Shown here: positions 1 through 64,000 of the stretch, one piece after another
Layout: each line of letters opens with the position of its first letter
How positions within the stretch are numbered: the first letter of the stretch is position 1
Origin: Boothiomyces macroporosus
Lineage: Eukaryota > Chytridiomycota > Chytridiomycetes > Rhizophydiales > Terramycetaceae
Assembly: GCA_027604185.1 (NCBI GenBank)
Contig: JADGKB010000050.1
Coordinates: 36,532-100,531, forward strand
Direction of reading: 5' to 3'
DNA length: 64,000 nucleotides
Notes under the pieces: generated by a model
What the model was told of the DNA's origin: nothing
Databases searched by the model: none
Seen by the model: only the letters and a program-made list of their open reading frames with translations
Made by a program: the position numbers and the translations under genes

Positions 1-940
1 AGCTTGGTTATTCAACATCTTTCCTAATCCTACTTGGTAATAACCTTGAATTTCGATATCTTCTTCAATAAAAATCCTGGAGCTGTTTCTAGAATCTACC
101 AATTTCTGTAATCCAAGCTCAGCATTTTCTTGCGAGCTGTTAAGCGACTTGTATAGAATATATCCGCTTCTTTCTTCATCAGAGCTATATCCAGAAACAG
201 GATCGTTGCCTAGATTAATATGAATAACCTCTCCATTTCAAATCATGTGGCAAATCAGTTGAAAACTTTTCATTCAAAGGCATCGTTTCTTCACTCTTTT
301 TGCTGATTTCTTTTTGTAACAATAACAGAGACAAGTTGTGTATCATTTGAGGCAATTCTTCTTGGAACATGTTTCGCAGCTGTTTCTCAATTTGGCGTTG
401 TAGCAGCTGTCTTATATTTGGTATATTATCAAAAGTAGAATTCACATTGACTGATTCTAGCGGGTCGTTTTTAAATACTAGAGTGATTCCTCTTTCCTTG
501 TCGACTACCAGTACAATGATTCCTTTGAGTTTCAGTTTCGATATTCTCATTTGCATAGGAACCACTTGGTTAATAACAAATACCTAAAGGGCGGTGGGCT
601 AAGAGCATTGTCCTTGATCCTAGTAGTCTGCCATTTGGCGGAATAGAAAGTGGGTTTGCTTGCACTTGGGTTTGAACAACAATGGAGGCATCGCCTTGGT
701 ATTGTAATTTGAATATTCCCTTAAACCTATCCTGAATCAACTCTGATATTTCCAAAATCTCTAGATCTGGAGGCTGGAATTAATCTTGATTACCTTGGTT
801 CCCATGTTCAAAGCAGTTACTGTGATATCACCCACAATATTTTCTGGTTTCTTTCCGGTATTCAGAGCGGTAGTCAGTTGCTCTGTAGCTTTCTCAATGA
901 AATCACTTGAAAACGAAGGCCAGTTGACTTTGAAGGACAT
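1..940 (-). CDS. MDM34: Mdm34, ERMES complex subunit (C-terminal part cut by window edge)
   Basis: Mdm34 is the outer-mitochondrial-membrane subunit of the ER-mitochondria encounter structure (ERMES) and carries a lipid-binding SMP domain. Exons read on the minus strand are 940-794, 773-584, 564-229 and 209 to beyond the edge. The introns are 20, 19 and 19 nt. The spliced protein begins [14 protein letters not shown] and continues with [49 protein letters not shown] and [13 protein letters not shown], all hallmarks of fungal Mdm34. None of the three breaks makes sense unspliced, since each falls inside a conserved block. The visible 294 codons cover the SMP domain and the start of the variable C-terminal part. 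Its ATG is 106 bases from the divergent gene at 1047. Identity is very secure; the 3' end is missing. Confidence 0.95.
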
Positions 941-1046
941 TTTTTTGATTTGAAATTTCTTGCTTTAAAAAGTGAAATTATTCTCAGCTGATTCTGATTC
1001 ACTTGACCAAATGAATGGATATTTCCATTGTTTTCTTTTTTAAAAA

Positions 1047-1772
1047 ATGTCGCTCTTGGTCTTGGGAACTTCTCTCGTCGCTGGAACGCTTGGTGCTCCA
1101 TGGGTAGATAAGCTAGATAAATCCGGTCTAAAAATACTGAATTATGGTATTAATGGGGTGCAATTGCCTGGGATTATTGAACAAGTAAAAACATTGCAAA
1201 TCGAAAAGCCGAAAGCAATAGTGATAGTTGCAGGTGGGAATGATGTATACGCCTCATTTCCTGAATTGAAGCAAGGGGTTTTTGGCAATGGAAGGAAAGG
1301 AAGACCAGATTCCAGCCCAGAGGAATTCAAAATCGAAATGCTGGAGCTACTAAGCCTTCTTTCGGAAATGTATGGGGAGGTTCCGATAGGGATTGGGAAC
1401 ATCAAGCCCATTGGGGAACAGTTGGATACTAATTTAAACGATCAGCTACGCGCTTTTAATGGGGTGATTGATGAAATCATTTGCACAAAATCGAATTACT
1501 CACTCTTGGATTTCTACACTCCGCTTTCTGATTTGTGTCGGCAAAACAATTTGGCAGTAAAGATAGAATCTGATAACCTTACTTTTATGATCAATCCATC
1601 GAGGATGATTTACATTTACTCTCTGTACAAGCTTACTCTTGGCTACTATTCCTATGATAGTATTGGGGACGCGAGAGGTTTTTACTGTACCTGTGATGGA
1701 TCTCACTTTAATGAGAGATCTGCTGCAATAGCTTTGAAGATTGTCTTGGATTACCTCAGCACTTTGAAATAG
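1047..1772 (+). CDS. SGNH/GDSL-type hydrolase, putative
   Basis: Single-exon protein of 241 residues. The N-terminal LVLGTSLVAG block replaces the GDSL nucleophile motif (GTS instead of GDS). It is followed by GINGVQL (block II type), VAGGNDVY (block III GxND) and a C-terminal DGSHFNE matching the DxxH catalytic pair. This order is typical of the SGNH hydrolase superfamily, a group of esterases and lipases. No signal peptide is obvious, although the first 17 residues are moderately hydrophobic. The substrate cannot be inferred. The gene is divergent from MDM34 and followed by a short repeat region. The superfamily call rests on motif order only; whether it is active is open because the serine motif is non-canonical. 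Confidence 0.7.
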   Translation: MSLLVLGTSLVAGTLGAPWVDKLDKSGLKILNYGINGVQLPGIIEQVKTLQIEKPKAIVIVAGGNDVYASFPELKQGVFGNGRKGRPDSSPEEFKIEMLELLSLLSEMYGEVPIGIGNIKPIGEQLDTNLNDQLRAFNGVIDEIICTKSNYSLLDFYTPLSDLCRQNNLAVKIESDNLTFMINPSRMIYIYSLYKLTLGYYSYDSIGDARGFYCTCDGSHFNERSAAIALKIVLDYLSTLK

Positions 1773-1793
1773 AACTGATCAATAAAGAGGATT

Positions 1794-1857
1794 GACAAGC
1801 AGATTATCATATTTGACAAGTATTAAATTAATCATATTTGACAAGCAGATTATCAAC
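1794..1857. repeat. Short direct repeats downstream of the SGNH gene
   Basis: The 16-base word gacaagcagattatca occurs at 1794-1809 and again at 1840-1855. The word atcatatttgacaag also occurs twice in the same interval. This is an imperfect tandem duplication of about 46 bases, with no coding potential that I trust. Confidence 0.6.
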
Positions 1858-2065
1858 TTGTAAGAGCAGCGCGGCTGGAGTCCAGCGGGAAATCAAATTG
1901 ATCACAGGGCACCTTGCTTTGAGGACAAGATGGTATACGTTGAATAACGTTACTAACTCGATCTGTTTCAACAAATGACTTTTTTGATTAATGATCTCTG
2001 GTGAAACAAAGTTTGGCTCCTCCTGTGGCTGAGAGTATTTAAAGTTTTTTCGCCTTGTAAACTTT

Positions 2066-3340
2066 ATGTTTAAAAAGTAATTTAAACCTAACGATAGGTG
2101 GCTAAAGAAGGGCCCGCCCTCCAAGCTGTTGATTAAAGAAACCATTCATTACGACGACGAACCCCATAGTGCGACCGACTCTGCCTTTGGGGAAGATATT
2201 TCAAAAATAGGTACCTATTACTGATACAGACTTTATCTCTGCTCTTCCCCTTGAATTAGCTGCCTACATACTGGGATATACCAGCATCTCTGATCCTACT
2301 TTTCTTGTTTCCAAAGCATGGAAATCTGTCAGAGAAGATTCAATGGTCTGGAAGCAGTTTTACCTACGGTCATTCACTCCCCCAAGGGGACCAATTGCGA
2401 ACTGGAATGAATTATACCAAAAAAGAATGAGGCTGGGTGAGAATTGGAGGAATGGGCTTGTAGACGGAAAGAGTTTGGCTGGACATTTGGATGCTGTTTA
2501 CTGTATTCAATTTGACTCTGAAAAGATTATCAGCGGTTCAAGGGACCAGACAATCAAATACTGGGACTTGAAAACTTATAAATGCTACAGGACACTTTCT
2601 GGACACACCGGCTCAGTCTTATGTCTCCAGTTCAATGAACAGTATATAATATCTGGAAGCTCGGATACTACGATTAGAATATGGGATACAGTAACTGGGG
2701 AAACATTAAAAGTACTGTCTGGACATGAATTACCAGTTCTGGATGTAAGATTTAACGACAAGTATATATTTTCTGGTTCCAAAGACTGTACAATCAAAAT
2801 GTGGGATTTGAAAACCGGAGAGCTACTTCACACATTCACTGGCCATTCCGCTGCAGTAAATTGCATTTATGTTCATACCGACAGTGTGGTGTCTGCAAGT
2901 GGGGATGGATCAATCAGAAGATGGTGTCTTAAAGAACTCCGCATAATTCAAGAGTTTAGAGGACACGCTAGAGGCTTGGCGTGTGTTTTATATGATGGAC
3001 GCACTATCATTAGTGGCTCAAATGACAAAACTATTAGATTCTGGAATACAGAATCTGGCCTCGTCCGCGAATTAAAGCAGCACACTGAACTAGTCCGTAC
3101 ACTAGCATTCAACCGGGATTTCATTGTCAGTGGAAGCTACGACCAAAGTATCAAAATATGGGATTTTGATGGTAATTTGATACTAGATATGAAAGACGCT
3201 CATCGTAGTTGGGTCTTTCATGTTCAAATAGATTGTACAAAGATTGTTAGTAGTGGCCAAGTAACTTTTATTAATTATAGGACAACAAGATTATTATTTG
3301 GGATTTTAGTAATGGGGAAGATATGAGTATGTTTGTATGA
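2066..3340 (+). CDS. F-box / WD40-repeat protein, SCF substrate receptor type
   Basis: Exons are 2066-2076, 2098-2210, 2230-3260 and 3281-3340, giving 404 residues with introns of 21, 19 and 20 nt. The first coding exon has only 11 bases. After a basic leader and an acidic stretch, an F-box (DFISALPLELAAYILGYTS) lies near residues 40-80. At least six WD40 repeats follow, with blades such as GSRDQTIKYWD, GSSDTTIRIWD, GSKDCTIKMWD and GSYDQSIKIWD. The last exon restores a final blade (GQDNKIIIWD) that the unspliced frame destroys. F-box plus WD40 proteins (Met30, Cdc4, Pof1 type) bring phosphorylated targets to SCF ubiquitin ligases. I cannot assign an orthologue because most of the substrate-binding propeller is generic. 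Confidence 0.88.
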
Positions 3341-3373
3341 ATAACAATAAATGTTTTGCTAGATTTTAAGTGT

Positions 3374-3600
3374 ATTAGAATCTAATTGGTTGAGTACAGT
3401 ATAATTGGTTGAGTTTATCAGTTGAGTATGATATTAGAACCTAATTGGTGGAATATATCAGTTGAGTATGATATTAGAACCTAATTGGTGGAATATATCA
3501 GAAGACTGTCATACTAGAACCTAATTGGTCGAGCACTTGATGCAGATATCTTTGTAGAACCTAGCTGATTGGATACCGTAGAATCTAATTCAAGGTAATG
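3374..3600. repeat. Imperfect 40-nt tandem repeat
   Basis: A unit of about 40 bases built on gaacctaattggtggaata and tcagttgagtatgatatta occurs two to three times nearly intact. Several decayed copies with ctaattgg or ctgattgg follow up to 3600. It fills the intergenic space between the F-box/WD40 gene and the monooxygenase gene. Confidence 0.75.
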
Positions 3601-3743
3601 TGAAATCTGAATGAAAACAGAATAGATGATCCAGATCCTTCCTTTTTAATTTTGGTGAATCATTCAAATCTGCGGTTGATAAGCGTGTTGGTGAATCATC
3701 AAAGGCTTTAAATATCCGAGTTCTAAACATCCTTCCGAGAAAA

Positions 3744-5414
3744 ATGAAACATGAATATCGAGTCGTAGTATCTGGAGCCGGTGTTGCCGGTCTGACCTTC
3801 ACTGCCGAATTGTTACGCCAAGGAATAGATCCCAATGATATCCTCCTTATTGATAATCAGCCATCAAAGCGCAAGTTTACAAAAGCCTCTGTTCTTCATT
3901 TACGTGTGCAAGAGATTCTTTCTTGCTATGATTTAACAGAAAAGATGCAAGCGTATGGTAATTGGATCACTAGTGCTTCTATTATCTCTAATGGTAGTGT
4001 GCTGAACACTAATCATCTTCAGTTGCCACTATATTCCAAGCACAAGGGGTATATCGGTACTGAGCAGTGGCTAGTAGAGCAAACGCTTTTAGATTATATT
4101 ACTAGTAAAGGCGGACAGGTATATTGGTCAACAGAGATTCAAGATTTTGATCAAGGGGATTTGATTCAGGCACGAGTAAAGCACAACAATGAAATCAAGA
4201 CCGTCACTACACAGTACTTGGTTGGAAGTGAAGGTGGCAAGTCTACCATTAGGAAACATTTGGGATTGTCGTTTGTAGGTGAATCTGGGCCACTTGCTGT
4301 TGCCGTTCACTTTAAGGGAGACAAACTCAAACATACAGATGAAAACACTCTGAATATATATGGTAATTCTACTGGTGTAGCGTTAAGTATGGGAATGCCT
4401 AATGGAAATTGGATGGTTGGAATGGATGTTTCCACAGCAGAAGTTGAAGAGTACTTGAGTGAATCTAAAGACCACCATGGGCAATACTATTTCGACAAGG
4501 AAATGCCCGACAGCTTTCTATCTAAATTAATACAAAAGAAACTGGACCCAGACTTTACTGGTTTTGACGCTGTAATCTGGAAATCTGGGTACAGAATACA
4601 AAACCGTATAGTTGACAAGTTTGGCAACGGAAAGAATATCTTTTTGATTGGGGATGCTGCTCATTTAACCTCACCACAGTCTGGATCTGGAATGAACTAT
4701 GCTATCTATGATGGCAACAATCTAGGTTGGAAGCTAGCAATGGTTCTTCAAAAGCTGGCCTTACCTGTCATTTTGGATACGTTTGAACAAGAAAGAAGAG
4801 ATGCTACTCAAGCTTTGCTTCAAGTCACGAAACAAATCGACCAACTGACTACATCCCTCACTACAATGTCGTTATTTGGGAAATCAGTTTTATCTACGAT
4901 GCTAAAACTTCCACCATTTACTATTCTTCAAGAATACCAGCGGTTGTTTGGCCATGGGTTTTCACTTACTTACAAATCACTGCTTTCATGTGATACTTAC
5001 TCTACCTTTCTGACAAGTGCGTATGAAAAGGTGTATTTTGATGGGCAGTACGGCGTTGGACAACGGTTTAATCCATGCACTTTGGACTTTATCAAAGAAC
5101 GTTTCTTGACTGAAACATCTGGATTCAAAGTGGTGTACTTTGCTGATTCAATTGACACTTTGGAGTATGCTCAAAGGAATACAGAGTATTTGTTAAACAA
5201 GATCAAACAAGTTACTGATGTCGTTGTGGTTCCTCTAACTAGAAGGGACATTTATTCTACCTGTAAAATCGACAAGGGAATCATGGTTATTCGACCAGAT
5301 GGGTTTGTTGGGTTAAAGACAAGAGAACTTTCTTTTGGTTCTATTGCAAAGTACTTTAACTCGTTTTGCCCGCAACTTCATACTGTTGACCCGACCTCTA
5401 TCTTTTACAACTAA
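3744..5414 (+). CDS. FAD-dependent aromatic-ring monooxygenase-like protein
   Basis: Intronless gene of 556 residues. Residues 6-22 hold the FAD ADP-binding motif (VVVSGAGVAGLTFTAEL). A degenerate DG-like motif (GSEGGKSTIR) follows near residue 163. The GD motif GDAAHLTSPQSGSGMN lies near residue 310 and contacts the flavin ribityl chain. A C-terminal thioredoxin-like extension follows, as in phenol 2-monooxygenase and TfdB-type class A flavoproteins. These enzymes use NAD(P)H and O2 to hydroxylate aromatic substrates in catabolism or secondary metabolism. The usual Asp-Gly pair of the DG motif is replaced by Ser-Glu. The lack of introns contrasts with most long genes here. No clustered pathway genes are seen, so the substrate is unknown. 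Confidence 0.88.
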   Translation: MKHEYRVVVSGAGVAGLTFTAELLRQGIDPNDILLIDNQPSKRKFTKASVLHLRVQEILSCYDLTEKMQAYGNWITSASIISNGSVLNTNHLQLPLYSKHKGYIGTEQWLVEQTLLDYITSKGGQVYWSTEIQDFDQGDLIQARVKHNNEIKTVTTQYLVGSEGGKSTIRKHLGLSFVGESGPLAVAVHFKGDKLKHTDENTLNIYGNSTGVALSMGMPNGNWMVGMDVSTAEVEEYLSESKDHHGQYYFDKEMPDSFLSKLIQKKLDPDFTGFDAVIWKSGYRIQNRIVDKFGNGKNIFLIGDAAHLTSPQSGSGMNYAIYDGNNLGWKLAMVLQKLALPVILDTFEQERRDATQALLQVTKQIDQLTTSLTTMSLFGKSVLSTMLKLPPFTILQEYQRLFGHGFSLTYKSLLSCDTYSTFLTSAYEKVYFDGQYGVGQRFNPCTLDFIKERFLTETSGFKVVYFADSIDTLEYAQRNTEYLLNKIKQVTDVVVVPLTRRDIYSTCKIDKGIMVIRPDGFVGLKTRELSFGSIAKYFNSFCPQLHTVDPTSIFYN

Positions 5415-5626
5415 ATACTTGTATCAAACCATTCTAAACTACAAATAACGTGCAGATAGCTACCAAATATATCCTGCTAATAAACAATCACATTTATAAT
5501 CAAGTAGATCCAATTTGGCATAAAGGCAGTCTCCAGAACGACTGTTACCCAGGGCAGATAATCAAGAAAAGGCAGCATTTAACACACCAAAATCCATTAA
5601 TTCAAATGTTTGAAGAATGGAGTTGT

Positions 5627-6028
5627 TTATTTCCTGTATCCCAAGTATAGAATGATATTGGAAATATTTCCGCATATATGTAGCCCACAATGAAACATTG
5701 AACTGCAGTTTTGGTCATTCGACTGTCGGGCTAAATAGTATAATGAGAATCCTGTCAGTACAACCATGTAATATTGTACTTGATACAGACTGCCATAAGC
5801 TAGCACCAAGTGATACAGGAATCCTAGACTGGCGCATATGATATCAATAGTTCTCCGTATCCCTTTGGTTGGGTGACTCCAGTAGTTTATCGAAGTTACC
5901 CACACAGTGAAACACACCAGCGCACAGAAATATAATTCATATGTTATTGCGGTTATAATCGATAGCCATATAAATTGCGCTACAAATAAAATCCTTCTAC
6001 TGTATTGCGGTGGTAAAACCAGAGTCAT
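5627..6028 (-). CDS. Small polytopic membrane protein, unknown function
   Basis: Protein of 133 residues with about four hydrophobic segments (near residues 12-32, 34-48, 65-82 and 85-100), a motif SINYWSHP near residue 46 and RRTIDI shortly after. I recall similar four-helix proteins with an S-x-N/H-Y-W..P pattern in various eukaryotes, but cannot confirm it. The ATG at 6028 is only 36 bases from the ATG of the divergent TBC gene at 6065, so any promoter must be shared or lie inside the genes. No introns are needed. Confidence 0.6.
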   Translation of the reverse strand: MTLVLPPQYSRRILFVAQFIWLSIITAITYELYFCALVCFTVWVTSINYWSHPTKGIRRTIDIICASLGFLYHLVLAYGSLYQVQYYMVVLTGFSLYYLARQSNDQNCSSMFHCGLHICGNISNIILYLGYRK

Positions 6029-6064
6029 GTTTTGAAAAAAGTTTCAGGTTCAGTTCGCGTATTG

Positions 6065-9000
6065 ATGTTTATAAAACCAACCGACCAGTCGACACTACCC
6101 GCCGCAAACTGGCAAGACAAGGCAGGAAATGCGCACTTTATATTGCAGTCTAAAAAGCCAGATACTTTCCGGTCATTCTTTTCAAACTTATCAACTCAAA
6201 AGGACGGATTCAAGAAATCTGTTTCGGAATATGATTTCAGGATTATCTTGCAGACGCAGAAAGCAAAGTATGTGATTGCGGTTGACGATACGTTTGAAAA
6301 GATTCACGAGGTAATTGACTCTAATACAGGATTGGAATTGGGTGGAAAAGAATTACTTGATAAAGCTAAATAAATTGGATTCGAAAGAGCTTAAAAGGAA
6401 CACGGAACAATTTGATCAACTCTTGCTCAAGCAATTTGAAGAAATGGTGCTGGAACACGCCAGTAATAGCAATTAATATAGACCCTCAGTCCGTTGCCGC
6501 GCAGTCAAAATTGACTGAATACAAAGCGATTCTGAATAGCAAGTTCAACGGAGCAGAGGATGATGTCCTTTTGAATGGTAACACGTTTTTTATCCAGTGT
6601 ACGAATGCGCTTTTTCTGATGCAAACATTAAAGGAAATCTAAGCATATGTAGAAATACATTTTACTTTATTGGAAAGAGAGATAAGCCTGAGGCGGGAGA
6701 GGCGGATGTAGAATTATCAGTCCTATATCGGGATGTGAATTCCCTAGAGATTGTAAATTCTAAAAAATTACTCGCTATGGATTCGATTCAAGTTGGAACC
6801 AAGGATCAATCAGTAATGCTTGCTAACGCAGTATCAATTTACCTTGTCAGCAAACAGAAAGGAGGTTTTTCGCATACTGTGCAGTTTATGCAATGCAGCA
6901 ATGAATAGGCTGATCAAAGGGGCAGAAAACTCCCTCTCTGCTTCTTCCGAAATGTTTTCTAAAAACAATTCCAATTTGACGGGCGATTTGAGCAATAACG
7001 TCATGAACAAAGGAGGAGGATTGTTGATGGTTCGCTCCAGAGAAGAATATGGAAATGATGCCAATCAAAAGATTAAAGAGTCAAACTTAGGAGAGGCGGA
7101 TGTGTTTGAAATGACTCGGGAGTCTCAAACAGAACTTGAACCAGTTGACACAAAGCACGTATTAATTGCTCGTTATTCACACATTAAAACAGCGATCGTA
7201 AGCTCTTTGCCAGATCTAGATGATCAAATTAGAAATTTGGAATTCAGAAATTTATTTCGGCTTTCGTATCAAGAAACAATTACAATGGAGGAATCGCCCT
7301 CTCATTTGTTCATAAAGTCGACATCTTCATTTGTCACTGGGAATCTGTATCTTTCTCAAAATTTTGTGAATTTTTGTGCAATCCCTCCGGTATTAATCAA
7401 CCAAGCAACCTCTACATCAATGTTATTCGACTCCCAGTCAGATCCACAAACCATCCTTGTTATCCCATATGCCCACATTGTTTCTGTCAAAAAGCAACCG
7501 CCAACAGCTCTTTCAACTGGCTTGAAACTCTCAATATCTTTGTCTGGATATTTGGTTATTTCAACAAAAAACAAAATGGAAATCTGGTTTAGTTTTGCAA
7601 GCAGCAAAAGCAGAGATAGGGTTACTGATGAGTTATTTGCCAAAATTAAAACGGTGGATTGGAAGTTTGATGAAGACATGATTATTGGAGGGAGGAATGG
7701 TCCACAATCAGTTGATATCAAGACTAGGCACAGAAGAACAAGCAGTGTTTCACAAACATCGGTCGATTCTCCACAAATTGCAGATTTGCATGGCACTAAA
7801 CTTCATATTCAAACTACTGGATTGAAATTTGTCTTTCCTCAAGTTGGAAAGAAGGCAAATTCTGAAATTGACCGGTCAACCCAAGCTGACGTGAACAAGT
7901 GGTCTGAATATTTTGAAAAGTTTGGAAGAGATGTTTGCATTATCAAGGATGTGAAAATGCTCCAGGATATGATTATTTCAACGAATGGTGTGCCGGATAT
8001 ATACAGAGGAGATTTTTGGATGCTCATATCAGGAGCTTGGTATTCTAAACCCCCCGCGGGATACTATGAAGGATTGTTGAAGAATAACGAGCACAATATA
8101 AATCCGTTTGCAGAAGAGATTGAAAAGGATGTACGAAGGTAAGCAGAGCTGATAGTAGGAGTTTACCCGAACATCCAGCTTATCAAACCTCTGTTGGAAT
8201 AGATGCCTTAAGGCGAGTTTTGACTGCGTTTTCGTGGAGAAACCCTGCAATCGGATATGCACAAGCCTTGAATATAATCAGCGCAGTTTTACTATTGTAC
8301 TTGAGGGAAGAAGATGCCTTCTGGCTGCTGTGTAACTTGTACTCTGATGTTAGGTGTAATAGTAGAGAGGCTGCTTCCTGATCATTATACCAAAACTCTT
8401 GTTGGAAGCGTAGTGGACCAAGCAGTATTTACTCAACTTGTCGCGCAACACCTACCGAACCTTTCTGCACATTTAACCAAACTACAACTCGACCTATCTA
8501 CTTTTTCTGTGCCTTGGTTCCTCTGTTTGTACCTCAACTCAGTCTCATTGCATATTGCAATCAAATTCTTGGACAGTTTCTTTTTACAAGGTCCAAAGTT
8601 TCTATTTTGGGTAGCTGTTGGAGTATTGAAAGTTAATGAACCGTCGTTGATACAGCGAGGTAAAGATGACGATATTTTCGTAGCAGTGTTGAAAGACTTT
8701 TTTTCAAGGTTGGGAATTCAAGAAGGAAGCCCTGATTCTCCAGTGTCGCCAGCCGTACAAGAAAGTAAAGGAGATGTTACCACCATGACCGGAAAAGCTC
8801 TATATAACGTATTGATGGGAGACGTCTGTAATGTCTTGGGACCGTTAATCACAACGGAAGTCATTGAAACTTCCAGGATGAAATACAGATTAGCGGTAGT
8901 TCACAGGATGGAAGCCACCAACAGAAAATCGCAGGTTCGTACACTGTGTGAGCAGGTTTCGCTCAGCAATGATGAAGTTGGATATGTGTACGACGAAGTT

Positions 9001-9842
9001 CGAAGATTGGAGTACATACATGGAGATGAAGAAGAGGATCCTGAAGGTGTTTCTGCTCAGTTGTCAAAGTCTGAGAAAGAGGCGGAGGCTTCCATGAGAG
9101 TCACCCTCTCAAATAAAGGGGGCTGGGGATTGCTAAGGAGATACACCCTACCGAGTAACCAAAAAGTCGACCCTTCACAAAAGACAATATCGTTGAGTGA
9201 TTTTAGGAGAATCTTCAAAGTCGTGTCTCCTTTCCACAAGACTGCTACAGGTAACAAGGATATTAACTGAAAGGTGAATCTCAAAGTAAAACAAATGAAA
9301 ATACCCCCGAAGAATTTGCAATGCCAATCATTGATCGCATATACTACTACTGCTCCTTCCAATTTAATTTTGTACAGCGGCAGAAAAGACCTGGTATTGA
9401 TATCAATGATATCGGGTTTATTGTTGATCTAGCAGCGATGGTTCACGTTTTAGATGCACTAATGAAGCAGCCACTTCATACACGATTACGATTTGTGTTT
9501 GACCTCTACGATTTAGATGGCGATGGATATCTAGACAACGTAGAACTAAAAGCAATCATGGATTCCTTCTTGGAAATGTTTCAAAAATCAAAAAAAGTAG
9601 ATGAAAGAGAAGAAGAAACCTACCTTCGAGCAGTTTCTTCGTTTTTATCTGCTGCATTGAAAATGGGCAATAACAAACAGGAAGCAGGGAAAGACGCCAA
9701 ATCTGCATTTCTACTTAGCTTTAACGAGTTTTTGCTTGCTGTACTCAGCCAAAGCGTCTTTGTGGAATACTTTGAACGTACATGGAGTATTGAGCAAAAT
9801 CTGGGAAGAGTCAAAGTTATCTGGGCTAGCAAATCTCAATAG
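6065..9842 (+). CDS. GRAM-TBC-EF-hand Rab GTPase-activating protein (Gyp2/Mdr1/TBC1D9 family)
   Basis: Exons are 6065-6310, 6330-6462, 6482-6577, 6598-6812, 6832-8138, 8159-8331, 8354-9250 and 9274-9842, giving 1211 residues with seven introns of 19-23 nt. The N-terminal MFIKPTDQ and the following block match the TBC1D9 start. GRAM-like regions occupy about residues 120-420. The TBC domain begins near residue 630 with [14 protein letters not shown] (IxxxxR finger), then [10 protein letters not shown] (YxQ finger) and [10 protein letters not shown]. An EF-hand ([11 protein letters not shown]) sits near residue 1090. These proteins stimulate GTP hydrolysis by Ypt6/Ypt7-class Rabs in membrane traffic. 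I chose 6065 as start because upstream in-frame sequence has no ATG. The acceptor at 9273 is the least certain junction. Confidence 0.9.
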
Positions 9843-10186
9843 TTCACATATGCGTATTATTCGTATTTATTAATAGAATAAAACATCAGTTACCATCTTG
9901 ATTTTGTAGCAGAAAAAAGCAGTATTGGATCTAGATATGAATCTAAATCGGTTTCCCGGTGTTCAGAACTACGCGTAACCGATTCGGGGTTTCAATGTCT
10001 CTTTTGTGTCATTGAATGAAGGAACATACCAGGATGCGATGGAAATGGGAAAGGCAAAGACGAAATTACGACAGCAAAACTCGTGTTAAATGATATGTTG
10101 GAGAAAAGTTCAAAACGAAATTTATTGAGCAAATATCAACCATTTTTCTTTTTACATCTTGAAAGACTTGAGTTTGTTAAATAACA
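9843..10186. other. Intergenic, with a short inverted repeat
   Basis: No gene seen. An 8-base inverted repeat, aatcggtt at 9946-9953 and aaccgatt at 9977-9984, could form a hairpin or a dyad binding site. Otherwise nothing is recognised. Confidence 0.4.
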
Positions 10187-10600
10187 TTATGGAGCTACGT
10201 CCTGGCGAAATTCACCAAGAAAGCTGGAAACAAGATCATCAAAATGGTCGTATATTGGGTAGCAATCATTTCGTATAGAATCATCTACAATATTGGATAG
10301 CGATACTAGTGGTTGTTTAGGATGTTCATTCTGTAAAGTGATTTCTTTTTCTCGTTTGCAAGTCTTGCCGGTAATCCACACAAAATTCGGATACTCTAGT
10401 TTATGCTTTTGAAAGGCAATTCTAGATTTTTGATGGTAGTACTCTTTCACTTCAATCGATTCGTTTCGCCAAAGCCTTCCTGCAATCTTTGCTATGTCTT
10501 TAGAGTTTATCTTTGGATGTTTGAGTAGAATCTCGTGTTTCTTGTCCATACGATAACAGAAATAAGCATTACAAGGCTTCTTTACTTGGTCCTTTATCAT
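10187..10600 (-). CDS. MATA-HMG-type HMG-box protein (copy 1)
   Basis: Protein of 137 residues, single exon, starting at the ATG that gives MIKDQVKKPCNAYFCYR. The HMG box fills residues 4 to about 80 (KKPxNAYFxYR, IAGRLWRNES, YPNFVW). A short C-terminal tail ends with DDLVSSFLGEF. An N-terminal box with a YPNFxW tail is typical of MATA-HMG proteins, which include fungal mating-type regulators and their expanded relatives. An upstream extension without ATG was not used. The neighbour at 11290 is a clear paralogue that shares the tail motif. Whether this is a mating-type locus or an expanded family cannot be told from sequence. Confidence 0.85.
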   Translation of the reverse strand: MIKDQVKKPCNAYFCYRMDKKHEILLKHPKINSKDIAKIAGRLWRNESIEVKEYYHQKSRIAFQKHKLEYPNFVWITGKTCKREKEITLQNEHPKQPLVSLSNIVDDSIRNDCYPIYDHFDDLVSSFLGEFRQDVAP

Positions 10601-11289
10601 TCGACTACGTTTTCTTTGGTAGATACACTGCACCGCCGTTTTATACTACGGTCAATGTAGGTCCCTGTTCGGTAGTTTTCAAAAACGAACACAAACCTCT
10701 TTAGTATTGCACAGTCGGCTTGTTTTCTATTCAAACCTCCTTATAACAGAAATGAAACAATCGTTAATTGTTGCTGGATGCACGATGATTCCAACTCAAG
10801 GTGTACACTGAATCAATCTTGGATTAGTAAATTGGTTCTCTCTAATGTATAGTTTAATTGGGACAGAAGCTACAGCCAATTGGATAGTCTACGGAAGATA
10901 TGCAGATCGATTCATAATTTAATAGAGCACTTGGATTTCTGTAGTATACAGGCGATTTAGGACAAAAAAGTGGATCAGAAGATAGTTAATTCAACAGCCT
11001 TCTTTTCCAGAGATAAACTAAAAGGCTAATTAATCATGTATTCCATTTGAAATACATACGATGACAATCGAGGCTGTAAACTGTTTTTTAATCCACAGAG
11101 TGGAATAATTCTATGATGATGGCGGTTGATTTCAATATACTCTAATTACGTATTCGAGAATAATTAGGTGCTGGGAGTATTGTCCACCCTTCCGCACTAT
11201 CCGCCAAAGAGGTTCATACTAATTCCGGCGGACACTTTTAAATACTTCAATGGAAAAAAACAAAAAAGATAATAATAATATCGGTTTAT
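10601..11289. other. Intergenic between the two HMG-box genes
   Basis: No open frame, RNA gene or repeat that I can support. It presumably contains the promoter of copy 1 and the terminator of copy 2. Confidence 0.4.
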
Positions 11290-11634
11290 TTACTCTAATT
11301 TAACTTCCAGAGGAAACTCCTCTAAAAAGCTCTTTACAAGGTCATCGAATGCTTCATATCCACATTGCAGGTTACCGATGAAAGACTCTTCCCGCTTTCG
11401 TTTCCCAGTCTGCCATATGAAATTTGGATAATTAATCTTGTGCTCTTCAAATGCTTTCTTGGACATTTCTCTATATATCTGTTTGACTGAATTTGGCTCA
11501 GATTTCCACAGTTTCGCTGCTATTTTAGCTACTTGCATAGAATTGATATTTGGATGTTGTTTTATAATCTCGTTTCGTTTTGCCATTCTGTAGTAAAAGT
11601 ATGCATTGAGTGGCTTCTTTACTTGATCTTGCAT
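11290..11634 (-). CDS. MATA-HMG-type HMG-box protein (copy 2)
   Basis: Protein of 114 residues, single exon, from the ATG that gives MQDQVKKPLNAYFYYR. Box motifs are VAKIAAKLWKSEP and YPNFIWQTGK, with the tail motif DDLVKSFLEEF near the C-terminus. It shares the extreme N-terminal box position and the tail motif with the gene at 10187, so both arose by duplication. Divergence inside the box (for example KINSKDIAKIAGRL against NINSMQVAKIAAKL) indicates an old duplication or fast change. It probably binds DNA in the nucleus. Its target and any mating role are unknown. Confidence 0.85.
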   Translation of the reverse strand: MQDQVKKPLNAYFYYRMAKRNEIIKQHPNINSMQVAKIAAKLWKSEPNSVKQIYREMSKKAFEEHKINYPNFIWQTGKRKREESFIGNLQCGYEAFDDLVKSFLEEFPLEVKLE

Positions 11635-12420
11635 TATCAATCAATAAGTAAAAACAGCGGCCTTTTTATTGTTTTTCGCTACTCTTTACAATTCGGGTGG
11701 TGATAAGGCTTTGGTTACCCGTCACGAATGACATTTCCCAAATCCAACAAAAACCAAAGACCGCAACGCCTTTTAATTGGCAAAAAGTGCAATAATCTCG
11801 TTATCTGGTACATGCTAAAGGTGCTAAAGGAGTTGGAAATGGAGTATATCGGTTTGTGGTCACGTTGGGAAGTGGTACAAAACTACGCCACAGCTGACAC
11901 GAATTTTTTTTCGCGTTTCATAAAACGAGATAACCCTCAACACACGTTTGTAAAATCCCAACGGATTAAACACGATTTATAGCAATAGAACATATCGCAC
12001 TTCCACTTTGGATAGATAGCACACTTTTAAAAGAGTACTTTAGAGCCCAAGAAAAAAACGTGGTCCATTCCGATATGGAACACAAAAAAGACGTCGGATG
12101 AATTGATTGATTTGTAATACTCAATTTGGAGAGACGGGATTAGTAGAGGTTGCACAGCTATCAAGCCCAATGACTACTTGGATTATTCTATATATTCTGG
12201 TAGATTGTTGATTAAACTTACAATTTCCACCAGAATGAAAATTCGGGAATATATTTACATTGAGACACAAAGTATTGATAGTGCAAGACCCTTCCTTGTT
12301 TAACCCGAACTGGATTCGGAGTCGACCGTTCAAGAACAGTTGGTATAAGGACAACACTCACAAACAAAACGATGACCAACTACTTTACAATATATAATGT
12401 TAAAGGTTTATTAAAAACAT
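11635..12420. other. Intergenic, no supported gene
   Basis: Contains the promoter of HMG copy 2 and the 3' flank of RPS22. Two open frames here (an 84-residue plus-strand frame and a cysteine-containing minus-strand frame without ATG) lack any family signal and were not accepted. Confidence 0.4.
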
Positions 12421-12990
12421 TTAGTAGAAGAATCCAAGGATTTTACCACCAGTCTTCTTTCTACGAGCTTCTTCGTGGTCCATGATACCAGCAGAAGTGG
12501 TCAAGACAAGGAAACCGAATTGACGGGATGGCAAAAGGTTGTTGATCCAGGTTTCGATATCCTTTTGTTTGACGTTGAATCTTGGGGAAATAACACCGCA
12601 CTTGTTCAAACGACCAATAAGTTGAATGATAATTTTTCCAGAACGATGGTCATCAACAATTTCAAATTCACCAATGTAGCCTAAAGAATTAGTAAGGTTC
12701 TTTGTGAGATTGTCGTGTTGTTATAAATCTTGAAATCTTTTGAACGATCTTCAAGTTGTAAGACAGCACTTTGCTATATCGCATGCTTAAAAGATGAATA
12801 TCCATTGATATTATCCGACAAGCATCCAGTTATACATGCGAAACTTTTGTGACTTACCATGCTTTTGCATAACAGACAAGAACTTGACGATAACCTTGGA
12901 GGATGGGCGGACTTGGACTTGACGTTTTCCAGCCTTTTCAGCGTTAACAATGCTCTTGAGACAATCAGCGAGGACAGAGATACGGACCAT
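12421..12990 (-). CDS. RPS22: 40S ribosomal protein uS8 (S15a / Rps22)
   Basis: Exons 12990-12858 and 12680-12421 encode exactly 130 residues, the usual length of the family. The first exon reads [19 protein letters not shown] and [16 protein letters not shown]. The second contains [27 protein letters not shown] and [16 protein letters not shown]. The protein is a small-subunit rRNA binder. The single intron is 177 nt, about nine times the local norm, begins GTAAGT and ends TACTAATTCTTTAG with a textbook branch site. It probably hosts an H/ACA snoRNA (see 12708-12831). An AATAAA lies 10 bases after the stop. Confidence 0.97.
12708..12831 (-). ncRNA. Candidate intronic H/ACA box snoRNA in the RPS22 intron
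   Basis: Counting from the 5' splice site, intron bases 33-75 form a first hairpin. Its lower stem is atgctt with aagcat, a two-sided internal loop (the pocket) follows, and the upper stem is aatatc with gatatt around a four-base loop. An H box atagca (ANANNA) lies at 81-86. A second hairpin has a lower stem gtgctgt with acaacac (one mismatch, bases 89-95 and 137-143). A second pocket and an upper stem cttgaa with ttcaag follow. ACA sits at 145-147, just after the stem. This is the complete hairpin-hinge-hairpin-tail layout. Budding yeast RPS22B also hosts an H/ACA snoRNA (snR44), as I recall. The modified rRNA positions were not determined. Confidence 0.7.
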
Positions 12991-13331
12991 TTTTCTATCG
13001 GTTAGACCTGCATTTATGGTGTCGTCTTGTCAACGAGTGAACGTGAAAACAAGAGATTCATAAATGCACCTACAAGCTGCACAGAGTAACATTCTCTATT
13101 GGTATCCCTTACGAACATAAATATTCTCTGTGGTTGCGAGCAGGTTGAATGATAAAGAATCCTTGAAGACTGACATTTTCCAACCTTACCTTTAAAGTGT
13201 AACTTTTTTGAAAATCAAAGTGTGAAAAAAATTGAAAATCCGCAAATATGATTGGATGAAAAAAAACTTCCGTGTGTGGCTTAAAATTCCATAACCAAAA
13301 ATCATAGAAATAAGCTTTCTTTATTATCGAG
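12991..13331. other. Intergenic: RPS22 promoter and 3' flank of the fusion gene
   Basis: No gene seen. On the minus strand an AATAAA follows the stop of the ATP-grasp/MFS gene by about ten bases. The rest is presumed RPS22 promoter. Confidence 0.4.
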
Positions 13332-15626
13332 TTAGTGATTCGTAGCATTCTTGAAGATCATACTGGAATAATAAATTAGTTGGACCAACAAAAGTACTCC
13401 TCCTAAAATACCAATATTGGTTTTGTAGCTTGGTTCATTTGCAACCAAGATGGTTGCTGCCAGCGCGCCAAGAGACGAGATTGAATTGACAATCGCAATC
13501 ATTCTACCGGATAGATTTGCATTGGGTTCAAGTTGTAAAACAGATGGAATTAATGATACTTTGAAGAATGGGATCGCGACTCCAGCCAAAAGTGCTGTTA
13601 CCATTGATAGAGCTGTTGAGTTTGAATATGCCAAGACTGCTGTACCAACCAAGCCACCGAAAAGTCCCAAAGTTACAAACGTGTTTTTGTTGCTGGAATC
13701 TGAGCTGTTACCTATGAATGGCACTAGGATGGTATAGATGAGGTAATAAGTAGAGGCGATAGTACTAGGGGCCAAAAGAGAATTTTGGTCGATCAAGATA
13801 TCTTGGTAGAGAGTAAAAATTGATGCCATTGAGCCGCCAACCAAAAACATTTGGATCAGCTTGACGTTTTTGAATAACTGCAAGCTACTACTGGTGCTTG
13901 GTCCAAATTGTATTGGTTGCGTCTTGAGCATAAAGCAGGCCCCAAAGCTGAGTGCTAAAATTGCAATCAGTCCGAATAGCGATGCTGGATATTGCACCAG
14001 AACACCAGACATTGTAATACCAATAAACAAACCGAGAGAGTAGGAAGCCTCAATCCAGCCAAGTGTTTTCCCTCTTGAAGAGATTTGGGTATCTTTAAAT
14101 AATGTATGGATGACAGCAAGGAACGACATGGAATTACATATCCCAACAACCACCATAACCATGATACTTCCAACCACAGTTGTAGTTTGATAAATCAAAA
14201 CACTAGCTGTGAGCGCCATCATCCCAGCAATTTTCATAAACAATACGTTCCACCCACTTCTGTCTAGTACCCATCCAATCATCAAAGAAGACAGTGCCGA
14301 AGCCAAATAATACGGAGCATTGTAATTTCCAATCGCTCCAACCAACATACCCATTGATAGCCTGGTGAATAGGACTATAACCCAGGATATCGATGATAGT
14401 TCTCCGTGACTATCTATCTTGCCAGAATCTCCGGGATTCTCTAAATCTTCCTTTGTATACAGGATAGGCTTTGATTTAGGCACAGAGTCGGCATTCTTTG
14501 CGTTATCCCTGGAAGACTTTTCTTTCATCAGCACTTTGGGCATTTCATTAACTGCATTTTCCAAAGAGCCATTAATTTGGAAATGGATACGATGAATCTT
14601 TTCTGAAATTTCTTGGTGGGATCCATGTTGATTACTGGGTATAGCCCATTCACACGTTCTCTTTCTATTTGACTCTGCGCCAGGCTTCAAAAGAGGTTGC
14701 AATCCAAGAGTGAGATACACATCCATGTGGAAAAAGAGATAGGGGGCTCCTTCAGATTGGTCAATCATCCAGCATAGCGTGCCACCTGGCTTTCTAGCAG
14801 CGATTTCACACAAGTAGAATTCCCCATCTACTTTGAATAACTCCATGTGAAAAGTAAGGTGTTTTGGGGCAGCAATGGCATTGATTATACTTTCACAAAA
14901 CACTCTAAGCTGTTTATACTCTTGGTCACCTGGTAATATGGATATCCTGCCGCAGCTGATACTGTTTTCAAACAAATCCAGTTGAGTCCCCACACCTTGC
15001 ATTGGCCAAAGGTTGGTGATATTCCCATCTTTTGCAAATCCATTACACAAGTACATTTGAGGCTTTTCTAGGAACCTTTCCGCAAATTGTTTGTAATGGG
15101 ATTGGTCTATCTGTGGAGCAAACTTTTCAAAATCACTCCAGTTTCGCATAACATAGATTCCATTTGAAGAGCATTCGTCAACTGGGCGAACGATACAAGG
15201 AAACGAATACCTATCGAGAAACTGTTTTACATCACCACTGTTTTTGACATCACAAAAAGGTAGGGTTTTGATGTTACTCTTTACTAGTCTATTTCGCATT
15301 TCTAGCTTGTTGCGGTAAAACCTAGCTGTTTCTTTTGTTAGATTAGTATGGAGATTTAGTTCAGAAGCAATCGAAGCAGTGAACTCTACCAGCATTTCGT
15401 CGTTATTGTAAATATGTGAAATGCGATATTTCTTGTGCCAAGCAAGAATAGTTTCTTTGACTTCATCTTGCCGGTGTTCTGCATCAGGGATCACCAAACA
15501 TTCTGTTGCAGTATGGTTAATCTTGACAGTGGAAATCAAAAGGATCGTAGTGTCCAGAGGGAATACATTTCGTGTGAAATCATATTTGTCCACACTAGGA
15601 TCCAGAATGCACAGGACTGCGTTCAT
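13332..15626 (-). CDS. ATP-grasp ligase fused to an MFS transporter
   Basis: Single exon of 764 residues. Residues about 100-310 are an ATP-grasp domain. It has a KLEMRNRLVK helix, the glycine-rich-loop strand FPCIVRPVDECSSNGIYV near 142, and the metal/ATP site FHMELF near 259 with LCEIAARKPGG at 272-282. This is the pattern of PF13535-like carboxylate-amine ligases such as carnosine synthase and bacterial dipeptide ligases. A polar linker spans 360-410. Residues 412-764 contain about 10-12 membrane segments with an MFS signature GWVLDRSGW near 451 and a GKTLGWIEASYSLG block. Inference: it makes a small amide-linked product and exports it. In bacteria such partners are separate genes (for example BacD and BacE). 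No stop or frame break separates the halves. The lack of introns fits horizontal transfer but does not prove it. Confidence 0.85.
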   Translation of the reverse strand: MNAVLCILDPSVDKYDFTRNVFPLDTTILLISTVKINHTATECLVIPDAEHRQDEVKETILAWHKKYRISHIYNNDEMLVEFTASIASELNLHTNLTKETARFYRNKLEMRNRLVKSNIKTLPFCDVKNSGDVKQFLDRYSFPCIVRPVDECSSNGIYVMRNWSDFEKFAPQIDQSHYKQFAERFLEKPQMYLCNGFAKDGNITNLWPMQGVGTQLDLFENSISCGRISILPGDQEYKQLRVFCESIINAIAAPKHLTFHMELFKVDGEFYLCEIAARKPGGTLCWMIDQSEGAPYLFFHMDVYLTLGLQPLLKPGAESNRKRTCEWAIPSNQHGSHQEISEKIHRIHFQINGSLENAVNEMPKVLMKEKSSRDNAKNADSVPKSKPILYTKEDLENPGDSGKIDSHGELSSISWVIVLFTRLSMGMLVGAIGNYNAPYYLASALSSLMIGWVLDRSGWNVLFMKIAGMMALTASVLIYQTTTVVGSIMVMVVVGICNSMSFLAVIHTLFKDTQISSRGKTLGWIEASYSLGLFIGITMSGVLVQYPASLFGLIAILALSFGACFMLKTQPIQFGPSTSSSLQLFKNVKLIQMFLVGGSMASIFTLYQDILIDQNSLLAPSTIASTYYLIYTILVPFIGNSSDSSNKNTFVTLGLFGGLVGTAVLAYSNSTALSMVTALLAGVAIPFFKVSLIPSVLQLEPNANLSGRMIAIVNSISSLGALAATILVANEPSYKTNIGILGGVLLLVQLIYYSSMIFKNATNH

Positions 15627-15958
15627 GAGTTATTCTATAGATTAGATATCGGTGAGGGATTTGTCATCAGCCCAGAGTTTTGTATTAGCGTGGCGTGCCA
15701 CAAATATTTAGGGTTATAGATGGATATTTCTGTCCCCACCTCCAAATAATGTGATCATTAACATCACTACCGTGGACATTAGAACCATCTCTATAGTGAA
15801 TCGGCGCGTTAGTGACTCTTATATACTGGCTATTTGTGAAATATTGAGCGCGTATTCCAGATAAGATTACAGTATCTACACAGTTGAGTAGTGTACAATA
15901 GAATCAAGTACCTGAAAGAGTTATCTGAGAATGATTCCTTTGTAATGCCAACGACTTG
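15627..15958. other. Intergenic upstream of the fusion gene
   Basis: No recognisable ATP-grasp remnant, repeat or RNA gene. It presumably includes the promoter of the gene at 13332-15626. Confidence 0.35.
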
Positions 15959-16725
15959 CTATTCACATCCAGCAGGCATTAGTTTTTTCAGACTGCTACA
16001 TGTTATTTCATCTGGTCGATAGCATAATTGGAAAATGGGATAGAGCGATTCCCAGTGAATATGATTAGCTTTTATGAACAGCTTGGGGAGATAATATCCA
16101 AGTTGAAGTGCGGTTAGAGCACCCACTACTAGCAACAGAACGAATAATGTGGTGAGAGGGATACATACTGAATCAAGGCACCAGAAAACAGAGGTCCAAT
16201 AAATAATCCCAGAGCACATGCACCTTCTATCCAGCCCATAACATTTCCTCTCTCTGAAACTCTGGTATAATTCACTAATAACTGCAATAAATGATACTCG
16301 ATTAGATAAACCTAACAGTGACATTGATGAAAACATAAAAGAGAGATTTGAACTTTGCACAAGTATGTCGACACTAATCCAAAGAGAGAAGCAAGTTTGA
16401 CATACAGGATCTTCCCTTCATATCTATCCATTACCCATCCAGCAGCTAGTGACGACATAGTAGATGAAGCAAAGTATATCCATCTTCCATAGTATTGCTC
16501 GAGCACTTCTTTTGGCAGTAACAACTCCAACTTTTCCATGATTAGGACTTCAAATGATCCCACACATAGCTGCACAAAACCGATAAAATGACAGGACCCA
16601 TGAGAAATCGTGGAAAGGGATTTGTTGGTTGACCTGGTAAACAACAAATAGATGTCACGCTTTCCAATTCTAAATTTCGTTTGGTACAACTTGAAATTGA
16701 TTTTCTGCAAGGCTGCTCTTATCAA
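15959..16725 (-). pseudogene. Decayed MFS transporter, paralogue of the MFS half of the neighbouring fusion
   Basis: Reading on the minus strand, segments similar to the neighbour's MFS half occur in order but in different frames. GWVMDRYEGKILYVKLASLFG corresponds to GWVLDRSGWNVLFMKIAGMM. LGLSNRVSFIAVISELYQ, RGNVMGWIEGACALGLFIG and LFVLLLVVGALTALQLGYY follow. The frame changes near 16316, 16250 and 16160 are not at convincing GT..AG introns, and stops interrupt every frame. Only about the first half of the transporter is visible. No ATP-grasp part precedes it. I read it as a degenerate copy, either of a stand-alone MFS gene or of a duplicated fusion that lost its front. Confidence 0.7.
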
Positions 16726-16770
16726 CCACTATTTTTTGCATCAATAGAACAAGATGACAGACCAAACTCT

Positions 16771-17604
16771 TTATTCAATTTCAAAAGTAGCATACACGCC
16801 AAAGTGATCAGATATATACACAGTAGAAGGATATCCTTCCAATGGTGCGTCGCCTATAGTTTGAATAGATACAGGCTTTAGATATCCTCTGTAAAGGATC
16901 CTATCTAGCCTTCGATTGTTGCCCCCTTTCCAAATACCAAACGTAATACCATCTCTCTCGAGATCTTTAGGCTTCTTTTCCGCTGTATGCCAAGAATCCT
17001 TCCAGTCTAGTTTGAATAGTGCTTCAGATTCAATATGGTCATCATGAACGTTAAAGTCACCACACAAGATTGAAGCATCAGGCAAATTAGCTGATGATAC
17101 TTCCCACTGATTCTTTCTGTATTCCAAGTCATTAAATCCAGATTCAAAGTGACTAGTGCCGATGCTAACCTGCTTTCCATCCACTTTGATGACGGCTTTT
17201 GCTAGATACCTTCCCATCCGTGATTCAAATGGAATCTTTTCGATGGATATGATATTCAAGTCTTTTCGCAACATGATTGTTATACCGTACCAGCAGTCAA
17301 ATGTGCTTGTGTTTATATCTGACAAAATATAGTTTTCTTGAATGAATTGATTTTCAGTAAAGATCTTTTGTGATTGGTGATTGCATTCTTGTAGGCAGAC
17401 CACATCCGGATTGTATTTTGATATTTCCTGCAATAATGCGGAATAGCGCTCTTTCTGAAGTAGTCCATCAAACCAGATGTTGTAGGTGACTACCGAAATA
17501 GACTTGCGGGGACATTGGTTTTCATGCGGAAATGAAATCGCACTCCATTTTGGTTTAGTGAATGGTATCCAAGTTGTGTGATAGAGATGGCCTTGCAGTT
17601 GCAT
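16771..17604 (-). CDS. Endonuclease/exonuclease/phosphatase (EEP) family phosphodiesterase, TDP2-like
   Basis: Single exon of 277 residues. Catalytic motifs of the EEP fold appear in order: TYNIWFD near residue 39 (metal-site Asn), VVCLQEC near 70 (Glu), GTSHFES near 148 (His), LCGDFNVH near 180 (Asp, Asn), RLDRILY near 230 and ISDHFGVYATF at the end (Asp, His). This set is complete, so an active metal-dependent phosphodiesterase is likely. The spacing and the N-terminal TYNIWFDG resemble tyrosyl-DNA phosphodiesterase 2-like proteins, but inositol phosphatase, sphingomyelinase and nocturnin relatives share the fold. No signal peptide or other domain is present. Substrate uncertain. Confidence 0.85.
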   Translation of the reverse strand: MQLQGHLYHTTWIPFTKPKWSAISFPHENQCPRKSISVVTYNIWFDGLLQKERYSALLQEISKYNPDVVCLQECNHQSQKIFTENQFIQENYILSDINTSTFDCWYGITIMLRKDLNIISIEKIPFESRMGRYLAKAVIKVDGKQVSIGTSHFESGFNDLEYRKNQWEVSSANLPDASILCGDFNVHDDHIESEALFKLDWKDSWHTAEKKPKDLERDGITFGIWKGGNNRRLDRILYRGYLKPVSIQTIGDAPLEGYPSTVYISDHFGVYATFEIE

Positions 17605-17684
17605 GAGAAATCAAACTGCAAACGAGTTTTAAAAAGTGACTCATTTCGCCACGTATCTTACAATAAAATCAACGCAGAAATAAT

Positions 17685-18182
17685 TTATATTTTGTATGCA
17701 ATAGCAGACACAATGTGAATCAGGAATTTCATTTTAATCGCTTCCAATAGCACTTGCATTGCAGAAACATAAGAGAATGAGATCGGAAACCTCCTAATCA
17801 TCAATTTAGCCCTTTGGCGGAGTATCGGAAGCGTATACCAAGTTTGCAGCTGAAGAATAACAAACGGAATATAGTCATAGTAAGTTTGGGCATAGAGAAC
17901 AGAGAAAAATGCAAATATTCGCTCTACGATATTGAGTGCGGAATTGACATGCCTACCAACATCAACCAACTGTGTTTTCTTGGCAGTTGGAGCGAGGAAT
18001 TTAACCCAAGCTTCCATGAACGAAATTGCACCGACAGACCCTATCCAGACAGAGTGTAAAATTAAACTAGATACATGGGATTGATTACTGAAATAATTTT
18101 TTGTTACTGCTATGCCGGCGATATATACCCCGTAATATACTCTATTTGTAGGCTGGAGCAAGAATTTGCTGATTAGCTGCAT
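17685..18182 (-). CDS. Conserved-looking multipass membrane protein, unknown function
   Basis: Protein of 165 residues, single exon, from the ATG at 18182. About four hydrophobic segments alternate with short loops. The motif GAISFMEAWVKFLAPT near residue 53 and the segment DVGRHVNSALNIVE look conserved rather than random, with a charged start to each loop. I recall an SxMEAWVKF-type pattern in uncharacterised eukaryotic membrane proteins but cannot name the family. It stands 80 bases upstream of the EEP gene on the same strand. Confidence 0.6.
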   Translation of the reverse strand: MQLISKFLLQPTNRVYYGVYIAGIAVTKNYFSNQSHVSSLILHSVWIGSVGAISFMEAWVKFLAPTAKKTQLVDVGRHVNSALNIVERIFAFFSVLYAQTYYDYIPFVILQLQTWYTLPILRQRAKLMIRRFPISFSYVSAMQVLLEAIKMKFLIHIVSAIAYKI

Positions 18183-18859
18183 TTCAATTTTACAGGAACG
18201 TTTTTTCTTTTTTGTTCAGTGCATTGGAACATGCCAATTTCATTGGATAGTGATTAGCTGAGCTCAAGGATATTAGTAATTTCGGTGGGAAAGGCAGTAC
18301 TCGCTTGCAGTCTAGCTATTGGGATTGAACGACTTTTCAAACAGTGGGCTACAGGTAGTGCGGCCACAAATTGGATTATATTAGCTTTAGAATGAGCAAT
18401 TCCGCTATTAAATTGGAACTTCAGGGTTAGGGCTAGATGAGAGTTTAAACTTGAGGAACGTTGGATTAAACGCCAACTATTAGCACTCCAGAGTGGATAT
18501 CTCACTGGGGTTGCTATTTCAGGAGATTCCTGATTGCGATGGATAAAATCAATACAATGGTTCTGATCTATTTAGGTATTAGTTTAATATCATATAAATA
18601 CCTTTTAATACATATTACCGTTTAGCTGTCTATTATTTGTAATCACACTGTAATTTTAACTTTTTGTCCCCCATGGATGAGTTAGCATTAGTAATGATGA
18701 ATCAACAATGAGGCCACGCGATTTTCCCTTCTGTCTTCCCACAATAAATCCGCTAATCATAAATATCGATGTTACTGGTATTTATTTTGGTCTAGATTAC
18801 CCCACTAGATGCCCAAATGTGTTGCTGTACTCCAAAGTTTGCCAGAGGGGTCACGCGGT
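18183..18859. other. Intergenic upstream of HSP104
   Basis: Two short open frames here have no support. The region between the divergent membrane-protein gene and HSP104 is among the longest unannotated gaps. Apart from the heat-shock element and TATA box listed separately I see nothing. Confidence 0.35.
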
Positions 18860-18923
18860 TTCTAGAAAAATCATGCAAGTGCCACTCTCATGATTCAGAA
18901 TGACTTTTTTCCGAATATAAAAA
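18860..18923 (+). promoter_or_regulatory. Heat-shock element and TATA box of HSP104
   Basis: ttctagaa at 18860-18867 is an inverted nTTCnnGAAn pair, the core heat-shock factor site. It lies 84 bases before the HSP104 ATG. A TATA-like aatataaaa follows at about 18914, some 30-35 bases before the ATG. Only one perfect pair of the site is present; Hsf1 sites usually have three or more units. Confidence 0.6.
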
Positions 18924-18950
18924 CCACACCTGTCAAACGGAAATCTTTAA

Positions 18951-21638
18951 ATGATTTCTCCAGATAGTTTTACTGACAAAACAACACAAATAATCTCCAA
19001 TGCACAGCAGTTATGCACGGAGATGGCCCATGTTCAGCTTGATGCTGTGCATGTTGCAATCAGCCTATTGGACGAACCAGACCAACTGTTCAAAAATATT
19101 CTACAGAAATCTGGTGCTGATCCACAACAATGCGAAAGAAAACTGCGATCTATCCTAGTAAAGAAGCCTGCCCAAAATCCTCCACCTACCGAATTGTCCT
19201 ACCATCCATCATTCGCTAAATTACTAAAGGATTCCAACGACCTGAAAACAAAACAAAAAGACTCGCACATCTCAATCGATCATCTCATTCTCGCTCTTTT
19301 GGAAAACAGGGAGATAATGACCCAAATTGAAAGTGTTGGTGGAAACAAGAAAGCCATCGAACAGGCTGTATCTCAAGTTAGAGGCAACAGACATATCGAC
19401 TCTAAATCTGCCGACTCTACTTTTGATGCTCTTGGTAAATACGCCATCGATATGATCAAATTGGCTCAAGATGGAAAACTAGATCCTTGTATCGGAAGAG
19501 ATGATGAAATCAGAAGGGTTATCCGAGTGCTGGCCAGAAGAACAAAGAACAATCCAATTTTGATTGGTGAACCCGGTGTAGGAAAAACTGCTATCGTTGA
19601 AGGTCTTGCACAACGTATCCTAAGAAAAGATGTCCCTGTTTCTTTGCAGGGAAAACTCTTTTCTCTAGATATGGGTTCACTGATTGCTGGTGCCAAATAC
19701 AGAGGTGAATTCGAAGAAAGACTAAAGGCCGTCTTGAAGGAAGTTACTGAAGCCGGAAATGTTATCTTGTTTATTGACGAAATCCACACCGTATTGGGTG
19801 CGGGTGCCTCTGAAGGTTCTCTCGATGCCGCAAACTTATTGAAACCAATGCTGGCTAGAGGCGAGCTTCGATTGATTGGTGCTACTACTTTGAATGAATA
19901 CCAAAAGCATGTTGAAAAGGATCCTGCCTTTGAAAGAAGATTCCAACAAGTGCTAGTAGGCGAACCTTCCGTTGAATCTACTATTTCAATCTTGCGTGGT
20001 ATTAGAGAAAAATGGGAAGCCTACCATGGTGTTCGTATTGCTGATGCTGCCCTAGTTGCTGCTGCCACTCTCTCAGACAGATATATTACCAACAGGTTCC
20101 TACCAGACAAGGCTATTGACTTGGTGGATGAAGCTTGTGCTAATGCCAGGGTGCAGCTAGAAACTCAACCTGAAGCAATTGATATCCTCAACAGAAAGAT
20201 TCTCCAACTCGAAATCGAAGCAACTGCCCTTGCAAAGGAAAAAGACACTGCAAGTATCCAAAGATTGCAAAAGGTTAACGAAGAATTGGCAAAATACAAA
20301 GAACAAATGATACCACTGAAGCTAAAGTATGAGTCTGAAAAAGGAAGAGTCGATGAATTACGAACTTTGCAACAAAAGATGGAAGAACTCAAGACCAAGA
20401 TTTCTGATGCTGAAAGGAGATATGATCTCGCTCTTGCTGCTGATTTGAAGTACGGTGCCGTTCCCGACCTCCAGAAGCGTATTCAACACTTGGAACAACA
20501 AAATGAACTTGAAAGGGAAAAGTTGTTTGAAACTGGTTCTCAAGAAGGAAGGTTGGTTACTGAACACGTCTTTGCCGAACAAATCATGGATGTAGTATCA
20601 AAATGGACTGGAATTCCTGTTTCTCGTCTCAACAAGTCTCAGGTTGACCGTCTATTGAATCTCGAGGATGCTCTCCACAAACGTGTTATCGGCCAAAATG
20701 AAGCTGTCAAGGCTGTTGCTGAAGCTGTACTTCGTTCAAGAGCTGGTCTCTCAGGCACAGGAACTATTGGCTCTTTCCTCTTCCTTGGTCCTACTGGTAC
20801 TGGTAAAACCGAGCTCTCAAAGACTTTGGCAAAGGAACTGTTTGACGATGACAAGAAAGGCTTGGTCAGAATCGATATGTCCGAATACATGGAGTCTCAT
20901 GCTGTATCAAGACTTATTGGTTCTCCTCCAGGCTATGTTGGTTACGATGAAGGTGGCCAGCTAACTGAGGCTGTTAGAAAGCATCCATACTGTGTCATCT
21001 TGTTTGACGAAATCGAAAAGGCTCATCCACAAGTATTGAACATTCTACTGCAGGTTCTTGACGATGGAAGACTGACTGATGGAAAAGGCAGAACAGTCGA
21101 CTTTTCCAACACTGTTGTAATCATGACTTCCAATGTTGGTTCCAGCTACCTTCAATCTGCCAATGAAGTGGATCAAGTCGTCAAAGGAAACGTTATGGCT
21201 CAAGTTCGTGCAACATTCAAGCCAGAGTTGCTAAACAGGATAACGGACATTGTGGTATTCCATCCACTCCGCAAGAAAGGTAAGAGTTTTTCTAACTGTG
21301 TAGAATTAATCAAAATCGTCAATATTCAACTCACAGATGTCGCAAAGAGGCTCGAAGCTCGTAACACCACGCTCAGCATCTCTGATAAAGCTGCCGAATA
21401 TATTCTTGACCAAGCTTACGACCCACTATATGGTGCCAGACCTCTAAGAAGATACCTTGAACGTTTGCTAGTTACCAATTTGGCAAAGTTGATTGTATCT
21501 GGCGCTCTTCCTGAACACTCTGCAGTTCGCATTTTGACCAAGGCTGAAAAGGAAAAGAATGTTATATATCATGACGTTGATGAAAGTCTCGTGTTATCCA
21601 TTACCGATCGCTCCAATGAAATGGAAGTTGAAAATTAA
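18951..21638 (+). CDS. HSP104: Hsp104/ClpB-type protein disaggregase
   Basis: Exons 18951-21279 and 21304-21638 give 887 residues. The hexameric AAA+ disaggregase threads aggregated proteins together with Hsp70. It has an N-terminal Clp repeat domain, NBD1 with Walker A GEPGVGKT at about residue 206 and FIDEIH, and a GAKYRGEFEER pore loop. The coiled-coil M-domain spans about 410-520. NBD2 has GPTGTGKT at about 613, GYVGYDEGG as pore loop and sensor-2 GARPLRR. The 24-nt intron keeps the frame and has no stop, so it is easily missed. Removing it restores RKKELIKIVNIQL, the family consensus, where the unspliced frame inserts eight extra residues. It ends in an acidic tail like cytosolic Hsp104 and lacks a mitochondrial presequence. 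Confidence 0.97.
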   Translation: MISPDSFTDKTTQIISNAQQLCTEMAHVQLDAVHVAISLLDEPDQLFKNILQKSGADPQQCERKLRSILVKKPAQNPPPTELSYHPSFAKLLKDSNDLKTKQKDSHISIDHLILALLENREIMTQIESVGGNKKAIEQAVSQVRGNRHIDSKSADSTFDALGKYAIDMIKLAQDGKLDPCIGRDDEIRRVIRVLARRTKNNPILIGEPGVGKTAIVEGLAQRILRKDVPVSLQGKLFSLDMGSLIAGAKYRGEFEERLKAVLKEVTEAGNVILFIDEIHTVLGAGASEGSLDAANLLKPMLARGELRLIGATTLNEYQKHVEKDPAFERRFQQVLVGEPSVESTISILRGIREKWEAYHGVRIADAALVAAATLSDRYITNRFLPDKAIDLVDEACANARVQLETQPEAIDILNRKILQLEIEATALAKEKDTASIQRLQKVNEELAKYKEQMIPLKLKYESEKGRVDELRTLQQKMEELKTKISDAERRYDLALAADLKYGAVPDLQKRIQHLEQQNELEREKLFETGSQEGRLVTEHVFAEQIMDVVSKWTGIPVSRLNKSQVDRLLNLEDALHKRVIGQNEAVKAVAEAVLRSRAGLSGTGTIGSFLFLGPTGTGKTELSKTLAKELFDDDKKGLVRIDMSEYMESHAVSRLIGSPPGYVGYDEGGQLTEAVRKHPYCVILFDEIEKAHPQVLNILLQVLDDGRLTDGKGRTVDFSNTVVIMTSNVGSSYLQSANEVDQVVKGNVMAQVRATFKPELLNRITDIVVFHPLRKKGKSFSNCVELIKIVNIQLTDVAKRLEARNTTLSISDKAAEYILDQAYDPLYGARPLRRYLERLLVTNLAKLIVSGALPEHSAVRILTKAEKEKNVIYHDVDESLVLSITDRSNEMEVEN

Positions 21639-21733
21639 ATAAATTAATCATGTAATTGAGTTCCTTTTGTGTTCGTTCAAACAATGCCATTGGTGCACAG
21701 ATCACTGTTTTTGTCTTTCTAATCTTCAGAAAA

Positions 21734-22825
21734 ATGTTTCAATTATCCCTCAATGAAATACTGATAATCACTCAACATCTTACTCTACAAGAATATTTTC
21801 AGCTTCGCATAGCGGTGACGACAGATCTACCACTAGTTCCCACTCTTTACCCAGAACCATTCTTTGACTCGGTAAAGAACAACAAACTCCCATACTGGAA
21901 TTTCATCCAACTAAATACCGAATATGTACAGAATTGGAATCTTCTTGCCTTTAGGTTGACAAAGGAGCTTCAACTACCTGCAGTCAAACAACACCTTCAG
22001 AGAATATCCAACAGTTGTAAATTAAATATCATCGAGTACGGATCTGGCGATACTACGAGTCTGATGTTGTTGGAATCTATGGATACTGATTTAGCAGAAT
22101 CTTTAACAGTCTGTTGCCAGTATGGCTACATAGAATCTGTAAAATACTTGCTTTCGAGAGATATAGATCCAACATGGAATAGAAATAAGCCGATAAGAGT
22201 TGCTGCTAGGTTTAATCATCTGCAAATTGTACAGTTACTGTTGGAAAATCCTAAAGTCAACCCTTCCGATTGTGATAACGAAATACTTCAGGATGCGGCC
22301 TCTGGGGGACGTTACGAAATTGTCGATCTATTGATGAAAGACGGTAGAGTCGATCCTTCTTTTCCAAATGACCAGCCTATTCTAATCGCAGCCCAAAAGC
22401 TCAATTTCCGAATTGTCGATCTGTTGTTGGATGATCCTCGAGTTGATCCATCCTCCCACAACAATTTCTTGATTGCGATTTGCTCTACCTACGGAAAAGC
22501 TAGCCTTGTGGAAAGACTGATGAAAGATTCTAGGGTATCCCCATCACCAGGAAGCACTGAAGCGTTGATAAATGCAGCCAAGAATGGCCATTTACACATA
22601 GTTAAACTTCTGTTAGCTGATGAAAATGTCAATCCTAGTGCTCAAGCGAACGAAGCATTAATCGCTGCAAGTGGAGATGGACACATTGAAATTGTAAAGG
22701 AATTGGTCGCACATCCAAAGTTCAGGCTGGGTGCATTTGATTTTGATAACGCAAGTGATTCAGCATTGTTCTTTGGGCATGCGGATGTTGTACAGTACTT
22801 GAGGGAACGATTTGTAAAGGAATAA
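21734..22825 (+). CDS. Ankyrin-repeat protein with F-box-like N-terminus
   Basis: 363 residues from the ATG at 21734; upstream in-frame sequence lacks an ATG. Residues 1-50 (LSLNEILIITQHLTLQEYFQ) resemble a short F-box. From about residue 110 on, there are at least seven ankyrin-type units of the VQLLLENPKVNPS / NGHLHIVKLLLAD form. The repeated phrase DxRVDPS with about 33-residue spacing is typical of large fungal families. It is probably an adaptor. The stop codon is part of an AATAAA hexamer, and a 24-nt tandem repeat begins four bases later. Confidence 0.82.
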   Translation: MFQLSLNEILIITQHLTLQEYFQLRIAVTTDLPLVPTLYPEPFFDSVKNNKLPYWNFIQLNTEYVQNWNLLAFRLTKELQLPAVKQHLQRISNSCKLNIIEYGSGDTTSLMLLESMDTDLAESLTVCCQYGYIESVKYLLSRDIDPTWNRNKPIRVAARFNHLQIVQLLLENPKVNPSDCDNEILQDAASGGRYEIVDLLMKDGRVDPSFPNDQPILIAAQKLNFRIVDLLLDDPRVDPSSHNNFLIAICSTYGKASLVERLMKDSRVSPSPGSTEALINAAKNGHLHIVKLLLADENVNPSAQANEALIAASGDGHIEIVKELVAHPKFRLGAFDFDNASDSALFFGHADVVQYLRERFVKE

Positions 22826-22829
22826 ACAC

Positions 22830-22958
22830 AATTTATTCAGGATCTGTTATTCCAATTTATTGAGGGTCTGTTATTCTAATTTATTGAGGGTCTGTTATTC
22901 CAATTTATTGAGGGTCTGTTATTCTAATTTATTGAGGATCTGTTATTCCAATTTATTG
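22830..22958. repeat. 24-nt tandem repeat carrying repeated minus-strand AATAAA
   Basis: About 5.4 copies of aatttattgagggtctgttattcc (24 bases, one or two differences per copy). Read on the minus strand each copy contains CAATAAATT, so the convergent TTF-finger gene runs directly into a series of polyadenylation-like hexamers. The last copy overlaps that gene's stop. Confidence 0.85.
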
Positions 22959-23737
22959 CTTTAAAAATACAAATTCACCAGTTTCAGCATTAACGCTGAC
23001 CTGCCTATCTCTACAATTCTTGTTTACATAATACAAGCCCAGCACAAATCGTTTCGTGATTTCATCTTCAGACCTCAAGATTTTCATTTTCTGGTACAAA
23101 TCTTGTATTGGATCTGGCTTTATCCTCTTGTATGGGAATTTAATATCATCACCACTTTCAAATTCAGAGCTCTGGACTGGATCCATATTCACATCACTAT
23201 AGAGTTCTCGATTAGATTCACTGTTAGACTCTTGTGTTTCTCTAGCTGTATCCGAAGGATATTTTTTTTGTTCTGTATCAGATACTATTTCATGGAGAGT
23301 AGTTGCGTATTCTGCAAATTTAGTTAGGGCACAGTCTGATTTACCCTTTACAAGAGTGACTGCAGCAACAGCATCTAATAGCGGATTCGCGATCGATTTT
23401 TTCTCTCCTTCCGCTTTGGTCCGCTCCAATTCGTATTCTTTGTGTCTCTTGGTGTGTACGCCTGTTGCAATGCAATGTGCACGACTGGAGCTATGGGATT
23501 TTAAATCAGACAACTGAATACCTCTTCAAATCATTAGTTACCTTTTTTGTTTGAGCCTGTAAACCCAGTATCTGTATTATTAAAGCTGGTTTTTGGTGCA
23601 TTTTTTTCAATGCAGATTTTACAAAAGACCGCGTCCTTCTCTTCATCATAATGAAGCCAATCCGCTAAGCCTTCAGATTTAGGAAGGTGGAGCCATTTCA
23701 TCTTGAACCCTCTGGGGGATATTTTCTTTTCTTTCAT
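22953..23737 (-). CDS. TTF-type zinc-finger protein
   Basis: Exons 23737-23542 and 23521-22953 with a 20-nt intron give 254 residues. The N-terminal half contains WLHYDEEKDAVFCKIC, then after splicing LKSHSSSRAHCIA and H. This is the Cys-Cys..His-type TTF finger that precedes hAT transposase domains and occurs alone in many eukaryotic proteins. No transposase core, dimerisation domain or terminal repeats follow. The C-terminal part is acidic and serine-rich. It may be a domesticated transposase fragment or a DNA-binding regulator. The start is uncertain: an ATG 27 codons further upstream (23818) is also in frame, but its extension looks less protein-like. Confidence 0.72.
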
Positions 23738-24872
23738 TAAATTTTTAAATGGTAGAAAAACTACAAAGTTGAATCTCCACCCTACAATGCACGTTGATAA
23801 TGATTTGATACCATTCATCCATTATTTTAGTTTTGTTTACAAGTTCAAAAAGATGTATGTATGATTGTAAATCAGTCCAATGTGACGTTTTTAGGTTCCT
23901 TTCGTCATAAAGTCAAGCTACTCTCCAAACCTTGTGAATCTCACATTTGGAGGCTAGAGCCATCGTTGGGTCATTTGAATCACCCGGCACAACTCAATGA
24001 TAAAGTCATACGAATCCTCAATGATAGATCGGCGCCCAAAGAGTACAGACATTGACTCATTGTTACAAATCGAGAGACATTATTTTTCAATATGCGTATA
24101 TTCTCTAATTGAGAATATGATCTGAGATTATCTCCAACATCCCATTGGAACTGTCCTATACTTTGAGAGGAGGTCCTGACATCAAGAAGCAATGTATGGT
24201 AAACCTCGATAATGGGAGAATTATAAGCGGAAGCGTTGAATTATTCAGTGTAGACATTTTTAGTTGGACTCGACGATTTGAAAATACAATTTCCAGCTTC
24301 ACCACAATATCAATTGGAATGGAAAAGTGATCGTTGACAAGGTGTTTTTTCTTGAATCAAAGATATTCTCTCTGGTTAAACAAAGTTATGGTTATTGCTA
24401 TTACAGCCGCGCCAGGGACTTGAATTAACAACCTTTCTTTTTCTGGGTACAAAATTAATTACAAATTAATCCATTTTCATTTGAAAATCGTTTTTTTCAT
24501 TGTGACCAACGGAATTTTTTAAATTAAGTGGACCCGAGTTTGACCACAGACTGTTGAAAAATGACTAAGCGAAAATAAAGATTGCAAAAAGGGATATCAA
24601 TGGTATTCCATAGTTTGAGGTAGAACTTGAATTGGTATGGGAAACAGCTGAAATGTAACCGAAAATCGGCTCTCTGCCTTGCTTTCTGGAGTATCATCTT
24701 GAGGCACAAACTTTTCCTCTTTCTTTAATACCTTAGATAGAGATTCAAATCCTATCAAAATCCAATAGATGGTAGAGCCTAAAGTAAGAAAGAAGATTTG
24801 ATTGTGTGAGGTCAGGGCTTTCAAGAAGGAAAAGAAGGAATCTCTCCACAAGACACGTGATAACTTTTTGGG
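23738..24872. other. Long gap, no supported gene
   Basis: More than one kilobase without a recognisable gene. A minus-strand frame with a hydrophobic segment (24597-24851) lacks an ATG and a family signal. An E-box cacgtg lies at 24854-24859 in the promoter of the CBM1 array gene. Confidence 0.35.
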
Positions 24873-24878
24873 TATAAA
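24873..24878 (+). promoter_or_regulatory. TATA box of the CBM1 array gene
   Basis: tataaa, 37 bases before the ATG at 24910. A cacgtg E-box lies 14 bases upstream of it. Confidence 0.55.
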
Positions 24879-24909
24879 TGGATGAATTCTAGGAAATTCT
24901 GACGCATCA

Positions 24910-26407
24910 ATGTTATCGATCTTATTCTTGTTGAATGTCGTGGTTGCTCCTAGACCTCATGTAACTTCTACAACAACAACGACTACTACTAAAACTACCA
25001 CTACAACTACTACCACAACTCCACCCGTTACTACTACAACTCCACCTGCTACTACTACTCCACACGTTACCACTACTGTCCCAACTACTACCACGACTGC
25101 TCATGCTACTACCACAACTCCTCCAGCTACTACAACTCCACCCGTTACTACTACCACAACTCCTCCAGCTACCACAACTCCTCCAGCTACCACTACCACA
25201 CCAGCTACCACAACTCCTCCAGCTACTACTACCACACCAGCTACTACTACTGTCCCAACTACAACCACCACTGCTCAAGCTACTACAACTGCAGTTCCAG
25301 CCACCACAACCACCACTGCTATTGGAACTACTTCAGGTGGCGGTTCGACTTCCACAGCTACTCAATCGTCCGCTACTCCATCTGCCACCGTCTGTGTAGC
25401 TCCAGTGGACCCATGGGGTCAATGTGGTAAGAACTTGTTTAAATATAGGTGGACAAGGGTATCTCGGCTCAACCTGCTGTACATCTGGCTTTACTTGCGT
25501 ATACTCATCTACATGGTGGTCCGCATGTCAGCCAGCCCCAATCAGCTCTGGCACTACTACTGCTTCTTCTGCAGTATCCTCTGCAACTGCTACATGCTCT
25601 TCTCCAGTAGCCCCTTGGGGACAGTGCGGTAAATATTGAATAATTGTAGGTGGACTTACATACTTTGGTTCTACCTGCTGCCAAACTGGATATACTTGTG
25701 TTGCAAACAGTATTTGGTGGTCTCAATGCCAACCAGGCTCTGTTGCTACCACCACTCAAGGTGGTGTAACTACCACTACTGGAATTGCCACAACCACTCA
25801 AGGTGGTGCCACCACTACTGAAGGAACTGGAACATCTTCTGCCGTATCCTCTGCAACTGCCACATGCTCTTCTCCAGTAGCCCCTTGGGGACAGTGCGGT
25901 AAATATTGAATAATTGTAGGTGGAATTGGTTACTCTGGCTCCACTTGCTGCCAAACTGGATCTACTTGTGTTGCAAACAGTATTTGGTGGTCCCAATGCC
26001 AACCAGGCTCTGTTGCTACCACCACTCAAGGTGGTGTTACCACCACAGCTGGAACTCTCACGTCCTCTTCTGCAGTAGCATCTTCGACTGCAACTTGCTC
26101 ATCACCAGTAGCAGCATGGTTACAATGCGGTAAGGAACATTTAATATAGGTGGAATAGGGTATTCTGGCTCAAACTGTTGTGAATCTGGGTATAGCTGTG
26201 TTTATTCCAGCATCTGGTGGTCCGCTTGCCAACCTGTAACCGGAAGTTCTGGAGGTGTTACTGGATCTGTTGGAGCATGGGCTCAATGCGGTAAGTAAAT
26301 AATTGAACGTAGGTGGTAAAGGATATACTGGAAGCACATCTTGTGGATCTGGATACACTTGCGTATATTCTTCTGATTGGTGGTCATCTTGTCAACCAAG
26401 CAAATAG
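24910..26407 (+). CDS. Secreted protein with Thr-rich stalk and five CBM1 cellulose-binding modules
   Basis: Exons are 24910-25426, 25449-25628, 25650-25898, 25920-26129, 26150-26290 and 26313-26407, giving 463 residues. A short signal peptide (MLSILFLLNVVVA) is followed by about 140 residues of Thr/Pro/Ala repeats, probably O-glycosylated. Five CBM1 modules follow with WGQCGG..GYxGSTCC..G.TCV.....WWSxCQP. No catalytic domain exists. All five modules are split by an intron at the same point (phase 1, after QCG), of 22, 21, 21, 20 and 22 nt. Introns 2 and 3 are identical in sequence, showing recent module duplication. Likely role: attachment to cellulose or scaffold function at the cell surface. 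Module 4 has WLQCG and module 5 GSTSC, so disulfide or binding residues vary. Confidence 0.92.
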
Positions 26408-26754
26408 CTTGCCGCATCATAAACACAAATAAAACTGTGTTTTCATCACCCTTATTGAAATTATCTATTGATCAGGTGACTTTGTCCACAATTTTGAGAC
26501 ATGCCCAAACTGGTAGTGACACCGAAATTATTTGAACAAAGTGCAAGTTTCCTTTCACCTTGATATACATCTCTTCATTCACGGATATGCGAAATTCAGC
26601 CATCCAGTCAAAGTTGGCCTTCTTTCGATTTAGTGACATTAAAATGACACGTTCAATCTGATCCCAATTTATGGACATCTGGTGGAGGTCGTTTCCTAGG
26701 CATATCTATAGTCTGTGATCAATAGAATCGACTTTATCAGCGAAGTCTTGCCTA
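26408..26754. other. Intergenic after the CBM1 array gene
   Basis: aataaaactg follows the stop at 26407 by about 17 bases and could serve as polyadenylation signal. Nothing else recognised before the CBM1 pseudogene. Confidence 0.35.
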
Positions 26755-27190
26755 TTCAATTATGCAGCTTTATCAACTTCTACAAGCTCCAGTATACCAT
26801 CCGCAACCACTGGTTTGTCATCTTTCTCTTCTCAAGCAACCATTCTCACTCAAACTAGTACTGCTTCTACCTTCGCAGTTCCAACCTGTGCCAATCCTGT
26901 TTCTGAATAGGGTCAGTGTGAAGACATTATATACTCTGGCTCAAAGTGTTGTAACGCTGAGTTGGTGTCGCCAGTAGTTCTTGGAGGTCTAGCTGCCAAA
27001 AGCCCAGTTCCAGTTTGCCATCGCCTCTAGTACTACAGTACCATCCTCCAACTCTGCATCCCCTCCTTGCTTAACTTTAGTGTCTGAATGGGGTCAATGT
27101 TTTGGAATTGGTACACTAGACCAACTTGTGCTCCAGGTTTAACTTGCATTTCAAGCAGTCAATGGTGGGAAGTTGCCAAAAAACAAATTG
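26755..27190 (+). pseudogene. Decayed CBM1-containing secreted protein
   Basis: A Ser/Thr-rich stretch (TSTSSSIPSATTG and following) leads into CANPVSE, a stop, GQCEDI and SGSKCC. Frameshifted sequence comes next, and then a second module, SEWGQCFGIG, followed out of frame by CAPGLTCISSSQWW. Both modules are broken by stops or frame changes that no GT..AG intron fixes. It lies between the intact CBM1 array gene and the PHI-1-like gene and is clearly a dead relative of the cluster members. Confidence 0.75.
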
Positions 27191-27240
27191 GAATAAAAAG
27201 CGGAATCATCGATCTTTTTGATATTCTGTTTATTGAAAAT

Positions 27241-28254
27241 CTAGTACAATGGTTTGATATTCTTCTTGGAAGCGGATTTTGCCATCTGAACCATAGGTTT
27301 AGTACGTTGGACTGGTGCGTTGTGCTGGACAGCAGGAGTATCAGAGTCTTTCAAGAGACACCCTTGCTTGTCGGCAGACCACATGGACTGGATCAAAAAC
27401 TTGCCATTGGTTCCGAAATCAACATTGTAGGCGCCGTTGTACGGAGAGGTTGCTCCAATACCTTGGACCTTGACAAAGTAGGAAGCGCACTTGTCTCCGT
27501 TTTCGTAGCCGGTATCGTCTCTCCATGCGTTGTCGTAATCAGAAGCGGTTTCAGCAATTTCGTGAGCCAGGACGTCGATCATGGAGTCGGCGTGTTGATC
27601 CTTGTTGATGGAGTACGCTGGGTCGGTTTGGTTTCTGTAGTATCTTTGCATACATCCCGCGGTTCCTACAGAGCCTCCAGGCGGTGGGAGAGTGCCTGGG
27701 CATCTGGTGGCATCGCCAATCATGTTTGACTTTAAGCCAGAGCCAGTGATACCGTGGTATCCACAGTAATCAGTGCAGAATGCGCCATTGCCACTTGATT
27801 CAGCGACATCCTTGTAAACAAAGACTGGATAAATTCCATTTGGATCTTGTGGCCAGTTATTCTTGCTAACGGCATTGTCAATGATTGTATCAAGGTCTCC
27901 GCTTTGTAGATTCTTTCCCAAAGAGTAGTTGTCAACATAGGAGCCTTTCCAGGTTACTCGACCATTGATAGCTCCATTGTCACCAGTATATGATTTCACA
28001 GTGGTCCACCAATCAGATGAGCCCAATCCGTTGATAAAGTTCTTTACAATAGTTTGCGTACCAGTTGAGTGTGAACCGTAAAAGATGGCATAGATATTAA
28101 CACCGTTAGCCATTACATTTCCACCGTTAAAGTTGATTTGACCTTGAGCAGTTTGAGCAGGTTCTTTGACAGTATAAGTACCAGAAGCTTTATCTTTGAT
28201 AGTAGGAGTAGCCTGAACAGAAGCAAATGCGAAAAGAGCAGCGACGAATTTCAT
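27241..28254 (-). CDS. Secreted PHI-1/EXORDIUM-like protein
   Basis: Single exon of 337 residues with a signal peptide (MKFVAALFAFASVQA). The body matches the phosphate-induced protein 1 / EXORDIUM family (PF04674). It has NGVNIYAIFYGS near residue 50, VKNFINGLGSSDWW near 70, and CGYHG. Near residue 235 the signature VLAHEIAETASDYDNAW is followed by GYENGDKCA. In plants these cell-wall proteins affect growth; the molecular function is unknown. Fungal and oomycete members are secreted. It stands inside the CBM1 cluster, which supports a cell-wall-related role. The C-terminal 40 residues are basic and look like an extension. A TATA box precedes it. Confidence 0.88.
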   Translation of the reverse strand: MKFVAALFAFASVQATPTIKDKASGTYTVKEPAQTAQGQINFNGGNVMANGVNIYAIFYGSHSTGTQTIVKNFINGLGSSDWWTTVKSYTGDNGAINGRVTWKGSYVDNYSLGKNLQSGDLDTIIDNAVSKNNWPQDPNGIYPVFVYKDVAESSGNGAFCTDYCGYHGITGSGLKSNMIGDATRCPGTLPPPGGSVGTAGCMQRYYRNQTDPAYSINKDQHADSMIDVLAHEIAETASDYDNAWRDDTGYENGDKCASYFVKVQGIGATSPYNGAYNVDFGTNGKFLIQSMWSADKQGCLLKDSDTPAVQHNAPVQRTKPMVQMAKSASKKNIKPLY

Positions 28255-28281
28255 TGATAACCGTTCAACAATCGCACTATC

Positions 28282-28289
28282 TTTATATA
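28282..28289 (-). promoter_or_regulatory. TATA box of the PHI-1-like gene
   Basis: On the minus strand gtatataaag, about 28 bases before the ATG at 28254. Confidence 0.55.
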
Positions 28290-29032
28290 CTTTACGGCAA
28301 ATCGTGCGTGTTCAACCGCATGGCACACACAGATGGCATCTGTCTCTATTCCAACTACAAAACGATTCAATTCTATGTAAATAGTGAACGAATGAATCAC
28401 AATGTCTGTCAATTGGTGCAGTTTAACGAGGTGTTGCTTAAAGTTCCATTTGGCTACTATTTTGAAAAATAGTTCTTTCCAAATGAGGCAAAAGCGATAA
28501 TCCATTCGCAAGTCACACTGAGATTGCAATAGACCTAATCAGCCGGTAAAACACTGTCATTCATTCACTTTCTGAGCATTTAGACTATAGTTGGCCTTTA
28601 GGGATTGGCCGCTTTCAGGTCTAGTTTTGTCATTCATACTTTAAAAATGTCATCATTACAAATATTGAGTAACCAGTCAAAACATTCTTATCTGTAAAGC
28701 AAGACTAAGGAATACGTCACGGGAAAGGTTGTTGCTCCACAGCTAACTCCAACTCACCACACTCTGTGTTGTCTCGTGGAAAGTACGGTCAAGTTAATGT
28801 CTATACGGTCAAGTTAATGTCTATACCGCATTCACGATTACAAATATTCAAGAATGTAGACACTTGAATCCTCCAAAAATTCTTGATCTAAACTTTTCAT
28901 GTTCCATTTTCAACGAGAGAGGGAACTGCATTCAGTCTTATTTCCCATCGAAAATCTGTTTATACCCTTCAACTTTAACCGCAACCTCACATTCAGTTCA
29001 ACTAGGGCGCTAGCTACCCTCGATCAGCAGTA
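28290..29032. other. Intergenic between PHI-1-like gene and CSA-like gene
   Basis: No gene recognised. It holds a perfect 20-nt tandem duplication (listed separately). The genes on either side diverge, so both promoters lie here. Confidence 0.4.
28784..28823. repeat. Perfect 20-nt tandem duplication
   Basis: tacggtcaagttaatgtcta occurs twice head to tail. A third partial match (tacc) ends it. Confidence 0.8.
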
Positions 29033-29907
29033 ATGGGATATTTACCTAGTGTGCTCTGCATAGGGGATACAATTCAGTTATTTTACCTCGCAGAAGAATT
29101 AATAGAGATCAAAGAGACAGGACATAAATCGGTAGTATCTGGCTGCGAATTCTACACAGATGCTGGGATGTTTACCACTTGTTCGTTGGATAGCACGATA
29201 CAAGTATGGGATACCAATGAGTTGACTGCGGTATTTAAATTCAACATGAGGGATCCAGTATTTAGGATCGCCAATAGGGACAGAATAATTGCAGCTGGAC
29301 TAAAGTCAAAGATGATGCACCTGTGTGATCTCGATTCAGGATCAATGACGCATTCTTTAAAGCACAGCAGTAGCACTACCAGCCTCTGCTGGTACCCATC
29401 TGATAACAACTATATCGTATCAGGCGGATTAGAAGGTGAAATAAAACTGTGGGATATTAGAAAGACATCTGAATCGATATGGACAGAGCATTATCCAAGT
29501 ACGATTAAAGATTTAAAGTTCTTGGATAATCAAATTGTAGTAGCAGCGAATAACGAGCTGAAAATACTGGACCTTGATGGTAAAGACCGAAATGTACTTT
29601 GGAGCTAATCTAGATTCAATTCAACAACAAGCATTCAAACAAGGCAAATACCCTTCAAAGCGCTGTTTGTAGCACTGGTAATTCCAAATACTCTGTTATT
29701 TTCATGCCATCTGATAACGGCTGTATATACATCTACAATACCAGCGGCAAATTGATTCGCATTCTTCAGTCGCACATGGGCAGTATATCAAGTCTATGTT
29801 TCTGTACTGAGCTGCTGACATTGTATTCATCTTGTATTATTGATGGAGTTTATGTCTGGAAGCAGATGGACCCTGTGCCTTTTATTGGTGATACTTGGGA
29901 TCATTAG
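29033..29907 (+). CDS. CSA/ERCC8-like WD40 protein
   Basis: Exons 29033-29593 and 29614-29907 give 284 residues, joined by a 20-nt intron. The segment YTDAGMFTTCSLDSTIQVWD matches the human CSA region HDTGMFTSSSFDKTLKVWD. LCDLDSGSMTHSL and GGLEGEIKLWDIR follow, and the spliced second exon gives VIFMPSDNGCIYIYNTSGK and the final blade. CSA is the substrate receptor of a Cul4-DDB1 ubiquitin ligase in transcription-coupled repair (Rad28 in yeast). The protein is about 110 residues shorter than human CSA, with a reduced N-terminus and compact middle blades. A missing upstream exon is possible. Confidence 0.75.
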
Positions 29908-30100
29908 CCTCTATGCATTGTACCACTATAATAAATACATGAAGAGCATCTCTAGTAACGAGGGCTCGTTCAATAATAATTTCGAAATTCTGGAATGCGG
30001 TGAGCCCAATATGGCCAAAGACAGGAGAGATCTGGTGCCAGCCACCGATTCAAAACCCACTCAAACCTCACACAAACCTCTCAAAACTCACTCAATTTGA

Positions 30101-31306
30101 ATGCTTAATTTACTGCTTCTCGTTTCGAATACATTCGCTGCTGATACAAACTTTGCTGTAAATGCATATTGGTTTACTGATCCGGTTAATGCTCCGTTTG
30201 TGTACTTTGAAAGCACTATAGTTGTACCGAATCTATTGACTTCTCCCTGGGATACCACCTTTATCTGGCCAGGTTTGCAGCCATTGGGTAATTCACCGCA
30301 TTACCTTCCAATCAACAATGGTGTTTTGCAGCCTGTTCTTACTTATGGTAAACGATCCTAATATAGGACGAAGTTGTGCTCCAAATCCTTCCAACACCCC
30401 GCTATCTCTAAACAGTTGGTGGATATCAGCTCAGTACGTCAACACTTTTGTCACGCCAATTATATGTACAGGCGGAGACGTAATGAACGTAAATGTCGGG
30501 GATACATTAAAGATGGTAATGAGCTTGCGTACTGGAACCACAGTCTGGGATCAAACAGTAACAAATATGAGTAACGGTAAATCAGTATCGTTTTCATATG
30601 ATTTGCAAGGACAAGAGCAAGGTTGGGCTGAATTTGTATTGGAAACACCTGCTGGGTGGCATGCGAACCCTCCACAGTTTGTTGTGTCCAATATTGTTAT
30701 GAGATCTGCACCTGGAACTACAGTCCAATGTGATTATCAGTCTTCTGCATATTCTGGATATCCCGGAGCTTCTGTAACTTGTGATAATCCTGTGAAAAGT
30801 GGCAACACTTGTACAGTTAGCAAATGCTTATATAATGGTGCAACTGTCACCTCAACAACTACCTCAACAACTCCATCTTCTACTCCAACTACTGGCTGCA
30901 CTTCCCCGGTGGCAGAATGGGGACAATGCTCAGGGACAGGATACACGGGTTCTACATGTTGTGCTGCTGGGTTAACTTGTATTATATTAATAACGATAGG
31001 TGTGTCCACTAGTGCATGGTGGGGGTCATGTCAAAAGGTGCAAGCGGCCTCTTCCACTGTTACAACTTCAACTACTACATCGTTAACATCATCTTTGACT
31101 GTTGTGCCTTCAACTACCACCTCAACTACTTCATCCTTGTCATCACCATCCAGTACCTGCTCTTCCCCAGTAGCAGAATGGGGACAATGCTCAGGAATCG
31201 GATATACTGGGTCTACCTGCTGTGCTTCGGGACTAACTTGTAAGTAACTGTCTAACCCATAGGCAAAGCATCCAGTCAATGGTGGGGCAGTTGCCAAAAA
31301 AGTTGA
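30101..31306 (+). CDS. Secreted beta-sandwich-like protein with two C-terminal CBM1 modules
   Basis: Exons 30101-30347, 30367-30978, 31000-31239 and 31263-31306 (introns 19, 21, 23 nt) give 380 residues. The signal peptide MLNLLLLVSNTFA is followed by a 210-residue domain with FESTIVVPNLL, TFIWPGLQPL, NNGVLQPVLTYG, WWISAQYVNT, GDTLKMVM and GWAEFVLETPAGW. It resembles concanavalin-like secreted proteins of fungi; I cannot give a named family or activity. Two CBM1 modules follow across Thr/Ser linkers. The second intron preserves frame; its removal restores GLTCVSTSAWWGSCQ, the CBM1 consensus. Here introns split the modules inside LTC, unlike the array gene at 24910. Paralogues: 31735-32985 and 39565-40466. 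Confidence 0.87.
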
Positions 31307-31734
31307 GGTACGCAACTCAAGATGCAATAAATTTAACCACACCGTTTCTGTTTGCCTAAGCTTATCGTGAATGAAGGCTAAAAATAACTATGCCGATAAC
31401 TATTATCCCATTTAATTTAGCCTTATCATGAGCAGTCATAATTTTTTTTCGCTACTGGGTCAGCTGTTGTTTTGGGGGGATGCTCTCTTGTCATTGCCCA
31501 AATAATTAACCAACCAAACCTCCATAGTTCCAAAACCAACAGCCTTATTTCCTGTCGCCCGCCAGATTCATATTAGGGATATAGTTCTGGAATGAGGCCG
31601 CCAAGTTGTTCAGTCTCATCTTGACTCGTTTTTTATCACTTTTCTTTGTCGGCGGAATGTGAGTGATTGTTTGTCACGGTTACACAAAGCCCACCAGAAA
31701 TATAAATATCAGATAGCTGTGGTAAGTTTTCAGA
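31307..31734. other. Intergenic with TATA box for the next CBM1 gene
   Basis: atataaatatc at about 31698-31708 lies some 30 bases before the ATG at 31735. No other structure recognised. Confidence 0.45.
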
Positions 31735-32985
31735 ATGAATGCTCTTATACTTGCCAGTATGGCACTAGCTGCCACCGAAACGTTCGCAGTTGAAGCATTT
31801 TGGTACACTGATCCAGCAACTGCTCCATATGTATATTATGAAAGCACACTTACAGTGCCAGATCTTCCAGCACCAGACTGGCAGACTACATTTATATGGC
31901 CAGGACTACAGCCTTTGCCTAGTTCACCTCATTTCTTGCCAATCAATGAAGGGGTCCTACAAACAGTCCTTACCTATGGAACCTCTTGTTCATTCCAAAG
32001 CTCTGATGCAGGACTGGTGGATACAAATAAATGGTGGATTTCAGCACAGTATGTGAATACTTATGGCCCAGCATTTATATGTACGGGTGGCAACGCAATG
32101 AATGTAAACCCAGGAGATAAATTGACAATGGTAATTAGCTTGCCGACCGGATCTACAGTCTGGCAACAAACAGTTACAAACTTGAGCAATGGCAAATCAG
32201 TTTCGTTTACGTACGATTTAAAAGGCCAAGAACAAGCATGGGCAATTTTCATTCTTGAACTTGCAAATGGATGGCACCAATATCCACCACAATTCCAAGT
32301 TGAAAATATTGTGCTGAAAACGGCGCCTGGAACAGTCAATCCTTGTACTTTTAGTTCAAGTGCTTACAGTGGGTATCCTGGTGCTTCGATCAATTGCAAT
32401 CAGCCGGTAAGAAATGGAAACGTTTGCACGATAGATAAATGTTGGTTTGACACTACATCAACTGGATCTACTCCAGGTAGTGTAGTTGGTTCTGCATGCA
32501 GCAGTACGGCATATGGGCAATGTGGTGGAGCAGGGTTCGCAGGATCAACTTGTTGTCCTACCGGTTATACATGCCAAGCTTACTCTCAATATTGGTCGTC
32601 ATGTCAACCATCTCAGGCTGTTATCCCGCCTGTAACTTCTCTTGCTCAAACTACTCCAGTACAAACAAGTGCTACTCCAACCACAACACCATCTCCATCG
32701 AACTGTGCTACTGCGTATGCTCAGTGTGGGTCAAATGGTTTCCCATCATGCTGCGTATCTGGATACACCTGCACTTCCATGGGAACTTGGAGTGGTTGTC
32801 AGCCGACTACCCAGAATAACCAGCCTCCACCCGTGCAGACCACTCAAAGCCAGACTAGCCAATCTGGGACTGTAGCGCCTTGGGGCCAGTGCGGAGGTAT
32901 CGGATACACAGGCAGTACAGTCTGTCAAACTGGATATAAATGCGTCTACTCATCTTCATGGTGGTCATCATGCCAACCTATATAA
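31735..32985 (+). CDS. Secreted beta-sandwich-like protein with three CBM1 modules, intronless
   Basis: Single exon of 416 residues: signal peptide MNALILASMALAA, the same 210-residue domain as its neighbour (TFIWPGLQPLPSSPHF, GVLQTVLTYGTSC, WWISAQYVNTYGP, FSYDL replaced by FTYDL), then three CBM1 modules at about 255, 325 and 380. The middle module is shorter and lacks the usual WW. Unlike the two paralogues it has no intron at the conserved TYG position nor within any CBM1. It is likely secreted to plant-like cell walls. The enzymatic role of the large domain is unknown. Confidence 0.87.
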   Translation: MNALILASMALAATETFAVEAFWYTDPATAPYVYYESTLTVPDLPAPDWQTTFIWPGLQPLPSSPHFLPINEGVLQTVLTYGTSCSFQSSDAGLVDTNKWWISAQYVNTYGPAFICTGGNAMNVNPGDKLTMVISLPTGSTVWQQTVTNLSNGKSVSFTYDLKGQEQAWAIFILELANGWHQYPPQFQVENIVLKTAPGTVNPCTFSSSAYSGYPGASINCNQPVRNGNVCTIDKCWFDTTSTGSTPGSVVGSACSSTAYGQCGGAGFAGSTCCPTGYTCQAYSQYWSSCQPSQAVIPPVTSLAQTTPVQTSATPTTTPSPSNCATAYAQCGSNGFPSCCVSGYTCTSMGTWSGCQPTTQNNQPPPVQTTQSQTSQSGTVAPWGQCGGIGYTGSTVCQTGYKCVYSSSWWSSCQPI

Positions 32986-33073
32986 TTGTATAATAAATCA
33001 CACCTTAACCAAACACGCACTTTGATTTTGATTCTTGCGCAACATTTCTTATGACATTTGTTTTCTTTTTTTC

Positions 33074-33732
33074 ATGGAGCATAATTTGGAAGCAAAAGAA
33101 TTGGAGAAAATTCATGTCCACCAAGTGTACGAGGATATAGCGGAACACTTTAGCTCAACGAGATATAAACCGTGGCCAGTAGTCGAGGATTTTCTCTTGT
33201 CGCAACCTCTGGGATCAATCGGTGCTGATGTTGGATGCGGAAACGGAAAGTACATTCATGTTAATCCTAATGTTTATATATCTGGGTCGGATAGGTGATT
33301 CCATTCTAATTCAGGAGTTTGAATTTAATCAAAATCGTTTGCGAGAAAGGTTTTGAAGGATTGGTTTGTGACGGACTTTCACTTGCCTACAGATCAAACG
33401 CATTTGACTTTGCAATATCGATAGCTGTGATTCATCATTTTGCTTCTGCGGAACGGCGACTGGAAGCGATTAAAGAGATTCTAAGGATTTTAAGAGTGGG
33501 CGGGACTTGTCTTGTATTTGTGTGGGCTTTGGAGCAAGAAAAGAATTCAAAGCGTAAGTTTGAGACTCAGGACGAAATGGTTAGTTGGACAAAGAAAGAC
33601 GTAGTATATCACAGATATTATCATCTGTTCAAAGCTGGGGAGCTGGATGAGCTTGTTAAAGACTTGCCTTGCGAGATACTAAAGTCTGGGTATGATAGGG
33701 ATAACCACTATGTAATTCTTAAAAAGAAATAA
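33074..33732 (+). CDS. Trm9/ALKBH8-type tRNA wobble-uridine methyltransferase
   Basis: Exons 33074-33294 and 33315-33732 with a 20-nt GTGATT-starting intron give 212 residues. Trm9 methylates the 5-carboxymethyl group of wobble uridines in tRNA, with Trm112 as partner. Diagnostic features are VHQVYEDIAEHFSSTRYKPW near residue 14, the SAM motif GADVGCGNGKY near 52, VCDGLSLAYRSNAFDF, and AVIHHFASAERR at the catalytic-face loop. After splicing, the frame continues with SLNLIKI. The stop is part of an AATAAA hexamer. The protein is somewhat shorter than yeast Trm9. Confidence 0.92.
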
Positions 33733-33756
33733 ATACAATCAACTGTTTAATCGAGG

Positions 33757-35172
33757 TCACATTTCAAGAAATTCAACAGACAGTTTTGGGTGCTTGCGAG
33801 CCAGTAAAACACCCAAATCAGCATTAACTCCAGGCCAATGCTTTACCTTCAAACTCCTTACTTTACAGCCAACAGAGAGAATGAAACTGGACAACCTGGC
33901 CAGCGAATTATCATTCCAATACACTTCAAGATAGTGAACGTCAACATCTGGAACCATTGGTACCACGTACTGGAATCCATTCGCTCCAAAAGTCTTCAAA
34001 TTTAGTCTTAGGCTTCTAAAAGATTTGGTTTGTAGATGGAATTCCAATGAACCAACCTTTGCATCTGTAATCCAACCATCCAGTTCCACCTCTGGTACTG
34101 TTAGATTAGTAAAAATTAAATCTAAATCATTGTTGGAAAACTTTCCAGTTAAAGCAAGTGATTCTAGTTTAATGTGTGGTAGGTGATTGGATAGTATTCT
34201 ACATGTGCTACTGGAATCAATGCTGTTCAATGCGAGATGTATAATCTTTGATTTTTGAATGGATTCCATAAGTCTGTTGATTTGCTGATGAGGTACAATG
34301 GATAAAGCCTTGAGTTTTGATTTTGACAGATTGTCGATCAGGATTTCCAAGGATTCATCTTGTAATTGAAACGGAAGGTCGATCCTTTGAAGTGAAAGTG
34401 TAGGAAGTAAGCAAAGAACATGATCAAGCAATTTCTTTGAAATGCAACCTCCAAATGTTTCAAGATTAGCAAGTACTTTGTAAGCAGTTTCAATCGTTAT
34501 TTCTCCGTCTTGCTCTTGAGCAAAATCACATTCATGAACACAAGACGTAATTCCAACTGTTATATTTTTGATTAAGCTATTTGGCAATACTTGTGCATAT
34601 CTTTGTATTGCCGACTTGTCCAGATTTGTCAAAGAGAGTGTGGTCAACTTGGACTCTGCCAACTGCCTAGATGCCAATTCGGTATAGCTGTATTGGAAGC
34701 ATGAAAAATTGACCGTTTTCAATGATGGATACCTATTCATTTCTTTGAGTAAAATATCCAATTGCGGTTGTGTCAGATTTGATTGACAATCAATTACAAG
34801 CTCAGTGACTTTACTAGCCCCTAGAGCACATTGAAGTTCCCTAAAATCATTCACATTTGTGATGTAAAGAGTCAATGCATTTGACTTTGGGAGCACATTG
34901 TAAATTTGACAAAACAAGTCAGAGTTAATGATTATCTGTGTGAATGTAAGGGTGATATCTGACAGCCTGCTTGCTGAATCTTTGTTGCAGGCTGTGGTTG
35001 AAGTCAAATCAAGTATTGGCCAGACTGACTTACAGTTTACACTGGAGAACACTTGAAACTGATTCAACCTGAGCCGCATTTCTTTGTTCACCTTAGAAAG
35101 CTTGATTATATCATCTCCGGACAAGTAATTGAGAATATGTAATTCCAGGATATCGGTTGGGAGCTTGTCCAT
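33757..35172 (-). CDS. F-box / leucine-rich-repeat-like protein
   Basis: Single exon of 471 residues. The N-terminus LPTDILELHILNYLSGDDII followed by KLSKVNKEMR is a clear F-box. The rest shows irregular leucine-rich units (LTTLSLTNLD, KIIHLALNSID, ESLALTGK), with no strict consensus. It is a paralogue of the gene at 38072, sharing the F-box and the LxxxQVFS segment. The Skp1-binding half suggests an SCF adaptor with an unknown target. It converges with the Trm9-like gene at 24 bases. Confidence 0.8.
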   Translation of the reverse strand: MDKLPTDILELHILNYLSGDDIIKLSKVNKEMRLRLNQFQVFSSVNCKSVWPILDLTSTTACNKDSASRLSDITLTFTQIIINSDLFCQIYNVLPKSNALTLYITNVNDFRELQCALGASKVTELVIDCQSNLTQPQLDILLKEMNRYPSLKTVNFSCFQYSYTELASRQLAESKLTTLSLTNLDKSAIQRYAQVLPNSLIKNITVGITSCVHECDFAQEQDGEITIETAYKVLANLETFGGCISKKLLDHVLCLLPTLSLQRIDLPFQLQDESLEILIDNLSKSKLKALSIVPHQQINRLMESIQKSKIIHLALNSIDSSSTCRILSNHLPHIKLESLALTGKFSNNDLDLIFTNLTVPEVELDGWITDAKVGSLEFHLQTKSFRSLRLNLKTFGANGFQYVVPMVPDVDVHYLEVYWNDNSLARLSSFILSVGCKVRSLKVKHWPGVNADLGVLLARKHPKLSVEFLEM

Positions 35173-35552
35173 TTAGGCGGAAAAATGCACACCAATTTAA
35201 GAGAGCCACCCACTTGGGAAAGCCCATCACGTTAATAGAGAATGCCAAACTCAATATAACTTTCAGAATGAATAGACCTGATTCCTAAAGGAATTACACA
35301 GAGATAATGACCAACATCATCAATGGATAATATAGCTCCAACTATATAGTTATAGGGCGATTCCTAACAAGTATCTACCCAGGAAGGTACCATCTTCCGC
35401 AGCCAATAGAAATACCAAATTCTTGACCGCCTGTCAATTCTACCCAATCATAATAAAGACAATTTCCCTCTCTCCAACGACCAGTCCTCAATGGTGCTGC
35501 GTTGAAATTTTGCTTGCCACGAATCTACTAATCAAAAAAAGTAGAACGAAAA
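35173..35552. other. Divergent intergenic region between F-box gene and ERD2
   Basis: Contains both promoters. An open frame at 35423-35617 lies in another frame and overlaps the ERD2 first exon; it is not accepted. Confidence 0.35.
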
Positions 35553-36274
35553 ATGAATATCTTTCAATTGATTGCAGACTTGACCCACGTCGCATCAATA
35601 TGTATCCTCCTCCTTAAAATGATTACAACCCGGTCCGCATCAGGTACATTTTACTAACCCAGGTACAACCAACCTAACCAGGCATCTCTTTCAAATCGCA
35701 ACTATTATTCTGTCTCGTCTTCATTTTCAGATACATTGATTTGTTTACACACTTTGTTTCCCTTTACAACACAGTAATGAAAATAATTTATATCTCTACT
35801 TCAATCTACACTCTCTTTTTGATGAAAACTAGTTTAAAAGCAACTTGGGATCCGAAACTGGATACTGTCCGGTTAGAGTTTTTGATTATTCCATGTGCAC
35901 TGTTGGCTTGCTTTGTTCATTACAATGGAAGCTCGATTATGGAAGTAACATTAGTTAATGTAGATTACATGGGCATTTTCAATTTACTTGGAAGCGGTGG
36001 CTATCTTGCCGCAGCTATTTCAGCTGTCCAGGACTGGGGAAGCCGAGACTATTACTGCTCATTATTTGTTTGCGCTAGGCGCTTACAGAGCGTGTTATAT
36101 ATTGAATTGGATATACAAGTATTTCACTAAACCGCACTTTCATGACTGGATTGCAGTGGTAGCAGGAATTATTCAAACTGGGCTCTATGTCGACTTTTTC
36201 TTTGTATATTTCACCAGGTTATCATTCTTAACTGTAGGGTTGTGAAAGGAAAGAGATTTAGATTACCAGCATAA
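35553..36274 (+). CDS. ERD2: ER lumen protein-retaining (K/HDEL) receptor
   Basis: Exons 35553-35643, 35682-35944, 35964-36217 and 36238-36274 encode 214 residues, the normal family length. The seven-helix Golgi receptor returns HDEL proteins to the ER. Signatures include [12 protein letters not shown] at the start, [21 protein letters not shown], the spliced [33 protein letters not shown] and YVDFF. The last exon restores the KGKRFRLPA tail, with a dilysine-like KGK. The first intron, 38 nt, is two back-to-back 19-nt introns (35644-35662 and 35663-35681), each with GTAC, CTAAC and AG. Removing only the first breaks the frame. Confidence 0.96.
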
Positions 36275-36321
36275 TAAACGAATTTAATGAATTATTTTTA
36301 TATTCTACATATCCGTTATTT

Positions 36322-37470
36322 TCATTTAAAAAGCTGTGTAATGTCATCTGCGACCTTACCGTCTTGAGCGTCATAGTTGATATTCCGAACATCCTGCGAT
36401 AATTCTGATGGGTTGTATTGATAGTCTGAAGGTGTTACAAAGTTGACCAGAGGAGAAGTAGGATATCTAGGTGGCTGTATAAAGTTTTGCAACGGTGGTG
36501 ATTTAAAACTTGCGCTTCTGTATGGCATTGGATAAGCTTGTTGGGCTGATGTTGGATAAGATTGCCCAATTGGATACGGCATGGGATATTGGGACGCAGG
36601 CTGAGGAGTGTAAGTTTGAGGGAATGGCTGCATTATATCAAAAGGCGCTTTATCAGTTGATGATGGGAATGGGTTCACGTCTTGGAATCCTTTCAGCAAA
36701 TCATCAAAAGGTTGCGCCAATGCTTCATTGCTTGCTTGGAATGAATCTGCTTGATATAAAGGTTGGGTGTCTACTTGGCCCGATGGATCAATGAACGGAG
36801 TGTAAGGAGAATCAAACGGTGAATCGAATGGAGAATCAAATGGAGAGTCAAATGGAGACTCAAAAGGCGACTTGTGAGTTCCCAAGCCTCTCTCTTCATC
36901 TTGAATCTCGGGTGCTTCACCATTTGGACCTGGATAGTGCCGTGGAGATCGACCCCTAACTACGATCGGACCAGATTCTAATGTGCACACTTTAACTAAT
37001 TGTCCTGATTGTGTTGCGGCAAATAGCATCAGAATAACTGAAAAATGCTGCTTACCTCTGCTTCTTCTTGTGGTACTCGATGGAGAATTCTTGAATTGTA
37101 TACGAGGAAATGTTATAACAGAGAGAGAAGTTCCATCATATGGGTTCCCGCCTGCTATACAAGCAGTCGGTTGCGGAATCAACTGCGGTCCTCTATCTCT
37201 CTTTGTCGTTTGCTGAATCAATTCAATTTTCGACGTTTCTACATGATTTCCGGACTCTATTCCAATCAAAAACGCAGTCACTTTCTCAAAAGTGCCATTA
37301 CTATTTACTAGAAAGCGAGCATTGGGATGATCATGGATTGTGCCCAACGTAAACGAGCTTGATATCTGAAAGTAGTTTCGCCTATAGCAAGTCCATTCGT
37401 TATCTGCTAGAAAAAATCCCTTGTCAATCTTTCCAATCAATTTGGGTTCGACACTGCTGTTAAAACTCAT
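36322..37470 (-). CDS. NDT80/PhoG-type transcription factor
   Basis: Single exon of 382 residues. Residues about 5-185 are an Ndt80-type immunoglobulin-like DNA-binding domain: WTCYRRNYFQISSSF, RDRGPQLIPQP, AGGNPYDGTSLSVITFPRIQ, FSVILMLFAAT and PIVVRGRSPRHYPG. This fold is used by Ndt80 (meiosis) and by Vib-1/XprG-type regulators (nutrient stress, protease and cellulase genes). A repeated ESPFDSPFDSPF tract follows, with 12-base DNA units near 36806-36870. A Pro/Tyr/Gln-rich tail ends it and looks like an activation region. A role in secreted-enzyme control is possible but only inferred. Confidence 0.9.
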   Translation of the reverse strand: MSFNSSVEPKLIGKIDKGFFLADNEWTCYRRNYFQISSSFTLGTIHDHPNARFLVNSNGTFEKVTAFLIGIESGNHVETSKIELIQQTTKRDRGPQLIPQPTACIAGGNPYDGTSLSVITFPRIQFKNSPSSTTRRSRGKQHFSVILMLFAATQSGQLVKVCTLESGPIVVRGRSPRHYPGPNGEAPEIQDEERGLGTHKSPFESPFDSPFDSPFDSPFDSPYTPFIDPSGQVDTQPLYQADSFQASNEALAQPFDDLLKGFQDVNPFPSSTDKAPFDIMQPFPQTYTPQPASQYPMPYPIGQSYPTSAQQAYPMPYRSASFKSPPLQNFIQPPRYPTSPLVNFVTPSDYQYNPSELSQDVRNINYDAQDGKVADDITQLFK

Positions 37471-38071
37471 TTACTCTTGTTTGGTATCTTCGCTTTTCAG
37501 GGTTGCCAGCTGCTTGGGTTTTGTAAAAAACGGTTTGTCTTTCTGCTGCTGAATCAACGGATCTTCTTCTTTTGGTGATTTGGACATTTTTGCTTTTTGG
37601 AAAAGTGGTATGGGTTTGTGAATTAGAGGGAGTGGCTGAAGGAGGATTGCGCATTGTTGTGACAGGGGAATCGGAAAAGTGGAAAGAACTGTAAAATTCA
37701 GTAAAACCGGAATCGTATTTCGAATAGGGCCGGCAAAGGAATCCCTTCCGGTAACTTGATTTTTAGTTATTCCTCTGCCCATTTGCATTCCTCCACAAAT
37801 TGGTAGTGTTTTTGTGTTACACAATACCGCGTGGGAGTAAGGGTTCTGTTCCCTAATCCATCTTAAAAGATGGTAGAATGGCATCTTAACACCACAACTT
37901 GTACCTCTGATTCCCTTTGTTAGAACTAGCACTTTTATCATGCTACTAGATCAAACAAACGGAAGATGGTGCTGCCTATTTAAAAACCTGGCGGTACATT
38001 GTGTTGAATAATACAAGAATAAAATGAATCAAGCGCTCCGCCTACTCCGGAAGATATATTAGTACAATTCC
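37471..38071. other. Upstream region of the NDT80-like gene
   Basis: An open frame of 156 codons on the minus strand ends directly in front of the NDT80-like ATG. It shows no family motif, so I treat it as leader sequence or chance. No other structure recognised. Confidence 0.35.
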
Positions 38072-39541
38072 CTATTCGTCGCCTTGATACGAAAATATTA
38101 TTTCCTTTGGAAATTGTTTCGCCAAATGCAATACTCTATAATTACATTCAACCGCAATTACAAGCTCAGATAGTTTTGACTTGGAATACGCATCAAACAT
38201 CGATTCAGCCTGTGCAAATTGAAATTCTTCCTTGACTACAACAGTCCTAATTTTTGATTGATTTAATACTGAGCAAATATCGTCATCCAAAATATTATAC
38301 AGTTCGATATATTGTAAATTCGTACGGGGTATCAAATCTCTTACTGAATAGAAATCAACTGCGAATCCAGTAATTTTGATTGTATTTGAGTTAGCAAGGC
38401 TTTTAAATAACATTTGATTATTTTCAACTTCTGGTCTTTCAATAGTGATTTCTTTGAAAGGCAGATTTGGTAGATGACACGATAATATAAATGCATCTTC
38501 TTCACTGAATACAAAACCAAATGAAACTGTAGTGAGTACCGATTTCGCGCATTGTTGTAAAAATTCATCAAATAATCTGGTGCGAGTCCATAGAGCGATA
38601 TTCTTTAATTTCGTTTTGGATATAATTTTGTTGATAGTTAATTGATTTTCAATAGTCAGTTCGTTTTCGAAATGAAAGGTTTCCAATTGTGATCTTTCTA
38701 TATATTCTAAATCCAAATTCTCTTCGTCTATGAGATGCTCACCAAGATACAATTCATTTAATTTGGAGTGCGGCAGTGATGATAGGATAGCTTGTATTCC
38801 ATTTTTCATAATTGGGTTGAAAGATATATCTAAACAAGTAATATTGGTTTTTACTAGAGTTTCCGCTATATTTCTTGCCCCTTCATTTTCAATAAAGTTT
38901 CCTGATAGATTGAGATATTTCAATTTCGAATTAATCATCACTGGTTTCATTACTGCTATAAACTGATCATCTAAATTATTATGCATTATCGATAGCCTCG
39001 TAATCGTCGAAAGCGAAACAAAATTTTTGTATTTTGTAATATTTTCTTCGTAGTGATCCAAGTTTGTGCTAATTCCTACGCACAAGTCATATACTTTTGG
39101 ACAATTGAGTAGTTCTAAACAATCTATTTGTGCAAAGTGTCCATTAAGCTGAATTTTCTTGGCTTTGAGATTAGGCAATATGCTTGCTAGGGTAATATAC
39201 TCTGACCGCTCTCCTGCTGTAACTTTAATTCTTAAGAGTTCTGTTCTTGGAAGTTCCTGGTGGATTTGAAGCAGTGTCTTTATCGATATATCAATCTGAG
39301 GAAATATCCAATTACAATTTCTCAAACTAGTAATCGCAGTTTGGTACTGAAAGGTGTTTTCTACATCTGGTTGGAGAACCGGCCATAAATATTGGTGTCC
39401 AATTCCGCATTTTGAAAATACTTGAATATGAAACAGTCGTTTGCGGAATGCTTTGCTGATCATTGATAATCGAAGGATATCCCTTCCTTTGAGGTAATAG
39501 AAAATCCTTCTCTCCAGAATGTCAAAAGGCAGATCTTCCAT
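38072..39541 (-). CDS. F-box / leucine-rich-repeat-like protein (paralogue)
   Basis: Single exon of 489 residues: F-box LPFDILERRIFYYLKGRDIL at the N-terminus, then KAFRKRLFHIQVFS as in the gene at 33757. Clearer leucine-rich units follow near residue 210 (LKYLNLSGNFIENEGARNIA, CLDISFNPIMKNGI), of the RNI/GALA type. Other units are diverged. Its ATG lies 23 bases downstream of the stop of the preceding secreted-protein gene. Probable SCF adaptor. Confidence 0.82.
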   Translation of the reverse strand: MEDLPFDILERRIFYYLKGRDILRLSMISKAFRKRLFHIQVFSKCGIGHQYLWPVLQPDVENTFQYQTAITSLRNCNWIFPQIDISIKTLLQIHQELPRTELLRIKVTAGERSEYITLASILPNLKAKKIQLNGHFAQIDCLELLNCPKVYDLCVGISTNLDHYEENITKYKNFVSLSTITRLSIMHNNLDDQFIAVMKPVMINSKLKYLNLSGNFIENEGARNIAETLVKTNITCLDISFNPIMKNGIQAILSSLPHSKLNELYLGEHLIDEENLDLEYIERSQLETFHFENELTIENQLTINKIISKTKLKNIALWTRTRLFDEFLQQCAKSVLTTVSFGFVFSEEDAFILSCHLPNLPFKEITIERPEVENNQMLFKSLANSNTIKITGFAVDFYSVRDLIPRTNLQYIELYNILDDDICSVLNQSKIRTVVVKEEFQFAQAESMFDAYSKSKLSELVIAVECNYRVLHLAKQFPKEIIFSYQGDE

Positions 39542-39564
39542 AAAAAAGTAAAAGTTTATTCCAA

Positions 39565-40466
39565 CTAAATGAGAAACAAGAGAAGGGATGAAAAAACCAG
39601 CTTTGAAAACTTTTGTTGGTCGTCATTACTCGAGTTGGTTTTAAAAGTAACAGAAACTGGCGACGATGTAGTACCAGTGGTGGATGTGGCAGTCTGAGGG
39701 ATAGGACTGGTGGAAGAAGAGTTTGAATAATTGTTGAATAGACATTTGGCAACAGTGCAAGTGTTCCCATTCACTACTGGGCTATCGCAAGATATTGCTG
39801 CCCCTGGGTATGAAGAGTAAACTGAAGACTGGTAGTCGCATTTGACTGTAGTGCCAGAAGCTGATTTAAGTATAATATTTGAAACTAGAAACTGTGGTGG
39901 ATTAGCGTGCCAACCAGAGGGAGTTTCTAAAACAAATTCAGCCCATGCCTGTTCTTGTCCTTGCATGTCATAAGAAAACGAAACAGAATTTCCTGTGTTT
40001 AAATTATTTATAGTTTGCTGCCAGACTGTAGATCCGGATAGTTGTTGGAATATCATCTGTAATTTGTCCCCCACATTTACATTCATTGCATTGCCTCCAG
40101 TACAAATGATGGGTGATACATAGGTATTCACATACTGGGCAGATATCCACCAGCTGTTGAGTGATAGTGGTATATTGGAAGGATTTGGAGCGCAACTAAC
40201 ACCTATCAAATTAAAACGGATATACCAAACGTCAACACGGGCTGTAGTACACCATTATTTAATGGCAGAAAATGAGCGGAAGCACTGAGGGGTTGCAAGC
40301 CTGGCCAGATAAATGTCGTCTGCCAGTCTTTTGACAGCAGTGGTGGAACTGTGATTGTACTTTCAAAATACACGAATGGGGTAGTTGGGTCTGCATACCA
40401 ATAGGCATTCACTGCAAAATTAGTGTCTGCAGCTTTAATCAGCCCTGATAGTGGTTCTACAAGCAT
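39565..40466 (-). CDS. Beta-sandwich-like surface protein with GPI-anchor signal, no CBM1
   Basis: Exons 40466-40226 and 40202-39565 with a 23-nt intron give 292 residues. The main domain is clearly the same as in 30101 and 31735 (TFIWPGLQPLSASAHF, NNGVLQPVLTFG, SCAPNPSNIPLSLNSWW, QAWAEFVLETPSGW). The intron sits exactly where the 30101 gene has its first. Instead of CBM1 modules a Ser/Thr stalk ends in a hydrophobic tail (KLVFSSLLLFLI), typical of a GPI-attachment signal. Oddly, the N-terminus MLVEPLSGLIKAA is not a convincing signal peptide; an upstream exon or an assembly error may be involved. The stop is followed within five bases by AATAAA. Confidence 0.8.
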
Positions 40467-40717
40467 CGCTGTTACTAGTTGTTGACTCCACGCTCAAATA
40501 AACAAAACTCAATAACAGTCATTACTGAAATTTCTTTAGGATCCATCGATCATAAAAACCCTCTACAACCATAAAACATTGGGCTGATGGTCGCCTTTGT
40601 AATAGCTAAGTACCGCCTAATGTTTCGTTAGCCAATTTGACTGGCGACTGTAAAGCAGAGTTGGACAGCGGCAATTTCCAAGTCAGCAAATTGGACTGCA
40701 AAGTTTCGCCAAATTTC

Positions 40718-42122
40718 ATGGATCATCTCGAACCTGACCAACAAGAATCAGTCCTTCAATTCCAAGTAAATCCAACTGACGATAGAATATATCAGGCATA
40801 GCTGAAATTAGTCTTGCAGTAGAAATCCTTGAAAATCATGACTGGGATTTACCTCAAGCTGTGGAGAGCTTTTTGACTGAACAACCTATTCCATCGAAAA
40901 TACCATCGGAACCATCATCCTCAAGAGCGCAATCCAGAATACCTGTACGAGCGCCAAACCCAGTACGCACTGCTGGTCCTGTTTCTCGTCCTACTCCATC
41001 AATTTTTTCCCTCTTAACAACACCTTTCATTTGGGGATACAAGTTTCTGTGGAATATCCTGACACTTACCCTCTCATTTTTACCGTTTTGGAGGAATAGA
41101 AGAATCAGAGGAAATTCAGATCCAACAGAGTGTGCAATCAAGTTTAGAAAGGAATTCATAAAAAACTATGGACAGAAAGCACCGCAGTTTTTTGAAGGAT
41201 CTTATTCCAATGCTCTGGATGCAGCAAAGCGGGAGCTGAGGTACATGCTTGCAGTGATCAATTCCGAAGAGCATGATGATAATGACCTCTTTTGTCGGTA
41301 AAATTATCCTTATCCTAGTGACACTCTTACCTCAGATTTGTTTACCAGTTTCATTAGAGATAAAGATATACTAGTGTGGGCTGGAAGTGTGCAGGAAAGC
41401 GAGCCATTCAAAGGTAAGCCAGATTTAATGTAGTCGCGGAATTACTTGGCGCGACAAAATATCCTTTCATGGCCCTAATTGCTCTCCATGAATCTCGCAT
41501 GAAAGTGGTACATAGGTTTGAAGGAATTACTGAGCCAGACACTTTTATTCAAATTACCACCAGATTCATGTCCCAATTAGACTTGTCCTACGCCCAAGCA
41601 AGAGCAGAAAAGAGGGAAAGAGAAGCAGCAAGGTCTATCAGAGAACAGCAAGATTTGGCTTACCAACAATCACTTAAAGCTGATAGGGAAAAAGCCGAGA
41701 AATTGAAAAGAGAGCAAGAATTAGCAGCGCAGAAAGAACGGGAAGAAAAACTCAAGGAAATCGAAATTGAACTAAAGAGACAGAAAAAGCGAGAATACAA
41801 GTTAGAGCTGGCTCAAAATCTACCTAGCGAACCAGAACAAAAAGATAACGTTGCCAATCTATCTGTAAGATTACCCAATGGCTCCAGGTTAACTAGAAGG
41901 TTCGATGCTGATTCCAAGATCAAGGTACTCCTTAGCTAACGATAGCAATTACATGATTTCATTGAAAGTAACGACTTGGACCCGATCGACTTGCTGTCTG
42001 AATTCGTTATTGTAAATACTTACCCGCGAAAGGAGTATACTGATTTAAACATTACATTCAAGGAAGCTGGATTATATCCTAGCGCAGCAGTCATAGTTGA
42101 AGAAATATCTGAAGACGATTAA
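40718..42122 (+). CDS. FAF2/UBXD8-type UBA-UAS-UBX protein
   Basis: Exons 40718-40765, 40786-41297, 41319-41413, 41434-41924 and 41946-42122 (introns 20, 21, 20, 21 nt) give 440 residues. FAF2 (Ucp10, related to Ubx2) anchors Cdc48/p97 at the ER and lipid droplets for degradation of membrane proteins. The UBA-like N-terminus includes SLAVEILENHDWDLPQAVES. A hydrophobic hairpin lies at about 89-117. The UAS thioredoxin-like domain includes DKDILVWAGSV and LLGATKYPF. A charged coiled coil spans about 270-350, and the UBX domain (LSVRLPNGSRLTRRF to the acidic end) closes it. Only spliced reading joins the UAS domain. Confidence 0.92.
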
Positions 42123-42144
42123 TGTCAACTAATATATATTATAA

Positions 42145-43189
42145 TTACCACGGATTTTCAAATGTCTTGTCCAGAATATCAGCAGCTGGTGCAATCGTTA
42201 CTTCTTGAACGCTTTGATTCAATTCTTCAACACTACGATTTCTAGGTGGCTTTACCGGAGTTTCGTCCTCTGTCCAGTTTATACTTGGATAATGGTGAGT
42301 CTTCAATTGGTCCGCCGAAGGTGAAATGTCAGACCCAGGATAATGCTGAGATATATTTGACGAATCTATAACTTCTGGTTGAAAGTAAGTATGGTTAGAT
42401 TCAATGAATTCCAAATCTGGTAAACGCATTAATGCGTCTTGGAAATCTTTGAATATTTGCTGGGTCGTTTCGCGACCTGTGTTAGTTATGCAAACCTTGG
42501 AATGCAGGCAAGTCTTCACCAGGCTTAACTTCAAACTGCGGAATCTGGGAAGCCAAGTGGTTACCGTAAATTCCAACTTGTTTTGCCTCGTTAGTTGTGA
42601 ATTACTTTAAGAGCGAATTTCAAAATTCCATTGAACTGGGCAGTCATTCCTTCTTGCAATAGTATTCGCTTTTTAGATTCATAAGCAGCGACTTCTTCCT
42701 TTACTTGTTTTTCCAAGAAATCTCTGTCGGCAACAAGCACCTCGTACGGCTTGCCTGCTTTAATCGCTCGCTGGCATTTCTCTGCCGCTGATTTAAGCTT
42801 CTGTCTCGTTGCGGATATTTCATCGTACATTGTCCTAATTTCCTTTAGTTTCTCCCTAAATGCTGTTTGTGAGTCTGTGTACTCGTTCAAAATAAAAGTC
42901 AGCTCGCTGGTCATTGAAGTGTATACTTTGGTGATTTCCTTTAAATCTTCATGCTCGCCATCGCCCCAAAGCTGGATGTACCTGGAAGCTGAAATTAACT
43001 CTAGTTACCTGATGTAGTGCTCTTGGTCACACCATTCAAACCGGAAATGCAATCCTTCTCTTCCGAAATGCAGTTGGACAAGTGTGGATCATTGGCTTTT
43101 AGATTTATTATCGATCGTTTAATTCCTCCAAACATCTCCAATGGTGAAAATTTTGGAGGGGCTAATTTTGTAACGGAGCGGCTGTACAT
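42145..43189 (-). CDS. PIL1: Pil1/Lsp1-type eisosome core protein
   Basis: Exons 43189-43009, 42988-42606, 42586-42496 and 42476-42145 with introns of 20, 19 and 19 nt give 328 residues. Eisosome proteins are BAR-domain scaffolds that coat furrows of the fungal plasma membrane. The N-terminus with GGIKRSIINLKANDP and the motif RYIQLWGDGEHEDLKEI (cf. QLSxWGE..DDDVSD) fit. The long helical middle region and ESKKRILLQEGMTAQFNG, then VGIYGNHLAS (cf. IAGYGKHLL), complete the match. The C-terminal tail is acidic. A shorter N-terminus than usual is possible. Confidence 0.87.
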
Positions 43190-43417
43190 CCAAAACAGGT
43201 TTCATGAATGTTATGATAGCAATCTTTGGATCGTAGGTGTCAAAGAGAGTAACTATTGTACATCTCGCGGAATCATATTGTTTAGGTACTCTGCTCCAGT
43301 AGAATGCTCGCTGCATATCGGCTCAGTATAGAGCACTATCTAATAAACAAGGAACTTTGAACAAAAACAATATATTTAAGCTTAAGATTATGAGGTTCAG
43401 TGCCTAAGATGTTCTGC

Positions 43418-44723
43418 CTAGACAACAGTTTTGCTGCTAGGCTGTTGAGGAAGAGATCCTATCCAGTTTGGAGGATTTATCCCTGTTTGATCATTGATGA
43501 TGCTCATCAGTGGGGGCAGGGTCTGAAAGATTTCTCTGATAGGTTTGCCAGCATCTTGACTGCCAGTGTCATTTCCAGTATTCCAAACAGTAATCTTTGG
43601 CTCCATGCCTTTAACAGCGTCAGCGTTGGATTTGGCAAGCTCTTGGAAGATACCACGATCAAGCATGATATATTGAAGAGTTGCAGCGTTGTCACCGTTG
43701 AATGCTTGTTGAAGCATCTTGATACCGTTTGCTTGAGCATTGTACATTACTTGAATAGCTTCAGCTTCCTTTTGCTTGGTGTAAAAGTATGCATCAGCTT
43801 CGGTCTTTTTCTTGAACAAATCAGCAGCAGCCAAAGTTTGAATCATTTCAGCTTCAACAGTAGTTTTTGAAAGCTTTTCAGCTCTTGCCTTTTCTTGAGC
43901 AACCAAGGCTCTTTTGATTTCAACATCTCTTTGAAGTTCGGCGTCCCTAACTGCAGCTCTCTTTTCGGCTTCAATTTCAGCAAGTCTGACATTATTTTGG
44001 AAGACAGTCTTTTCAGTTTCTAGTTGGGTTTGAGCTTTGACAATCTCGACTTGGCGGTTTTGTTCATAAACGATAGTCTTTGATTCGATTTCAATAATGT
44101 TCTTTCTTTGCTCAGCTTCTCTTTCCTTTTCACCGACAGCACCGAGCAGTTTTGCTTGAGCAACATCAACTTTGGCTTGGTTGATGGCCCCTTCCTGGGA
44201 TTTCAAACGGAGGTACATGAAATATTCAGAACCAGGAGCATCTTGCAGTTGCTTGATGTTGGCATTGTAGATGGTCATACCAAACTGGTTCAATTCCGAT
44301 TGAACACCTTCCATGACATGTTCTTTGAAAAACCTATTGTTAATAGAATTGGTACTTTCTTTCTTTAAAGATTTCTTCCATAGACATGGACGCAGCAATT
44401 ACACGAGTTTCACCTTCCACAATACCAGTAACCAATTCTTGGATGTGCTTGATTCCCTTTTCGCTATTTGAAGCCAATAGTTTGGCGTATTTCAAGATGG
44501 AAGCAGGCTTATCTTCAGGACCAATGGTAAACACAGCAGGTAAAGTGAATTCCAACTTTTCTACAGTCATCGCATGCAGCGATAGAGTGTAGTTCATTGG
44601 CGTAATTGTAAATTTAGTGCATTTCTGCATTGGGTACACCATAGATTTCCTAGCTACTTTGACATCCTTGATACCAGCACCAGTAATTACCAGATATTCG
44701 TTAGCGCTTGCGGTCTTGTACAT
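43418..44723 (-). CDS. Flotillin-like SPFH-domain protein
   Basis: Exons 44723-44356 and 44333-43418 with a 22-nt intron give 427 residues. Flotillins form membrane microdomain scaffolds. The N-terminal ANEYLVITGAGI and the SPFH domain (residues about 5-150, with EGETRVIAASMSMEEIFKER) are followed after splicing by FFKEHVMEGVQSELNQFG. A long Glu/Ala/Lys coiled coil with EAEKRAAVRDAELQRDVEI spans about 190-330. The C-terminal part contains a Gln/Pro stretch. Flotillins are patchily distributed in fungi, mainly in filamentous and early-diverging groups. Confidence 0.9.
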
Positions 44724-44940
44724 TGAGAGGTTCTGATCAGTCGAAATTAGTGGCTTGCTTTATACTCTTCATTTTGTGACTGTCTATCATGACACCACAG
44801 CCATAAGCGTCACTCATCCATGATTTTTTTTGAGTTTGGAACGCAATTGTAGTACATGGCTGTACCTATATAGTTGGCGTAATTCTGGCTGTGCTTGTAC
44901 TCGAAGCGTTGTGGAAAATTTGCAAGTTAATCTCCAAGTT

Positions 44941-45705
44941 ATGGTAGAAACGGTAAAATTCAATGTGGGCGGAATTCCAATGGAAATCAATGTAAAGTTG
45001 CTCTTGCGATACCCGCTGTCACCTCTATGTAGCTATGCACAATCACCCGGCAGCAATCCGGTGTTCCTGGACTACAACCCTTACGCCTTTCTAGTAGTAC
45101 TAGATTATCTCCGGACCAACCAAGTATGTATTCCAAGGAATGTTAGTACAAATCTAGTAAAGATTGTCTTTGACGAACTACGAATCGATTTACCTGAATT
45201 CATAGAAACGGAAACGTATGCAAGCCTGCCAAATGTAAATGAACCGCCGCCATACACTCAGAATCCTACTTCAAGTATAGCCAAGCCAACTATTGGGTTC
45301 AAATTAGATAATCACCAGCAAATTCTTTACAATAGACTGGAACCATTGATGTTTGGTTCAATCTTTCCTCTCTTGACTTCGCAGTTCAATTTGGGCCATA
45401 CGCAGCTCAAACTGGCCATCATCCCACCCACTATTGACCCAACAAAGAATGCCAGTGATCTGATCACCGAAGATGTTGGCTACGTGAAATCTTACTACTC
45501 TCTGAAAAAAGGCGATCCGGATTTACCGTTCCTTATTCAACCCAAAGTTACAGAACTAATGGAAAAGATATTGAGATATGGCTCTATGGATCTGAAGTTT
45601 GTTCAGATTTACGTGAAGAATATTACTCTCAGATTAGAAAATGCTTTCGGACTGCTGGAATCCAAGAACACCAATATCCTGGAAATGACTCTGCATTTGA
45701 AATAA
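44941..45705 (+). CDS. BTB/T1-domain protein
   Basis: 254 residues from the ATG at 44941 (upstream in-frame sequence lacks an ATG). The N-terminus VKFNVGGIPMEINVKLLLRY, then FLDYNPYAFLVVLDYLRTNQ, matches the potassium-channel tetramerisation type BTB fold used by KCTD-like Cul3 adaptors. The remaining 150 residues have no domain I recognise. Single exon. Its stop is contained in an AATAAA hexamer, 45 bases before the TAF4 start. It is probably cytosolic or nuclear; function unknown. Confidence 0.72.
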   Translation: MVETVKFNVGGIPMEINVKLLLRYPLSPLCSYAQSPGSNPVFLDYNPYAFLVVLDYLRTNQVCIPRNVSTNLVKIVFDELRIDLPEFIETETYASLPNVNEPPPYTQNPTSSIAKPTIGFKLDNHQQILYNRLEPLMFGSIFPLLTSQFNLGHTQLKLAIIPPTIDPTKNASDLITEDVGYVKSYYSLKKGDPDLPFLIQPKVTELMEKILRYGSMDLKFVQIYVKNITLRLENAFGLLESKNTNILEMTLHLK

Positions 45706-45749
45706 AATGTAATTTTTGAATTTGAAAATTTTTTGTAATTTGAATCTTA

Positions 45750-47469
45750 ATGAATAACAATCAGGATTTTCTCTCTGATTTCCCATCGCAGAGCACAGAT
45801 AGAGAACGATCCGAGTCACTAAGGGAAGACGAGAACGAATCAAATTCGCAACAAAAGTATCTCGATCCGCAGCAACTCCATGATATTTTTGCAGAAAATC
45901 CAAATCAGCAACAGTGGAATTTCCAACAACCGCCGGCAGACTTTAACTATATGCAGGCAGCTCCGTTACAGGACAATAGTACTATGAATGCAGTGATGAC
46001 AAATCCAGAGGTAGCGGCCGTGTATTTGTCGATTCCACCACAGAGCCAACCAATGTTTTTAGCATTGACGAATCAAGTTCAGGTATTTAATTGTTAATCG
46101 AGAAAAAATTGATTACGCCGGAAGAGTTTGGACAGCGAGTAAAGAATTTGATGGACCCAAATCTTGCCGCACAAAACATCAGGAAAGAAGTTGCTCCAAA
46201 ACCAATGAATATGAATTACGGTGTCAATCCAATAGACAGCATGAAAAGGAATATGGATCAACAGCCCTCAAATCTGTAAATATGACTAATATCAGAGCAA
46301 AACGGATTAAAATTGATTCCACGCCGAATACTAGGAGCCAACAATACAATGCTAACAGGACTCCTCAGAATTTCAATGCCAGATGGCCAAATCAATGTAT
46401 CAATCTTATTAACCAAGTTACCCCCACCCCTGGATTTACTCCTGTTTCCAATCAGAGAATATCTTTACCATCTTCTACACCTGCCGCAAATACACCTAAA
46501 GCGCAAGAAGTTGAATTGGATTTGGAAGGAATGATGGATGCCTCTAAAGTAGCTGGTATTGACTTGAGGGTAATTTAATCTTTATTTTAGGAAGAAGAGT
46601 TTGCATTAACAGATTTACCTACAACTGGAGTGTCATCTGGGGAGAGATACAAGGAAGTTCCATTTCTTAATATCACCGCATTAGAAAAAAAAGTATTGGA
46701 AATCGGTAAGATTCATCTTAGTCTAGCTAAAACCTGTAACATTACCGCTGTTGATAGCTCGTTTTCATCATTTTTGTCCCAAGCCGCTGATGCGTACATT
46801 TTAAACATATTATCATGCATGTGCAATATATCAGAGCATCGATCATCAGTGGAGTATGATGTCTTTGTAAACAATCCAGATTCCGGAACATCAAATGAAA
46901 TAGATTTGGAGATTATTGAAGAAAGTAATGTCCGTGAAATTCTATTAAAGATTGAAAACGATGAACGGATTGAACAGGAAAAGCTTCTGGAAAGTGTTGG
47001 ACCAAGACCCACTCCTGAAGATCTGGAACAGAATCCAGAGAGTCTTACCAGTTCAGCAGTTACTAATAGTACGTCTGTTGCTACAACCGTAAATACCAAT
47101 GTTTCAACACCTAAATCAGTAACTGCTGCAAGTGAAAAGAAGCCAAAACGGCCGGCAACAAAGAAGGATTTGCCAGAAGCAGTCAAGAACAAGATGACAA
47201 ACAACGCTGCAAAAATGGCTGCAGGAGGTACAATGAAATCATGGATGTTACCCGGTGCATCAATTGCTGCTGTTAGTACTCCAAAAGTAGTCCCTAAAGA
47301 AGCTAAAGGCAAGGCGCCAGAAAGAAAAGCGGCTTCCATTGTAAGAGCAGGGTCAAGGCTGAGAACTCAAAAAAGAATTACAATCAAAGATGCATTATTA
47401 GCGATGGAGCTTCAACGAGAACTAAAGAGCAGTGAATTATTGTATAAATGGTGGACGAATGTGAAATAA
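45750..47469 (+). CDS. TAF4: TFIID subunit TAF4
   Basis: Exons 45750-46082, 46103-46275, 46296-46569 and 46591-47469 (introns 20, 20, 21 nt) give 552 residues. TAF4 pairs with TAF12 through a histone fold in TFIID. The N-terminal half is Gln/Asn-rich with a short LITPEEFGQRVKNLM helix. From about residue 284 the histone fold PFLNITALEKKVLEIGKIHL begins, leading into ADAYILNILSCM. The C-terminal conserved block RLRTQKRITIKDALLAMELQ with ELLYKW closes the protein exactly as in other TAF4s. The stop overlaps AATAAA. Confidence 0.9.
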
Positions 47470-47511
47470 AAAAAGTCTACCTTTTTTTCTTTTTTTTTCA
47501 AATTGAACAAA

Positions 47512-49364
47512 ATGTCTTTTGAATCAATGGAGTTGGATCCTCGTCTATTGCGAGCAGTAGCAAAATTGGGTTACAAGTCACCAACTATTGTTCAGGAAAC
47601 TGCTATACCGTTAGCACTACAAGGAAAGGATATTTTAGCAAGGGCAAAAACTGGGTCAGGAAAAACAGCAGCATACTGCATTCCAATAATCCAAAAGATT
47701 CTATCTAAAGTACTTTTAGATTAACGTCAGTCAACGCAATCTACACAGGCCTTGATTCTCGTTCCAACTAGAGAATTGGCTCAGCAAGTTTCGCAGAATA
47801 TAAAGGAACTGTGCATGTACTGCACCGCATTGGTTAAAGTGTTGAATCTATCGATTGGGGATACATCAGCAAAAGATCAAATGTAAATATAGTTAACTCA
47901 GTCCTTTGCTAGAAGAAAAACCACAGATACTTGTTTCTACACCTGCCAGAATCAGCGAGCATTTACTTGGTAATGGCGTAGACTTGTCAGATTTAGATTC
48001 GCTTGTTATTGACGAAGCTGATTTAATCCTTTCGTATGGGTAATTATTTGCTGACACAGTTACGACGAAGATGTTGAAAAAATATTGACGCATTTACCGC
48101 AAATATATCAAAGTTACTTGATGAGTGCTACCTTGTCACCAGTACTTTGTATTAACCCTAGGATGTTGAGAAATTAAAGAAATTGGTTTTGAAAAACCCA
48201 GCAATTTTGAAACTGGAAGAATCAGCCGAAGATGATTTGTTGACCCAATATTATACAACGTAGATAATTGCTTACCGTAGATGTGCCGACGAAGAGAAAT
48301 ATTTATTGACATTATTTATGCTAAAGCTAAAAGTTCATCCGTTCGGTTCGAGCAAATCCATCATCTTTGTAAACTCTATCGAAAAATGCTACAAATTACG
48401 TTTATTTTTGGAACAATTTGGAATCAAGAGTTGCACGCTGAATTCTGAGCTTCCCGTCAAATCGAGATTTCATATTGTCCAGGAATTCAATAGGGGAATC
48501 TATGACTTTATTATTGCAACTGATGAAAGTGGAGATTTGAAATCGCTTGTATTAGATTCAGATGACGAAGGAGAACAGGAAACTGTGGAAGAAGAAAAGA
48601 AAAAGAAGAAAAAGATCAAACAAGATGAGGACTATGGGGTATCTAGAGGTATAGATTTCAAAAATGTGTCTGCAGTTATCAATTTTGACATGCCACTCTC
48701 TTCTAGACAGTACCAACATAGAGTTGGGAGGACTGCTAGAGGTGTTGGAAACAGAGGGTATTCTCTTTCTTTTGTTGTCCCTGAAGATGAAGAAAAGATT
48801 GTGTATAAGAAAAAAAGAGCAAAGATCTCTGCATCTAAAGCGATTAAAGTTCCTTCTGACGAGCAAATATTAGCTAGAATTTTAAAGAAACAAGAAGGTA
48901 GATGCATACTAACTGTAGCCCTCGGACGCGAATTACTTCCATTCAGTTTCGACATGACTCCTGTTGAAAGGTTCCGATACAGATGTCAAGATGCGCTACG
49001 TGCAGTATCCAACACGGTGGTAAAGGAAGCACGTCTGAAGGAAATCAGGAATGAAATTATCAATTCTGAAAAGCTAAAGGTAATTGTTTCTTGATTGCAG
49101 ACCCACTTTGAAGATAACCCAGCCGATTTACAGGCACTTCGCCACGATAAATCCATTCACCCAACTAGAATTCAAAGCCATATGAGACACGTGCCAGACT
49201 ATATGCTTCCAAAAGGCAAAGTAACAGTATCGTCGGGAAACAGCTCCGGTTACGTGCCTTTCAAAATTGAAAAGAAAAGAAGAGGAAAGAAATTCAAAAA
49301 GGTTGAAGGCGCCAGTGCAAAGCGCAAGAAGGATCCACTCAAATCATTCTCATATACAAAATAA
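47512..49364 (+). CDS. DBP9: DEAD-box RNA helicase Dbp9/DDX56
   Basis: Exons 47512-47709, 47731-47882, 47902-48039, 48060-48141, 48162-48259, 48281-49079 and 49101-49364 with six introns of 19-21 nt give 576 residues. Dbp9 acts in 60S ribosome assembly in the nucleolus. The Q-motif region [20 protein letters not shown] is diagnostic of this subfamily. Further motifs are [38 protein letters not shown] and HRVGRTARG. The acidic/lysine-rich insert between motifs ([12 protein letters not shown]) is typical of Dbp9. The last exon ends in a basic tail. Introns with in-frame stops split the helicase core, so all must be removed for function. Confidence 0.95.
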
Positions 49365-49436
49365 AGCCCATCACATTTTTTTCAGTTCTGCTCACCTGAG
49401 TTTTCACGTTCCAGAATTTTTGCTCTCATAACAAAC

Positions 49437-50462
49437 ATGGAATTGCTGCTCCTGGTCCTCATAATTCCGCTGATTCCTTTCTACATCATATCGACACTCT
49501 TTTCGGCATGGATATTTGCTCTAGGGATCCCATTTATTATTATGACGGCTATAGTTACTTTTCTCCGGGGATTCTTTCAAGCTCTGTTCTCCAGAAACGT
49601 CCTTCCAAAGCTGCAGGCTCTTCAAGAACAATTCAGCAATATGCGCAAGAGCGGTGATTGGAGAGAACCGCCGCCATCATCCCTACACTCTATTAGATCT
49701 AGGGTTAATGGTATGTCGAATCAACAGACAACTGCAGAACCTTCGGACGCAACACTTTCTGAAATGATTCAACACCAGATAATGAACCGATTCCATCAAT
49801 CGAATATTCAAACACCAACCAACTTTGTATTATCACTTATACCAAAATTCCTACTTCCTACTGAAGAACCAGCTCCAACACCAGTGAGATCTCCTAGATC
49901 CCCCTTGGTTAACCCAATTTCTCCCATGATAAATGCAATTGAAAGAGAAGAGCCACCAGTCCGAAAGCTGGAAATGCCTAGCTTTTTAGACGAATTGGTA
50001 ATGGAAGCAGAGCACTTTAATCAGAAGGAAAACACATATGCCTCGGTAGCTAGGGAAATTCCTCAACCAAAGAACTCTGATTTAAAGGATTTATTAAAGT
50101 ACAAGTATGACAGACCTCAATATCATACAGTCTACGATAAATCCGCAATGAACAAGCAATATGACCAGTTTGATCGTTTTGAACCGAAAGATACAGCTTC
50201 AGAATCTATTTACCACTCCATCTACTCGCAATCCCAGGTAAAGTCAAACTATCAGTCCTCTGTTACAAAGAATTTCCTTGATGAATTGGCAGATTTAGCC
50301 GATATTGAAATTTCACCATCTGATTCTGCCTCAAGAAATGATAGCGAAGAAATGAATGATGGAGGTGAAGCTACTGACGCCGCTAAGCTACTGTATATGT
50401 TCAAAGCGAGAAATATGTTGTTGGCAGACGGAGCGCAGCTAGATCGAGCAGTCTTTTCGTAA
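49437..50462 (+). CDS. Membrane-anchored protein of unknown function
   Basis: Single exon of 341 residues. Two adjacent hydrophobic segments occupy residues 2-22 and 24-50, then a long polar, probably disordered region with Pro/Ser-rich parts. The motif FLDELxxxAE appears twice (FLDELVMEAEHF near 180 and FLDELADLADIE near 285), which suggests a repeated binding helix. No domain is recognised. It may be an ER or tail-type anchored adaptor. It starts 73 bases after the DBP9 stop. Confidence 0.65.
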   Translation: MELLLLVLIIPLIPFYIISTLFSAWIFALGIPFIIMTAIVTFLRGFFQALFSRNVLPKLQALQEQFSNMRKSGDWREPPPSSLHSIRSRVNGMSNQQTTAEPSDATLSEMIQHQIMNRFHQSNIQTPTNFVLSLIPKFLLPTEEPAPTPVRSPRSPLVNPISPMINAIEREEPPVRKLEMPSFLDELVMEAEHFNQKENTYASVAREIPQPKNSDLKDLLKYKYDRPQYHTVYDKSAMNKQYDQFDRFEPKDTASESIYHSIYSQSQVKSNYQSSVTKNFLDELADLADIEISPSDSASRNDSEEMNDGGEATDAAKLLYMFKARNMLLADGAQLDRAVFS

Positions 50463-50508
50463 TAAAATCCCGTTTTTGTACTTGCAATGTAGTTTGACTT
50501 TTTTCTAG

Positions 50509-51889
50509 ATGAACAGGAGGGCGTTTGCAACACTAGATCGACCATACAAGAACAAAACGACTCTCGATCTGCTGAATTCACTCGCAGTAATGAAGTTTTC
50601 AAAGATCAAGCCGTTGGTATCTGCATTCCCGACCTTGATCAACATGAACAACAATGCCGTAAATTGCTTGATCAAAAAGACTCTGTTTCCAGTCTTTTGT
50701 GGTAATTTACTCTAAGATAGGCGGTGAAACTATCAAGCAGACTATTCCGACAATGCGCAAGTTCAGGGAGTCAAACATCAAGACCGTTTTAGCCTTAGCA
50801 ATTGAAGCAGATGTAGATGAATTGGAACGTAAAGGAACTGACGCAGTTTCGTACACTCGCAAGATGGTGGATGATTTAAAGGTTTGCATTGATGGTGCGA
50901 GCAAGTTCTCGGATAACTTTATGGCAGTTAAATTTACTGCCTTGGTTCCGCCTGGTTTATTGAAGCGATGGAGCTTTAATTTGAAAAAGTTGCAGGATCA
51001 CTTTGAATTGGTTTCAACAGACGGCCTTTTATCTCGCTCGAATGTATCTCTAGTACAAGATGCGTTTCCAAATCTTGATGCATCAATATTTGACAAGTGC
51101 GACGAACTGTCATTTTCAGATATTACCGCTGCAGTCTCAATCTTTGGGCCAAATGCTCATCAGTTGATTTTGAATGACCCTCTTTCAGTAGATGCTGATG
51201 ATATAGAAACTTTTCAATTGTTATTGAATGAAATCAAGGACATCTGTGAGTACGCGCAACAAAAAAAAGTAAATTTGATTATGGATGCCGAGCATGACTA
51301 TTTCACTCCAGCGATTGACGATATAATAATTGGATTGGCAAGAAAGTATCCTCAAGGATTCATTTACCAGACCTATCAAATGTATCTGAAAACTGGATTT
51401 GAAAGAATGAAAAGAGATTTGTTGCGACTTGAAAAGGAAGGGGTTGCGATGGGGGTCAAACTAGTTCGCGGTGCCTACATGGATCATGAAAGACACTATG
51501 CGAAAATGAATGGGCTCGCTTCCCCAATCAATGAAACTCTCAAGCAAACCAATGATCAGTACAATGCTGCAGTGGAATACTTGATTGCAAATAATGTACC
51601 ACTTTTTATCGCCTCTCACAACGAAGATTCTATTGCAAAGGCTTGCAAACTTATTGGGCCAAATTCCAATGTTCGCTTTGGCCAACTGATGGGAATGCAG
51701 GATAGCATCACCTTTAAGTTAGCCCAAGGAGGATATAACGTGTACAAGTACGTTCCGTATGGTCCAGTCCCGGTAGTGATGCAATATTTGTACAGACGTG
51801 CCCAAGAGAACCGAGAGATGATGAACAGGCTTGATAAAGACAAGCGATACATTTTAACAGAGTTGAAAACACGATCATTGTTCAAATAA
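50509..51889 (+). CDS. PUT1: Proline dehydrogenase (mitochondrial)
   Basis: Exons 50509-50701 and 50721-51889 with a 19-nt intron give 453 residues. The FAD enzyme oxidises proline to pyrroline-5-carboxylate in mitochondria. An N-terminal basic stretch (MNRRAFATLDRPYKNK) could be a presequence. The fold motifs are GGETIKQTIPTMRKF, NLIMDAEHDYF, IYQTYQMYLK, MGVKLVRGAYMDHER, LFIASHNEDS, FGQLMGMQDS, YKYVPYGPV and YLYRRAQEN, the last being the substrate-site arginine pair. All catalytic blocks are present. Its stop lies in AATAAA. Confidence 0.96.
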
Positions 51890-52010
51890 ACTTATCGGTA
51901 TCGACCTTTGTTTTGCATAAATGCGGAGAGGTTGATGCTATATTACTCATAGCCCCAGAAGTTTGACAGACCTAAGCATAAAATAAAATTCTTTTCCATT
52001 TATGCTAAAG

Positions 52011-52719
52011 ATGGCTTGGCATTGTAGTTCAAGTACAAATTCCGGTTTGATTACAAACCTCGCAAGTATTGATCAACTAATTAGAATCCCAAATAATCAA
52101 AAATGACCGAGTTGCGCAGGTAATGAAAATGGTAGATCGGAAGCATTATTGTCTAAATCCCGAGGAAGCTTATTTTGACTCACCCCAGTTTATAGGATAT
52201 AACGCAACTATATCGGCACCACATATGCACGCATATGCGTTGGATTACTTGGAAGCAAGTTGCAAGGAAGGATCAAGAGTACTTGATATAGGGTCTGGCT
52301 CAGGTTACTTGGCTGCTTGTTTTGCTCACATGGTAGGACCAAAAGGTAAAGTAGTAGGAATAGATCATATTCCCGAGCTAGTTGAGCAATCCAAGCTGAA
52401 TGTACAGGCTGATCATCCAGCGTTGCTTGAAAACCAACTGGAGTTTCACGTAGGTGATGGTCGTGTAGGATTTGAAGCTGCAGCACCCTATGATGCTATA
52501 CATGTAGGGGCATATCATCCCACCATTCCTCATCAAGTACACCATCCATTAACTTAGCTAATTGAGCAACTGAATGAAGGCGGTAGGATGTTTATCCCCA
52601 CTGGTAATCCACAACAAATTTATCTGGTCGAGAAAAAGGATGGGAAAGTAATCCAGACTCCTTACATCCACGTATCGTACGTACCCTTGACCAGTAAAGC
52701 ACACCAACTTGGACAATAA
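52011..52719 (+). CDS. Protein-L-isoaspartate O-methyltransferase
   Basis: Exons 52011-52065, 52085-52536 and 52558-52719 (introns 19 and 21 nt) give 222 residues. The enzyme uses SAM to repair isoaspartyl residues. The spliced N-terminus is [20 protein letters not shown] then [34 protein letters not shown], the SAM motif [16 protein letters not shown] and [20 protein letters not shown] follow, and the final exon gives GGRMFIPTG and YVPLTSK. A start at 52123 would lose the first exon. The stop is part of AATAAA. Confidence 0.95.
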
Positions 52720-52806
52720 AAATTTGCTTGTTTTTCTGCACTAGGATTTAAAGTTTAATTTTGTGTTTTCTCTTTTGGTACAAATTAATCTTGAAAAACT
52801 TTTGAA

Positions 52807-55806
52807 ATGACGACGGTTCTGTTTAGGGAAAACCCTCGTTCAATATTAATCAGGCCAGCATCGAATATCTCCACTACTGGATTATTATTAGAAGCCAATC
52901 AAGATGGCAGCTGCGCGGCTCAATTCACAACTCAAACGTCGGGATACGCTTTGCTATACCAGCGACCAGTACAAGGGTGCTTGGGAATTCTTTCAGTCGA
53001 CTCAGAGCTGTTTGTTGGAATCGTAACAGAGCATGAACAAGTTGCGAAATTTGAAGGAAACGACATTTATGTTATAAAACGAGTAGATTTTCACTGTATC
53101 AATTCAAATAAATATGAAAGAGTCACTATAAACCCGGAATCAGACGAAAAGGATGTAATTGTTCATCGTAACATTATATTAATATAGCTTGCTTGGAGCT
53201 TGTAAAACTGTTGCAGTCTGGATCATTTTACTACAGCAATACATTTGACTTGACCAGAAATCTGCAAAGTAGGCTATTGAATCCTAGCGGGCTTGGAATT
53301 GTAGACAGTGTGGATATGAATTACGTGTGGAATAGGAGTATCATTTCTGAGCTCGTTCGAATTAAACAGCAAGAGCTGGATTCTACCACCGCGCATGAAG
53401 TGGACAAGTCTGGAATACTAATACCAATTATCCAAGGGTTTGTTGGACACGATAGGATTACATTGCAAAATGAAAAAATGGACATGGGAATTATTTCAAG
53501 ACTAAGCTCAAATAGAGCAGGTACAAGATTTAACGCCCGTGGTATTGACGATGATGGACATGTTTCAAATTTTGTGGAGGTAATTAAATGTTAAATCTAG
53601 TCTGAATTCCTGATTTACTCTAAAGATTATAAATTTTCGTTTATACAACTCCGAGGCAGTGTTCCTCTATTTTGGGAACAGACGGGATTGCAAGTTCAGC
53701 ATAAAGTCAAGTTATCCAGAGGGATTGAATCAACAATTCATTCAACAAGGAAACATTTTGAAGAGCTGGTTCAAACTTATCAGAAAGTCCAAATAGTGAA
53801 TCTATTATCCCAATCTAAAACATCTCCTGAATATGAATTGAGCGCTGCCTACAATACGGCCGTCGCAGATTTGACTGAATTTTCAAAAAAGGTCGAGTTT
53901 TACTCGTTTGATTTTCATGCTGAAGTCAAGAGAGATCAGTTTGATAAAGTAACCATTATTTCACTTTAGCTGAGAGAGTTATCAAAAGCAATAGAAGGGA
54001 AAATGGAAAAGTTTAAATTTACACTGTATGACAAGTCAACAAAGACTTTTATTCTACAACAAACGGGAGTATTTAGAACGAATTGTCTGGATTGCTTGGA
54101 TAGGACTAATGTTGTTCAAACGTAATTTAATAATAATATAGATTGATTGCTGAAGACACAATGAAATATTGGTTCCAGCAAATGGGGAAAACTCCATATG
54201 CAATGGAAAAAGATGCTTTGACAAACACATTTAATAACATCTGGGCAGATAATGGTGACTGGTTGAGTAAGATTTATGCAGGGACCGGTGCTTTGAAATC
54301 CTCATACACTAGAAATGGAAAGCAAAGTTTGTTTGGATTTTTAGATGATGCAGCGAAATCTGTTGGTCGCTTTTATATTTCAAACTTTGTAGATAAGAGC
54401 AGACAAGAAGCGATTGATTTGTTATTGAAGGAAGGTCCAATGCTATCCACTCCACAAAATGATAATGTAAAATACTATTTGGTTGAGCGTGTGTCCGAAT
54501 ACACGTCAAAGTCCAAAATTACTGTTTATTGCGGCACTTACAATTTCAATGGGAAAAATCCCAACTCTTGCAACGAATCGCTTGATTCCTGGCTAGATTC
54601 TCGAGTTACCCAACAACCAGCGGATATAGTTGTCATTGGGTGTCAAGAATTGATTCAGTTGACCCCAGAAAAGGTAATTTGACTTGACTTTAGTACATTA
54701 CCGCAGACACAAATCAATTGCGGATAGATTGGGAAACTAAACTGCTTCCATCTTTAAAATCATCGAATAATTGCAATTATGTGCTCCTTCGATCATTGCA
54801 TTTAGTTGCACTGGGGATGTTTGTTTTCGTAAAGCAAGAAATTACAGAAAGAATCCGATCTTTGGAAACTTGCTCGGTTAAGGTAAGTGGTCTTTCTTAA
54901 CCCAGACTGGATTGCGGGGTATGGCAGCAAACAAAGGTGGAATTGGACTCAGAATGCAGGTGGATGACACAACTTTGGCATTTGTTACTGCTCACTTTGC
55001 TGCTGGACAGTCTCAGGTTGACGACAGGGTTAACGACTACCATACAATTACCAGTGGCCTGAAATTCAAAGGAAAAAATTTACTCGACCATGACAATGTA
55101 TTTTGGTTTGGAGATTTCAACTTTCGTATTGATGGAGAAAATAGCATGGTAAATTTTGATAATTGTAGGTGAGATCCATGATTGCTAAAAAGGATTATGG
55201 GTGGCTACTAGAACATGATCAGCTGTATGATAGGATGAAAACAAACCGCGTTTTTATGGGATTTACTGAATCTCCTCCAAAATTCGATCCAACATACAAA
55301 TATGACAACGACTCTGCACAGTATGATACAAGCGAAAAAAACCGGGTCCCTGCGTGGACTGATAGAGTACTATACAAAGGAAAGGGGATAAAGTTGTTGG
55401 AATATAGTAGAGGAGAGCAAACAATGTCGGATCACAGACCAGGTAACTAATGATAACGCCAGTGAAAGCTGTATTTGAAGTAGAAGTCCTTCAAATCAAC
55501 AAAGAGTTGAAGCAAAAAGTAGAAAATGAAATTCGACAGGATCCTACTCTTTCTAATTTGTCCCTACGTTTACCACCACCTTCTTCAAATAGCAGTAAAT
55601 GGTGGGAAACAGAGACTTTGCCCGACTTTCCTCTAGTTGACGGTCCAAATCCATTTTATCAATTTAAAGTGTCAAAGCCTCCTTCTATTCCAAGCCGACC
55701 AGAAGTATTGAATCCATTCGCAGAATTTGAACCGCCAGCTGTAAAGGTGCCTCCACCAAGGCCAGAGAAGAGCAGTAAACTAGTCACTCTAAATTTAATG
55801 GATTAG
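52807..55806 (+). CDS. Synaptojanin-like Sac1 / inositol polyphosphate 5-phosphatase (Inp51-53 type)
   Basis: Nine exons (52807-53167, 53188-53579, 53601-53949, 53971-54121, 54142-54673, 54694-54882, 54906-55148, 55169-55442, 55463-55806) with eight introns of 20-23 nt give 944 residues. It removes phosphates from PI4P and PI(4,5)P2 in endocytosis and actin control. The Sac domain includes LLQSGSFYYSN, RGSVPLFWEQ and the CX5R(T) site NCLDCLDRTN near 404. The 5-phosphatase domain includes GTYNFNGK, VIGCQELIQL, NKGGIG, FWFGDFNFRIDG near 726, VPAWTDRVLYKG and SDHRPV near 825. The short Pro-rich tail has PPPRP and a final hydrophobic-acidic motif. Both active sites are intact. Confidence 0.95.
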
Positions 55807-56027
55807 CATGAGTATAAAAATGAATATTTTCAAGTTAAAGTATTGTTTTTGCAGTTATGCTACACGTGTTTTGTTATGGATTAGTATCCGCCATGAATCG
55901 CATAGACAATATTTTTTGAAGGCTGTAGATGAAAACATTCGTAAATTCAAGGATGGATATTCTCAATAACACCAGCTGTTTAAGCAAGCAACACATTAAT
56001 TAAAACAATAGAATTTATTTACATGAA

Positions 56028-56938
56028 TCAATCATTTAGTAGAGGAATAACTTGGTTAGTAATTATATCTCTAGTTTCGTTGACATAGGCTTCAGCTTGT
56101 TCTAATTCCAATACAAGCTCGTCCAGTTCAGTTTTATAGCGATCGTCAAAGTACTCTGACAGTATTTCCAATCGAGCTTTGGAAGCCAGACTCTCTGATT
56201 GGCAATATTCGAATAAATCCGCGTACTTTTCAAGTTGTTTCTGATAGTCTTGGAATAGCTTCAATTCGTTTTGAAAGTCGTTTTCTCTCTGCTTTTCATT
56301 CCTCTTTAATGGTTTACGCTAACATGAGCGATATTTACCTTTGGCTTTCGTTTGTATTCTTCTTCCTCTTCTTCACTGTGAAGCTCAATTTCCACGTCTT
56401 TTGAAATATCGACGACAATAGGCTTGAATGATCTGTTATGCCTGGTCCTTCCATGTGCCATACAGTTGGATCTAATAGCAAATTTCAACCCGCAGGACTT
56501 TACCGGACACTAAATTAGCTTAAAATTACTTCAAACGGTTTCTCCAAGGTATGTGCTCGCATATGTTCTAGATTAAAAATACTTACCAATCATTCGAAGC
56601 TTGTTTTGAAAAGAGTGAGTATTCCAGCATTTTTTCCATCTACACTTGTTATCACCACCATCCTTCCACGAAAGCGAATCAACATGACTATTGACATGGA
56701 TAACCAGTTGCTTCAAGTCCTCCAGATAAATACCGCACCCATCCCAATCGCAAAAAAACTCTACATCTTTCTCTGTTTCTTTAGTGAGAGGCGAAAATTC
56801 CACTTCAGGTTCCACCTCAGGTTCCATGTCCACATCTTTAATTTCTTTTTTTATAATGACTTCCGCCTGTTGATCTTGATACATATCTTGGTCTTGATCA
56901 ATGTCATCTTTCAAATCAACAGTCAAATTGCCCAACAT
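56028..56938 (-). CDS. C2H2 zinc-finger protein with C-terminal coiled coil
   Basis: Exons 56938-56587, 56567-56530, 56509-56339 and 56318-56028 with introns of 19, 20 and 20 nt give 283 residues. Splicing joins what look like separate small frames. The N-terminal part is acidic. The finger region runs FFCDWDGCG..HVNSH, CRWKKC..MRAHT and CPVKSCGLKF..HGRTRH, so three C2H2 units, the first two with Zic/Gli-like W residues. A short EEEEEE run and a basic KRKPKRKP segment (possible nuclear signal) precede a Leu/Glu coiled coil of about 100 residues. It is likely a DNA-binding regulator. Its ATG is four bases after the stop of the BORCS6-like gene. Confidence 0.82.
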
Positions 56939-56942
56939 TTTT

Positions 56943-57290
56943 TTATTTGGAAAGTTTGAGAGCGTTCTTTTTTTGCTCGTAAGCCACTTCTAATTGTGAC
57001 AACACTGCAGAAAATAGTTTAATTTCGTTACCAAGAGAATACAGAGAATCGATCGACAGCATTATTTCGTCCATGCTTTGGATAAGTTTAGATCCGTTCT
57101 TTACAGCGGTGTTTATTTGATCGCACAGGGTTTGCGTAGCGTCCTTTTGTATTTCGATCGATTCGGAAGTATAGTGCGCATAGTCCTGCAGTCTAGAGTC
57201 AATTGCATGTAGTAATTCTACCAGATCCTTGCTCATCCGCTCCGCTTGTAGTTCAATTTGATTTAGAGGATTGATCACAGGTTTTTCCAT
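56943..57290 (-). CDS. BORCS6/DUF2365-like small helical protein
   Basis: 115 residues from the ATG at 57290; a non-ATG codon at 57299 was not used. The protein is helical throughout: ELQAERMSKDLVELLHAIDS, then YTSESIEIQKDATQTLCDQI, then IQSMDEIMLSIDSLYSLGNE. This matches the layout of BORCS6 (lyspersin), a subunit of the BLOC-1-related complex that positions lysosomes. The match is by pattern only. Its stop TAA is inside AAATAAA, and the next gene starts four bases on. eIF2D ends 30 bases upstream on the same strand. Confidence 0.6.
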   Translation of the reverse strand: MEKPVINPLNQIELQAERMSKDLVELLHAIDSRLQDYAHYTSESIEIQKDATQTLCDQINTAVKNGSKLIQSMDEIMLSIDSLYSLGNEIKLFSAVLSQLEVAYEQKKNALKLSK

Positions 57291-57320
57291 GACGGCCAAA
57301 CTAAAAAAATCAAGAATACG

Positions 57321-58930
57321 TTATATTACTGACACAAACTTGTTTGGCATTAATTTATCATTCTGCATAGTAATCGGAAACCCGATTTCTTTTAAGCAAT
57401 CGACAACTGCGTTAACCAAGAATACCTTGCTTTGTGTTGCTGCCTTGAACCATTACTTGCGTTCGCTTGTCAACAATATTGACACTTGAGCTACTAGCGC
57501 ATTTGATTTTCAGCGTTTCGCTAAATTCTTCCGGATCAATTAGGAAAGTTTCCAGATTATTAATCAAGGTAACCATCTTGTTGCCCTGCCTCCTTTTGAT
57601 CTGGATAGTTATAGGCTGCAACTTGCCGCGTCTATATTAGCACTAATTACTTGATGATACTCTGTGATGGCAGCTCCAGACTGTAAAATGGCTGCATCTT
57701 TTGGATAAAACGATCTTTCAGTAAATCTCTTTGCATGTAGTCCAAAGAATACTCTTGCTTGGTTAAGAGTGCATCGTAAATATACGCATCCACTCTAATA
57801 TTTCTTCCGTTTGAAGGGTCCACCAGATTTTGTTGAGAGTAATAAGCATTCAAAAGTTTGTTGACGGAATCAGCATCGTAATATTCCAAACCAAATTCAT
57901 TCGAATTCAATTCTTGGACTAGTCTTTTTAGAGGGCCATTGGATGGCAGTTTGTATAGCTCTTGATATTTAACAGTATGCTTGTTTTCTTGCTTTACAAT
58001 CTTCTTTTCTTTTGGCGGCTCTTTCCCAGCAATCAAGGGATGATTTCTACAAACCGACATTACAAACAATTCCCCATTCTTTTCCTTTGTTTTAATCAAT
58101 CCCTTCTTTTCCATACTCTTTAGAAGCTTTGTAAGCTTTTTGAAACTGGATTTCTTAATGTCCAAAGTCGAACCTTCAGGTCTGTTTGGTAACATGTGAT
58201 TAGAATAAAATATTGTTGAAGTCATTGGGAATTGGTTGTCTTCCAGTTTGATGATTGATGTCAAAAATGATTTTTCAAAGAGTAGATCCATATCTTCAGC
58301 TGTAATAATAACTTCCTGAAGCTCTGTATTATCTTTGCTGTGTTGTTCGTCTTGTGGAGTATCTTGCGTTACATCTGGATCAACAGAGTCCAAAGTGAGC
58401 GCCGCAACATCTGGAATGAATTCAGGCGGGTCAGATTTATCTCCCATTTCCCATAAACAATCGCCATAATAGTGCAAATTCTGTATCGCTTTGCCTTCAG
58501 TTTCATTTGCAAGACTTGAACTACTTTTCAACGCTTTTCCAATTACTAAAGGATAAGGATTGTTTGGAAAGGTAATTCCAACTATATCTCCCTCTTCAAA
58601 CTCCCTACTAATTGCAATTATCCCAGGAACCATCAAATCAGCCCCATTATACAAATAATTGGTGATTACTTGCTTTGGGGTGAGCACGAGTGGAAGAATA
58701 GGATACTGCCAGCATAAATATATGGATGGTATCAACTGGTTCTGGAATGGCAGTTCAATCAACACTGGATTATCGGATGAATAAACGGAAAAAGTAGTGA
58801 AATTTGAATACTGTAAATTCTTCAATTGTATTTCTGAGTTGTATTGATCATTGAAATCCCTGACAATCTTCTTTATCTGCGAGTTCTTGATTAGTGACTG
58901 TTTGCGAAGCGCTTCCTTTTTTTTGAACAT
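57321..58930 (-). CDS. TMA64: eIF2D / Tma64 translation factor
   Basis: Exons 58930-57651, 57631-57426 and 57406-57321 with two 19-nt introns give 523 residues. eIF2D acts in 40S recycling and non-canonical initiation. The N-terminus MFKKKEALRKQSLIKNSQIK is typical. The PUA domain has MVPGIIAISREFEEGDIVGI near 98. A winged-helix/SWIB region (FKKLTKLLKSMEKKGLIKTK) lies mid-protein. The SUI1 domain needs both introns removed: KRGKLQPITIQIKRRQGNK, VTLINNLETFLIDPEEF, TQVMVQGSNTKQV and a last exon ending in FVSVI. It is slightly shorter than the human protein. Confidence 0.94.
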
Positions 58931-59063
58931 GAAAAAACCTCTAAAGCCATCAGATTATTTTATCTCTTGGTTTAATCTTGAACTTTTACCAGCGGATTCA
59001 TTGGAAAACATTGACAGAAAGAACGCGGTTAGTGATGCACTTGGAGAATATGAATTATATTAA
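58929..59063 (+). CDS. Possible 44-codon gene wedged between eIF2D and LSB5-like genes
   Basis: Open frame starting MKKPLKPSDYFISWFNLELL and ending GEYELY. Its ATG and the eIF2D ATG share the palindromic CATG at 58928-58931. Its stop (59061-59063) overlaps the stop of the opposing LSB5-like gene (59060-59062). The composition looks protein-like, with no low-complexity. No family recognised. It may be chance, since the flanking promoter must lie in the same 130 bases. Confidence 0.3.
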   Translation: MKKPLKPSDYFISWFNLELLPADSLENIDRKNAVSDALGEYELY

Positions 59064-60136
59064 AAATCAATCAATTTACCATCCTTTGAGGAGCCTTGGT
59101 TCGGAAATACTTCAAACGGATTCTCACCAAGCGTGCTATTGACAATATTTTGGTCATTTACATCAGATTCGCGTTGTTTCTGCTTACTTTTTCCATTCTG
59201 AGCTTGATCAATTCTACCACTGTTTGTCCGTTCAATAGTTTGCTTGGTTAAATATAGACTACTTGGTATTTCTTTTGTGCCCGCATTAGCTCTTCTTCAG
59301 CCTTTTTCAATTCTTGTTGTTCTTTGATTGCTACCATGGCATTGAATGCACAAGACAACTGATCACCCGCCTGCAACAGCAAATCCATGGCAAATTCATT
59401 TTCAGGGTTCAAGTCACCAATCCAAGCTTCGTTAGCAGCTTTTAATTTGGTGCATTGACCATGAAGGTCTCTTGCCAAATGGTTATCGCCCAAGTATTTC
59501 GTATTGAAATTCAAGGCTTCAAGGAACAAATCACTAGTGACCTTGACCATCTCAACATGCTCAAGTACTCTTGTTGCTTCATCTTCAAGCGTCATGTTTT
59601 CGATTGGTAATATAACTTCCACTCCATCACTCGGCAAATTTACAGCTTGGATTGCTTAGTTAAATAATGGTTACGTTGGAGATGTTCTTCCATTCCTTGA
59701 CCACAAGCCAATGCCACGTTCTTGAATTGCTGCCCAAACGGTCCATCCCCATACAACAATCGCCATTCCTGCATCATTTGCAGCAATTCAACTTTACTAG
59801 CACTAAGCGGCTACTATTAACAAAGGCTACCAATGAATAATACAGTTCTGGGAATTGCGGATAATTTACAAACGATTCTTGGAAATCTTGGGAATTTTTA
59901 ATCATAAAATCAAACAGCTGAACCACTTTTTCCCTCCTGGTCTTGTCCTTTTTCTTTAGTCGCTCCATTAAAGCTGTAATGATTTCATTGTTGTTTTCTG
60001 GGGTTGAAATCGATAGGAGCTGGGAGGCTCTCTCGATATTGAGCGCATTGAACTTTACATTAGTTGCTTTATCGATCAGGGTTTCATGCTCCTTTTCCCT
60101 TGTGAATGTACGCTTAATTGTCCCCCAAGTTACCAT
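59060..60136 (-). CDS. VHS-GAT domain protein, Lsb5/TOM1-like
   Basis: Exons 60136-59831, 59810-59675, 59654-59263 and 59242-59060 with three 20-nt introns give 338 residues. VHS-GAT proteins link ubiquitinated cargo and actin/Arf at endosomes. The VHS part (residues 1 to about 140) includes TLIDKATNVKF, ITALMERLKKKDKTRREKVV and, after splicing, LLQMMQEWRLLYGDGPFGQQ. The GAT three-helix bundle is at about 190-290 (MTLEDEATRVLEHVEMVKV, LLLQAGDQLSCAFNAM). The tail has NPFEVF, an NPF EH-binding motif. Lsb5 is closest in layout; a GGA origin is less likely because there is no ear domain. Confidence 0.85.
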
Positions 60137-60194
60137 CTTTAGGTGAAACTTTTACAACGCCACCAACACTTGGACAAAACAAGGATAATTATAT

Positions 60195-61328
60195 TTATGA
60201 AAAACTTGCTCCGAGAGATAATTCAATATTGATGGGTTCAAGGTCGCGGCCACTCTCGCCCCATGCGCTGTTAGTTTGGGCTAATGGCCGTTCCATATCT
60301 TCACCTATAGTGGCACTTCCATTTACTCCTTCAGAAGACTCTCTTGGAGAAACACTATTCCCTAGAGATACACCCACTTGATCTGGCGGTACGGGCGTCC
60401 CCAAGGTAGTCCTTTGAAGCATAATTCGCTGAGACTCTTCAACAACAGGCTCTTCTATCTTTTCTTTTTTCGCTTCCTTTTCCTTATTCATCAAGTATGA
60501 ATGTGCACAATAAAGGAGAACAAAATGCACGAATCCTCTTGTACTAAAGCAAACGATATCTAGGATTTCAATCACATCGTTAGCGGTGTCTTCAATATAA
60601 GCATCGACAGCATAGATAAATATCGGGATGCATGCGATTACATTAGACACGTTCAAGGTAAAGACCATCAACTTGAATATTCTACTTGCTCCTAATTTGA
60701 TAGCAGCAAGCCGCTTTCCGATTACGCATGTGAGTATGAAAACTATTGCGATTGAAATTGATGAATAAATAATATTGAATGGAATGGTATATCTATTGTT
60801 AGCCATCAAATACTGGTCTGCTCCTTGATTGATTTTCCAAACGTAAACAAACAACAGATTTACAAAGAGGGCATAGACAAATGCAGGTATAGCGCAGCCA
60901 ATTACGATGTAAAGCACATTGTATTTAGAAGTTGTGCCATTTCTACAAATAACATCGTAAGAAATCATGGAAATGATTGCCGCCAAGCCCATCTCGGTAA
61001 ACTGTGCGGTATCATAAACAAGCTTGCTGAGGTTGAACGACTTTCCAAGCACTGGGCTAATGTGGCCGTATTCTGCTTGCTGATAAATACATGCCATTTC
61101 AAAAATGATCCTACACAAAAAAGCGACTGCATACGTCAAGTCTAGTATTGCTACCGTATAAATAAGACTACCAAGAAGCGAGTTGCCATTGTAAATCTTT
61201 TTTGCCTGCCATCAGAAATAACTTGCCTTTAACAAACAAACTGACCCTCCGATCCCGATAAATGCTGATATAATTCTAACCCATAAGTACGAGAAACTCT
61301 CTATTTCTATGCTGTAAAAGTTTTCCAT
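60195..61328 (-). CDS. Seven-helix receptor-like protein (putative GPCR)
   Basis: Exons 61328-61227 and 61205-60195 give 370 residues. The intron is 21 nt and uses a GC donor: AAG then GCAAGT, ending GGCAG; no GT alternative keeps the frame. Seven hydrophobic segments are visible from about residue 12 to 275, with FTEMGLAAIISMISYDVICR around helix 3 and a cytoplasmic tail of about 95 residues rich in Glu, Ser and Pro. The arrangement fits cAMP-receptor/Git3-like fungal GPCRs, but no diagnostic motif proves it. Ligand unknown. It is 58 bases upstream of the LSB5-like gene on the same strand. Confidence 0.72.
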
Positions 61329-61985
61329 TCAATCGCTTTATGAACTTGAAAGACTTTTTTGGCAAGTGCACTGAGCAAAATCAGCTGACTGAATTCACAG
61401 GAACTGCATGGTTATCACAAAAGGCTGTAGGTACAAATCACCGTTATATCTTCTTTCATCTACTATCTTTACCACTGGCAAAGTGTGCCATATTGGTTAC
61501 CATAACTATGTAGAGCATAGTCAGCGTAACTGCTCTGGAAATCCGAGTTTTGGCTTTTGTGAAGTCATTCCTAGTGATGCAGTATCCCATTGATTAACCT
61601 TGGCTATTGGTGTCAGAATATCCTAATGCAAGTTTCAGCTGTATATCTGGACATTCCGTTCCATTTAGTTTCAGGGTTTGCGTATCAATACTTGTTTTTT
61701 AACTAGGCTGTACCGTTTTTATCATATTGACCATTACCTGCAATCTCCAGTAACATCAGATAGTAGAATGGATAATTTGATAAATCTGGAAAGCTTTCTT
61801 TTACTATTTTGCTAAAGAGTTTAGAGAGGAATATCCCAAACCATCAAGTTAGTCGATTACCATCATTTGCGTATAATTTGGATACGCCATTCTCCAAGGT
61901 GTCAAATTAAGAGCGTTAGGAAAATCTTTACAAATGGTATGTGCAAATGATTTCAAGCTTTATTGGATTAATAATTTACAAGTAT
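61329..61985. other. Gap without supported gene
   Basis: A 61-residue frame at 61408-61593 has no signal peptide or family match. I see no repeat, RNA gene or transposon end. Confidence 0.35.
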
Positions 61986-62138
61986 TTATGGTTCATGACG
62001 TGGTGGTCCAGATTCTCTTCCACACATTCGTCCACATACCCAAACGTCTCCAGATGTACAGCAATTAGAGTTATCTCTTTGGTCTAGAGGGGCGGCAAAT
62101 ATTGCGGAAACTAATAATACCAGTGCAGAAATCTTCAT
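61986..62138 (-). CDS. Small secreted cysteine-rich peptide (50 residues)
   Basis: ATG at 62138. The N-terminal MKISALVLLVSAIFA is a convincing signal peptide with cleavage near residue 15-16. The mature part has four cysteines at residues 26, 27, 35 and 39 (NCCTSGDVWVCGRMCG), then a Gly/Pro/His tail. With 35 mature residues and adjacent CC it looks like a small disulfide-stabilised peptide. A TATA box lies 28 bases upstream. No family recognised and no activity inferred. Candidates include a surface-interaction peptide, antimicrobial peptide or signalling peptide. Confidence 0.65.
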   Translation of the reverse strand: MKISALVLLVSAIFAAPLDQRDNSNCCTSGDVWVCGRMCGRESGPPRHEP

Positions 62139-62165
62139 TTTTTAATTCTTGTACTTTAATCTCGC

Positions 62166-62173
62166 TTTTTATA
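62166..62173 (-). promoter_or_regulatory. TATA box of the small secreted peptide gene
   Basis: On the minus strand attataaaaagc, about 28-35 bases before the ATG at 62138. Confidence 0.55.
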
Positions 62174-62444
62174 ATCCTGGGTCTCGATTTTCGGAACCAT
62201 AAAAGCACTGATTGTGAAAGCACAAAGCAATTGAAATTCACCACCAAAGGAAAGTTAAATGCTTGAGAACAGCAGCTACATAGTAGATTTAATCGGCCCG
62301 AACATCTTTTTTAATTCTAGTTTGAGGATGTTCATATTCATTTAACTGCTAGATGGAAATTAAACTGCTAATTTATAGTAAGCTATTAACTATCGAGACT
62401 AGAATCTATCGTGAATTCAAACCTATTTACTTTGCTGATTACCT
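62174..62444. other. Intergenic before the integrase remnant
   Basis: Nothing recognised; no terminal repeat found. Confidence 0.3.
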
Positions 62445-63070
62445 TTGCCGGTGAAGACTGTAAAAGCAGCGTTACCGAAATTGAACAAGATGATAGATTC
62501 TATAGAATATGGTGGGTATTCTATTTCTTATATACAGAGTGAAAATGGTAACGAATTCCAAGTACATTTCAGGAAAGGTATTACATTTGTCAAGGATATA
62601 CCAGATCGCCCAGAGTCACAAGGTATCGTAGAATTTTCTAATAAATTCATAAAGTCGATTCTTTATAAAATTCTGTACTAGCATCGCAGTAAGGATTGGG
62701 GAAAACGGTTAGACAGGTGCTAAAGTTTTTAACACAAGTATAACAGGGTAAAAAGAACAACACCTGACGCACTTTACAGTGCTGATTCATCTGTACATAA
62801 AGAAAACTATGAGAGGCAGTTAAATATCGAGAAAAAATCCTTCAAGAACATAGAGACTCTGTTACCAAAAGGTACTATAGTAAGGTGTTCAATCGTGCTA
62901 AAGGTAAATCGAAAGGAGAGCCAAATTATTCACTTGAATTATTCCGTATATACTGTATATAAATCAAACACAATAGCCATGACAAAGAGGTATACGTTAC
63001 AAATATTAATACAGGTGCTGTATTAACAAATACATTTAACTTATCTTCATTGCTTGTTGTTAATTCTGTT
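62445..63070 (+). pseudogene. Decayed retrotransposon-type integrase fragment
   Basis: The open part contains IQSENGNEF, the second catalytic Asp region with Glu in place of Asp, then RPESQGIVEFSNKFIKSIL, matching the P..G..E..N helix of DDE integrases. After a stop, YNRVKRTTPDALYS resembles the integrase region that follows the core (H-x-x-T-G-x-x-P). Later frames have several stops. No reverse transcriptase, gag or LTR is visible, so this is a truncated, inactive remnant, probably of a Ty3-like or similar element. Confidence 0.65.
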
Positions 63071-63473
63071 GAGAATTGAATCTATTTTGCTGTTATTTTC
63101 TTCAAGTAACTTGAATATATGATTGAATAAGAAGCATTTGCGCTCCAGGAATTTGTTCATCAACCTTGTATATTGCAACTCCATATTATGTAATCTTGTT
63201 ATAAAACAAAAACGCTTTGGCATAAAAGGAATTAGTATGCAAAATTGTTAGTACTATTGCTGGGGGTACTTTAGGCTACATTTATGTTAATGTACTAGGT
63301 TCAGTTGCCGGTGCTAGACCAAGCCATCACTTGGCAAAATAGAGAGTATAAAAGCGATTTCAATTATTGTATATAAATTCTCAGGATGTTTAGACTATCC
63401 GAATAAAAGTTATAATTGCCGTACGAAAAGCAAAGCAAGATTCTGTAAGCTTTTGAATATATTTAAAAACAAG
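63071..63473. other. Gap between integrase remnant and the edge gene
   Basis: AT-rich sequence with stops in all frames. No structure recognised. Confidence 0.3.
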
Positions 63474-64000
63474 TCATCCAAATATAGGTTGAATTTTATA
63501 GTCTCCTTCTGAAACATAGACAAATTGGGGGATACTTTCAATAAATTTCCATTTTTCTACCTCTGCACGCTCTGCCAAATAATCACTGAATAAATTTTGA
63601 AGAAAATCTGGATTTTCAACTTTGCGTTTCTTCAATGCATTTTCCAGTTGTCCAATATTTCTAATGCCTTGTTTTGCAAGTTTTCTTGAGCGAGCATCGC
63701 CTATATTGTGAATATCTTTGACAGGCTGCGCTGCGTAATCAGTAGGGATTTCAATCATTATAATATCTTGACGTTTGTAATCCGACATTCCCTTTGGAAC
63801 TACAAAGATTAGCACAACTTTAATATTCTGATTGTCCCAATTATTATTTTTCATTAGTTTGATGATGCCTCTTGCATTTACTGGATGATGATAATTTATG
63901 GTAATCTGGAAAAGGTATAAAGTGTTGTTCAATTCATTATACCACCACCCATCGACTGATTCATTGTTTACACTGGCTGCTTTTACATAGCTGTTTGATG
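63474..64000 (-). CDS. C-terminal part of a Crinkler (CRN)/RHS-like protein, runs past the right edge
   Basis: The frame is open to the window edge, giving 175 codons from the right. VDGWWYNELNNTLYLFQITI, HPVNARGIIKLM and VVLIFVVPKGMSDYKRQDI match the conserved end of CRN/RHS-type proteins, where the pattern LxFVVP..F..Y..Q is diagnostic as I recall. A short helix-hairpin-helix-like stretch (IHNIGDARSRKLAKQGIRNI) follows near the end. Such genes are widespread in oomycetes, chytrids and arbuscular mycorrhizal fungi and may act as secreted effectors or in gene conflict. The N-terminal part lies outside, so secretion cannot be judged. Confidence 0.6.
   Translation of the reverse strand, partial: SNSYVKAASVNNESVDGWWYNELNNTLYLFQITINYHHPVNARGIIKLMKNNNWDNQNIKVVLIFVVPKGMSDYKRQDIIMIEIPTDYAAQPVKDIHNIGDARSRKLAKQGIRNIGQLENALKKRKVENPDFLQNLFSDYLAERAEVEKWKFIESIPQFVYVSEGDYKIQPIFG

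Follow-up and report, generated by a model that had tools for sequence, protein, structure and literature searches.

A near-fixed intron module of about 20 nt, probably spliceosomal, in a chytrid nuclear genome

Taken as a whole, the 64-kb stretch of DNA analysed here (the window) and further sequence from the same genome (15.2 Mb; host a Terramycetaceae chytrid closely related to Boothiomyces and Terramyces) are very probably best explained by U2-type spliceosomal introns of a chytrid nuclear genome whose length has been reduced to a nearly constant module of some 20 nt. Judging from the sequence, they appear to be among the shortest known from any organism. A first-pass annotation had already read them as fungal spliceosomal introns with a mode of 20 nt, a reading supported here by gene finding, decoy controls, intron anatomy, proteins of relatives and the presence of U1, U2, U6, SF1 and U2AF genes.

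Intron Lengths and Decoy Controls

The sample comprised 264 kb, the window plus 20 other 10-kb pieces of the same genome. A flat-prior gene finder, for which intron lengths of 12-300 nt were equally likely and whose only input was codon usage and GT/AG, without splice motifs, placed 219 introns, of which 108 measured 19-23 nt; at 18-24 nt it made 109 GT-AG calls against 6-20 for each of seven decoy dinucleotide pairs. Once splice signals were learned, 229 of 281 introns in the same 264 kb fell at 19-23 nt (53 of 19 nt, 104 of 20, 46 of 21, 18 of 22 and 8 of 23), against 0-10 calls for seven decoys, and there were zero calls of 17, 18 or 24 nt. Nearly all the motif-free 19-23 nt calls (106/108) reappear in the signal-trained set. 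A genome-wide search for GTAATT-N2..32-CTAAY-N3..4-AG returned 351 matches versus 152 for the reversed pattern; among the first 100 listed of the 351, 66 span 18-22 nt.

The signal-trained finder called 55 introns in the window: 13 of 19 nt, 21 of 20, 11 of 21, 3 of 22 and 2 of 23, along with five longer ones (65, 177, 177, 232 and 342 nt). On the forward strand these calls include introns of a WD40/F-box-like gene (2077..2097, 21 nt; 2211..2229, 19 nt; 3261..3280, 20 nt), five tiny ones in a single gene model (6311-6329, 6463-6481, 8139-8158, 8332-8353, 9251-9273), a 19-nt intron of the proline dehydrogenase gene (50702..50720) and tiny introns at 25427-25448, 25629-25649, 25899-25919, 26130-26149, 29594-29613, 30348-30366, 46083-46102, 46276-46295, 46570-46590, 52537-52557, 53168-53187, 53580-53600, 55149-55168 and 55443-55462. 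On the reverse strand they include those of Pil1 (42477-42495, 42587-42605, 42989-43008) and Band 7 (44334-44355), introns of 21 nt (37454..37474) and 23 nt (40203..40225), and tiny introns at 23522-23541, 56319-56338, 56510-56529, 56568-56586, 59243-59262, 59655-59674 and 59811-59830. The finder missed four introns placed by hand, at 48260-48280 (21 nt) and 57407-57425 (19 nt) as well as the stop-free 48898-48918 (21 nt) and 21280-21303 (24 nt).

The peak near 20 nt claimed in the first-pass annotation is thus borne out by the flat-prior run and its decoys, and the mix of lengths in its list of 67 introns agrees with the finder calls. Its statement that nearly all introns measure 19-24 nt holds for the tiny peak but has to make room for a real minority of longer introns (uS8, RACK1).

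Donor, Branch Point and Acceptor

The donor reads GTAAT(T), most commonly as GTAATT, GTAAAT or GTAACT; a GTA(A/G)GT donor pattern had almost no matches and was set aside. G stands at donor +5 in 13% of the 225 tiny introns, and the last exon base is G in 56%. A branch motif does sit a few bases before the AG, as had been noted, but its consensus is YTRAY, with C as the initial base in 40%, and not CTAAY or CTGAY alone; it is found in 187 of the 225 tiny introns, the strict form being missing from 38. In 182 of the 187 motif-bearing introns the branch A lies at intron position 14 (92), 15 (72) or 16 (18), and this fixed spacing is visible already in the motif-free call set. The acceptor is the first AG after the branch in 173 of 184 cases and the other 11 skip an AG at +3 only; since every skipped AG precedes the used AG by 3 nt (11/11), the reading frame does not discriminate between them.

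The extended (A/G)TATCC-like donor typical of U12-type introns is not matched by the commonest donors here. The features found are those of the U2 type: removal from GT to AG restores the reading frame, a motif complementary to the U2 GUAGUA box lies near the 3′ end, and the genome holds U1, U2 and U6 together with 3′-end recognition proteins. The narrow length range within 15-25 nt and the fixed branch position are those of ultra-short-intron lineages.

Could assembly indels or sequencing errors have broken ordinary genes and so mimicked introns? In favour of this, reading frames are disrupted at many of the sites, and some repeated blocks in the assembly look suspicious. However, the segments begin with GT and finish with AG, most have YTRAY at a constant spacing, and their lengths show a peak at 20 nt that the decoys lack; deposited Boothiomyces and Terramyces proteins agree with the junctions gapless. 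The artefact, which the first-pass annotation had itself raised as a possible refutation, fits neither this fixed anatomy nor the relatives' proteins, and we give it practically no credence.

Protein Support for the Junctions

Alignments to deposited Boothiomyces and Terramyces proteins were gapless at 13/13 junctions with introns of 19-24 nt, all in three genes (Dbp9, SF1, FAF2) picked for tiny introns and compared with proteins that are themselves predictions and may have a bias in common: 6/6 in Dbp9 (P0001), 3/3 in SF1 (P0121) and 4/4 in FAF2 (P0242, P0243). The identity of Dbp9 is confirmed, and its spliced protein is gapless against Terramyces P0001. Its first intron (47710..47730, forward strand, 21 nt) is gapless against that protein, and spliced-protein alignment places introns 2 (47883..47901, 19 nt), 3 (48040..48059, 20 nt), 4 (48142..48161, 20 nt) and 5 (48260..48280, 21 nt, branch CTTAC, not called by the finder) and the last one (49080..49100, 21 nt), all on the same strand. 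The more distant Globomyces shows a gap at 1/6 Dbp9 junctions.

In FAF2/UBX (forward strand), intron 1 (40766..40785, 20 nt) is gapless against P0242 and P0243, intron 2 (41298..41318, 21 nt) against P0241-P0243, and introns 3 (41414..41433, 20 nt) and 4 (41925..41945, 21 nt) against the relatives. The JEL0838 model of this protein, P0241, begins downstream of intron 1. Erd2 is likewise confirmed, with the Pfam domain ER_lumen_recept spanning the junction of its 19-nt intron (35945..35963, forward strand).

Two reverse-strand genes have tentative names. One, which we take to be eIF2D-like, has a finder-called intron at 57632..57650 (19 nt) and a hand-placed last intron at 57407..57425 (19 nt) with the frame open to the stop. 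The other, presumably Mdm34-like, has finder calls at 210..228 (19 nt), 565..583 (19 nt) and 774..793 (20 nt), and its model has no Pfam match. The frames of both models run open through the junctions, as first described, and their family names are tentative.

Stop-Free Introns Hidden in Open Frames

Two predicted stop-free introns, of 21 and 24 nt, hide within open frames as short insertions. That in Dbp9 (48898..48918, forward strand, 21 nt) has the motif at the right spacing, and its residues are absent from 11/13 aligned relatives. The deposited Terramyces Dbp9, the sole deposited protein comparable at a stop-free-intron site, has a seven-residue insertion where the stop-free 21-nt intron is expected. 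That in Hsp104/ClpB (21280..21303, forward strand, 24 nt) carries the tiny-intron motif and corresponds to an 8-residue excess over two Hsp104 chains among the matches listed. Strong 19-24 nt tiny-intron motifs remaining inside exons number 15 in sense and 3 in antisense.

All 46 called 21-nt introns contain an in-frame stop, and the finder is blind to stop-free ones. With stop-free sense candidates included, stop-bearing introns make up 46/52 at 21 nt versus 102/154 at 19-20 nt (p = 0.002), or 46/55 when 21 and 24 nt are pooled, against the same 102/154 (p = 0.016). Because the detection bias is real, we regard the stop enrichment in 3n introns as only a weak hint.

Longer Introns

A minor class of longer predicted introns is present as well. 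The uS8 (RPS22) intron (12681..12857, reverse strand, 177 nt) has a GTAAGT donor and a TACTAAT branch, and the spliced protein matches uS8 gapless over residues 1-130 of 130; among the five longer window calls the protein check covered this intron only, and it held. Introns of 72, 191 and 227 nt in RACK1 are supported by protein matches. Together with the 47 of 281 signal-trained calls above 40 nt, these would suit a genome of mixed intron lengths in which the tiny ones are merely easiest to find. However, the decoys produced more calls of that size than the real run did (80-141), so that most long calls look like noise, and the 13 junctions tested against proteins were all of 19-24 nt, although in genes picked for them. 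We consider mixed lengths improbable, and a tiny class with a minority of longer introns the better description.

Donor +5 is G in 27% of the 45 long calls, which are noisy, versus the 13% of tiny introns. When snoRNAs were sought within long introns, no Rfam family reached its gathering score in the window or in 15 of the 20 extra pieces; permissive searches gave only five weak matches for the uS8 intron, of which three were to H/ACA snoRNA families, and no match in RACK1. A predicted 253-nt intron fusing an upstream gene to U2AF65 (piece L011) was judged a false fusion.

Spliceosome Components and Proposed Mechanism

The homologues of U2, SF1/BBP and U2AF, whose inspection had been suggested, were all found. 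U1 has an intact 5′ end (AUACUUACCUG) and scores 68.8, just under the Rfam cut-off of 69.5; the U2 GUAGUA and U6 ACAGAGA boxes are intact. SF1 is full length, U2AF65 scores 230.7 against a curated cut-off of 310.3 in a six-frame search, and U2AF35 is present as four blocks that together span query positions 3-189 of 193. RED (PF07808) and U5 (RF00020) gave no match in the genome, but control genomes were equally without one, and thus we make no claim of absence.

These lengths are far under human splicing tolerance, the donor-branch minimum in human being near 50 nt according to PMC6692369, as might be expected of segments kept in mRNA and jumped by ribosomes, or removed by a non-spliceosomal route. 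Against this, the branch motif, U1, U2, U6, SF1 and U2AF are all there, and other lineages have spliceosomal introns of 15-21 nt (PMC10245619, PMC9505925); we find either route very improbable and retain spliceosomal removal.

The introns run from GTAAT(T) to a YTRAY whose A is mostly at 14-16 and then to the first AG at least 4 nt past that A. We infer that the spliceosome recognises such an intron as a ruler: SF1/U2AF, and later U2, would bind the short branch-AG unit and U1/U6 would bind GTAA(N)T, with about 2-4 unpaired bases left between the two paired stretches. With so few free bases, U1 would have to leave or share space while U2 takes up its position, and the helices U6/donor and U2/branch would have to be neighbours from an early stage. 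Lengths may cluster at 19-21 nt because deletions shorten introns down to a donor-branch floor, with G1 and A 13 bases apart; the minority of longer introns may owe their survival to some useful content.

For the Terramycetaceae we tentatively speculate, with somewhat more doubt than belief, that the intron is read as one rigid ruler (a G-to-A spacing of 13-15 bases, followed by the first AG at least 4 nt on), with compact early assembly. As the U1 and U2 boxes are unchanged and SF1 and the U2AF subunits kept, donor and branch would not be separated the way they are in the human B complex; early assembly would hence take a compact route that does not seat both U1 and U2 on the intron as usual. 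Loss of the +5 G would be part of the same adaptation.

Comparison with Known Systems

Other fungal introns have GT-AG ends and a branch motif, as here. A fungal survey termed the Cryptococcus mean of 63 bp relatively short (PMC8476143). We found no fungal introns as short as these, from Terramyces, Boothiomyces or others, in the open-licence papers searched; the accessible parts of PMC5364385, PMC13391722 and PMC11210171 give no such fungal lengths. This agrees with the earlier remark that introns near 20 nt are known in ciliates and nucleomorphs and very unusual in a fungus; mikrocytids have ultra-short introns as well. Gene callers or RNA aligners that require introns longer than 19 nt would break these genes.

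In the heterotrich ciliate Stentor coeruleus, 90.9% of introns are of 15 nt with the branch A at position 10 (PMC9505925). The chytrid introns resemble them in near-fixed length, fixed branch A, GT-AG ends and conserved snRNA recognition boxes, but exceed them by about 5 nt and differ in their clear YTRAY consensus, a last-exon G in 56% and a minor long class. Paramecium and Nyctotherus also have a narrow ultra-short class, of about 25 bp (PMC5014332), a few nt longer than the chytrid's; in those ciliates strong pressure acts on stop-free 3n introns, in contrast to the weak hint here. Chlorarachniophyte nucleomorph introns are similarly confined to 18-21 nt (PMC10245619), but they belong to a relic nucleus in which about 300 genes contain introns, whereas the chytrid genome has 15.2 Mb and includes U1, SF1 and the two U2AF subunits. 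Mikrocytos mackini has tiny, uniform introns too (217/224 of 16 nt; PMC10245619); it is a parasite with a reduced spliceosome and 224 introns, compared with 225 tiny ones in 264 kb alone of the chytrid. The tiny-intron lineages compared are relic nuclei, parasites or ciliates, and here is a chytrid of Batrachochytrium's order, whose ordinary U1, U2 and U6 boxes and branch-site proteins would let the lower intron limit be addressed without a stripped-down or distant spliceosome, and whose relatives would allow a stepwise comparison.

Intron length distribution

Intron length was examined without presupposing any value by means of a two-strand gene finder that knew only codon usage, GT and AG, with an equal prior on lengths of 12–300 nt. 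Considering the window (GC 36–44%) along with twenty 10-kb pieces of contigs C1–C20, 264 kb in total from a genome of 15.2 Mb in 216 contigs that contains the window, it returned 219 introns, 108 of them 19–23 nt long and the remainder thinly scattered up to 300 nt. Calls of 18–24 nt numbered 109 with GT-AG versus 6–20 with seven other dinucleotide pairs. Splice signals learned after that run (donor GTAAT(T), branch YTRAY, acceptor mainly YAG) were combined with a flat prior of 12–400 nt in a second run, which gave 281 introns: 53 of 19 nt, 104 of 20, 46 of 21, 18 of 22 and 8 of 23 nt, plus one of 16 nt, four of 25–38 nt and 47 above 40 nt. None of the 281 had 17, 18 or 24 nt; introns of 24 nt exist beyond this set, in SF1 (genome piece L040) and Hsp104. 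Under the same scoring the seven decoy pairs yielded 0–10 calls at 19–23 nt and 80–141 above 40 nt, so the tiny class (19–23 nt) is far in excess of chance and the 47 long calls are, as a group, indistinguishable from noise.

Genes of at least 100 aa in the 264 kb number 163 (56 intronless) and hold 275 introns, 225 of 19–23 nt and 45 above 40 nt. Scaled up from those 225, some 13,000 tiny introns would be expected genome-wide.

Anatomy of the tiny introns

The first-pass annotation had placed a branch element a few bases before the AG; this holds as a YTRAY motif close to the 3′ end in 187 of the 225 tiny introns, the strict motif being absent from 38. Its A falls at position 14 (92 introns), 15 (72), 16 (18) or elsewhere (5), and is followed by 5 or 6 nt in most (86 and 79 of the 187). 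The acceptor is the first AG past the branch in 173 of 184 tiny introns; in the other 11, an AG directly after the motif (A-to-G distance 3) is passed over and the AG 3 nt later is used. Since a 3-nt shift leaves the frame unchanged, this choice rests on the learned signal, and the same scoring called zero 17- or 18-nt introns.

Donors carry A at +3 in 97% and at +4 in 62%, T at +6 in 58%, and at +5 T in 44% and G in only 13%; the final exon base is G in 56%. Because +5 is seldom G while the U1 end retains the ordinary AUACUUACCUG, we infer that the +5 pair with U1 has been mostly lost.

Agreement with proteins of relatives

Dbp9, SF1 and FAF2, selected for having tiny introns, were spliced and compared with deposited proteins that are themselves predictions, chiefly from Boothiomyces and Terramyces (Terramycetaceae, Rhizophydiales, Chytridiomycota). 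SF1 is identical to the Boothiomyces sp. JEL0838 protein at 462 of 467 positions without gaps, FAF2 shares 99% identity with its JEL0838 counterpart across 95% of the length, and Dbp9 matches that of Terramyces sp. JEL0728 gaplessly at 539 of 576. Junctions were gapless in 6/6 cases for Dbp9, 3/3 for SF1 and 4/4 for FAF2 (the last against JEL0866 and Terramyces); against Globomyces, one of the six Dbp9 junctions showed a gap and all three of SF1 were gapless.

Some strong motifs, 21 or 24 nt long and free of stops, were left unspliced inside open frames, three in gene models of the window and nine in the 264 kb, and relatives expose two of those three. The residues encoded by 48898–48918 (21 nt, Dbp9) are absent from 11 of 13 aligned relatives, the Terramyces protein having a seven-residue insertion of its own at this site and a Kappamyces protein another. 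The 24 nt at 21280–21303 in Hsp104 correspond to an 8-residue excess over the two Hsp104 chains displayed. The third motif, 60793–60813, is a candidate.

Elsewhere in the window, a repeat-unit gene carries the same 21-nt intron twice (25629–25649 and 25899–25919, + strand), as if copied with its exon; the units resemble cellulose-binding (CBM1) modules. The open frame at 63474–63998 (− strand) may belong with Crinkler/RHS-type proteins.

A longer intron class

Removal of a 177-nt intron from uS8 (12681–12857, − strand; GTAAGT donor, TACTAAT branch) gives a full-length protein aligned gaplessly over 130/130 residues. RACK1 (genome piece L030, 5390–6821, + strand) has introns of 72, 191 and 227 nt, two of the three with GTAAGT donors, unlike most genes in this genome; its spliced product meets RACK1 chains in a single stretch, 1–311 against 1–312, as read from match coordinates. 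Because these long introns fit the protein matches, there are two intron classes, tiny and longer. The earlier statement that nearly all introns measure 19–24 nt holds for the peak (19–23 nt, commonest 20), with a real minority of longer introns beside it.

The uS8 intron folds with a z-score of −2.9, equalled by 1 of 200 shuffles, and may plausibly host an H/ACA snoRNA. It matched no Rfam family at cut-off, nor did the long RACK1 introns match any. The centroid fold of the uS8 intron comprises two hairpins separated by an ANANNA-like AUAGCA, and an ACA lies close to the end.

Splicing machinery

Homologues of U2, SF1 and U2AF, which the first-pass annotation proposed inspecting, were all identified. 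Two U2 genes (pieces L009 and L010) keep the GUAGUA region intact; both have a TATA-like box upstream, and their 5′ parts are closely alike while the 3′ halves differ. U6 presents ACAGAGA. SF1, whose own gene has introns of 21, 22 and 24 nt spliced out, shows a helix-hairpin domain by Pfam match, with KH and zinc-knuckle domains in its relatives. The U2AF65 family profile matched over 168–471 of 510 in a six-frame search, scoring under the curated cut-off; a tryptophan motif in the translation is presumably the U2AF35-binding motif. U2AF35 was found as four blocks at C1:324316–324913. A Methyltransf_10 protein is also encoded; METTL16, which methylates U6 (m6A), belongs to this family. Searches for RED and U5 gave no match in the genome, nor in control genomes.

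Identical intron or domain matches recur within contigs at offsets of about 14–54 kb, as long duplications or assembly artefacts: C2:280991/323587 and 293983/336579 (both offset by 42,596), C10:157457/211113, C20:74242/119309, C36:45043/87227 and C115:19789/33660.

A proposed compact assembly path and known systems

The observed length peak and anatomy suggest a compact assembly path. In human B complexes, according to PMC6692369, a distance of 15 nm separates two paired stretches, one of 17 and one of 14 nt, and the intron must therefore supply about 52 nt between donor and branch. The G1-to-A distance in tiny introns is 13–15 bases. Were U6 to pair with six or so bases of the donor and U2 with as many around the branch, some 2–4 bases would be left unpaired, and the two helices would therefore be adjacent from the start. 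Deletion bias against this donor-branch floor could produce both the abrupt lower limit of the length distribution and its mode of 20, an argument also proposed for mikrocytids in PMC10245619; PMC9505925 proposes steric-clash avoidance for Stentor.

Tiny, uniform introns like those of this chytrid are described, in excerpts of the literature, for heterotrich ciliates (15–16 nt), chlorarachniophyte nucleomorphs (18–21 nt) and mikrocytids (16–17 nt; both PMC10245619), and Paramecium and Nyctotherus (~25 bp). Among fungi, the 63-bp mean of Cryptococcus is rated as rather short in a survey (PMC8476143), and microsporidian introns, according to PMC10245619, are short as here, yet few. Our search of open-licence literature met no report of introns this tiny in a fungus; this is thus an already known kind of intron, in an unexpected and convenient lineage.
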